This document shows, piece after piece, positions 1 to 64,000 of a DNA stretch of 64,000 nt. Where the stretch lies: assembly GCA_948567375.1 (NCBI GenBank), contig OX419758.1, forward strand, positions 36,533,473 through 36,597,472, written 5' to 3'. Origin of the DNA: Lunularia cruciata (taxonomy: Eukaryota; Streptophyta; Marchantiopsida; Lunulariales; Lunulariaceae). A program made the translations under genes and the position numbers. Each line of letters starts with the position of its first letter. Position 1 is the first letter of the stretch. The notes below the pieces were generated by a model. That model was not told the origin of the DNA and made no database searches. It saw nothing but the letters and a program-made list of their open reading frames with translations.

Positions 1-3000
1 AGGTTGCTTGAGGAGGAGTCGCAGCTGAGCGCCGAGCTGGGAAGATTGGAAGCCCTGAAAGAGACTTGCATCAAAGAGGTATACTCGTTGGTCCTCTCTT
101 TCAAGGTGTGGGTTGACGGAACATTGCTCGCGATGCTCTTATAGTTTTCGCTGTTTTCCTGCTTACCATGGAGGATGTGAAGTGCTAGCATCCGACTGTG
201 AAGTGGTCCGTATTTATCATGGACGTATTAACACTTATCAGAGGATGGTTTCACTGCACGTTAATGACCTACAGCTTCGTGAAAAGACGAACCAAATACA
301 AGAGACGCAAAAATATCTCAAGGACCTTGACCTTCGGCAAGGAAATCAGGTTCATACTCCGTTTGCCTTCCACAGTTTTCTTAAGTTCAAGATTGAGCAG
401 TTCTTGGCTCTTTTATTTCTATATAGGGAGTGTGTCTCAGATGAACTTCAAACTTGAGTGGGTCTTCGTGGCCAAGACAACATGCGTCGGACAGAAATGA
501 TGTCGGAGACATCATTTCTGTCCAGCAGGTTTACTGTGTTCCTGACCCTGGTCTTTCAATACTTTGTATTGTTGTCGCATCTTTTTGCAGGTCACTGCTT
601 TTGGAGGTAAAAGTGTACTGAATCTACTGAAGCTCATCGAGGAGAATAGGAGAAGATTCACAATCGCGCCACTAGGACCCCTGGGAGCTCACGTGGTAAG
701 TTTATAGTAACCTCTACCCTGTCGTCGTCGTAAGAGAAGGAGCTCCCGGTGTCCAGTGCTTGTTGTTCTTGGTGTGATCCAAGAGAGTGAATCTGATGCT
801 TTGGAGATACGTCAACATCAGCCTGAAGGTCACCTGAAGGAAACAGCTAACCATTGGAGTAGGTTAAGGCTGAATCTTTCATCTCAGACGACATTATCAC
901 AATCTCACGATCAGTGCACTACTCTCTTAGCTTGATCCTTGAAGCTTTGGAAACCTTGTCACTACAAAACAGGTTATATGGCACCCACAATATACCATGT
1001 TGTGTTTATGTGCTCTAATACGAGATGAATACTCCCGTCTATATCAAGTAGTGAAGCCACGTGCTGTACTGACATAAGAACTTTCCCTTTATCAATCAGA
1101 CTTTGATCGATGACAAATGGTCTACAGCCGTGGAGGTTGCCACCAGGAATTTACTGGACTCCTTTGTTGTTACAAACCACAAGGACATGCTTCTGTTGAG
1201 ACATCTGGCTACTGCAGCCAATTTACGCAACCTTAACATATTTGTGTACGACTTCGAGCGTCAGCTGTAAGTTATCTCTACGAAAATCACCGCAAAGGCC
1301 TAAAAGGAACAAGTTTAGTAAACTACTCATGGGTACCTCGAACATGCTAGTGAGCCAGTCGTGTGAAGTAGTGGGATGCATTATTTCTTTCATGCCAGTG
1401 TGAAAAACTTCAAGGACAAGTACTTCAAATTTACGAAAATGTAACAAGGCAAATATCAGTTCCTGTTTCATTGCAACTACGCATTATATTCCAAACAGGT
1501 TAAGGCCGGCACAGGAGTTGTTGCCAGCTCCGAACTTGTCAACTGTCATGACTATCTTGCAGACAGACAGTTCAACAGTCATGAATGTCTTTATTGATCA
1601 GGTTCGACATCTCACTATCGGTCAACCATGCTTTCCTCTGGCGAATTGTTGTTGATAGAAATAGTCAGTGTCATATGTTGTGACCTAATCTGCTCCTGCA
1701 TCTAAAATCTCTGACTCTGCCATACTCCTTCACGTAGGGGAGCGCGGAGAGACAAGTCCTTGAAGAAGATTATGAATCAGCGAAGTATGTAGCATTCGGG
1801 GCTGGTTCCAAAAATGTGAAGGAGGTCATCATGGTTGACGGGACAAGACTGTATGCATCTTAACTTTGATCCTTACTACAAAGATGAGGCATTAGAAAGA
1901 GGTCTGAATGTATCAACCAAAGCCTTTTTTCGAAAAAGACTTTCCTGAATGTGTCAGCTTCATGAGTTTAGCCGCATGCCTGGTCCTGGATGTAACAGTT
2001 ACTCCAGAGGAGGTGGCGAGACGATACTTCCTAAGGAGAGATGGATACGCGGAGGAAGACTAGGAGTCCAACTCAGTGATGAAATTCATCAAGCAGAAGT
2101 ACAAGTGAATGAGCTTAGAGTGCTAATTCAATCTGGGGAGGATCGTAAACGAAGCCTAGAAGCTGATTGTCACACCATTAGGCGAGAGGCTTCGGAATGT
2201 AAGGTGAGGATGGTTACGCATGTTCCTACTCCATATCCCCTCCGGTAGATGGAGGCATGTTAAGCAGCTTCACTCAAACTCGTGGATACGTTCAGTCTGT
2301 CGATTGTAAATTTGGAGCTCGCTGGCCTAGCTCGAAAGTGGACGGAGGCCGTTTGCCGAGGAAGGGAGCTTTATCATGCTCATCGTGTAAATACCTTTCC
2401 ATGATCTCTGTTACAGAAACGCAGATTCGCGTTGCTAAGCAGAGCGCAACAATTCGAGCTCAACCTACAGGAGAAGAAATCTGCAGCTACCCTCGAATCG
2501 GCGAGAAACAATGATGCCAATCTTGGTGAGCTTGAGCAAGAAATCGCGGTAAGCAAAAATATTTCCAAGATTTTTGAGTTTTGTAATCATCAGGGACAAC
2601 GAAAATCTATCTCTTTATAGTGCAACTTTATAGTTCTGACAATAATACAGTTTCCTAACTTCTTCCTGTTCCGAAAGTATACCTTACAGGGCTGTAAAAG
2701 AGCTGTGTTAAAACTTCATGTTGCTGTGGTGTTTTGTACTACTCTGAGTCGCTTTACGTTTTTTACTTATCTCCGCTTCAGATGATAACCGGCGAGTCCA
2801 ATGGATTTTCTACTTCCTTGAATGCAGAAAACTTGCGGGGAGCTAGAGGAGAAGCAAGATACACTGACTAAGTTAAACCTAAAATGGGATGATGCGCAGC
2901 AGAAGTTCCTCGAAGCCAAGGAGCGTTTGGAAGAACTATCTAGTGAGTTATTCTGCACAATCACCGACGTGATTGTACTTGGACCCAACTGAATTTCTTT

Positions 3001-6000
3001 GTCAAGACTCTTCTATATTATTAGTACATAAGTAATCATCGCAACTTCCCTAAACAAGCAGTAATTGTATGATTCTTCACCGAGCTTCTCCGGATGGAGT
3101 TAGGTTGGAAACTTAAGTCTTCAATATTCATGACTAACAGACTCGGCAAGGGGTGATTTTGAGGCTTTGGGAAGAGCAGAACAGGAAGTGATTACTCTTC
3201 AGGAAGAACTGAGTGAAGCAGCAAATGTAAGTTCCACTTAGGTCTTACATTTGACTAAAAATCGTGGACTCTAATGGAGTCCTTTCTTTCGTCTTTAGTG
3301 TTGTGTTGTCCTCTATCATGGAAAACGCCCCCGACTTTGTGTTTTTGACAGTCCAGAAGCTTAATGCGCTTGCTACTGTTGTGACGGGGTCATAAGTAAA
3401 AAACCAGACCATTGCTCTAGGAGCTCCTGGTCTAACGCATCTCTTGTATCATATAATGGATATCTAGGAAGTGGCGCACTATCAACATGTCATGGACCGG
3501 AGGGTGATGGCTGTTATTTCTTCGCATGAAGCCGAGATTTTGGAGTGCGAAAAGCAAGTGGAGGTCTGTTTATCCTGATTATCTCACAGCAGAAGTCTTT
3601 GCTTATATCAAGTTGTTCTCATTGTCAAACCTCCAAAGAAGAAGTCCTTACAAAGCGGCATAGTATCAACACTAGAATTTTCTACCCGTCGATCAGCCTG
3701 TTGATTCAGTTAAACATTGTCCTTGAGATTTTCTAGCTATAATGTAAATCTACAAGTCGATAAGAGTTGCCTCTTCAATCTTGAACCACGCTGTCCGCTG
3801 CCCTCAAAAGATCTTAACCTGGTTGCGGTCACAGGTGAATGCGGCGAAAGCGTCCCAAATATGTGCGCGGGAGGAAGTTCATATGTCCGAGGTCACTAAT
3901 CTGAGCCCTGATCAACTCAGTTCCAAACTTAACCGTCTCCGCGAGAAAGTTAGAAGAGAAGACGGGTATAGTCCTCGTGAACGCGACCTCGCTTTCTGTT
4001 GTAGGAAACTGTAATATTGTTAAGCTAGTAGACAGACGACGGAAGGTCGAAGTAAGTGTTTACAATATCCTGGCATTTAATTAACTATCTTGTTCTTGCA
4101 GTTCTCTTTGAGTTGTATTGAATCGGCTTGGATTTGCAGAGAGATTGACACATTAGACCAATTGAAGAAGAAAGGGAGCAAACTAAGAAAAAGGTTACAA
4201 GTGAGGGAAGAAATGTTCACGGGTCTGAAAAGAAAACTCGACGTAAGCACCACTCGACCTAAAGACATCCTGTATACTAGTTCAATCCGCCGAATGTCCT
4301 ATTGAGTCCGAAAAGAGTCCATCCACTAAGAATAACTAGTACGTACCATTCCATTTTGTCATGTCCGAGCTATTAGCAAGAAGTACATTTAACGTGTCGT
4401 TGGCCCGGTCATTTGGCATGGAATGTAGGCATCTTCTCTTTTTATCCTGCTTTCAGCAACGTGCTTGTGATTTCACTGTACAGACGCTTGTGGAGGGTTT
4501 GGGTAAGAGAAAGAAAAAATTTGATCGGAATGCCCAGCATCAGAAACGGCAACTCACCTGGCAGTAAGAATATTTGCTTCTTCCACAATTTTGAATTTGA
4601 ACTGTAAAAGATCCTTAGGAAAATTGTTACTTTTAGATTCTTCACTTTGAATCGGTCAATCTTATTGGGGGGAACCCTTATAAGACACAATCAACCGACA
4701 ACAGATACAACCAACAGACAGGAGTATATGTAGTCGAGCTGCTCCCATTCTGACGTATATGCCTGTGATTTTTAGGTTCAATGCCCATCTAAGGAAGAAG
4801 GGGTTCAGTGGGAAAGTAAACGTGGACTATCAAAAGCGTACTCTCTCACTGCATGTAATTTTGATCCCTATCTCCTGGCTTTCTCATAGTTTATGTCAGT
4901 AGGCCTCTTTCTCGTCAACGTATAGAAGCTGATTTCTAACAAACATAAGAAGGAAAGACACTAAGTTGTTAGCCTCATACATTGGTGCATTTAAGCTTGA
5001 ATCATCCACCTTGCCTCTGAAATGGAATAACCAACTAGCTTTAATTAGTTTGACCCATAGGACTTGCTTGTGTGCGCTTGTAGATATGTCTGCAAGTATC
5101 GTTGGTTGTATTCTTTCCACCCGTCATGAAAATCAGTTCAAGTGTGGATGCCATTTGGTGACACTCAGGTGACGATGCCCCAAGACGAGTCACATACTGC
5201 GGTGCAAGATACTCGAGCGCTATCTGGTAAGGGATTCACATACGAATCTATGCTCCAACTTACTGGTGCAAGTCACAAAACTGGAATCTTTTACATGGAT
5301 TTAGGGTTTAGAATTGAATCTGAAAGTTGATGGATGTATATGTCGAACTGGCTTCTGGTTCTAGCCCAAGCATGTGGTTCAGGCATAAGACTCGGGTCTT
5401 TCTTTCTCAATATTTCATCTGGTTCTTGGAGGTTGCGCAGAGTTTCTGTTATCTGTTCGATCAATTTTGGTCTAAAGCTTCAGGGTACTCGAGTTCGGCA
5501 CTGATTCTCAGTAAGGAGGTGGCAATGTCCTGCAAAATCCTTCCAGAAAAAAATCCTGATATTTTGACCTGTAAAGATTGGTACGGTTGTGCTGCTAAAT
5601 ACTGACACACGTATCGCGCCTTATAGGTGGTGAACGATCTTACTCCACTTTGGCCTTCGCTCTAGCAGTTCATCAAATGACTGAAGCACCGTTTCGAGCG
5701 ATGGACGAATTTGACATTTTTATGGTCAGTTTCGAGCCTAGCGCATTCATGATGTGATGCATTTCCATTCATGTAGTCCCTGCCGAGGTCTTTTCAATAG
5801 TATGCCAACACTTTTACTTCCTTTACTTGCACTGCTTTTATAACAGTTTATGTTCTATTCCTCAATATGCCAACACTTTCACTTCTTTTACCTTTACTGC
5901 TTTCACAAAGGGGTATATTCCATTCCTCAATATGTCAACTCTTTCACAGCTAGCCTAGATTGAATTCGCAGTCTGCTGCAACTTGTTGCACCTTTATCGT

Positions 6001-6570
6001 TTTATATTTGGCCTCATCACTCGGGAAAAATTAGAAGAAAATTTATCGGAAATTTGACACTGAATCTAGCATGAATCTTGTCTTTGTTTCATAGGATCCT
6101 GTGAGTCGAAAGATAAGTTTGGAGGCGGTGGTAAATTTTGCAACAGAGGAAGGCTCTCAATGGATTCTAATCACTCCTCATGATATAAGGTGCTCTACTG
6201 CTTATTTTTTGGCCACGCAATTTGGGGATCCCATTGCTGTGCCACCTGATCCTCACTTGCCGTGTCCTCGTTTGCTGTCTTAATTTACAAAACAGTCGAC
6301 ACGATCCCTGATTTCGTGTAAATTCCTGAGTCCTCTAGTAAGAATCAAGGCCTGGTATGGACATGGATAATGTACAAGTTAGTCGTCTGGATTGTTGATT
6401 TCTTTGATTTACTTTGATAGCACTCCTTGGTTTCCACCACAGTCGGCTCCTTTATACAACATGCGGTGATCCATTTTTCACCATGACTCTGACCATGACA
6501 TATTATATGCAGTGCGGTGAAAAATTCGTCCTTTGTGAAGAAGCAGATAATGCCTGCTCCAAGGCCCTGA
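1..6570 (+). CDS. SMC6: SMC6, SMC5/6 complex ATPase subunit (5' part outside window)
   Basis: Structural maintenance of chromosomes protein 6, partner of SMC5 in the nuclear SMC5/6 complex for recombination repair. I join 19 exons with matching phases: 1-78, 275-349, 591-695, 1100-1266, 1499-1601, 1738-1850, 1999-2203, 2417-2548, 2828-2942, 3141-3226, 3468-3563, 3835-3965, 4140-4242, 4457-4563, 4776-4854, 5169-5226, 5627-5724, 6095-6189, 6513-6570 (TGA). They give 667 residues; the family has about 1050, so the Walker A head and first coil lie to the left. The hinge begins at VTAFGG and includes LGPLGAHV (exon 3). Exons 7-13 are charged coiled coil. The head has KRQLTWQFNAHLRKKGFSGKV, the signature LSGGE split by intron 16, and Walker B APFRAMDEFDIFM. 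The last exon gives KKQIMPAPRP, the usual plant SMC6 tail. Reading through the exon 18 donor would give an unrelated tail, so I prefer the spliced form. No break is seen. Confidence 0.95.
489..523. repeat. Perfect 16-bp inverted repeat in SMC6 intron 2
   Basis: Arms 489-504 and 508-523 are exact reverse complements, separated by the 3-base loop GGA. It lies inside intron 2 (350-590), away from both splice sites. A transcript would fold here into a very tight hairpin. It resembles four other perfect short-loop palindromes in this window. Confidence 0.9.
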
Positions 6571-7386
6571 TCTCTCGGTTTGGTACTGACGGCCCGCGAC
6601 GGCCCGCGACGGCTATGAACATCCAATGCTTCCATGTCTTGATGGTCAGAGTCAGCTCACTGGAACCCGAAACTTCCGGTGAAGACACCTCATGATGTCA
6701 GGGGACACGATAATCTAGTGCACGGATCTAGAGATAGTGTCGCCCCACCCCTGCAACAGAAGGGTCACTCGGACTCACTCCTTTCCAATGAAATGGACAT
6801 CAACCACTTATGGATTCGCAGTAGAGTACTCAGTTAGCTTAGTAATTGGTCAGTGAAGAAGACTCCTATGTAATTGCGTGCTACCCGGGATAAATAAAAA
6901 TGCTAGTAGTTGGTCTTAGCGAGTGACACCCTATCCTCGTGAGGAGAGTACAAGGATAGGGATGGATGTGACTCTAAAGCATGCACATTCATATCTTTCC
7001 TAACGCGGATCAGGTGAACCTAGCCATAGAAGCCATCTAGCAGTCGTGTATATTGTCTTTGTAGATAACACTTCATCAATGGCAGGTCTATCCACTATCT
7101 CGAGATTAGTTCTCCTCGTACGAATGAGTTTTGCAGATGACTGTACTTGCATAATCTCTCGTAGTCTTGCATCAGTTCCTTGTCGAATTAGTACTACTGA
7201 TCCAGATCGAACCTAGAATCTGGTTTGCTTGCTTGGATGGTTCAAGTCTCAAGAAACTCCGGCTTCATCGCTCCTGAATGTACAATCTTGACTGCAGGGG
7301 GGTCCGAGGTAGGCAACGGTGCTTAACCTGGGACCCAATCCAGCATTTTTGCTTACTGATACTTGAAACCGGGACACTTGGAATTT

Positions 7387-7523
7387 CCGTAATGGAGGAA
7401 ATGCAGGGAACTGTAGCTGGACTTGAACTTAACCTAAAATATTATCTGTTCGATCCGTAATGGAGGAAATGCAGGAAACTGTAGCTGGACTCGAACTTGA
7501 CCTAAGACATGATCTGTTTGATC
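7387..7523. repeat. Tandem duplication, 68-bp unit
   Basis: Two near-identical units, 7387-7454 and 7455-7523, each beginning CCGTAATGGAGGAAATGCAG. They differ at a few bases. No coding reading is convincing. Confidence 0.85.
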
Positions 7524-9020
7524 TCGTGGTTATTCTTCCAAGAAGATTCTGTCACTTGGAGCTACTATGTCCAACAAGATTGATCTTTTCTATGCAGGTT
7601 ATGATCTTCTTGCTATTATGAACCATTGCTCGTCCTTGATGTCCCAAGGTGTTCGGAAAAAGACAAAACTCTTCTCTAAGAAGCATTTTTTAAACACTAC
7701 GGCGTCATAAACACTACTCATTTGATTCTGGATATGATTCGAAAGTGCTTCATGTCGCACTATGCCCCAAATCACATGGATTCTTCCAATGCAATTATTT
7801 CAAGTCACAAGCGCGACATGAAGACAATATCTTCCCTCTAGCTTTCAAAATACGCCTGCATCTCCCCACTGTGAATGGACCATCCCAAGGCACACCCTGA
7901 CTGGTCTCGCTCCGTATCATGCGCACCCCGAAGGAAAAGGGAATGAGTACACATTTCCCATTCTTGACACACATCGGTTATTCTCCCTTCATACTAAATG
8001 TCATCGTTTTAAAACTCGCCAAAACAAGTATAACCCATCTCATTCGTTTCTCCTGAAATATACACCCTGCTTCTAAAGCTTGAATTAAATTACCTTTATG
8101 AGCAAGATTTATATTTCCCATTGCGTTGCAACTCTCATACTCTTGTAACTTATAAATAGTTTAAACGATAGACTTCTTATGTCGAAAACACTATTTTGTG
8201 CATATAGCTATACAAGTAACAAATATATCATCAGATTATTGAGCAAATACTCTCCATAAATTTAACCTGGCATATTATACAATACTTCGTGATCACAGCG
8301 TATGCTTTGAAATATTTGTAGGATGTTCCAATCAGGATTCATCATACATTTGACTCGGATCCCAAGGGAAAAATATCTTGGAGTTTACGAAGCGCATAGA
8401 AGGACAAGGATCATCCTTGAAGAGTATGAATAGGTGTGTCTTTTGTTTCATCATATACCCTATAAGACAACAGATCTTGCAATGGAGAATAAGACTATCT
8501 TAGCAAGGAATGGTCAAAGGGAAATCCATGCGGAATCTCATCATTACTCACTAACCATTATAGTTCGAAAGCAATAAACAATCCATCAGCACTGATATAT
8601 AAAACTGTATGTAATACTCGAAGATACTCTACATTAACTTTGTTTTGTTTTTTAATCAAGGCCAAGCCTTCTAAGTTGCCTAATCAATATTTGCAAGTAA
8701 TCAGCTCAAAGTACTGTTACTTTAAACTCTCCGTACCTTCTCCCATTCGTTCATATCGTTAAAGAATGTAGAAAGGATTATACCTTGTCTAAGACCTGGT
8801 TGATGAACTTATTTCCCTTTTTGTTCTCCATTCATTGGCATGTGTTTATCGTGGTTTGGGGGAACCAACTTAAAAGGTTGGCTTGTTATGTCTCCATCAC
8901 GTGGGCCTTGACATTTTAAATTTTCATCCAATGGGTTTGTTTGAAGATAGAGAAAATATTGTTTCCTATCCATATTACCCAGTTCAAGCAAATCTCTTTA
9001 GCAATTTTGTTTTTGAACGC

Positions 9021-9173
9021 ATGTGGAATCTAACTTTGATGATTTACAGACTTTACTTAGATGTATTTCACATGTGGATTCTAACTTTGATGATTTACAT
9101 ACTTTACTTAGATATGTTTCACATGTGGATTCTAACTTTGATGGTTTACAAACTTTACTAGTCTTTAAACGAT
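9021..9173. repeat. Tandem repeat, three 51-bp units
   Basis: Units start at 9021, 9072 and 9123, each with ATGTGGAWTCTAACTTTGAT. The period is exactly 51, a multiple of three, so open frames on both strands (for example 8883-9161 plus) repeat a 17-residue block. AT-rich surroundings and lack of any family match suggest this is chance, not a protein. Confidence 0.9.
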
Positions 9174-9257
9174 TAATGATTCTCACAATATTTTGGACTC
9201 AAATAGCACATATCATATTTGTTTGTCACCTGCATAACCAGGCCCTACCGATGTATC

Positions 9258-9518
9258 ATTTCTAGACTATGCATACATGATAATCTAGTCTTTTCTCTTA
9301 GTGCACTTGGTGCTTCAAGGATATTTACATAATTTTATCTAATGAATTCTTGTGCTTGTCTTGCTTTAAGAAGTTTATCAGAAAACTAGACTATTTCTAG
9401 ACTATGCATACACGATAATGTAGTATTTTCTCTTGATGCTTCAAGGATGTTTACATAATTTTTATCTAAGGAATTATTGTTCTTGTCTTTGCTTTAAGAA
9501 GTTTATCAGAAAACTAAA
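9258..9518. repeat. Tandem duplication, about 135-bp unit
   Basis: Copies 9258-9392 and 9393-9518 both begin ATTTCTAGACTATGCATAC and end near AAGTTTATCAGAAAACTA. The second copy has a small internal deletion. Confidence 0.85.
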
Positions 9519-11156
9519 GCAATTGTAGAGCAAAATTTAGAAAATGTTTACATGTCAATTTGACCTATCCTAGTTTTTAATTTGAACAGGTAGAGTATTG
9601 TACTGAATTTATCTAATACTTACATACAATTTTAGCTTGTAAGCACTTCAAATCAAGGAAAAAATTTATGTGATCATTTAAAATGTGATAAATGATCAGT
9701 AGATTCAGAAGGATGAAATGAGGATGAGTAACAAGTCATAGATTACACTTTGTATTAGTGAATCTAAATTTTTCTTAATGGTCCATTGTATTTTATACTC
9801 ATCAATCAAACATGAATATTTTTTCTTTCACATTACTTATATAAATTATATCATCTTATCTTCCATTATTCAATGATTTACAAGGGTGATTAAACAGCAT
9901 TTTTCTTGATGGATTCTTTTGCATAAAAGGGACTGAAATGTACATTATGTTCATTTTCCAAAGATCCCATGTCCTAATGTTCAACCATGACTTGCCTAAA
10001 ATATACGAGAGAAATCAATGAAGAAGTAGAGTGGAATCTGAACATCATTAATAACACCAAGCCAAAGTCTTATTTTTCTTTTGTCTTTTTAATCTTAAGA
10101 AGAGTTGGATGCTTGTATATAAAGTCCTTAATATGAGCTCGGAACATCTTGGTAAAGCTATTTTTATCTAGATTAAAAGGTTTCATTACAATAAACTAAA
10201 AATGGATATGAGTATATGAATACTATAGAAAATACTTGACTGACTGTGATCCTCAAAATAATACAACTTTTAAAATTTGCACTATATGAAAAACCAACTT
10301 TAGATACAATAACAATGATATCTTAGGTTCCTTCAAGAAACTACTATAATATGATACTATACCAAGAGCGGAAAGGCAAGAAGAAGGCGTGCCTCTTCAT
10401 CATAGCATATGTATATGATGCGATACTTATCCTTCGGATTCAAAGTTTGAGTAGACCTTTTGTGTGGAGTAAAAGATCTTAACCTGGTCATTCATGGAAA
10501 AGAAGGGCGAGAATGTTCAGCATTTGCCCACAATTTGTCAGCTTTTAGAACATGGTTGCCAATCATAGCTCATTGTCGAGCTAAAACAAGACAAAGATGA
10601 CAGTCCGTTCTAAGCTGTACCTACCTTTCAAAAGCACATTCCATGCCTTCCTAGAGTTCTATAATATGGCAATGTTGCGGTTATACCTGTGATTATAAGC
10701 ACTGATACCACCAAATGAAAAGGAAAAGAAGATTCCAATTTTGTAAGATATAGTGTATCTTCTGGAATAATCACTTCGATTTGCTTTTGGGGTGTTTACT
10801 GGAATGTGATTTTGTTGCAATGGTTTGATTCCCTCTACGAGAAGAGTGTTTTATGGGTTAGCATATTTTCTAATGGGTGATAGCTTCGGTAATTATAATG
10901 CTTCAGTTCTCACTCATGAAGAAAGAAAGAAAGTTAGGTCAAGGAAAATTTTTCTCCTTACATCCTCCCGGTACTCAACTCCACTTTACTTTTACCTTCT
11001 ATTATCTCACCTCAACCATTATATTATGGACTCATCTTTCTTCCGACAAGAAGAGATTGGCCCGGATTTTAATATTTGCCGTAATTCCAAACATTGCCGA
11101 ATTTTGCTTTAGTGAGGTGCGGATCTTTTGCTTCCCTTGACCCACCATCACTTGCA

Positions 11157-11181
11157 TGACTTGACCTGACCTGACCTGACT
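11157..11181 (+). promoter_or_regulatory. Five tandem TGACY units (W-box-like array)
   Basis: TGACT, TGACC, TGACC, TGACC, TGACT follow each other without spacers. TGACY is the core of the W box bound by WRKY factors, and TTGACC at 11161-11166 is a full W box. The array lies about 1.5 kb upstream of the TPS start codon, in the likely promoter. Its use as a regulatory site is inference. Confidence 0.35.
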
Positions 11182-12722
11182 GGTGCTCTTGATCTATGGT
11201 CATCTAGCTAAACTACAGTCCTGTAGCTTCGTAGCGTGGGGTGAAAGTGAAGAAGATGGTGGATGTTCTTCATCCACTGGAGAAAGGGAAGAGGAGCGGG
11301 CTCTTGAGGATCTTGAGCCCCAGACATGCAGATGCTTTTCTTTCTTTTCCAGACTCTTATTTTTCTTGGTCAGTATCTCGGAAGTTGAAGAAGAGAAGGC
11401 TGGCTAGATAGATAGATAGATGGCATGAGGACAGGGGACTAGGCTAGTCCCACATTCTCTTGCTCACTCAGAGCTGCTGGATCTCAGCTCCTCCTGCAGG
11501 AGAAGGAGCAGCAGTTGTGGTAGCCATATCCTCCTCCTCTTTGTGGAGTTGAGTTGGGTTGACGGAGGGAGGAGTACGGTAGTAGAGAGAAAGGAATAGA
11601 ATAGATTGATGAAGTGAGTGCTGCTTGTTGGGGTGGGATAGTAGTATTACGGTACGGTTTTCTTGTGCACGGGCCCATTGAGCTGCCTGTCTTCACTCTA
11701 CAGGACTTCATTCTTCTTCTCTCTTCTCTCTTTGTCTCCTCATCTCCACTGAGACTCTCTTTCCCATTCACTTCTTCAAATGGAGTGATTTGACGGTGAT
11801 TTTCGTGAGGTGAGGTAAGGTGAGGGGTGCAGGAGTAGGCAGTCACGCACGGGCTCTGCATCTCATAAACAAAGAGACAGAGGGATAGAGAGAGTGGGCT
11901 TTAGTTAGTCTGTCCTGTGGATAAGTAGGGGTTGAGGAGCCTGCCTGCCTGCCTGCCTGCCCACGGGGTATGCAACATCGGCGTTTTTGGGAAAGAGAAT
12001 GTGCGAGACAGCCATAGCTGTGTTGGAGAGTGTTTTGTGGATTGAGGGAGGGAGGGAGGGAGGGACGGACGGACGGAGGGAGGGCTGGCTAGCTGCTGGT
12101 AACAAGGGGGAGGGAGAGGGGAGAGAGAATGTGGGAGGGCCAAAAGTGTTGTACTTTATGCTTTAGAAACGATGGGAAGGAAGGCGGAGGCCATAGCGAG
12201 TTTTTTCAAGGCCTTTTCTCCGAAGATTCTTCGGCAGCAGGAGCGGGAGCAGCAGCAGCGGCAACAACGACAACAACTATTGCAAGGAAGGTTTGTGGGT
12301 TTGTCTCTGCAGCAGCTCGACGCTGTCGTTCCTAACGCTGTAGTTCTTTGAGAACGCACCGAGCTGTGACTGTCTGCTGTCCATCTATCACTTTTTAGTC
12401 GAACAATACGACGAGAATTCAGTAGGATATGATTTGTGGGTCCCCGAAGAAACTCTAGAAGTAAGAAGAGGAGGAGACCGGAAATGAAAGGTTGGCGGAA
12501 GAACAGAAGGCAGGAAAGAGCCGATTGATTAGTAGAAGACGGTGGACAACAGGTGTTTGTGAGTTATCAGGAGTAGTAGCGCAGGGAGGAGAAGGAAAGA
12601 GAAGAAGAGAAGGGATTGATTAGCTTGGACAATCTCTAATGTGAAAGGAAGAGAGGGGCGTGAAGAGAAGAGCAGATCCATCGATTTTGAATTGAGGTAG
12701 AGGAGACGAAAGAGGAGGAAAG
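11182..12722 (+). promoter_or_regulatory. Probable promoter and long G/A-rich 5' leader of the TPS gene
   Basis: Purine-rich stretches, GATA repeats near 11407, a (GCCT)n run near 11940-11960 and (GGGA)n/(GGAC)n runs at about 12045-12090 precede the start codon. Long leaders, often with an intron, are usual in class II TPS genes. I cannot fix the transcription start or any leader intron by eye. Open frames on either strand here are low-complexity shadows, except the upstream ORF listed separately. Confidence 0.5.
12172..12351 (+). CDS. Upstream ORF (59 codons) in the TPS leader
   Basis: An ATG at 12172 in strong start context (A at -3, G at +4) opens a 59-residue frame ending at TGA 12349-12351, 371 bases before the TPS start and in another frame. 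The peptide begins MGRKAEAIASFFKAFSPKIL, has a Gln/Arg-rich middle (residues about 23-36) and a hydrophobic end LDAVVPNAVVL. A second ATG (12129) opens an overlapping frame ending at 12335. Such an upstream peptide could control TPS translation; conserved upstream peptides are known in plant sugar-response genes. That it lies in the mature mRNA, and acts this way, is inference. Confidence 0.5.
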   Translation: MGRKAEAIASFFKAFSPKILRQQEREQQQRQQRQQLLQGRFVGLSLQQLDAVVPNAVVL

Positions 12723-15641
12723 ATGGTGTCGAGATCTTATGCAAACCTTTTGGATCTAGGAACTGGGGCAGAGTCGCCCAGATGGGGCAGGAGAATGCCC
12801 AGAGTAATGACGGTGGCAGGGCTCTGCAGCGAAGCGGATGTGTGCCCCAGTCCTAGGAGCACGGCTTCAGGAGGAGCAACGCAGGAGCACATGATCATTG
12901 TGGGCCACATGCTGCCCCTACACGCAGAGAGGAGCGAGGATGGCCTGGAGTGGGACTTCAAGTGGGACGATGAATCTCTCATGCTGCAGCTCAAGGATGG
13001 AGTGGCCGCCGACAGGGAGATAATTTACATAGGCTGCCTCAAGGTGGATGTCAGCCTGGACGAGCAAGACGAAGTGGCTGCAAAGCTGCTAGAGAACTTC
13101 AATTGTGTGCCGGCATTCCTGCCGGCCGAGGTAAGAAGCAGTTTCTACCATGGCTTCTGTAAGGGTCAATTGTGGCCGCTGTTTCACTACATGTTACCCC
13201 TGAATGCGGGTCATGACGGCCGCTTTGACCGCTCTCAGTGGCAAGCTTATGTCTCAGTTAATAGAATGTTTGCCGACAAAGTCATGGAGGTCATCAGCCC
13301 TGATGTGGATTATGTGTGGATACATGACTACCACCTGCTTGTTCTGCCCACCTTTCTGAGGAAGAGATTCAACAAGATCAAGATGGGTTTCTTCTTGCAC
13401 AGCCCCTTCCCGTCTTCTGAGATCTACAGGACCCTGCCTGTGAGGGATGAGATTCTCAGGTCGCTGCTGAACGCTGATTTGATCGGGTTCCATACTTTTG
13501 ACTATGCTAGACACTTCTTGTCTTGCTGTAGTCGGATGCTAGGGCTGGAGTATGAATCCAAAAGAGGATATATAGGATTGGAGTACTACGGGCGGATGGT
13601 AGGGATCAAGATCATGCCTGTGGGAATACACATGGGCCAGCTAGAGACCGGCTTGAGCCTGCCAGAGACACAGTGGAGGACAGCAGAACTGAAAACACAG
13701 CTTGAAGGGAAAATTGTGCTGCTTGGGGTGGATGACATGGATGTATTCAAGGGCCTTAGTCTGAAGCTGCTGGCTATGGAGGCTCTGTTGAAGCAACATA
13801 TAGAGTGGCAGGGAAGGGTGGTCTTGGTGCAGATTGCGAACCCGGCTCGGGGCCGGGGGAAGGATGTCACCGACGTGCAGAATGAGATATACGGCTTGGT
13901 CAAGAAGATCAACATGGAGTTTGGCACCAAAAATTATCAGCCCGTCATGTTCATTGAGAGGAATGTTCCAGTGTGGGAAAGGATTGCTTTCTACACCCTT
14001 GCAGAGTGTTGTGTAGTAACAGCTGTGCGTGATGGGATGAATCTTATCCCGTATGAATATATTGTTTGTAGACAAGGTAGCTCTATTGCCGACGGTCAGT
14101 CGGGATCGTTGCCAGATTTGCCCAAGAAGAGTATGCTGGTGATCTCAGAATTCATTGGTTGTTCACCATCGTTGAGTGGAGCAATTCGTGTCAACCCATG
14201 GAATATCGATGCTCTGGCAGAGGCTATGAATGCCGCCATAACCATGCCTGAGTCAGAGAAGCATATTCGCCACGAGAAGCATTTCAAGTATGTCAGTACC
14301 CACGATGTTGGGTACTGGGCACAGAGTTTTGTGGCAGATTTGGAGAGAACTTGCAAGGAGCATTCACAGAGGAGGTGCTATGGAATCGGGTTCGGTCTGG
14401 GCTTTAGAGTGGTTGCCCTCGGTCCTAATTTCAGAAAGCTTTTGACTGAACACATTGTGTCGGCTTATAAGAGAAGTTCGAGCCGTGCCATTTTATTAGA
14501 CTATGATGGGACTATGATCCCTCAGAACTCTCACAGCAAGACTCCTAGTCCCCAAGTTTTGTCTCTCTTGAACACACTCTGCGCTGACCCCAAGAATATG
14601 GTCTTCGTTGTGAGTGGTCGAGGTCGACAAACTTTAAGTGATTGTTTTGCCTCATGTGAGAAGTTAGGCATTGCTGCCGAGCATGGATTCTTTTACAGGT
14701 GATCCCTTCTTCCACCATCTAAATTTGTTCTTGGAAATAGGAACTTATGCAGAGACTGCTTTTTTACGTTTTGCAGCACGAGCTCATCGAGTCCGTCCAG
14801 TTGCTGACTTCGGATTGGCCATTCTTCTTCTTATTATTCTGCAGGTGGCGTAGGGATGAAGAATGGACCTCTTGTATTTCGGTCCAGGACTTTGATTGGA
14901 AAGAGTTAGTGGCTCCAATCATGAAGCTCTACACGGAATGTACCGACGGTTCTTACATTGAGACAAAGGAAAGTGCACTTGTGTGGCATTTCCGGGATGC
15001 AGATCCAGATTTTGGATCCTGGCAAGCCAAGGAACTGTTGGATCACCTGGAAAGTGTTTTGGCAAATGAGCCCGTTGCTGTTAAAAGTGGTCAACACATT
15101 GTTGAAGTAAAACCACAGGTAACTTCAAAAGTCCTGCCCGGTCTGTATCCATGAATCTTGTGTATTCAACTCAACTGCTGATGCTTTGTTTTTGGTCTAA
15201 CAAGCCTTCTGTATTCTGATTCTACAGGGGGCTACCAAAGGTATGGTAGTTGAACAACTTCTATCAACCATGACGGGTCGTGGGGCACCTCCAGACTTTG
15301 TCCTGTGTATAGGAGATGATCGATCTGACGAAGACATGTTTGAGAGCATCGCAACAACAATGTCGGGATCTGACTCTCAAGCAACGGTTTTTGCCTGTAC
15401 TGTTGGGCGAAAGCCTAGCAAAGCTAAGTACTATCTAGATGATACTTTGGAGGTGATTATGACATTGCAAGGACTAGCACAGGCTTCTGCACAGGCTGCT
15501 GCACAGAAGGTCAGGGAAGAAAGAGCTGCCATCGCACAAGCGAGGTTACCAACCATTGCATCTGATCCGCAGATTAGAATGCCAGTCACATCGCCATCTC
15601 CACTGGTTGTGGAAACTCAACTTGCAAATCTACATATTTAG
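12723..15641 (+). CDS. Class II trehalose-6-phosphate synthase/phosphatase-like protein
   Basis: Exons 12723-14698, 14845-15118 and 15228-15641 join in phase to 887 residues, the normal size and three-exon layout of class II TPS (AtTPS5-11 type). The start MVSRSYANLLDL and PRVMTVAGL match the class N-terminus, and the ATG context (A at -3, G at +4) is good. The GT20 glucosyltransferase domain spans about residues 55-540, with IHDYHL (200-205) and HSPFPSSE (226-233). The phosphatase-like domain follows at about 585-860: LDYDGT (D593, D595), VVSGR, K754 in GATKG and GDDRSDEDMF (779-788), so HAD motifs look intact. Class II members generally lack synthase activity and act as cytosolic regulators in trehalose-6-phosphate and SnRK1 signalling; function here is inferred from the class. 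A GTATGAG follows the stop codon directly, so a 3' UTR intron is possible. Confidence 0.95.
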
Positions 15642-18600
15642 GTATGAGAACCTCTTCTGCTGTTTGGCTGTTATGTCTGCATTTGCATAAGTGAGTTGTG
15701 TATCCAGTGGCAAATGAAGTTTAGCTCCTTGAAAACTGTATCCTTGGAGGTCCGCAAGTACTTCTGTGGCGATTCTGAATGCCTGCTTATGTGTTCCTCA
15801 AGTGCCTTCTTGCTGCAAGTAGTCGTGGGTTGTTTGATCATATGTGCAAAGAAATTCTCATTTCCGAATATGTGCAACGAAATTAACCAGACCAAATATG
15901 TGATAACAGAATGTTGTGGTTATTGGATAACTGAAGTTACACGAAAAAACCATAAGGTTATAACTATGTACTCAATAATAATACGGTATAACTATGTACA
16001 AGGAGAAACCTAGAAACCATAGGAGTACTACGGTGTCTACGCATTAAAAGTCAAGTTCTGCTATCTTCAGCGATGTATAGTGACAAAGTTGAAGACCACA
16101 TGAGGGCTTGACTACTTCCGTGCCCGTGAGAGTAACGAGAAAAGTAGAAACTGAGTATTTTGAAAGTTCGGACTAAAGCAGCTTGATTGGTGAACGATGT
16201 AGCTTTATACTCTCCTGGTAGGGTCAGGACATATCTTCTTTCAGCTTCTCGTTGTGATTCTCTTTCCAGTGACATTGCGTCCAAGTCCAAACACGCAGGC
16301 GTACTGATTGTTGATGTAGGCTTGCTCTAAGGCTGGTTTTGATTTTTGACTTGCTCGGTGAGTTGCCAAACACGGGAGGCTAACTGTCCTTATGTATAGG
16401 CCTTTGTAAAAACGTCTCCTGCCCTCGCAAAACTGTCTCTCGTTCTCCCTCTCTACCAGTTGTAGTTGCACACACCTTTCAACTGGGGCTAGATGCATGG
16501 TATGGAGATTTGTGAAATGCAAGACAGCGAGATGCACTCTGTCCCTTGACATCCCTTATAGATTGTGAAGTGTTCCCCTATCAGATAGTATATTTCTATC
16601 CAATCTAGACCCGTCTGATCCATCCTTTGGGAGTATAATTCAGTTCTCTCGCTGCATAAAGCTATTTGATAGGCTTTTCACGTCCATTGCCCAATCTGGG
16701 AACAATTACTTTGTGAACCACCAGAATAGCGTGGTCAATCTCAGTGCTTTAGGGTTCCTACAGAGTCACGTGGAAGAGAGTATTAACAAAGTCAACTGGT
16801 TGCTGATGGTTGATCTATGATTGTTGGTATAGGTACGAGAAGTCTTGCGGTTCTTAGCTCTAGTTTTCTTAGCGCAAAGTTTTAAGTGTTACCCAAGATC
16901 TGAGTGTACCAGATCGTTGTGTCAAAACGTGATTTAAACTGGTATCTTTCCGTTAAACAGGTTGGATATATCAGTCATCTACTTTTGATCTTCTTCATAA
17001 GACCAATCCAGAAAGAACTTCAGGAGAGACAATTTGCTTTGGAAACTGAGACGATGATTCTTTTCGAGGTTCAATCATGTCCTCTGATGTGCAAGTAATT
17101 ACCATAAGAAATGGTTTCGTTGTCCTATTATCTGGGCTAGAGTGTGTAGGGTTTAAGAGTAAGGTTCAGGTTATGCGACACGGTCTTTTGTTTATCAGTG
17201 GACCACACATTATGTCTTTGCACTTCGCTTGGAGAATCCATTTCGGAAACGTCCACCAAGCAGCTTGATATTTATTGAGCACCGGATAGATGTGGCTTTT
17301 GTTCCTTGGTGTTGTATTTGTACCCCACTCGCAGACCTTTGATTAGAACTTGAATGTACTTGGGTCAAAAAACTTGTTTCTTTTGCTTGTGTTAACTTTT
17401 CATCACTTCTTAGTTGATCAAACTGAGCAGCGAAGATTTTCTGCACCTTGTAGGTGATGACGATTACTCTTCTATAAAATTTTGTAGAGTTATTGAGTAT
17501 CCTTATATCACCTCCATAGGTCAGAAGAGGAGGTCGTGTTGTACTCGGGGTGGTTGAACATTTTACAATGATGCTTGTTAAAACACACGAAAACTGGGTT
17601 CTTGGTGTTTGCAGGCTGTGCCACTTAGGTCTTGACTCGCTTTCAGTTTTTGTTTTGTGCAGACACCATGTGCAAGGTTTTGCCTCGGAGCTAGTTACAG
17701 ACGAGCTTTAGTGGTCTGATTTGCTTCCCATACAAATCTATTACAAGACAACGAAGATATTTTCATAGGAAGGATATTTGTTGAAGCATGTCTTCTGATG
17801 CATGGATGCACTTCAAGCTGCCTGGTACAAGCAACTTGGGCGTAACTGGAAACCGTGATAAGGACCTGTAAGAAGAAGATTTGCAGTGTCCATTGATCGT
17901 TACTAACACATTGTGCGCGCTCATTTTGATGATGGGACCACTGATGGTGAAGTATGTAGGCAGCAGTATTCTGCTTTCCCATTGGCAATGCAGCCGGGAG
18001 TTAAAGCAACAACTTGCCAAATGCCCCTGAACTACCTGGAGCTGGCGTGCCTCAGTAATCTGCAGGGCCCAGGAAATCTGGATAAGGATTGTACAGATCT
18101 TCAGGCATTCTGGCAGTGACTTATCTTTCTGCGCAAACTGCAGTCCCTTTATGAAATCAACGTATCTGGACTGCCCGTTCACATGATCTGTGATTCAGAT
18201 GGTCCATTGCACGTTTGGTGCTTCTCTTTTGCATCTAAGTGGTGTCCATTTACGTTGTTTTTCGCCAGGAGCAATCCTCTGCTAGGATACTTCTGTACAC
18301 TGAAAGTCAGTTACCAATCTAGCATGTCGATCAGCACAAGTCACCGCATGGCAGATCATAGCAATTCTGATGGAAGGTGTCGTGCAGTTGCTCTTTGAGT
18401 CAACAACTTGTCTGCAGCTCTGCTTTGAGATCGGTCTGGCCTTTGGATCTTTGATTCAAGAGATCAGATGTAAATATTCCATTGAATATTTGGTTCACCA
18501 GAGCAGAAGAATACATGAAAGAGTTGTGCTAAGCAGGTTAATATAGGAAACATGCTTATAGGGCCTGTGCGAAGCAGTTTGTGTATGGAATTGCTAGTAA

Positions 18601-21139
18601 GGTAGTTTATTGCATAGGTTGTAAGCAGTTGGATAGCTAGACCCTGTGGTTTTGTCATGGGTTATTGTCATCAGTCCCTCTCCGTTCTATCTAGCAGCTT
18701 GGTTTTGTCGTATTTGACCAGGCTATGGAGCACTTTTGGCCCAGATGTGCCGTTACAGAAATACTTCACAAGAATTAATTTTTTCTCTTAGTACACCTTG
18801 GGGAGGGTGGTAGCAGGATTGCCGAAAATGTCGGTCTCTAGCGGCAATAACTTGGCTTCGTGAGTGCCTCCTAGGAATGAAGCTGGAAGCTTTTGGTACT
18901 TTTACAGAAGTAGAAATACCGGCTAAAAAATGGCCTACACTTCGTTTTTATAGATTGACGTGCTGAATTTCCGCTGTTTGTAGTGGTAGGGGCAGGAGTA
19001 AGGTTTAGGTACAAGTGCATGTACAGGATGAGTATGGAATCTGAAGTAGCTGCCAATGTGATACTCCTGGAAATCACTATCTGAATATTACCAAATATTC
19101 TGGTCAGGAATGTAGATACATGACCTTTACTTGCCTCCCCCTTTCAAAACAAGTGGTTTCCTCCAGTTGATATATGTACTTCATGTACTCTATTGATTGA
19201 AATGTATGGCCACTGGCCGCTGAATTCCCACTAGTTTGTGACTTCAGAGTTGGCAATAAAGGGATCAAATTTCAACCAAATAAGCTTTATCTGAGCTGAT
19301 TGCTCTTTCCCAAGTTCGCATGTGTGCGTCCATCTAGGGGTTGTTTCCGGAGATTTCGATGTTGTTAGTGGGATCATCTAACAGCAGCAGCAGCAGCAGC
19401 AGTGGCCGCCGAGATGGAACTTTCAGTGATGGAGGTGCTGTGGCGTGGTTGACACCCTTTCTTGTTTTTTCTAACAGGTAAGTGCAGTTCCTTGATTGAC
19501 TTTCGTATGTCAATAAGTTTTTCTGTCCTCTCCTCAAGTCCATCTGGATTTTGGTGGAGTGATAGTTCACACCTTGGTTCTGAACTCAACTTTCTGCTTC
19601 TCTCTGCTTCTCTCTGCTTCTAGAGTTATTGTTGAAACCTTGGTTTTGACTTGAATTGCAAATTCGTTTATCCTTCTTAGCCTGGTGAGTCAAGCGTCTA
19701 TCCTTGGCATTTCTTTTGGGCTGGTGTCATAAGCCGTTTTCATTCACTCCAGATTTCATGATAGATGATTTGGAAGTTAACTTCAATTCGCTGGGAATAA
19801 GTAAGGAGACTACACAGATCTTTTGGACTCACACTCACTACTTGCAACAGCTTCTATGTTCTCATTGATATCTCTGTCTCCCTCTCCTTAAAGTAAGATT
19901 CTCTATCTTCTGACTACTGTCTACTGAGCTTCGGTTTTCTCATTGATATTTCCCTCTTCCTTTTCTTGAAGCAAGATAATCTTCCTTTATTGTGTAAAGT
20001 GCGTGCGATTGGAATTACTAGTTTTGACCTCTCATAATGGTCGGTGACAGGATGGTTGGGTGGGTGGTGTGATAGTTCCTTGATGGCACGCCGATCTAAG
20101 TAAGCATGCCTGAGATTGGAAAACCTTAGGTGACATCAAGGGTGGGTGGTTGGAGAAGGTTCGACATGTTTGAGTAAAGAGTTATTACTTTCCCCTGACG
20201 CGGAAACTCTAATTATAGACCAGAAGTGGGCTAATCTTACAGAGGTAGTATTATGTCCGGTGCTAAATGCAGTCGAAAATTGAAATTTGTGTACGCCAAT
20301 CTAAAACTAGCGCAAGATATAGCTACAAATTCGGTTTGAAACTTCTGATTATAAATGAATTTGATCATAAAAGTTCATGTGGATCATCAAAATTCAATGT
20401 CATTAGTCCAAGGAATTCCTGGTCTTAGAACTCTTTTTGTCATGCACAGTTTTATCAACATTCTGATGGATAGCTGTGCAAATTCATGTCGAGCTCATCA
20501 AATAAATCAACCTCTTATACAATTGTTTTCTTTGAAATTTATTCAGATATTCATGAAAATCATGAACATTGTGGTTCGTCTTGTGGCAGTTGTCACCGCA
20601 TGTGTGTTTAAACAGTAACATGTAGATACTTTAGGTGGACGAGATCTTTTGATGGATGAACTTTGTTTTAGGCTACCCTGGATGTTGTTTCACAGGTTAT
20701 TTGGGCACCTTTTCCCTCGGTGATGTACAGCCTGGCGGCGTCTGGCAGTGTGATGGAATACCTTGGGTTGAGATGATGAGCTCTGTTTTGAGTACTCGTG
20801 CTGCGAAGCTGAAAAGTAGACCACCAAGTTTAGTTGGCATAAGCGTTCTTTACCTCTACGTATGTTCATCCAAAGGCAAAGGCCGAGGCCGAGTGTAAAT
20901 GTAGTGCGGTGCATTATTACATACTAGCTGATGCTGATGCACTTGGCTTCACCACGCAGCTTGAATGAATGTGCAGGGAAGTCCTGCCCGGCTTAGGGTA
21001 TTGGAATCAAAAAGAGCAAAATCTGCTTTTATTGCATAACGTTGCTCGGTAATGCATGCTTCCTTCTTCAGATACTGCGTACTGGTTACATATTGAATGC
21101 CATGTTATACTCATGGAATGAATCAATCTCCCTTCCGCC
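15642..21139. other. TPS 3' flank and intergenic DNA, no gene recognised
   Basis: The left part must hold the TPS 3' UTR. No frame matches a known family. A (CAG)7 run lies at 19382-19402 and three 10-bp units (TYTCTGCTTC) at 19591-19620. From about 19850 the + strand becomes pyrimidine-rich, leading into the repeat block. Confidence 0.55.
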
Positions 21140-21292
21140 TTGCACAGATTTGCATCTTGTGTTGCTGTCAATTTCTAGTTGTTTAGACTTGCTTGCATTT
21201 ACTTTCGTAGATCTGCATCTTCGGTTTGCATCGGTCCTGTCCTGAGTGGGTGTGGCCCCTCGTTCTACAACCGGATTCTGCTCTCATTACTC
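21140..21292 (+). mobile_element. Retroposon family copy 1, degenerate 3' end
   Basis: Only the end is recognisable: a decayed hairpin near 21259-21270, then TTCTGCTCTCATTACTC. It is followed at once by the ATATATATTACGCCT target sequence used by copies 2 and 3. The 5' limit is uncertain. Confidence 0.5.
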
Positions 21293-21307
21293 ATATATAT
21301 TACGCCT

Positions 21308-21655
21308 CATGGGACCTCTGGTGTATACAGTGTTCCTACTCGACTCCATCCCACGTTTTTTATTTTTATCGTTCATGCAGTGCTTACTGACAGTCTTTTA
21401 CGTAGCGGTACCTATTTCTCGCTGTTGTTTGCATAGAGTTCTCGATTTCATGGTGGTTTATTAGTCTGTTAGCCATATGTTATTCTCAATTTGTTTCGAT
21501 TATGCCTTTGCTTCAAGTTACATTTGATGCATTCTACCTTATGGATTTCTCACCATTCTAGCACTGTCAATTATGTACATCTTGCTTATCGATCATTTGC
21601 ACCTCATGAGTTCTGGATAACCCGTTCCCAGAACGGCATCTGTTCTCGTATACCT
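21308..21655 (+). mobile_element. Retroposon family copy 2, 5'-truncated, 15-bp TSD
   Basis: This 348-bp copy starts inside the family sequence (as at 28134 onward) and ends with the shared 3' hairpin and CTCGTATACCT. ATATATATTACGCCT occurs at both flanks, 21293-21307 and 21656-21670, as an exact 15-bp direct repeat. This fits a target-site duplication from target-primed insertion. Confidence 0.8.
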
Positions 21656-21670
21656 ATATATATTACGCCT

Positions 21671-22205
21671 TCTGCTTCCCTTAGCTGTTTAGCGTCTCAG
21701 GACTCCAGCGTCCATAGTACTGGTTGTGATATACTTCATATCCGATCCTCTTAGGCTTCGCTCTCGTTACCCTGTTACACTTCGACCCGTTTCTGCAGCC
21801 ACATCTTCTGAGACTTCTTGTTTTGTTCCACTCCTCCATTCCCCAACTAATTCCCTCCCTAGTATTTTCCCTTCGTGCTTTGACTGCTTCCTGCTTCACC
21901 CTCTCGTGTCTACAGTGTTCCTACCCGACTCCAGCCCAGGCTTCATCTTTGTTCACGCACTGCTTACTGGCAGGCTCTTACATCACGTTTCCTATTCCTC
22001 GCCATCGGTTGCATAGCTGCTCTTGATTTCATGTTCTTTACTAGTCTGTTAGCCAGCGGTTATTCTCAATTTGTTTCAATTATGCTTTTGCTGCAGGATA
22101 CATTCTACATTCTACCTTAGGGATTTCACATTACTCTAGCATTGTGATTCATGTACATATTGCATATCGACCTGTTCCCAGAACAACTTCTGTTCTCGTA
22201 TACCA
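21671..22205 (+). mobile_element. Retroposon family copy 3, 5'-truncated, 15-bp TSD
   Basis: This 535-bp copy starts at TCTGCTTCCCTTAGC and ends with a partly deleted hairpin and CTCGTATACCA. Flanks are ATATATATTACGCCT (21656-21670) and ATATATATTATGCCT (22206-22220), one mismatch in 15. It shares its target with copy 2, so two insertions used one site. Confidence 0.75.
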
Positions 22206-22220
22206 ATATATATTATGCCT

Positions 22221-22410
22221 TGCTGTAGGCTTGTTTATCATACTGTTGATCAGGAGTTCTACGTGACTACTTATTTGATGGATATACTGTCTCCTGTGTT
22301 CCCATTGGATTGAATCCCATACTATTCATGTTAGAGCCTATCAGTAGTTCTTTTCCTATAAGCTTGTATACCATACGGTTATCCAGGAGTCCTACTTGAG
22401 TCCTGCATTT
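22221..22410 (+). other. Spacer within the repeat block
   Basis: Non-coding, pyrimidine-rich. The part near 22360-22400 resembles the start of the long copy near 27320 (a phrase reading TATACCATAC followed by GGAGTCCT), so it may be the older sequence into which copy 4 inserted. Confidence 0.45.
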
Positions 22411-22426
22411 ATATATAACCAATAGT

Positions 22427-23302
22427 CTTGGCACTCATGAGTTTTCGAGCAGAAACTCGGGACGAGGAGTACTGACAATTGTTCAACTACTTCGGCACTG
22501 CGTGAGGCACTGATGAAGTCGTTGGTGTTATCGTGGAGGTTTACTATGGCCGCCTTCTGCTTCCTTAAGTTGTTTAGCGTATCCGGACTCCAGTGTCCAT
22601 AGCACTGGGAGTGATATACTTTATCCTGTCCTCTTACGCTCCGCTATAGTTACACTCTTACATTTCTACCCGTTTCTACAGCCATAATCGCGAAATGCCT
22701 GCTACATCCACACATTCCTGTACTATTTCACTCCCTAGTCTTTTCCCTTCGCTCTCTGACTGCTTCCTGCCTCGCTCTCTACTGTTTCCTGTGTTCCTCC
22801 CCCACTCCATCCCACGTTCTTCATCTTCATCTGCGCACTGTATCCTGGTGGGCTCTTATAGCAAGTTTTCTATTCCTCTCGCTCCATCCACGCACTGCAT
22901 CCTGGCGGGCTCTTACAGCACATAGCACGTTTCCTATGCCTCTCGCTTTTGGTTGCATTGCTGCTCTCTGACTTCATTATTTTTTACTGGTGAACTCTTA
23001 CATCAAGCTCTCTAACCCACGCTCGCGTTGGCCTTGCTCTTCTCGATTTCAAGTTCGTTATTGTCCATTAGCAGTACGGTGTTCTCAATTTCTTGCACTT
23101 ATGCCTTTGCTACAGGTTACTTTTTTGCACCTATACTTTTGCTGCAGGTTATTTTAGATGCATTTTACACTAAAGATTTCATACTACACTAGCACTGTAA
23201 TTCATGTAAATGTTGTTTATCGAATATGTGCACTTGTGCACTTGTGCACTTCATGAGTTCTGGATAACCCGTTCCCCGAACGGCTTCTGCTCTCATTTAC
23301 CA
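22427..23302 (+). mobile_element. Retroposon family copy 4, unit-length (876 bp), perfect 16-bp TSD
   Basis: Begins CTTGGCACTCATGAG and ends with hairpin CCGTTCCCCGAACGG and CTCATTTACCA. ATATATAACCAATAGT flanks it exactly at 22411-22426 and 23303-23318. Three other copies (28492, 30031, 34733) also start at about TGGCACTCATGAG, so this may be a genuine 5' end and a unit length of about 870-890 bp. No ORF and no poly(A) tail. Confidence 0.85.
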
Positions 23303-23318
23303 ATATATAACCAATAGT

Positions 23319-24645
23319 GTGTCTAACAAGTATTAGTACTTGTTGGTTTATTTACTGACAAGGGGTCGCACTTTGGCCACTGCACCTCTCCTTCACAGTA
23401 CCCAAGGCCACTCAAAGCACCCAAGGCACTCCTCTCTGTAACCCCCCTCCCCCTTCCGCCCCTTCCTGCCCTTCCTGTTCGCCCCTTCCCCTCTTTGGAT
23501 TATTGTTTTCATTTCACTTTGGTTTGCTACTCGGTCTACTTCACTCTGTGCACTTTCGACCCCCGTTTCTATGGCAAACAATATGTTCTTTCCCTGTACC
23601 ACTGGATTCGCTCCCTACTGTCTTCATTGGGTGTCGAACAACTTCCTCCTTCCCGTGCAGTCTGACTTTGCTCCTTACTGTTTCCTTGTTGATTTCACTC
23701 AGTTAATTTACTACCTTCTTCATTTGTTGCATTATTGAGTGCTTCTATCAGTTTTTATCTGCATTCGATACTAACATTTGTTTCCTTTCAGGCTTTAACC
23801 AGGTATGTCTCGAGCCCCTTGCTTATTCATGTTCATGTTTTCATTTTCTTCATTTGGATGCTGATTTATTTGCATCACATAGTCATTCTGCTTATTATTA
23901 TTGCTACCTATTGTTTGGATTGTATGCTTCAATCGGTACAGCCTTTCCCCTTACCTTGAGCGGCACTGTTGGAAGCAGCCAAGTTTGCCTTGGCACTCAT
24001 GAGTTTTCAAGCGGAACCTCGGTAGGAGGGGTACTGACAATTGCTCAGATACTTTGGCATTGCCTGAGGCACTGATAAAGTCACAGGTTCTTTTGTGAAG
24101 GTTTACTATTGGCCGCCTTGTGCTTCCCTTTGCTGTTTAGTGTCTCAGGACTCAAGCATCCGTAGCGCTTGTTGTGACATACTTTATACCCTGTACTATT
24201 TCGCTTCGCTCTCGTTACCCTGTTACACTTCGATTCTTCCACTCCATTCCCCAGCTAATTCCCTCCCTATTATTTTTCCTTCGCTCTTTGCCTGATTCCT
24301 GGGTTCGACCTCTTGTGTATACAGCATTCCTACCAGACTCCAGCCCACGTTTTTAATTTTTATTGGTGATGCATTGCTTACTGGCAGTCTTTTACATAGC
24401 GTTTCCTATTTCTCGCAGTCGTTTGCCTAGAGTTCTTGATCTCACGGTTGTTTACTAGTCTGTTAGCCATATGTTATTCTCAATTTGTTTCAAGTATGCC
24501 TTTGCTTCAAGTTACCTTTGATGCATTCTACCTTATGGATTTCTCACTATTCTAGAATTGTGAATCATATACATCTTGCTTACTGATCATTTGCACTTCA
24601 TGAGTTCTGGATAACCCTTTCCTAGAATGGCTTCGGTTCTCGTAT
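23319..24645 (+). mobile_element. Retroposon family copy 5, long type
   Basis: Carries the 5' extension upstream of the TGGCACTCATGAG point, including the splice-like cassette (TACTAAC at about 23769, CAG, 11 nt at 23792-23802, GTATGT). It ends with a mutated hairpin (CCTTTCCTAGAATGG) and CTCGTATAC, followed by ATAT and then the solo LTR. No flanking direct repeat was found. Confidence 0.6.
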
Positions 24646-24651
24646 ACATAT

Positions 24652-25052
24652 TGATAAGAACCAAGCTTCCTACTCTTTGAAGTGGAAGGTCTATCACTCT
24701 CCTCTTATCTTTGATGTATCAGACATCACTACTGCAATACTAGACCTCTCTCTTTGTATCACAGCTCACAAGCATCAAGTAGGTTCTCTCATGCAGCACT
24801 AGTAGCCTCTAATACTGAGATATCAAAAGACAATCTTGAGATGATGTTAGGCAACTCAAGACTTCACGAAATGCAAGGAAGAGGTGTTGGGAATCACCCT
24901 TGTTGAAGAACTGATTGAAACAGGAGTAGAAAACACTCTTATATACACTTAAGCAAACCCTAGGGGGTTGCTTTGCTTACCCTAATTAGGGCTGCGCACA
25001 CTCTTTACCCTAAGTAGAGGACATTTGGCAGGGCTTCTAGAGGATTCTAACA
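24652..25052 (-). mobile_element. Solo LTR of a Copia-like element
   Basis: Read on the minus strand, the 401 bp start TGTTAGAATCC and end GGTTCTTATCA, the TG...CA termini of LTRs. A TATA box (TGTATATAAGAG, minus strand, near 24935-24950) sits in the middle as expected. No primer site or polypurine tract adjoins it, so it is a solo LTR. Its 5-bp flanks do not match, which may mean recombination between two elements or later change. It differs from the surrounding family in base composition and strand. Confidence 0.65.
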
Positions 25053-25100
25053 AAACTTTCAAGTCAAGGGAAGTCTCTAAACTAGAGATTAATTAAACTA

Positions 25101-25122
25101 TAATATATATATATATATATAG
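25101..25122. repeat. (TA)n microsatellite
   Basis: A run of TA dinucleotides separates the solo LTR flank from the next retroposon copy. Confidence 0.9.
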
Positions 25123-25124
25123 AT

Positions 25125-25789
25125 AGCTCAGTGGTTTGGTTTCTTTGGACTCAGGCGTCCATAGAGCTTGTTGTGATATATCGGTATCCAGTCCTTGGAT
25201 GCTTTGCTCGTCTTCCCTCGTTCTCTGAGCGATTTCTTCTTCCTGTGCTCTTTCTCCTACACCTTCCACGACTTTCGTTTCCTGACAAAGTTCTTCCTTG
25301 CCCCGCGATATATTCTCCTTCCTGTGCTCTTTCTCCTACACCTTCCACGATTGTTGTTTCCTGACTCCGATCTTCCTTGACCCGCGATATTTACATCTGT
25401 AATATACTTCTTGTCTCTTGATACCAATTTTTCTCCATCCGTTTAAGTTGGCCGTTTATTCCTGATGTATTTTTTCGCTACTGATGTGGAGGTCGGCATC
25501 CGCTTCTTTGATGGCTGCCTCTCAAATATGCGTATTGCTATCTACTGGTTTCTCAATGACATTTACTTCGCCTTTCATTTGCTGATGTTTCTTCTCTATA
25601 TATGCAGTTGTTCCAATAGCTTTGCTTTGATTATGCCATTGCTGTCGGATACCTTCGATGCATTCTAACTTAGGGATTTCATACTACTCTAGCGTTGCGT
25701 ACCATGTATATCTTGCTTAACGATCGTTTGTAACTCATGAGTTCTGGATAACCCGTTCCCAGAACGGCATCTGTTCTCGTATACCTATA
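25125..25789 (+). mobile_element. Retroposon family copy 6, 5'-truncated
   Basis: Starts at CAGTGGTTTGGTTTC (matching 32363 onward) and ends with hairpin CCGTTCCCAGAACGG and CTCGTATACCT, then ATATAT. It includes an internal duplication of a stretch reading TCCTACACCTTCCACGA (about 25254 and 25335). Confidence 0.6.
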
Positions 25790-25794
25790 TATAT

Positions 25795-27161
25795 TGCTCA
25801 CGAGGGTTTCTCCTGCTGGGTTGGGGTTTGATGGGATTTCTCCCGCTGTCCTTTCTTGTTGCAGCATTGACGTTTTTTGCTCCCTGCTCGTGGTTTGCTG
25901 GGGTCTCTCCCACTAGTCCATGCTTGTGAAGGATAGCAAAGTTTTTTTGGCTCCCCTCTTGTCCCTTCCCTTGCAGCGCTGCGCTTTCTTGCGAGGAGGT
26001 TTATTTTGCAGGTGCCTCCCCGAGCAGCGCTGAGTTTTCTAACGAGGATGTTTCTTTCGCTGATTTCACTGCTGTTTATTTCGTTGATGCTTCATGTATC
26101 TCGCTACTTCGGTTTATTTCGTTGGTCCCTTCACGCGCAGCGCTGCGTTTTTCTTACAATGATGTTTGTTTCGCTGATGCTTATCATATCTCACTATTTC
26201 TGAGCTCTGAGCGGCACTGTAGGGGAGCAACTGAGTTTGCCTTGGCACTCATGAGTTTTCGAGCAGAAACTTGGTATGAGGGGTACTGACTCTAGCTCAA
26301 CTACTTCGGCACTGCGTGAGGCACTGATGAAGTCGCATGTGTTTTCATGGAGACGAACTATGGCCGTCTTCTGCTTCCCTCAGCTGTTTGGCTTCTCTGG
26401 ACTCAGGCGTCCATAGCGCTTGCTGTGATATATGGATATCCACGTCCTTGGATGTCTTGCTCGTCTTCCCTCGTTCACTAAGTCGCATGTGTTTTCATGG
26501 AGACGTACTATGGCCGTCTTCTGCTTCCCTCAGCTGTTTGGCTTCTCTGGACTCAGGCGTCCATAGCGCTTGCTGTGATATATGGATATCCACGTCCTTG
26601 GATGCCTTGCTCGTCTTCCCTCGTTCACTGAGCGATTTATCCTTCCTGTGCTCTGTCTCATCCACCTTCTCCGATTATTGTTTCCTGACTCAGCTCTTCC
26701 TTGACCCGCAATATTTTCAGACTATTACTTGTCTCTTGCCACCAGTTCATCTCCATCCTTTTCAGCTGTGCGTTTCTTCCTGGGGTCTTTATTTTTCTAC
26801 TTTTGTGGGAGTACTGTCTCCGTTCCTTTGCAGGCTGCATCTCAACTATACGAGTTGCTATCTAATGGTTTCCACGTGACAGTTATTTTGCGTTTCATTC
26901 GATGATGTTTCTCATATAGATATGCTGGTGTTTCAATATGTTTATTTTGAGTATGCCATTGCTGCAGGTTACCTTCAAGACATTCTAACTTAGGGATTTC
27001 ATATTACTCTAGTCTTGCATGTCACTAACCTTCCGTGCATTCTACCCTCGGGGTTTTATATTCCTAGTGTGGAGTATCATGTACATATGGTTTATTGCTC
27101 ATTTGCACTTCATGAGTTCTGGATAACCCGTTCCCAGAACGGCTTCCGTTCTCGTATACCT
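25795..27161 (+). mobile_element. Retroposon family copy 7, long type
   Basis: Starts in a distinct 5' region with two diverged repeats built around CAGCGCTG (about 26025 and 26139), passes the GGCACTCATGAG point at 26245 and ends with the hairpin and CTCGTATACCT. It holds a 149-bp tandem duplication, listed separately. Confidence 0.55.
26332..26629 (+). repeat. Tandem duplication, 149-bp unit inside copy 7
   Basis: Units 26332-26480 and 26481-26629 begin AGTCGCATGTGTTTTCATGG and are nearly identical. This makes the internally repeated 180-codon open frame at 26337-26879, which is therefore not evidence of a protein. Confidence 0.9.
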
Positions 27162-27186
27162 ATATATATATATATAAAATTCAAAT

Positions 27187-27270
27187 ACATGTTTATCGAA
27201 TATGTGCACTTGTGCATTTCATGAGTTCTAGATAACCCGTTCCCAGAACGGCTTCTGCTCTCATTTACCA
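27187..27270 (+). mobile_element. Retroposon family copy 8, short 3'-end fragment
   Basis: About 84 bp: TTTATCGAATATGTGCACTT, the hairpin region with GTTCTAG in place of GTTCTGG, and CTCATTTACCA. It is followed by an AT-rich tail with (AAAT)n expansion (27271-27308). The flanks are too simple to prove a target duplication. Confidence 0.6.
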
Positions 27271-27319
27271 ATATAAATATATAAATATAAATAAATAAAT
27301 AAATAAATATTCAACTGTA

Positions 27320-28479
27320 TCCGGAGGCCTGTATACCATACTGTTGTTTGGGAGTCCTTCTTGACTTCTGAATTCATATATATATTGTATACTTCACCTT
27401 CACTTTCATTCACTTCACCTCTGCTTTTCCTGCTTCAGTTGACTTATCCCTTTCCCGTGCAGCGCAGAAGTTTTCTTGCTCCACTCTCGTCTCTCTAGCG
27501 AACCTCTACTTGACTCATTCTCATTGTTGTGTCCTGGACTTTCTCTCTACTAATGAATGTTTGTGATTTCAGGGATCTATCAGGTATGTCTCGATTTCTT
27601 CCCTCATCTTTCTCATGTGGATTCTTTTCTATCTGGACTGATCCTCATTATGCGGTTAAGACTCCAGCGCTTAAGTGCGTGCCTGCACTTTTGCTTGCCC
27701 TTGCTTTCCGCACTTCCACCTCTGTTCTTTTTGACATTCCCATTCCTTTTGAGCGGCACTTTAGGGGAGCAACCAAGTTTGCCTTGGCACTCATGAGTTT
27801 TAGAGCAGAAACTCGGTATGAGGAGTACTGACAATTGCTCAGCTACTTCGGCACTGCGTGAGACACTGATGAAGTCGCAGGTGTTTTTGTGAAGGTTTAG
27901 TATGGCCGCCTTCTGCTTACCCTTTGCTGTTTAGCGTCTCAGGACTCAAGCGTCCATAGCGCTTGTTGCGATATACTTTATATCTTGTCCTTTTTCGCTT
28001 CGCTCTCGTTACCCTGTTACACTTCGACAGGTTTCTGCAGCCACACCATCCTATAGCTCTCGGATTGTTCCACTCCTCCATTCCCCAGCTAATTCCCTTC
28101 CTATTATTTTTCCTTCGCTCTTTGCCTGATTCATGGAACCTCTGGTGTATACAGTGTTCCTACCCGACTCCAGCCCACGTTTTTTATTTTTATCGCTCAT
28201 GCACTGCTTACTGGCAGTCTTTTACGTAGCGGTACCTATTTCTCGCAGTTGTTTGCATAGAGTTCTAGATTTCATGGGGGTTTATTAGTCTGTTAGCCAT
28301 ATGTTATTCTCAATTTGTTTCAATTATGCCTTTGCTTCAAGTTACATTTGATGCATTCTACCTTATGGATTTCTCACTATTCTAGCATTGTCAATTATGT
28401 ACATCTTGCTTATCGATCATTTGCACCTCATGAGTTCTGGATAACCCGTTCCCAGAATGGCATCTGTTCTTGTATACCT
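27320..28479 (+). mobile_element. Retroposon family copy 9, long type
   Basis: Carries the splice-like cassette (CTACTAATG, TTTCAG, 11 nt at 27573-27583, GTATGT), the GGCACTCATGAG point (27785) and the 3' hairpin with a mutated stem (CCGTTCCCAGAATGG), ending TTGTATACCT. Confidence 0.65.
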
Positions 28480-28491
28480 ATATCCAGCTGC

Positions 28492-29362
28492 ACTGGCACT
28501 CATGAGTTTTCGAGCAGAAATTCGGGACGAGGAGTACTGACAATTGTTCAGCTACTTCGGCACTGCGTGAGGCACTGATGAAGTAGTTGGTGTTATCGTG
28601 GAGGTTTACTATGGCCGCCTTCTGCTTCCTTCAGTTGTTTAACATATCCGGACTCCAGTGTCCATAGCGCTGGGAGTGATATACTTTATCCTGTCCTCTT
28701 ACGCCTCGCTCTAGTTACATCTTGCATTTCTACCCGTTTCTGCAGCCATATCCTTCGCGAAATGCCTGCCACATCCACACATTCCTGTACTATTTCACTC
28801 CCTAGTCTTTTCCCTTCGCTCTCTGACTGCTTCCTGCCTCGCTCTCCACTGTTTCCTGTGTTCCTCCCCCACTCCATCCCACGTTCTTCATCTTCATCTA
28901 CGCACTGTATCCTGGTGGGCTCTTACAGCGAGTTTCCTATTCCTCTCGCTTCATCCAAGCACTGCATCCTGGCGGGCTCTTACAGCACATAGCACGTTTC
29001 CTATGCCTCTCGCTTTCGGTTGCATTGCTGCTCTCGACTTCATTACTTTTTAGTGGTGAACTCTTACATCTAGCTTTCTAACCCACGCTCACGTTGGCCT
29101 TGCTGCTCTCGATTTCAAGTTCATTATTGTCCATTGGCAGTACGGTATTCTCAATTTCTTGCACTCATGCCTTTGCTGCAGGTTACTTTTTTGCACTTAT
29201 ACTTTTGCTGCAGGTTATTTTCGATGCATTTTACATTAAAGCTTTCATACTACACTAGCACTGTAATTCAAGTACTTGTTGTTTATCGAATATGCGCACT
29301 TGTGCACTTCATGAGTTCTGGATAACCCGTTCCCAGAACGGCATCTGTTCTCGTATATCTAT
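28492..29362 (+). mobile_element. Retroposon family copy 10, unit-length (871 bp), 12-bp TSD
   Basis: Starts ACTGGCACTCATGAG and ends with the perfect hairpin and CTCGTATATCTAT. ATATCCAGCTGC flanks it at 28480-28491 and 29363-29374. The host sequence continues on the right with TTCCCTCAGC, part of copy 11, so copy 10 inserted at the junction of two older copies. Confidence 0.8.
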
Positions 29363-29374
29363 ATATCCAGCTGC

Positions 29375-30014
29375 TTCCCTCAGCTATTTGGCTTCTCTGG
29401 ACTCAGGCGTCCATAGCGCTGGCTGTGATATATCGATATCCAAGTCCTTGGATGCTTTGCTAGTCTTCCCTCGTTCTCTGAGCAATTTCTACTTCCAGTG
29501 CTCTGTCTCATCCACCTTCTCCGATTTTCGTTTCCTGACTGAGCTCTTCCTTGACCTGCGATATTTACAGACTATTACTTGTCTCTTGCCCCCAGTTTAT
29601 CTCCATCCTTTTCAGCTGTCCGTTTCTTCCTTTTGTATTTATTTCTCTACTTATGTGGGAGGACTGTCTCCGTTTCTTTGCAGGCTGCATCTCAAATATG
29701 CAAGTTGTTATCTAATGGTTTCCACGCGACAGTTATTTCGCCTTTCATTTGATGATGTTTCTCATATAGATATGCTGGTGTTTCAATCTGTGTATTTCGC
29801 TCATACCATTGCTGCAGGTTACCTTCGATGCATTCTAACTTAGGGATTTCATACTACTCTAGCCTTGCGTGTAGCTTACCTTCTGTGCATTCTACCCTCG
29901 GGGTTTAATTCTCCTAGTGTTGCGTTTCATCATGTACATATTGTTTATCGCTCGTTTGCACTTCATGAGTTCTGGATAACCCGTTCCCAGAACAGCTTCC
30001 GTTGTCGTATACCT
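29375..30014 (+). mobile_element. Retroposon family copy 11, 5'-truncated
   Basis: Continues from CTGCTTCCCTCAGC and ends with hairpin CCGTTCCCAGAACAG and TCGTATACCT, followed by (AT)n. The 183-codon frame 29292-29843 crosses copy borders and is not a gene. Confidence 0.6.
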
Positions 30015-30030
30015 ATATATATATATATAT

Positions 30031-30923
30031 TGGCACTCCTGAGTTTTCGAGCAGAAACTGGGGACGAGGAGTACTGACAATTGTTCAGCTACTTCGGCAC
30101 TGCGTGAGGCACTGATGAAGTCGTTGGTGTTATCGTGGAGGTTTACTATGGCCGCCTTCTGCTTCCTTCAGTTGTTTAGCTTATCCGGACTCCAGTGTCC
30201 ATAGCACTGGGAGTGATATACTTTACCCTGTCCTCTTACGCTCCGCTATGTTACACTCTTACATTTCTACCCGTTTCTGCTGCCATAATCGCGAAATGCT
30301 TGCTACATCCACACATTCCTGTACTATTTCACTCCCTAAGTCTTTTCCATTCGCTCTCTGACTGCTTCCTGCCTCGCTCTCTATTGTTTCCTGTGTTCCT
30401 CCCCCACTCCATCCCATGTTCTTCATCTTCATCTGCGCACTGTATCCTGGTGGGCTCTTATAGCAAGTTTTCTATTCCTCTCGCTTCATCCACGCACTGC
30501 ATCCTGGCGGGCTCTTACAGCACATAGCACGTTTCCTATGCCTCTCGCTTTTGGTTGCATTGCTGCTCTCTGACTTCATTATTTTTTATTGGTGAACTCT
30601 TACATCAAGCTCTCTAACCCACTCTCGCGTTGGCCTTGCTGCTCTCGATTTAAACGTTGGCGTAGCTGCTCTCGATTTCAAGTTCGTTATTGTCCATTGG
30701 CAGTTCTGTGTTCTCAATTTCTTGCACTTATGCCTTAGCTACAGGTTACTTTTTTGCACCTATACTTTTGCTGCAGTTTATTTTCGATGCATTTTGCATT
30801 CAAGCTTTCATACTACACTAGCACTGTCATTCATGTAAATGTTGTTTATCAAATATGTGCACTTGTGCACTTCATGAGTTCTGGATAACCCGTTCCCCGA
30901 ACGGCTTCTGCTCTCATTTACCA
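30031..30923 (+). mobile_element. Retroposon family copy 12, unit-length (893 bp)
   Basis: Starts TGGCACTCCTGAG directly after (AT)n and ends with hairpin CCGTTCCCCGAACGG and CTCATTTACCA. ATATATTG at 30924-30931 may pair with the end of the left (AT)n run, but this is too simple to prove. It belongs to the same subfamily as copies 4 and 10. Confidence 0.65.
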
Positions 30924-30931
30924 ATATATTG

Positions 30932-31506
30932 ATATCCAAGTCCTCGGATGCTTTGCTCGTCTTCCCTCGTTCTCTGAGCGATTTATACTTCCTGTGCTCT
31001 GTCTCATCCACCTTTTCCGATTTTCGTTTCCTGACTCAGCTCTTCCTTGACCCCTGATATTTACAGACTCTTACTTGTCTCTTGCCACCCGTTCATCTCC
31101 ATCCTTTTCAGCTGTCCGTTTCTTCCTGTTGTATTATTTTTCTACTTATACTGGAGGACTGTCTCCGTTTCTTTGCAGGCTGCATCTCAAATATGCGAGT
31201 TGCTATCTAATGGTTTCCACGGGACAGTTATTTTGCCTTTCATTCGATGATGTTTCTCATCTAGATATGCTGGTGTTTCAATATGTTTATTTCGATTATG
31301 TCATTGTTGCAGGTTACCTTCGATGCATTCTAACTTAGGGATTTCATACTACTCTAGCCTTGCGTGTAGCTTACCTTCCGTGCATTCTACCCTCGGGGTT
31401 TAATATTTCTAGTGTTGCATATCACGTACATATTGTGTATCGCTCATTTGCACTTCATGAGTTCTGGATAACCCGTTCCCAGAACAGTTTCCGTTCTCGT
31501 ATACCT
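30932..31506 (+). mobile_element. Retroposon family copy 13, 5'-truncated
   Basis: Starts ATATCCAAGTCCTCGG (family interior, as at 29436) and ends with hairpin CCGTTCCCAGAACAG and CTCGTATACCT, then ATATATAC. Confidence 0.6.
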
Positions 31507-31519
31507 ATATATACATATA

Positions 31520-33015
31520 TATAATAATTTTCCCCTAAACTTGAATACTTTCTTGCCTCTTGCCTCCTACAGTGATAAATACTCTGTCTACAGCTCTTTG
31601 AGTTTTCTGCCAAATGCCCATGGCAATTGACACGTGGCCTCTGAAGTAGAGGCCATGGGACACAGGGCCTCACTTGGGCCCTTCACTTCACACGTGGATG
31701 AACTTCCCTCCCCCTTGAGACCCTTCGCGAGATACCCTCATTTTTCAGTCATCTTTTTTGTTTCTCGCACTCATCTTCTGCCCCTTCCTGCCCTTCCTGT
31801 TCTCTCTTAGGATGATTGCCTTCCTTTCACCTTTCATTGTTGCTTGTTCGATTTTACTATATGTTTTTTCAACCCCCGTTTCTAGGGCAAAGGACATGCT
31901 ATTTCCTAGTGGCGTTGGATGCGCTGGAGAAGTGAATTCCTCGAGTACTTCTACTAGTTGTTATTTGCTTTCGTTTTGTTATTTGCTTTCAATACTAACA
32001 TCTGTTTGCTTTCAGGCTTTAACCAGGTATGTCTCGAGGCCCTTTCTTATTCCTGCTCATGTTTTCATTTTAAGAAAATGAAAACATGAGGATTTTGATT
32101 GCTTTACATTACTTAGCCTTTCCGATTCTTAATGTTGCTGCACTTTGTTTGGACTTGAAGCTTCATTCGTAACAGCCTTTCTCCTTACCTTGAGCAACAC
32201 TGTTGAAAGCAATCAAGTTTGCCTTGGCACTCATGAGTTTTCGAGCAGAAACTCGATATGAGGGGTATTGACTCTATCTCAGCTACTTCGGCACTGCGTG
32301 AGGCACTGATGAAGTCACATGTGTTTTCATGGAGACGTACTATGGCGGTCTTCTGCTTCCCTCAGTGGTTTGGTTTCTCTGGACTCAGGCGTCCATAGTG
32401 CTTGCTGTGATATATCGATATCCAGTCCTTGGATGCTTTGCTCGTCTTCCGTCGTTCTCTGAGTGATTTCTACTTCCAGCGCTCTTTCTCCTACACCTTC
32501 CACGACTTTCGTTTCCTGACAAAGATCTTCCTTGCCCCGCGATATATTCTACTTCCCGTGCTCTTTCTCCTACACCTTCCACTATTGTCGTTTCCTGACT
32601 CCGATCCTCCTTGACCCGCGATATTTACAGATTACTTCTTGTCTCTTGATACCAGTTTTTCTCCATCCGTTTAAGTTGGCCGTTTATTCCTGATGTATTT
32701 TTTCTCTACTGATGTGGGAGGTCGGCATCCGCTTCTTTGATGGCTGCCTCTCAAATATGAGTATTGCTATCTATTGGTTTCTCAATGACATTTACTTCGC
32801 CTTTCATTTGCTGATGTTTTTTCTCTATATATGCAGTTGTTCCAATAGGTTTGCTTCGATCATGCCATTGCTGTCGGATACCTTCGATGCATTCTAACTT
32901 AGGGATTTCATACTACTCTAGCGTTGCGTACCATGTACATCTTGCTTAATGATCGTTTGCACCTCATGAGTTCTGGATAACCCGTTCCCAGGACGGCATC
33001 TGTTCTCGTATACCT
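31520..33015 (+). mobile_element. Retroposon family copy 14, long type
   Basis: Carries the cassette (TACTAAC, TTTCAG, 11 nt at 32016-32026, GTATGT), a 7-bp inverted repeat GGCCTCT/AGAGGCC near 31636-31654, the palindrome at 32056-32090, the GGCACTCATGAG point (32226) and the 3' hairpin (CCGTTCCCAGGACGG), ending CTCGTATACCT. Confidence 0.65.
32056..32090. repeat. Perfect 16-bp inverted repeat, 3-base loop
   Basis: Arms 32056-32071 and 32075-32090 are exact reverse complements around AAG. The sister copy near 23825-23850 has only the left arm and then continues with unrelated sequence, so here the left arm has been copied back in inverted form, as a replication template switch would do. Confidence 0.9.
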
Positions 33016-33029
33016 ATATATATGTTTTA

Positions 33030-34388
33030 TAGTTTTTCCCTTAAACTCGTATACCATTTCGTGACTCCTGAAGAGATACATATACACTGCCTACCACTAT
33101 TTGCCATGTGGACTTTGATCATTTGCTTATGGACATGGGGCCTCTGCTCATGGACACATGGACACACCTAGTCCTTCACTTCATATGAGGCTGATTTTGC
33201 TTCCATGCTTTGCACTTTCACGAGATGCACTCACTCTTTGCAGTGCTTTTATTTGCTTCTCTGTTTGCCTTTGTTTCTCCTTTTTGAGTTGCCTAGTCCT
33301 CTCCCGTGTAGCGCTGATGTTTCTTGCTCCCCCCTCGTATCACCCATGCACCTTTGCTTCATTATTTCTCTTTGCTGTGTCCTGGATTTTCTCTCTACTA
33401 ATGCATGTTGTTGATTTCAGGGATCGATCAGGTATGTCTTGTCTTCTTCCCTCTTCTTACTCATGTGGATTCTTTTCTTTCTTGCTTGATACTCATTAAG
33501 CGGTTGAGACTCCTGCGCTTATTTCTGTACCTACACTTCTGCTTGCCCTTTATTTCCACATTTCCATTTCGGTTCTTCGGTTCTTCGGTTCTTTCGACAT
33601 TCCCACTACTTATGAGCGGCACTTTAGGGGAGCAACTGAGTTTGCCTTGGCACTCATGCGTGTTCGAGCAGAAACTCGGTACAAGGGGTACTGACAACTG
33701 GTCAGCTACTTTGGCACTGCATGAGGCACTGATGAAGTCGCAGGTGTTTTCGTGGAGGTTTACTATGGCCGCCTTCTGCTTCCCTTAGCTGTTTAGCGTC
33801 TCTGGACTCAAGCGTCCATAGTGCTGGTTGTGATATACTCTATATCCTGTCCTCCTACGCTTTGCTCTCGTTACCCTTTACACTTCGACCCGTTTTTGCA
33901 GCCACATCATCTGAGAACTCTTGTTTTGTTCCAATCCTCCATTCCCCAGCTAATTCCTTCCCTAGTATTTTCCCCTTTGCTCTTTGACTCCCCTTTGCTC
34001 TTTGACTGCTTCCTGCTTCGCACTCTCGTGTCTACAGTGTTCCTACCCGACTCCAGCCCATGTTCTTCATCTTTGTTCATGCACTGTTTACTGGCGGGTT
34101 CTTCATCTTCGTTCACGCACTGCTTACTGGTGTGCTCTTACATCACATTTCCTATTCCTCGCTATCGTTTGCATAGATGCTCTCGATTTAATGTTCTTTA
34201 CTAGTCTGTTGGCCATTGGTTATGCTCACTTTGTTTCAATTATACTTTTGCTGCAGGTTACATTCGATGCATTCTACCTTAGGGATTTAACACTACTCTA
34301 GCATTGTGATTCATATACATTTTGCTTATCGATCATTTGCACTTCATGAGTTCTGGATAACCCATTCTGGGAACGGCTTCTGTTCTCA
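33030..34388 (+). mobile_element. Retroposon family copy 15, long type
   Basis: Cassette with CTACTAATG, TTTCAG, 11 nt at 33421-33431 and GTATGT; GGCACTCATG point near 33648; 3' end with a changed hairpin (CCATTCTGGGAACGG) and CTCATAT, then (TA)n and (TAAA)n-like sequence. Confidence 0.6.
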
Positions 34389-34430
34389 TATATATATATA
34401 TAAATATAAATATAAATATATATAAATATA

Positions 34431-34700
34431 ACGTTGGCCTTGCTGCTCTCGATTTCAAGTTCGTTATTGTCCATTAGCAGTACCGTGTTCTCAATTTCTT
34501 GCACTTATGCCTTTGCTACAGGTTACTTTTTTGCACCTATACTTTTGCTGCAGGTTATTTTCGATGCATTTTACACTAAAGTTTTCATACTACACTAGCA
34601 CTGTAATTCATGTAAATGTTGTTTATCGAATATGTGCACTTGTGCACTTCATGAGTTCTGGATAACCCGTTCCCAGAACGGCTTCTGCTCTCATTTACCA
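34431..34700 (+). mobile_element. Retroposon family copy 16, 270-bp fragment, long AT-rich TSD
   Basis: Starts ACGTTGGCCTTGCTGC and ends with the perfect hairpin and CTCATTTACCA. The AT-rich left flank (34401-34430) and right flank (34701-34730) are nearly identical over about 25 bases with one indel. Low complexity weakens this, but the order of AAA and TATA blocks agrees on both sides. Confidence 0.7.
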
Positions 34701-34730
34701 ATATATAAATATAAATATATATAAAATATA

Positions 34731-36601
34731 TGCTTGGCATTCATGAGTTTTCAAGTAGAAACTCGATACGAGGGGTATTGACACTTGCTCAGCTACTTTA
34801 GCACTGCATGAGGCACTGATGAAGTTCCATGTGCTTTCATGGAGGTTTACTATGGTCGCCTTCCGTTTCCCCCAATCATTTAGTGTATCAGGACTGAAGC
34901 ATCCATAGCTCTTGCTGTGATATACTCTTGCTGTGATATACTCTATCTGTCCTCATTTCTCTATATCCAATCCTCTGTTACTCACTTACACTTGTAGTGC
35001 TTTAGACTCTCATGCCAGACGGATAACACCTGTTATGCTTCAATGCTCTTTGTTCTTTTGCAATTTTTAACAGTTGACCGTCTGTAATCTTTAACAGTAT
35101 GTGTGCCTTCTGCATTCGATTCTAATACTCTCTTTCACACTGTGTACCTACACGTGCCATTCCAGACTGTCGGTGTACTGACACCTGGTCTCACCCTGCA
35201 GGCTCCCTCACTTCTTCCGAGACCTACATTCTCACACTTCTCTTACGTTTTTAGTTAGTCAGCTATATTTCTTCCTTTCTGGCTCTTCGCCCTTCATACT
35301 TCTCCCATTTAGAGGTGGCCCACTCCCTTTCCCTGAATCCTTGTTCTTTGGGTATGCCTACACGTGCCATTCCAGACTGTTGGTGTACTGACACCTGGTC
35401 TCACCTGCAGGCTCCCTCACTTCTTCCAAGACCTACATTCTCACACTTCTCTTAGGTTTTTAGTTGGTCAGCTGTATTTCTTCCTTTCAGGCTCTTCGCC
35501 TTTTCATACTTCTCCCATTTGGAGTTGGCTCACTCCCTTTCCCTGAATCCTTGTTGTTTGGATCTCACCCCTAGTATCTTGACTGAACTTCTCCTTTTGA
35601 GACACAGTTTTGGAGAACTGTGCCTTGTTATGCTTGCTTCTCTTCTAATCTGTGTTTTTGTCTCAGGGCTTCACCAGGTACTTGTCGATTAGTCCTACTT
35701 CTTCGATTGCTTACTGCTGATGGTTTCTTCGCACATCCTCAGTCAATTGCCTGATTCATTTCGATTTCTTTGAGCTTTCTGTTCCTCTCGCCGTGGGTTT
35801 ACTCCTTCTTTCCACTTGCTAACTATTTTTGACAGATTCCACTTGCCATCTCCAGTTCACATTGCCCAACAGAAGCCTAAGCCAGTTTTCCTTCTACAAT
35901 ATTCGTTTTCCTTTTGAGGGGCAATTAAGGGAGCAACTGAGTTTGCCTTGGCGCTCATGAGCCTTCAAACCGAAACTTGGTATAAGGAGTACTGGCATTC
36001 GCCACTGAGCTACTTTGGCAACGTTAGGCACTGATGAAGTCGTTTGGGCTTTCGTGGAGGTGTACTATGACCGCCTTTCTGCTTCCCTCTGTGCTTTTGG
36101 TGTTTTAGGATTCATGTGTTCATAGCACATGCTGTGATATAATCAATATCCAATCCTCTAACGCCGTGCTCTACTTCCCTCGTTCTCTGGACGATATCAT
36201 TCTTTCAAATTTTCATACGTTCAGGCTGACTCACGGATCTTCCTCAAATTTCCTTCCCTCGTCCTCTGTCCAATCTCACATTTTCAAGTTTTCATTTGTT
36301 TCGGACTGACTCTAGTTCTTCCTAGACTTACGTTTTTCTAGCTTCTACATGGTTTTTCTACTTTGGTCTATATGAATCTTTTCTTCTGGCTCATCAAGTC
36401 GATTTTATTTCTCTATTGGCACGATTTGTCCTGTTTGCGCTCTGCAAATGCAGGTTATTGGTATATAGGTTTTACTCTTCAAATGTTTCCAGGTTAGGTT
36501 TATTTCTGCTATCGTTCGATCAGAGGTCTGCCATATTGCTTATTTTACACATCTTGCATCTCATTTGCATTTAATGAGTTCTGGATCCCCCCTTCGAGGA
36601 A
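34731..36601 (+). mobile_element. Retroposon family copies 17 (composite, older, long type)
   Basis: Starts at TTGGCATTCATGAG (34733), meets a decayed 3' end at about 34944-34960, then a second long copy with cassette (11 nt at 35667-35677, donor GTACTT), GGCGCTCATGAG near 35951 and an end at 36570-36601 with hairpin CCCTTCGAGGAACGG. More diverged than the copies to its left. Confidence 0.55.
35151..35563 (+). repeat. Tandem duplication, 210-bp unit
   Basis: Units start at 35151 and 35361 with CACGTGCCATTCCAGACTGT and differ at scattered bases and small indels. Confidence 0.9.
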
Positions 36602-36606
36602 CGGCA

Positions 36607-37060
36607 TCTGTCCTCATTTCTTTATATCCAGTCTTCTTAAGCGTCGCTCCTTCTCAGCCTAGAGACCATCCTCTCTCTTCCCCCTTCACTCCAACTCACA
36701 TTTGTTGATTTGTTTCATTGTTCCTATACATGTTTTTTTTTCTGCCAATTTCAGTTCTCTTGATTGGTTTAGCTTTGGCTCGTGGGTCTTCAATTACAGC
36801 TTGTCTATTTCACTACGTGCTTTGCTTAGCGCTGATAGATTACATGATGAATATCTGCTCTCTACTGCTGTTGATCAGAATATGGTGATATGTTGTTTGT
36901 GCTTAACCTTGCATTGAATCTGTTAGATTCTTTACCTCCTTTAGGATTTTATTTCTCATCTCGATTACACTTATCATGTTTAAATTTCAGCCGCACGCCA
37001 GTTGCACGTAAAGAGTTCTGGATCCCCTGTTCTTCAAACGGCTTCTGCTCTCATGTCCGA
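36607..37060 (+). mobile_element. Retroposon family copy 18, old and diverged
   Basis: Short copy ending with imperfect hairpin CTGTTCTTCAAACGG and CTCATGTCCGA, followed by ATATATC. It marks the right edge of the first part of the block. Confidence 0.5.
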
Positions 37061-37863
37061 ATATATCTGAATGTATTTGAAGCATTAGGAAATAACAAGG
37101 GAACTGAATTACATCTCACAGGACGTTCTCTAGATTAGACAACCCGCACCCCCTAGTCTTTCAAAGTACGCGGGATCAATGCACAATAGTAATGACTAAT
37201 CGAGGTCCTGGTTTGGAAAATCTGTTGAATTTACAAGAAATCTATGTCAGATCTACACCTGTAAGTACTCTCTAAGCTCCAGTAAATGGCTTGGGAAAGG
37301 CTTACAGAACTTTATTATTATGGTATTATGTCTCTTTCGCATGCAGCTCAACAGTAGTTCAATGTGACCCTCTGGATGCTCAGGATACTCACTGTTACTG
37401 TATGTAATAATAAGTAAGTGCGTTTTGTAAGAACAGGAAGAATGTGACCATCTATTCTCCACTTAGATGGATTGCTACAAAGTCGACAACTGGTCCTAGG
37501 TCAGAGGAGCAGTAAGGAGGAAGGAGGAACCAGTAAAACCTTGGCTACGATCCCGTTTACCCAGAATCTCAAGTCTCCTAGCGCCGTTGCCTCAAGTGCA
37601 TAGGATGAATCTAACAACTACCTTACGTTTGGTGTTGTTGTTCTCATATCTCACGTGCTTCATGTAATAAAACCTGAATGTAGATCTCGTATTTACCATT
37701 ATTGAGACATTGTTTATGCAAATGGGACCACAGGTCATATTGACCAAGAAGTTACCCCGTAAAAGAAGCTGGTTGGGCCACGGTGTTTTCCCATAACGTA
37801 GAGAGCATTCCTCTGCTTGGATCTGTGAAGAGCACATAGACGAGGGGATGTGCTTTGTCGTCA

Positions 37864-37914
<51 letters not shown>

Positions 37915-39297
37915 GGATGGCCTAGCTCAATACGGAAAGCCCCATTATGACAAAAGAGCAATGTGAATGACACCGCTGCTGAACCCACGTTCGTCTGTCT
38001 CTAATCCTTAGAATCGAAACTAGAGCTAGGTCACTTCGATACTTATATCCATCTTTTCCTTCACATACATCTTCTTGGGGGTTTAGGAAGCTTAAAGACA
38101 TTTTTTGTATTACATTTAGGTGCGCTATGAAATGAAGACTAATCATCATAGAGAATTGTCTCACACAAATCTCGCTTGCATGTACCTACTAACAGGAGAG
38201 CTTGCTCACCACTTGGTGCGAATGATGTTTATGAGGGATTTACTGCTTATACCTCGGCAAGTTTAGTCCAGTCTTAAGTAGGTGTTGAACCGTGTTCTAA
38301 CGAACGGGTTCCATTTTCATAGACTCGAACACATCAGGCAGATGGTAAAGAAAAACAGAAAGGTTCTGTACTACACTTCAGGATATACATTTGGCTGGAA
38401 TTTCGGGTCCTCTATTGCCCAAGGATATTACACTAGCTGTTCCATAAATCCTCTTCCGAGCTTAAATTCCACTTGTCTTGTGTCACTACGCAGTCTGTAT
38501 CTCAACACCTAGGTAATCTACATCTAGCTCGGGTGAAGTCATCTTCTTCTTCTTCTTTATTGAACGGTTGACTTATGGGAACCAAGTGGTCAACTTCTGA
38601 GAAGTATAATGAACTGCAACGTATAAGACTTTTTTCAATGATTAAGTTCCGTACGGTATATTCCGGTAAGACCCAGCACATTAAATGGAATTTCACTAGG
38701 AGATCGAAAGATCGACAGGAATATGAGCACCAAGAGCAGTTCTTTGGCTGAGGACGCGTGAAGTTTACATGCACCCGGCTGAGACGAGTGATAGACAATG
38801 TTTGCAAGGGGGAAATGGTTTGGTGAGAGCATGTTTGTAGAGCAGAGCAGTTCTTAGTGGAGCTTTACGAGTAGTATTCCGTGTGAGTTTATTTGCATAA
38901 TGAGTGAATTTGCCGGGTGGAGAGGACTGGTTAATTGGGAGGTGAGAGAAGTGGGAGGATTGAAAGCAGTTCTTAGTGAAGCTTTACAACATTTCTTTTC
39001 TTCATAGTGACTGTCCTGAATCAGATTTAAATGAAACAATATCCCGCTGTGGATTGGGTTTATCCCAATGCTAAAACATCCCCTTTTAGAGAGGAATACA
39101 AGGGAATATCTCTCATATGCAGAACAAATAATTGGGACAACGATACAACAATGCACACGCCAAGAGCATAACCGACGTATAACCTTCCGTATATACTTGT
39201 GAGTGGTATTGATTGTGCTCTTGAAAATCAAATACAACTTGAACGTTCAGTCATTTTTGTCTTTTCCACAATCAGTTATGAGTTTATACATTTCAGT
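37061..39297. other. Intergenic island inside the repeat block, no gene recognised
   Basis: Lacks the pyrimidine bias and family motifs of its neighbours. Holds a (GA)n run and a 24-bp imperfect direct repeat (AGCAGTTCTTAGTGRAGCTTTAC, about 38847 and 38964). No frame matches a known protein. Confidence 0.55.
37867..37911. repeat. (GA)n microsatellite
   Basis: About 22 uninterrupted GA dinucleotides. It creates low-complexity Leu/Ser frames on the minus strand that are not genes. Confidence 0.95.
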
Positions 39298-39317
39298 ATA
39301 TACCTGTCAGTAATTAC

Positions 39318-39986
39318 TGACAGTAATCCTGTCCTCTTACGCTCCGCTATAGTTACACTCTTACATTTCTACCCGTTTCTGCAGCCATAATTGCGAAATG
39401 CCTGCTACATCCACACATTCCTGTACTATTTCACTCCCTAGTTTTTTCCCTTCGCTTTCTGATTGCTTCCTGCCTCCCACGTTCTTCATCTTCATCTGCG
39501 CACTGTATCCTGGTGGGCTCTTATAGCAAGTTTTCTATTCCTCTCGCTTCATCCACGCACTGCATCCTGGCGGGCTCTTACAGCACATCGTACGTTTCCT
39601 ATGCCTCTCGCTTTTGGTTGCATTGCTGCTCTCTGACTTCATTATTTTTTATTGGTGAACTCTTACATCAAGCTCTCTAACCCACTCTCGCGTTGGCCTT
39701 GCTGCTCTCGATTTCAACGTTGGCCTTGCTGCCCTCGATTTCAAGTTCGTTATTGTCCATTAGCAGTACTGTGTTCTCAATTTCTTGCACTTATGCCTTT
39801 GCTACAGGTTACTTTTTTGCATCTATACTTTTGCTGCAGGTTATTTTCGACGCATTTTACACTAAAGCTTTCATACTACACTAGCACTGTAATTCATGTA
39901 AATGTTGTTTATCGAATATGTGCACTTGTGCACTTCATGAGTTCTGGATAACCCGTTACCCGAACGGCTTCTGCTCTCATTTACCA
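39318..39986 (+). mobile_element. Retroposon family copy 19, 5'-truncated, 20-bp TSD
   Basis: A 669-bp member of the copy 4/10/12 subfamily inserted in otherwise non-family DNA. ATATACCTGTCAGTAATTAC occurs at 39298-39317 and 39987-40006 as an exact 20-bp direct repeat, and again at 40019-40038. The element ends with hairpin CCGTTACCCGAACGG and CTCATTTACCA. At the 5' junction an inverted copy of the target makes a 20-bp palindrome (39304-39323), as filler from a strand switch. Confidence 0.85.
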
Positions 39987-40838
39987 ATATACCTGTCAGT
40001 AATTACCTATATATACCTATATACCTGTCAGTAATTACACCAGCAGCTGTCGAACCTCTCACTACTTGTATGATACATAAGGGCCTTTGTATATAATACA
40101 TACTCGGTGTCTTGTACAATCCGGATGCTTCCTGCTTACTTGCATGGGATCCATTCGGTTCTACAGCCCCTTTCCCTCACATCACCGCACGTAAACATTG
40201 TATCTCCTTCTCACACTAATCTAATGCTACTTCTTGCCTCTTCCTGTTCTCTAATGATCTTTCTCCTCTCTTCTTAGTATCTTCACGAGCTTTTCTCTTC
40301 TGCATGTATCTCTCTCGCTCAGGCTATTTCACTCATTGCCATCTGATAATTCTGCTCTGTTTGCTTGCGTCTCTACTAATTTGATGCTTTCCTTCAGCTA
40401 TTACCAAGGTGCGTCTCGATTCCTTTCCTTGCTCGTGCTCACGATTATGCATCCTTTCTTTGTATATGGTTTCTATTCTGCAGTTTCTGTGCCCATTCCC
40501 TTCCAATTTCAATCAAATTACGATCGGATTTATCAATACTCCTGCATGGCTTTGCTGGTCTCCAGCAGTTCCTTACTTCGCACTGCTACCATTTTTGAGT
40601 GGCACTTTTGGAAGCAACGGTGTTTGCCTTAGCACTCATGAACTGTTGAACATAAACTCGGTATGAGGGGTACTGGCATCGCCCAGCTCCTTCGGCACTG
40701 CGTTAGGCACTGATGAAGGCGTTTGTGCTTTCGTGGAGGCTTACTATGACCGCCTTCTGCTTCCTTCAGCTGTTTAACGTTCTAAGGCTCATGCGTTCAT
40801 AGCTCATGGTGTGATATACTCTACCCAGTCCTCTTTCG

Positions 40839-40899
40839 TCCTGGATCCAGTCTTGGATCTCCCGTTCCTCAAACGGCTTCTGTACTCAGTTCTCTATAT
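40839..40899 (+). mobile_element. Nested 3'-end fragment, about 61 bp, 14-bp TSD
   Basis: Contains CCGTTCCTCAAACGG and CTTCTGTACTCAGTTCTCT. Flanks CCAGTCCTCTTTCG (40825-40838) and CCAGTCCTCTTACG (40900-40913) differ at one base. The uninterrupted form of this target is seen in other copies. Confidence 0.65.
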
Positions 40900-41496
40900 C
40901 CAGTCCTCTTACGCTTTGCTCTCTTCTCCTTATCCAGTTGCGTTCTACGCTTCGCTCGGTCTCAGATTAAACAACATCCCCTCGTATCCCGCATTACTCC
41001 ACTCCTCCCGTCCTCAACTAATTTCCTCTCTATTACTATTCGGTCGGGGCTTGCCTGTTTCATGGTTCATACATGACTTTCGATGTCAAGGTTCCTGCCC
41101 GACTCCAGACTTTAGCTTACTGTCATCGTTTAAGCGTTGCTTGTAGGTGGTCGCTTAACCAATGTGTTATGTTTCTCTGATAGCTGCTACAGAATACACG
41201 TTGCTTACTAGTTCTTTATACATGTTATTCTCGATATCATGTTTACATACGATTTATGATTTACATTTCATCTCATTTTCGCATGTACACTTCATTCTGT
41301 TTTGCTTTCATCTTATTGCCATTCCTTTTGCACTTCATATGCATTTAATGAGTTCTGGATCTCCTCGAACAGCTTCTGCTCTCATATCCTCATATCCAGT
41401 CCTCTCACGCTTTGTTCCGGCCCAGCCAAGACAACATCCACCCCTCTCCCATTTCGCTCCACTCCACCTATCCTCAACTAATGCTTTGTATATTGC

Positions 41497-41624
41497 TCTT
41501 AGCTCGATGTTCTTCTCTTTCATGGTTCCTACCCGACTTTCTATTTCAGATGGCTTAGTCTCTTAGCTCGATGTTCTTCTCTTTCATGGTTCCTACCCGA
41601 CTTTCTATTTCAGATGGCTTAGTC
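41497..41624 (+). repeat. Perfect tandem duplication, 64-bp unit
   Basis: Units 41497-41560 and 41561-41624 look identical, so the duplication is recent although it sits in an old copy. Confidence 0.9.
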
Positions 41625-41710
41625 GGTCGCGTCTTGCTTGTTGTTACATGATGTATACTAGTTCTCTGCAGGTGTTACTCATGAGATGTTTCAATTATGG
41701 CTTTACTTCG

Positions 41711-41735
41711 TACAGCTTCTGCTCTCATTTCCCAT
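41711..41735 (+). mobile_element. Minimal 25-bp 3'-end fragment with 14-bp TSD
   Basis: Contains only TACAGCTTCTGCTCTCATTT and CCCAT. Flanks ATGGCTTTACTTCG (41697-41710) and ATGTCTTTACTTCG (41736-41749) differ at one base. Other copies have this target uninterrupted (ATGCCTTTGCTTC). Confidence 0.55.
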
Positions 41736-42187
41736 ATGTCTTTACTTCGGCTTACCTTTGTATTGTTAGTTTCACTTAATTTCCGTTCCTGAGTTGAGAT
41801 TCATTTCGATTTGCACACATTCATGCTTATATTTCATCTGCACTTCATATGCACTTAGTGGGTTCTGGATCCCCCTTCGAAGAACAGCTTCTGCTCTCAT
41901 GTCCCATATGTCTTTACTTCGGTTTCCTTCGTATTGTTAGTTTCAATGAATTTCCATTTCCTTAGTTGCTATTCATTTCGATTTGCACACGTTCATGCTT
42001 ACATTTCATCTGCATTTTCATATGCATGTAGTGGGTTCCGGATCTCCCGTTCTGCGAAAGGCTTCTGTCCTCATTTCCTATTTAGCGTCTCAGTACTCCA
42101 GTGCCCATAGCGCTGGTTGTGATATTATTCATATCCTGTCCTCTTACGTTTTGTTCTCGTTCCTTTTTACGCTTCGACCCATTTCTG

Positions 42188-42435
42188 TGTTAGATAAACA
42201 TCTATATAGTGGAGTGTTTTGTGCCTTGTGATCATACGTTACTTAACTGTTCACATAACTGTTCGTTATGTAACTGTTCAGATGTTAGACTACTATAGTT
42301 AGCTAAATCACGTTAAGTCAGTTACCCAAAACATAACTCTTGCTCTTCTCGAGCTTGATCATATACTTATATAATCCCAGTTGTGGGATTATCTGTTGTT
42401 CAATCAATCACCTACTTACATCATATTTTCGCACA
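42188..42435 (+). mobile_element. 5' LTR of Copia element
   Basis: 248 bp from TGTTAGATAAAC to TTTTCGCACA. Contains a TATA box (ATACTTATATAA, about 42361-42372) and a 9-bp inverted repeat ATAATCCCA/TGGGATTAT just after it. It directly precedes the primer site. No second LTR is found in the window. Confidence 0.85.
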
Positions 42436-42447
42436 TGGTATCAGAGC
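42436..42447 (+). other. Primer binding site of the Copia element
   Basis: TGGTATCAGAGC, the standard Ty1/copia site complementary to the 3' end of plant initiator Met tRNA, immediately after the LTR. Confidence 0.9.
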
Positions 42448-42686
42448 AGTAAGCCTTAGAGTTTCTTCTTTAGCTGCTAGGGGACGCCTTAGCACTCATT
42501 TTCGAAATTATGAGAGGTTTAATTTTTCTTACACACTAGTGTATTTGGAAAAACAAGAATCTCTTGTTCCTCCTCTTAAGGGTTTCTCTTCTCTCAGGAT
42601 CTTGGGAGAGTATTTTCTCTTATATCCTTTGGTAGTTTGGGTTTTGGGAAAGACATTTTCCTCTATCCTCTGTGAGTCAAGTCATT

Positions 42687-45378
42687 ATGTCTGGTGCTGG
42701 TGTTGGTGCTCATGCTGGTGCTATGTGTGCTATTCCAACCATATGATTTGATTCCATTTTTGTCAAATTCAATGGTAATTATTTTTAATCTTGAAAATAT
42801 TGTTTTGTTCTTAAACTGAAGGTGGCTTCAGTTTTTTCAATTGTCGATGGTACTAAAATCAAGCCCACCTCAGCAGCTACTCTATCTGATTGGGAGCATA
42901 GGAATCTTGTTGTTCTTGAAACAATAACTTCAACATTAGCTCCAGAATGTATTCCTACCACAAGCAGGCACATGTTGGCAAGCAAAGCATGGATGGAATT
43001 GACTACCATGTATGAAGGTACCGATGATATCACAATCATGTAACTACTGGACACTTTGATTAATTTGAAGATGCGTGAAGGCACCAGCGTAACAAAACAC
43101 ATTATTAATTTTCGTGGAATCCTCACCTAGTTAATTGCGGTGAACAACCCAATCGATGACCAGCAGGCTAAGCTCTATTTGATGAGATCCATGCCTCCCA
43201 GTTTTAAGTAGTTTTTGCAATCATTGCGAACACAGAAAGCATTACATCTCTCTGATTTCATTGCTCTTTTTCTTCAAGAAGAGATCAGTATGAAGCATGA
43301 ACGTCTTGTAGAGCAAACAACTGCCCTAGCAGTCACACCAGGCTCTACATCTTCTTATAGAAACAAAGGTAAAGGCAAGGGCAACTGGAAGAATGAATCT
43401 CATAGGTTTCCTGGTCAGAACTCTTTCAACAGATCTTCTGGTCAGAATCCTTCCCCTAGTCAGAACTCTTTCAACAGATCTACTGGTCAGAATCAGAATT
43501 ATTTCTCTACATCTTCTGGAGGAAATTCCTCAAGACCTTCTATCATCTGTCACTATTGGTCAAAGAAGGGATATCACATCAAACAATGTCGCAAGCGCAT
43601 TGCTGATACAAAGGAGAAAGGAGACAAGGAACATCATCACTCCAATGCTTCTACAACTCACCTCTCTCTGTACAATGTTGATGTTGTTCCCTCAGTCACT
43701 CAGGACAAGCAATAGTACATCGACACTGCTGCTTCTCAACACATGATTTACCAACAAACCTACTTCCTGGTTTATGAAGCATACTCACCACCTAGACAAG
43801 TTTACTTGGCTGATGGTTCTACAGCTGCTATTCTAGGCCAGGGGACAGTTTCTGTTAAGCTTGCTTGTTCAGGGAACGCATACATGCTAGAAGATGTTTT
43901 ACATGTTCCTTCGCTGAACAAGAATCTCTATTCAGCACTTCAGATGAACAAGGCACATGGATCATTTTAGTTAAAGGAAACCAGCATTTTCCTTTATGAT
44001 GATCTGCATAATCTGATTGCATCCTGTCCTAGATTGGATCACTTTTGGCTTCTGGGAGAGTCAATTCAGCAACCTCAAGGTGCTGCAGTCTCTACATCAA
44101 CTCAGTCATCTCAAACTGCTGCAATCTCTATTCCGACCAGGGATACATCTTCTGCCATTGCTTCCCTATGGCATCGACGACTTGGGCACATCAACAAGAA
44201 ACGACTTCAATTTCTACAAGACCAAGATCTGGTTGCTGGGATGGATCGGATCCATCATAATTCGTTTCCTGTTTGCTCACCTTGTCTTCATGGCAAGCAA
44301 ACTCGCCTTCCCTTACCTCAGGAAGGAGCTACCAGAGCCACTGTTCCATTGGCTCTCATTCATTCTGATGTTTGTGGTCCCCTCTCTTCTGCTACCTACA
44401 CTGGTTACAGATATTTTGTGACCTTCATTGATGATTACACAAGGTACACGTTCTTGTATCTACTCAAGTTCAAACATGAAGTTTTTACTTGTTTCCAAAT
44501 ATATGTGACCTATGCAGAGACTCAACTCAATAAGAAGGTCCGGGTGCTGCGCTCAGACAACGGTGGTGAATACAACTCTGCAGATTTTCATCTCTTCTGC
44601 AAAGGCAAAGGAATCATGCGCCAGTTCAGCACTCCACATACTCCTCAGCAAAATGGTGTTGCTGAGAAAAAGAACAGAACATTGGTGGAAGCAGTCCGCA
44701 CTATGTTATTCGAGTCTGGACTCCCCAAGCATTACTGGGGAGAGGCACTACAAACTGCCAACTTTCTGCAAAATTGAAGTCCTACCAAAGCCATCTCTTC
44801 CAAAGTCACACCCTTCCAACTCTGGTTTGGTTATAAACCTAATCTATCCCTACTACGCATTTTTGGGTGCATTGTTTATGCACATGTTCCATCTTCTTCC
44901 AGATCTAAACTTGATTTAAAGTCTTCCAGGTGTATTTTCCTTGGCTATAGTCAGGATAGTAAAGCTTACAAACTACAGAAGATATCTGATAACTCCATTT
45001 TTCTGTCAAGAGATGTTCAGTTTCAGGAACATACCTATGCTCATGAACATCAACAGTGTTCGGACACTCAGGATGTTCAACTGGATTTCATCTGTGATCC
45101 GACAATTTTCATTTCCTCACCTGCTTCTAGTTCTCAGTCTACCCACAGTATACCCCCACCAATTCCAACTCTGTCTCAGTCACCTCCTATCCACAACCTA
45201 CCAGCTCCAACAATTCCTTCTCCATTACCTTCTTCACTACAGTCATTACCTTCTAGTTCTGGTACTCCACACAGGTCCTCAGGATCCTCTACCGTTGTTA
45301 CACTAGAAGGCCAAAACCTCTACCTTCTCCAGATACTGTCCAAGCACCTTCTGCACGTCAAGGCACCAGGGTTCATAT
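42687..45378 (+). pseudogene. Decayed Copia gag-protease-integrase, reverse transcriptase missing
   Basis: One frame from ATG 42687 runs through Gag (about 42690-43710), protease (about 43714-43970) and integrase (about 44160-44950), with no frameshift seen. It is broken by in-frame stops at 42744, 42786, 42792, 43041, 43128, 43209, 43713, 43968 and 44775. The Gag zinc knuckle near 43549 has Trp for its second Cys and Tyr for its His. The protease site reads DTAAS. Integrase keeps the zinc-finger part (LWHRRLGHI), HSDVCGPL, LRSDNGGEY and QNGVAEKKNR, so the DDE residues are present. The sequence stops before any reverse transcriptase or RNase H motif and joins repeat-block DNA near 45378. The element cannot move by itself. 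Confidence 0.9.
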
Positions 45379-45399
45379 AATTTTCAGAATGCACCTTAT

Positions 45400-46330
45400 T
45401 ACTATTGTTGTATCTCTCTGCTCTGAATGCACCACTCGTATACTACTAGTTACCACCAACTTATGTCGGACTTCCTCACATTCCACTTTTGTTTTCTATC
45501 CTTTGCCCCCGATTCAGAAACTGCTGTTTCCTCACTTACAGACATTTAACTTCCCCACTCCGATGCACACATTTTCCATTTACTTTCCCGACAGCTAATG
45601 CACTGTCCGCCTCGCGCTTAGTAACTACTTTCTCGTTATTTTTAAGTTGGGTTCGTCGTTCAGTTCCTGCAATATTGACTGCGGTACTACAGGGATAACT
45701 CAGGCACGTTCTCCTGCTCCTCCTATCTTTATGTTTCCATGTTTATGTATCAATGAAAGCTTGCTGTTCCCATCTTTTCATACTTCACCTTGCCTGCTGG
45801 GCTTCCATACTTCATTTTCTTTTCTTATGCATTTTCAATCTTCTACTTACAAGGGCTTTCGGTTACGCCTCCACCCACCCGCGGCGGCTGGCTGCTAAGT
45901 ACCCCACTTGCTGCTAATCTGCTCTCACCCTCTGCCTATCGTACTTACGATCATTTGTCCTCGACCATGAACTGACTGCCCATGATACATGAGCAGCACG
46001 TTTTAGAAGCAACCGAGTATGCCCAGGCACTAATGAGCATGACAGAAACGCGGTATAAGGTTTACCGGCAACTCTACCTAGTTACCTCTGGCACTTCATG
46101 AAGGCGTTATGCTTACGTGCAGACTTACTATCAGAGTCTTGGGTATTAGCTACGTAAATGAGTCTTGCTGCTCCCCTCAACTTCGGGACTCATGTTCTCA
46201 TATATGGTATATGCACATATACAGTCCTTTAGGGTTTCATTTCTCATCTCGATTTGCACATATCATGTTTACACTTCATAATGCGTTCTGGATACCCCGT
46301 TCTTCGAACGGCTTCTGCTCTCATGTCCGA
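45400..46330 (+). mobile_element. Retroposon family copy 21, old long type
   Basis: Cassette present but decayed (TACTACAG, 11 nt at 45693-45703, then GCACGT instead of GT). Passes GGCACTAATGAG near 46025 and ends with perfect hairpin CCGTTCTTCGAACGG and CTCATGTCCGA, then ATATAC. Confidence 0.55.
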
Positions 46331-49300
46331 ATATACAGTCATTCTACAGTCTCCTTCCAAGAACCACCAAGCTGCGTTCCCCACCTATCCCCGCATACGC
46401 TGCGATTTTAGTCACTGTGCTCATGTTCTCGCCTTTGCGCTTCTCCTTCTCCTTAGCATTTTGCTGTCACCGTTTCTTCCTACTCTGCTCTCAACACCTG
46501 TCCACTGCCCGACGGGGTTTATTCACCATCGGTTTTTGTTATTCCCACTTGACTACCAACTTTTCTAGAGAGGTGTTCTGCATTTTCCTTTTCATGAGCT
46601 AACCAGAAACTCGGTGCGAGGGGTACTGGCATTCGCCCAGCTACTTCACCACTTAGTAGACACAGAGAAAGTGCTTCCGTGCAGGCAGTCTTGTTGCTTC
46701 CTTCTTGTGTTCAGTGTTTCATAGAGCATACAGCATATCGTGATATACACTGTCGATTCCTTGTCACGCTTCGAGCTTTCCTCTTTGCACCTTCGTTCTT
46801 GCTCGTTCTTGCTCGTTCTAGAATTCTACCAGACTTCTCACTTTTCTGGTATTGGGTGACAGAAAGCAGACAGCCAGAAAGGAACAATGATTTTCTGTCC
46901 TACTCTCTCGCTTCGCATTGTGGTGGGATGAATGTTTCTCTCTAAATCTTTCATGCGGTCTCGCTGTAGAATGGTTTCTTCACTTTTCATGGGAAGATTG
47001 AGCTTATCAAAGTTGTTTCATGTATCTCCACGTTGCGCACATTCTCATGGGCTTTGATGCAATTCCTAGCTGCTTAGATTCACATGCGTGGAGTTTGCGT
47101 CGGGTCTTCACTGGGTGGTACGAACGGCTTTAGCTCTGTTTTCACATATGCACTCCAAGTTTAACGACTCATGTCAGATTCTTTCTCCATAGCTTTCCGG
47201 AAAGTCTCATACAGGTTCATGAGTTTCTTTTGCGTGGTTGTTATTCTTATCAAAGCAGTAATAAGAGTGGAGCCTGTGCAGAAGATCCATGTTATCCCAT
47301 GAATGCACCTCCCAAAGCAGAAACTATGCTCTTGAACGTGTATTAGTCAGCTCGAGCTCCTTGGTGTTCAAAGCATGTCGAATGACATATGCGTGCGTTT
47401 TGTGCATTCGTTGAATCGGACCAGAGTCAATGTTCAACATTTTGCGTATGCTGAGCAGATGCCAGAACATCATATATTTATCCGTCACTATGTCCGATCA
47501 GACCCATTTCCCGCAGCATTGGTTATTTTGGCTGAAGCCGAAGGTTCCTTGGATACAAGGATAGCATCTGACACACAACTTTTGAACTAATGAATGCGTG
47601 CATCATACACGACTTGTAAAGAGGAGAAAGTGGGGAAGGTCTTCTGTGCAAAATTGAGATTCTTATCTGGGATTTTACGGTTTGGCAGAAACGAAAGCAG
47701 AACGGTTAGTAACACTTTCCCTTTTTTCTTGGACCCCCATGGTAGATAATGTATCCAACATGGTATACTTCAGTCACAATAGCTTTCAGTTCTCGAGAAT
47801 ATTAGGCAACCCCTCAACAAATTCTTGAGATCTGATCTCCCGTAACCGAATCGAAACCCACTCTTAAACCAAAACTAAGTTGACGTTCCACATTTCTGAT
47901 CAAATGCTAGTGGGATCAAGCCGGATGGAAATTCAACTTCACCGAGCACTCCTAAAGGAAAGTCTTTTGGAATCAAACTTCTCAAACTACATCGTAATGA
48001 GATCAGCTCCATCCAAATTCAAAAACTAATCTGAAAAGTAATCGCGATGATTTGAGAGCACATCAGACTGATTTCTAGAATTCACTAGCTTGGGTAGGAT
48101 TTGAACGTAGATTTTAGAAATAGCGATGATTTGGAAGGGCATCAGACTGATTTCTAAAACTTCGCTGGCCTGGGGTTTAAGGTTTGGATGTAGATTTAAA
48201 GATAGATGTAAAGCATAGAGTCCATCGGGGGACTATCACATTATTATGATGGACAAATATGGTGTGGGATCCCATAAATGTGAAGTGAGATGACCAAAGG
48301 AAATAAAGATTTCATTTAGATATTATAGGTGGGAAAATGATCTACATGTCTAAACTGGAAGTTGATTTCTCTCAAATAACTATGTTAACTAAATATATAA
48401 ATGCGAGATTATGCTGCAAATTTCATGCCGATTACATCCCACAAACGCAATATCATAATTTTACTGGAATTTGTGTTCTATGGTATATCTGCTTACCGCA
48501 GGTGATAATCTATACTTTACAACTGTTAAAAAAGGATTTGGAGAAATATGTGTAACATTTTATTGTTATTGACATTGGAAATTAGTAAACTCTCTCACTG
48601 CAGAACTATAGAGGAAACACCCCTACATTGATCCTGTAATTACTCAAAGGTGTAGGTGATCCCATGCTTACAGAACCTGATGTTGCAAACCCATTACATG
48701 TGCATGGAGCGTTTATAGATCCTCTTGTAGTTGCGATATGAAGAACCATACAAGACATAACCGCTGCATTCGTTGCTGTAAGTATTCAACGTTGTAATCA
48801 CTTCTATGCTTACAGAACCTGACTTTGAATCCCAATAGATGTTTCTCTGTGCACAAATCGCTAGTTGTAGGTAGCCAGGAGTCATTGGTTCTTCTTGGAC
48901 CAAAAGGCTACTGTTATCTGAATCCTTAAAATTTTGTGCCTACCTTCGTGCACGACAGCTGTCTTAGGGATTCTAGACCCTGGCAATCAAGGCTCTGGTC
49001 TTGGAGCTTTCAGTACCTCATGGCTAGCTCTCATTGTCATCAACGTGTCCAAACTTTTCTCCTGCCATGAAACACCCTTGGATGCATCCGACCAGGTTAC
49101 AGCTCGAGGTGTTGTTAGGATGTGAAGATTGCCTGTGGGTGGAGAGAAGTCTTTTATATAATCTTTCATTTTGCCTGCGGGAGGAGAGAAGGTATTCGTT
49201 TAATCTTTCGATTTTCTCGATTCGACTCTGATTTCAGAAGCTGACACCCAGTCTGTCAGTATTTTTCTTGGGTCGAACGTCTTCTTGGTGGTACTTCCCA

Positions 49301-49460
49301 ATCTCTTTACAGGGCAACTAGCCAGCTTAGCTTATCTGTTTCGGTCGAGTCCTTGTCTATGACCGAGATTGTACTCAGTTTCACAAACCTTCCTGGTAAT
49401 CCTCGGTAGCGTGAGCATGACCACTTTATGCCCTCCTGGTTACCAACTTATCCCACTACA
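46331..49460. other. Edge of the repeat block and intergenic DNA
   Basis: 46331-47150 holds diverged family sequence (AAACTCGGTGCGAGGGGTAC near 46609; a remnant of the end near 47120). After that the family is not recognisable. A tandem duplication lies at 48044-48206, and a repeated phrase ATGCTTACAGAACCTGA at 48664 and 48808. No gene recognised. Confidence 0.5.
48044..48206. repeat. Tandem duplication, 79-bp unit
   Basis: GCGATGATTT starts both units (48044 and 48123), followed by a shared CATCAGACTGATTTCTA phrase. Moderately diverged. Confidence 0.8.
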
Positions 49461-49470
49461 CAGATCGAAA

Positions 49471-49517
49471 GGTTTGCGAATGTTCTGCGAACGGCTTCTG
49501 CTCTCATTACTCATATG
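49471..49517 (+). mobile_element. Isolated 47-bp 3'-end fragment with 10-bp TSD
   Basis: Contains TTCTGCGAACGG, CTTCTGCTCTCATTACTC and ATATG, lying outside the main block. CAGATCGAAA flanks it exactly at 49461-49470 and 49518-49527. It shows that a very short 3' piece of the family can be inserted alone. Confidence 0.75.
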
Positions 49518-49527
49518 CAGATCGAAA

Positions 49528-59604
<10,077 letters not shown>

Positions 59605-59651
59605 ACCGTTCGTTTCTTGACGTCATACCCGGGCGTCAAGAAACGAACGGT
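59605..59651. repeat. Perfect 18-bp inverted repeat, 11-base loop
   Basis: Arms 59605-59622 (ACCGTTCGTTTCTTGACG) and 59634-59651 are exact reverse complements. The loop is TCATACCCGGG. No mobile element or gene adjoins it. Confidence 0.92.
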
Positions 59652-60399
59652 TTTCTAGGATTGTCTAAGTCCTCAATATTCACGTAGACTCATCAGAGTC
59701 ATCACCATACGTGGAAACCTGGACTTTAGGCACTCAAAATGCCAATGACGGTACGTTAAGCTACTTTGTTTGAACTGAAGTAGGAAAACCTGAATACTTA
59801 CTTCAAAGCCTTTCGATAGGAAAAGTGAAAATCCTCATCTGCAGGATCGGCCAGAGTAAATTCCTCACATGTGAATGAGTTATGCCTTCTATCAATCAGA
59901 AGCCCACTGCCAATCTTATGTCGTTTGTGGATGATATCTAGTCAAATATACTTATATAAAAATGGCATGAGGTTTCGAGTGAGTGAAATTTGTCAGGAAA
60001 TAATTTTATCGGCAAATCTTACAATTGTAAAGCTAAAGTGTGGTTTGTTTCCCTTTTTGTTGGGAAGTACAATCATTCTGATGAAGGTACATACGCATGT
60101 CAGAGTGTGAATGTTTGTATTCTCAATGCAAAAGCTGGAAGGGAAATGCTTTATAGCAATATTTTACCGTTCAAAGGTTCTTGTCCATCAGGTAATTAGA
60201 TATCATGTCCTGAGAGCAGAACACATGAAAGATCCAATCAGAAGTGGTATATAGGCACTGGAATCACGGTGTTGAGAAATGGCTCCAATCACATTGTATT
60301 GAAGTAAATGTCCTACCCACATGTGTCCATGGAGGTGACATCTTATCCTCAACAACAGAAAATTTCTGTGTGAAACATCGGTAGTCAATACAGGATAGC

Positions 60400-60437
60400 G
60401 ATTTACTCCTTTTCGCTCAAACGAAAAGGAGTAAATC
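60400..60437. repeat. Perfect 16-bp inverted repeat, 6-base loop
   Basis: Arms 60400-60415 (GATTTACTCCTTTTCG) and 60422-60437 are exact reverse complements around CTCAAA. Confidence 0.92.
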
Positions 60438-61915
60438 TTGAATGACCTTATGAAGAAGTCGATATCTCCTTGGTTTCTTCACAAAGAATACATAAATAGA
60501 AAATCGAGACATTCTCCAAATCCGTAGCAAAATTGGATATTTCACCTAATGTGGTTGTTTTTCATCCGGTCTAGTGGCTTGAAAGTCATGCAATCCCTAC
60601 TCGGTATTCCCAAGTGCTACACGGTTAGATAATGGTTGCAGTATCCATACTATTTCGACTAAAAGAAGAATGCCCCACTTGACAGATGCTAACAAACTGC
60701 GAAGTTTTTGCAAACTTTGTAACTGTTTTTTGTTATTATCCTTATCCAATATCTTCTGCACTCTCCCATATAACTCTGTCCAGATCAGGACGGATGCACT
60801 CACATCAGAGAGTTCTATGCATGTGTCACCCAACTACTGCAGATCTCCTCCACCTCCTAAAATGATTGTGTAGTATAAGCCACCAGCTGAGCCCGTTCTC
60901 TTGCTGACTAAGTAAATCTCCCAAGTCCCATGTAGTCTAACAAACTAGAAGATATCCATACTACCCGCTCTCCACAATAATATTTGACTTCAATTTAATA
61001 CTATAATCTCGTTCATCTTCTTGCACCACCTCTTCACCCCATTGACTGCATTGAGATCCTGGAAAGGTCTGGTGAAACGACACCTAGAAAGATGGGATGA
61101 AAACTCATCTCGTGAATCTGAATCAGCGCGTAATGCACCGCCCTTAACTGACATTGAACAAGTTCGATGGAGCACTAATCAGGAACGAGAGCGATGGAAT
61201 TTCCGATGCGGACTAGATATTTTCTTCAGATCGATGAGCACACTCTGAGATGGGGCTACATCTAGAGTGCAGACGTATTGCACCGACTTTGACCGTGTTG
61301 AAATTGCGCAAAAGAGGAGCACAAGTAACAGACCTTGGGCACGTCCAATGGGAAGACTTGTCCTTGCTAGTGAATGTGATGTGTGTATATGGGTGCAGCC
61401 TTTCTAAGATACAGACTTCAACCAGAAGAGAAGTTGCTGATAATATCAAGCACAGTAGACTTGTAACTATGAGATTTATCCATCTGAGAGATAATTTCAA
61501 TGTGTTACATATTGACGAACGATGGCTTGGATCTTCATTTGGAGAAGGTTCCAAATGTTCCAGACCCGACGCATGGATCCGACTGAGACATTCGTGCACC
61601 CCAAGTGCGCCTATGTGAATCAGATCATCATACTGTGAGTGTAAGAACCTTATCCAACCAACCACAATGAGATCTCAATCTGTTGTGGTGGGTTTTGCTT
61701 CGTGTCATCTCGATACGAAGAGTGTAGGAGATTCAGCATTTTCAGAAAGGACTTAAGTCCAAAGTGCCTGCCGGCCTACCGCCTGCCAGCAACTACTTCA
61801 GAATCTTCTATACCATAAGGGAAACTTCTGTGGAGCAAGCACTAGAGAACTTTGGGATAAACAGAGAAGTCTTGTAGCTCTCATTGTTGTCCTTTTAGAA
61901 TTACAGAGTACTCTG

Positions 61916-61947
61916 GACAATTTCTATTTGGGGAAATAGAAATTGTC
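61916..61947. repeat. Perfect 14-bp inverted repeat, 4-base loop
   Basis: Arms 61916-61929 (GACAATTTCTATTT) and 61934-61947 are exact reverse complements around GGGG. Confidence 0.92.
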
Positions 61948-64000
61948 ACCCACTAGTTTACCCACGAGGTAAACAAGATTCTCTATTGCAATTTCACCTT
62001 CTTGTTTTGTTTCCGTCTTAGAATACGTCTTTACCACAAAGATGTGAGCAAGGTTTGGATTGCAAATGAAATTTCGAGCTAAGGAGGAAAGGAGACAAAC
62101 TCTCCAATTTTTCAAGTATTCACGTTTTATTCACAACATTTTCTCACAGTGCGACTAAAGTGGAGACTAGTTGAAGTCTTCTGTCTTCGTCGTCCCATGG
62201 ACTGGACTATTTGTCCTCTCGATGATCAGAATTACAAGGATAAGCATGAGACTTTTACAGAAATAAAATATCATATGTTTTTCCAAAGTAACGCACCTCA
62301 AAAGTAATTCACATTACCGATCAGCCATTTCGATGAAACGATATCTTCCTCAGACAACCTATAACAAGTATGGGAGAAGTCCCAAATCTTTCATTTCCTT
62401 ATCATCCTGCAAGTGACCTTGTGAAAACTAGATCACAGTATATATAATGAAGAGGAGGTTCCCCATTCGTTCGCAACTGCACGGGCTTCGAGTACGATAG
62501 ATGTGCTTTATCCAGATATTCTAAGAGCATTAAATAAGAGATGTCGACCATGCAACTTCTCAACTTGACTAACATTTCGTGTATTCAAGGAAACCTCTCT
62601 CGAACAAGCATGAGAATCCTTGTCTTGAATATACTAGTTCAGCTCAAAAGTAACCGACATTTATCATTTCGAGAAATTCAATCTCCTTTGGGTTATCTTT
62701 GAGTCTCATTTGGGTAATATATTAAAAATTTCCTCAGTACAAAAGTCCAAGTACTTTAATAAAAGAGCTTCACGTTGCTTGTGCAGCTGAGGAGTTTAGA
62801 CCGGGCAGCTTTTTCAGTCCAATGGCGCCGTCTTCATCCTGTTGACACTTATCAGAAAATATCTATATCATGCAAAAGACTCTAGTACTGTCACTCCTAC
62901 CGATCGAAGTACTACTACTACCACCACCAGCGTAGCTTGTGATGATACCTCATAGAACCCAATTTTCTACTTGTAGACAGAGCTGCCATGGAGACATTGA
63001 GTTCGTTATGAAAACCACCTGTCCAGCCCCTCATCCTATACGACATTACTTCAGGTTCCGCCAATGGTTTGAAGGAAAGCACCATTGGCAAAATTTTGCT
63101 GGCTGATAGCTAGACTCTCTGCTCTCTCACGAGCTTCTCTTGTTCACACAATGAGACTGTGAACGTAGTCCACAAGTGCAAGCTCACGAGCTCTTCATGA
63201 GCGAGTAGGAGTTGAGGACATGTGTATGATTAGAGAGCTATGTCGACTGGATTGCTTTGATGATTTGCAGTCTTGTCTTGTAGAAAGAAAAGTGAAGCAT
63301 CTTTGTTGAAAAAGTGAGGGGCGAGAAGGCAAATTTGTGACAACAACAGAAGGCTGTTCGAAATAAAAGCAAGGGAATATGAACCCATGCAAGTGGACTA
63401 CTGAAGCATTATGATTGTCCCTTTGTCCGGTTGTTCGGAGCTCACGAAAAGAACTGGAAAGACCAAAGTAGCTGCGATGCAGCATAATCATCGTCAGACT
63501 TCCTTCCCCATAAAAGCGAACGAACGGATTGCAAAATTAATCCAGAAGTACCGAATACTGATGCTGCTGCGTCTAGATCTCAGAGTTTCTATGAGATGAT
63601 GAACTTTAATTTTCTAATTATTTTCCTTTGCTCGACTTCAGTGCGACAAGTAACTCGCTGATGGAAGCCGAGATACTGTTTCTTGGCCTTGTTTGATTCA
63701 TCAAGACAAAGACACTAGACTCGGTTTACTTCTTAGATGACAATAAAGGAGTACAAGCTATGAGTTTAGACTACTAGATGTCATCAAGCGTATGTTTGTA
63801 AAAAAGATATTTGATTTGATTTGAATTTGAGTCATTAGTGTGTATCGTTGCTGTTTCTCAGCCTCAGCTTGAGATATGCTCAAATGCTCCAAAAACTGGT
63901 TGAGACTCTGGTACTGGTAGACTAAACCTTAAAGCTAGTTCGACCTTTTCTTGTAATTACGCGATCATTGAACTGTTCGGCCAGGTGTATGCAGATCAAA

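Follow-up and report, generated by a model that had tools for sequence, protein, structure and literature searches.

Solo pLTRs of a probable Chlamys-type Penelope-like element at TATATA tracts in Lunularia cruciata

A 64,000-nt stretch of contig OX419758.1 from Lunularia cruciata (the window) carries many repeats that share one 3′ end, raising the question of what these repeats are and which enzyme has copied them. A sequence-only reading had proposed a target-primed retroposon moved by a LINE-type enzyme; the single 3′ end, 5′ truncation, variable target-site duplications (TSDs) and apparent target-primed insertion have all stood, but the LINE-type enzyme has not. The repeats are very probably solo, mostly 5′-truncated pLTRs of a Chlamys-type Penelope-like element (PLE), with ORF-bearing and ORF-deleted copies elsewhere, and are proposed to be copied into TATATA by internal initiation. 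They had also been put forward as an undescribed family; this particular family has no description as far as the searches reached, but its kind, a PLE pLTR, is known.

A 93-nt query from the 3′ end (29270-29362) matches 23 places in the window at E ≤ 0.01, the query included, in agreement with the more than 20 copies claimed to converge there; all 23 lie on the + strand (Table 1). Genome-wide, exact matches to a 30-mer from the 3′ end number 227 in forward and 229 in reverse orientation (reversed control pattern: 0 and 0); orientation is therefore random across the genome and nearly uniform in local clusters. Among the matches listed (the first 100 of 456 places), neighbours at most 10 kb apart form 29 pairs in the same orientation and 1 in opposite orientation, and those more than 100 kb apart form 26 and 35, respectively. 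The 5′ ends do fall at many interior points, though two starts recur; 7 of 40 TSD-bearing copies start within a span of 14 nt at a conserved head, the structure of which displays weak covariation. As for the proposed 3′ hairpin, the dominant subfamily can fold one, but no covariation supporting it was found among the family copies. Terminal inverted repeats at both ends, a feature of DNA transposons and MITEs, had been named as evidence against target priming; none of the 18 inverted-repeat pairs of at least 25 nt in the window brackets a single copy.

Table 1. Family units and associated features in the window (pLTR assignments as argued in the text).
Position	Strand	Feature	Basis
21293..21670	+	5′-truncated solo pLTR (21308-21655), 15-bp TSD ATATATATTACGCCT on both sides	0/200 random placements
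21671..22219	+	Second truncated pLTR, same TATATATATTACGCC target, head-to-tail after the first	3′-end match, TSD test
22411..23318	+	Solo pLTR from head CTTGGCACTC (22427), TSD ATATATAACCAATAGT	TSD test, 5′-start analysis
22411..23318	+	Insertion of this pLTR in TATATATA within the diverged 5′ motif (22362-22417) of an older element	Target analysis
23453..24646	+	Long pLTR unit, intron-like 5′ part, head 23991, 3′ end 24646	3′-end match, homology
23792..23802	+	Putative 11-nt microexon-like GCTTTAACCAG between TACTAAC..TTTCAG and GTATGTCTCGA; retained-intron signature	Sequence reading
26208..27163	+	Long pLTR unit, head 26243, 3′ end 27163	3′-end match, homology
27322..28481	+	Near full-length pLTR: 5′ motif CGGAGGCC (27322-27376), microexon-like 27573-27583, head 27785, to TATACC	
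28492..29361	+	Head-start solo pLTR, 13-bp TSD TATATCCAGCTGC	Equalled by 3/200 random placements
30031..30921	+	Head-start solo pLTR, (AT)n target	3′-end match
31510..33017	+	Long pLTR unit, microexon-like site near 31995, head 32225, TATACC end	
33018..34397	+	Long pLTR unit, head 33648, directly after the 31510..33017 unit, same orientation	
34431..34700	+	5′-truncated pLTR between A/T-only direct repeats	3′-end match, TSD test
34735..36615	+	Head-start copy (34735), then diverged long unit (head 35949, 3′ end 36566-36615)	
39298..40006	+	5′-truncated pLTR, 20-bp TSD ATATACCTGTCAGTAATTAC	TSD survey, 0/200 random placements
40593..40890	+	Diverged head (40632) and 3′ end (40854-40887)	3′-end match, homology
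45990..46330	+	Highly diverged unit: head remnant, 3′ end 46272-46322	3′-end match, homology
49461..49527	+	Only about 40 bp of the 3′ end, flanked by a 10-bp repeat CAGATCGAAA	8/200; weak 3′-end match, E 0.62

Each of the nine direct repeats named as TSDs was compared with 200 random placements, and five were equalled by none: those of 21308-21655 (15/15 nt), 22427-23302 (16/16 nt) and 39318-39986 (20/20 nt), the 23-nt, A/T-only repeat of 34431-34700, and that of 21671-22205, which is the target of the neighbouring copy with mismatches and whose match also extends into element sequence. The other four are present but weaker, with 3 of 200 placements as good for 28492-29362 (13 nt) and for 41711-41735, 7 for 40839-40899 and 8 for 49471-49517 (10 nt). 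The suggested check of whether insertions have TSDs was run, over the loci gathered, on 3′ ends with TACC within 30 nt (87 found, 85 with enough upstream DNA), ends lacking it being left out beforehand; scores of at least 10 are seen at 24/85 ends vs 23/337 control pairings, and scores of at least 7 at 40/85 vs 48/337. No TSD reaching a score of 7 was found within 1.6 kb at 45 of the 85 ends, partly because of this limit, nesting and decay. Variable TSDs (10 to at least 24 bp) and 5′ truncation are PLE features, both present in the family.

The enzyme is indicated by ORF-bearing copies outside the window. The ORF segment of one locus (L039) matches the GIY-YIG endonuclease (EN) family PF01541 of Pfam at 24.1 bits (cut-off 22.6), followed on the same strand by a linker and a reverse transcriptase (RT) with the motifs FDFTTLYTKI and GIPMGTPCAVF; RYVDDL is present in L040 and in the C14 copy. 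In the C1 copy the EN (2825-3097) likewise precedes the RT (4349-5320) on one strand, with frames broken between them, and all ORF copies read are broken. A CxC motif between EN and RT is a feature of Chlamys-type PLEs; PCSC is found in two of the three copies read, before GHVITASL in C14 and in a shifted frame in C1, while one C is lost in C2. The ORF that shares the family 3′ end has GIY-YIG upstream of an RT whose motifs and CxC recur in its relatives, which does not support a LINE-type enzyme; GIY-YIG N-terminal to RT on one strand is a Chlamys-type feature, and GIY-YIG, CxC and then RT is the domain order of Chlamys-type PLEs. The probable placement in this clade draws on domain order and motifs, and the RT is a putative member of the PLE/telomerase branch. 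The RT itself has no match in Pfam or in the PDB; its relatives comprise 6 proteins, the best being a Ceratopteris hypothetical protein (42%), and a profile search yields 179 (120 listed). RVT_1 is below the cut-off in 3/5 RT relatives and 6/10 further relatives, and, read by eye, CNC or CDC stands at the CxC position in the relatives P0025, P0031 and P0007. PF01541 matches 0/15 relatives scanned, so an N-terminal EN is shown only in the copies of L. cruciata itself. Hammerhead ribozymes are found in the pLTRs of canonical EN+ PLEs, and Chlamys-type PLEs are not known to have them; no Rfam match to this ribozyme was obtained at the gathering cut-off in the window.

By sequence comparison, the family sequence is the element's own pLTR, in the family's orientation relative to the ORF. 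The pLTR is about 1.2-1.5 kb long; its start lies near TTTTCC-CGGAGGCC, just past the RT end, and its last bases, upstream of the ORF, are TATACC, followed in native copies by TATATATATCC. Two ORF-bearing loci, L008 and L003, are 92% alike across 1997 columns that begin in the RT and take in the stop, the head and the body; their similarity ends after TTTACC(A/G)ATATA, at the family 3′ end. The PLE layout of pLTR-ORF-pLTR, tandem or partly so, is found at C1:21.28 Mb and in L017/L028, which share a single 620-column block (81%) spanning TATACC/TATATATATCCTGC...CAATGGCGGGG; L028 continues past this block to the RT-region end and pLTR start. An ATG 32 nt after TATACC runs into a stop in its frame no more than about 25 codons on in both L017 and L028, and the EN-coding sequence of the C1 copy begins about 1.3 kb downstream; this ATG does not fix the true ORF start. 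With EN-query matches that begin in translated 3′-end sequence left out, 4 of the first 38 loci have ORF pieces close to family copies, on the same strand in every case. The absence of an ORF from the window copies, claimed earlier, holds for PLE ORF pieces: none was found there, the only two hits beginning in translated 3′-end sequence within the EN query. The pLTR copies also keep a sequence resembling a branch point with a 3′ splice site, a microexon-like piece of 11 nt and a sequence resembling a 5′ splice site; these splice-site-like sequences are retained in 7 diverged window units and may mark a retained intron.

TATATA tracts within other copies of the family, in matching orientation, make up most of the well-supported targets; among 33 distinct targets with a TSD score of at least 8, 25 consist of family sequence in the family's orientation, a share enriched by the gathering of loci with family queries. 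With 25/33 targets being the family's own TATATA sites, the cause of the head-to-tail piling of PLE copies becomes testable. Base -2 is a pyrimidine in 27/33 targets vs 84/152 background tracts but in only 3/8 non-family targets, and a nick motif is not established; C at -1 is seen in 6/8 non-family targets vs 35/152 background tracts.

A mechanism can be proposed in which the element's protein would nick the strand opposite a TATATA tract, and the resulting ATATATA-3′OH end would pair with a UAUAUAU of the RNA that flanks the pLTR on its ORF side; because of this pairing, reverse transcription would begin inside the RNA at TATACC and proceed 5′ across the pLTR, giving solo, 5′-truncated pLTRs, with TSDs of 10 to at least 24 bp arising from second-strand repair. 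The new 3′ junction (..ACC/TATATA) and the pLTR sites GAATTC/ATATATACTG, TTCTC/TATATATGCAG and ATACTT/TATATCC could act again as targets, so that later copies would insert into and after earlier ones; as each insertion would rebuild a target of the same direction, arrays would keep growing in one orientation. The orientation may be set by a directional nick motif or by pairing of RNA and target that extends past TATATA, and the head may mark 5′ ends of the RNA that arise by self-cleavage or from a second start. Taken jointly, the intron-bearing 1.2-1.5 kb pLTR as the main mobile unit, priming by nicked TATATA at the internal UAUAUAU, self-extending arrays and the head as RNA 5′ ends form a tentative reading that is less likely than not; if true, PLE targeting in plants would be self-seeding, not random.

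Head-to-tail arrays could alternatively come from template jumping within one insertion event, from an RNA 5′ end to the next RNA 3′ end, instead of successive insertions. Such jumping would yield one orientation without a directional nick motif, none being established, and tandem PLE units are known (PMC11167929); however, TSD copies repeat between successive window units (21293, 21656 and about 22205), and TSD-flanked insertions lie within older units at internal TATATA sites (e.g. L025, L027, L039), making this account unlikely.

It is very unlikely that the repeats are a SINE-like family whose 3′ end is recognized by an ordinary LINE (L1/RTE type), the nearby PLE ORFs being bystanders. The single 3′ end, 5′ truncation and TSDs beginning with an A/T primer-like tract would suit it; however, family sequence is continuous from RT ORF to 3′ end in two copies and lies on both sides of the GIY-YIG/RT ORF, and no LINE carrying the family 3′ end was seen among loci gathered by family queries. 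The window also holds no tRNA gene by ARAGORN and no Rfam match at the gathering cut-off, and a tRNA-, 7SL- or 5S-derived SINE was rejected as no head derived from a Pol III gene was found there. One sub-threshold snoRNA match (E 8.3, Rfam) falls in 26150-31600. A non-coding RNA gene family with an intron and a microexon, duplicated in tandem and spread for the most part through unequal crossing-over, would account for one orientation inside clusters, the conservation of head and splice-like signals in diverged units and the weak covariation of the head; yet TSDs flank single units, there are several 5′ ends, hundreds of copies are dispersed in both orientations, and the sequence is continuous with an RT ORF, which leaves this origin highly improbable. 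Solo LTRs, or TRIM-like pieces, left by an LTR retrotransposon would share the repeat-ORF-repeat layout and solo repeats, but are already contradicted by 5′ ends truncated at many points, a GIY-YIG-bearing ORF and TSDs of 10 to at least 24 bp, those of LTR elements being a few bp and fixed in length; the chance of this is negligible.

Chlamys-type PLEs have an N-terminal GIY-YIG, CxC, a C-terminal RT, pLTRs and tandem copies, use microsatellite targets (CA repeats in Chlamydomonas) and include abundant non-autonomous copies. The Lunularia element is like them in these features; it differs in its pLTR of 1.2-1.5 kb with intron-like sequence, its TATATA targets, its two preferred 5′ starts and, among loci gathered by family queries, solo pLTRs far commoner than ORF pieces. 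These PLEs (Craig et al. 2021) are cited in PMC9033089, and three families are listed for Ectocarpus in PMC12477816. PMC9033089 describes PLEs as patchy in plants, with EN(-) PLEs in Selaginella and conifers and Dryad PLEs in conifers; these are land-plant PLEs too, but without EN or with a Penelope/Poseidon-type EN. In Adineta vaga, Penelope families resemble the Lunularia element in having solo pLTRs and TSDs, pLTRs that contain TATATATA, an ORF-side tail and retained introns (putative in Lunularia), but their pLTRs are about 200 bp, often inverted, and of low copy number (PMC3846280).

PLE mobilisation is poorly understood (PMC11167929). PAc, a Poseidon element of Anolis, displays internal RNA initiation near the pLTR-ORF junction in vitro, 111-118 nt inside the ORF at an AC-rich stem-loop without homology to the DNA that is cut, and cuts AT-rich DNA, including beside the ORF-pLTR junction; tandem loci are found (PMC11167929). 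The Lunularia element resembles PAc in its proposed initiation near this junction, AT-rich targets and tandem loci; unlike PAc, with its C-terminal EN, its copies end before the ORF, beside UAUAUAU, where target pairing is proposed. The hundreds of dispersed pLTR-end copies provide natural in vivo evidence on internal initiation, a process that one lizard element is reported to use in vitro. In genome annotations such repeats could be entered as "unknown" or as SINEs because the mobile unit is without an ORF.

The repeat family with a common 3' end at TATACC is almost certainly the terminal repeat of a reverse transcriptase (RT)-bearing element, and is read here as the pseudo-LTR (pLTR) of a Penelope-like element (PLE). 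L008 and L003, two loci gathered by family queries, are 92% identical in an alignment of 1997 columns that begins inside the RT and continues through its stop, GYGGGGAGCTC..GTTCGAGCCCACC, the intron-like part, head and body; the likeness ends after TTTACC(A/G)ATATA, and the flanks beyond differ. A copy at 21.28 Mb on contig C1 shows, in order, the head, the 3' end and TATATATATCCTGC..CAATGGCG; about 1.3 kb further come a GIY-YIG endonuclease (EN), a linker and the RT, then the 3' end and head again. Loci L017 and L028 are joined by one alignment block spanning TATACC/TATATATATCC..ATGGCGGGG, past which L028 carries the tail of the RT region (identified by visual comparison with L003 and L008) followed by TTTTTCC/CGGAGGCC; judged by its sequence, L028 is an ORF-deleted derivative showing both pLTR borders. 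These three layouts indicate that the family fills the interval separating successive ORFs.

Complete units run from near TTTTCC-CGGAGGCCTGTATACC to TATACC, after which TATATAT or AATATAT stands in most of the 30 loci displayed; the search rows for the 5' motif number 17, which come to 13 distinct places once four overlapping loci are discounted. About 55 nt inside the unit from its 5' start lies GAATTCATATATATACTG, followed by an intron-like part with TACTAAC or CTAAT, a pyrimidine tract, CAG, an 11-nt microexon-like stretch (GGATCTATCAG, GCTTTAACCAG and similar) and GTATGTCTCGA, as read by eye in seven window units with homologous pairs aligned. To the 3' side of this part are GGCACTTTAGGGGAGCAACTGAGTTTGCC, the head (TTGGCACTCATGAG...), which is well kept in diverged units, the body and the 3' end.

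Assignment of the element to the Chlamys-type PLEs (order EN, CxC, RT) is very likely, and is less certain than the terminal-repeat identity due to broken ORF copies, among other limits. The CxC motif is a feature of Chlamys-type PLEs, and Chlamys elements were reportedly treated by Craig et al. in 2021; the motif is PCSC in two of the three ORF copies read, all broken, and CNC or CDC in relatives. An ORF scan of the loci from family queries revealed an RT-like segment in L003, and in DNA adjoining family loci the family's strand encodes, in succession, a GIY-YIG domain that exceeds the Pfam cut-off, a linker and the RT. Family queries alone returned ORF pieces in 4 of 38 loci (L002, L003, L008, L017), all four in the family's orientation. 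The RT boxes D-F-T-T-L-Y-T and GIPMGT are common to relatives, with R-Y-V-D-D added by other copies; one relative is a hypothetical protein of a fern (42%), and another bears the label Mesvir1. RVT_1 matches three of five relatives, and six of ten further ones, at scores below cut-off, GIY-YIG matched none of the 15 RT relatives scanned, PDB searches with the RT gave no match, and an NCBIfam search gave sub-threshold matches only. An intron probably precedes the endonuclease-coding part of the ORF; in L017 and L028 a candidate start ATG 32 nt past TATACC opens a frame that a stop closes after no more than about 25 codons.

The window is dense with related T-rich sequences on the + strand between 20 and 50 kb. 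The convergence of many copies on one 3' end, proposed in the sequence-only reading, is borne out: with a 93-nt query taken from the end of copy 28492-29362, 23 places reach E <= 0.01 (the query's own among them), every one on the + strand. Window matches to the conserved head at that threshold also lie on + without exception; the head spans about 200 nt and is situated about 850 nt 5' of the 3' end. The 3' hairpin put forward by the same reading does not stand as conserved RNA structure, with an RNAalifold value of -0.5 kcal/mol and covariation in two explicit hairpins no higher than in shuffles. Across the genome searched (565.8 Mb, 74 contigs) an exact 30-mer of the 3' end occurs 227 times forward and 229 times in reverse, against 0 for a reversed-pattern control; among the first 100 of these 456 places, on contigs C1 and C2, neighbours less than 10 kb apart have same versus opposite orientation at 29:1, and those more than 100 kb apart at 26:35. 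A genome query with one full copy gave 3038 first-look candidates; 40 of them were scored.

Nine target-site duplications (TSDs) had been described from the sequence; five are unmatched by any of 200 random placements (one being A/T only), and the other four are weaker. With the TSD required to abut the 3' end, a score of at least 10 is reached by 24 of 85 3' ends from the window and gathered loci versus 23 of 337 control pairings; this supersedes weaker first-pass tests with 1.5 kb limits (score at least 16 in 8/30 versus 3.8%, at least 10 in 11/30 versus 12.8%). In L021, L025 and L028 the insert in TATATATACTGTATACTTC is just about 13 nt long (GTTCTCGTATACC, from the 3' end), with repeats on both sides; on sequence grounds these insertions are extreme 5' truncation.

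The solo, truncated pLTRs were likely made from a Chlamys-type PLE by internally started reverse transcription; the 3' ends of solo copies lie at the border of the pLTR with the ORF side. In PAc, the Poseidon PLE of the lizard Anolis, reverse transcription begins within the RNA near the ORF-pLTR junction, and the element's protein cleaves AT-rich DNA next to that junction (PMC11167929); by analogy, the PAc scheme can explain the solo copies here. Native copies carry UAUAUAUAUCC directly past TATACC; the RNA would run past TATACC with UAUAUAUAUCC, so that a nicked ATATATA end would be able to pair there. If the model is true, RNAs should run through TATACCUAUAUAU into the ORF, with splicing at the microexon. 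The further step to self-seeding pLTR arrays, with priming at internal UAUAUAU by a nicked TATATA target, is less likely than not. Family sequence in the same orientation makes up 25 of the 33 distinct targets with a TSD score of at least 8, in loci that came from family queries and so favour nested cases; these 25 comprise 3' ends (ACC/TATATA), GAATTC/ATATATACTG, TTCTC/TATATATGCAG, ATACTT/TATATCC and others. Among the eight targets classed as 'non-family', at least L018 and window 21654 resemble decayed 3' ends. Pyrimidines occupy position -2 relative to the tract in 27/33 targets versus 84/152 background tracts, and in 3/8 non-family targets; C at -1 is found in 6/8 non-family targets versus 35/152 background tracts. 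A strict pyrimidine-TATATA nick motif was dropped because it fails at -2 in the eight non-family targets, and this failure lowers the odds of the mechanism and of the self-seeding reading. A Helitron was considered, and the TSDs speak against it; a tandem non-coding RNA gene, an LTR/TRIM element and a MITE were considered and put aside.

Rotifer Penelope elements have solo pLTRs, TSDs, TATATATA in the pLTRs and retained introns (PMC3846280); a land-plant TE review lists EN(-) PLEs and conifer PLEs (PMC9033089). Among the titles and abstract openings listed by a limited search of one library on Penelope with liverwort, bryophyte or retrotransposon terms, none describes such a family; PMC6947507 and PMC12026656 contain the word Penelope, and one liverwort genome paper leaves it unmentioned.

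Among 40 copies with a TSD score of at least 7, their positions read against one unaltered copy, seven have their starts inside a 14-nt stretch at the head (one on an A/T-only repeat), where a uniform spread gives an expectation of about half a copy; two others start at CGGAGG and the remainder are scattered. The excess of starts at the head would be accounted for by a second start site, or by self-cleavage of the RNA there; the model predicts RNA 5' ends at TTTTCC/CGGAGG and CTTGGCAC, with cleavage, if any, just before CTTGGCAC. Covariation in the head is weak (5/39 pairs with two-sided change, equalled by 18/500 shuffles; covariation score equalled by 55/500), and no known ribozyme or RNA family in Rfam matched it. 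An HDV-like or hammerhead ribozyme, suspected from CTGATGA in the head, had the recurrent 5' end as its sole support and was set aside. In L028, TTTTTCC, the start point of solo copies, comes after GCGGGGAGCTCYAGTTCGAGCCCACC; this hairpin-like stretch may bear on the origin of the 5' end.

Coordinates of features in the window and in gathered loci (rc, reverse complement)
Sequence	Position	Strand	Feature
Window	35147-35351 and 35357-35561		205-nt tandem duplicate, 94% identity, within the intron-like part of a diverged pLTR unit
Window	42081-42187		pLTR copy, apparently the insertion site of the Ty1/copia-like element
Window	about 42190-45380	+	Ty1/copia-like element (gag_pre-integrase, rve)
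Window	42439		TGGTATCAGAGCAG in the Ty1/copia-like element, which we take to be a primer site
L017 rc, L028	about 140 nt past TATACC		GTAAGTT, splice-donor-like
L017 rc, L039 rc	about 2850, about 3686		TTTACAG / TCTACAG, acceptor-like, 5' of the EN-coding part
L028, L008 rc	about 2010-2048, about 446-475		Hairpin-looking GCGGGGAGCTCYAGTTCGAGCCCACC between RT stop and pLTR start, containing AGTTCGAGCCC, presumably a B-box-like motif
Window	12723-15641	+	Trehalose-6-phosphate synthase/phosphatase-like gene (Glyco_transf_20 and Trehalose_PPase), three ORF pieces
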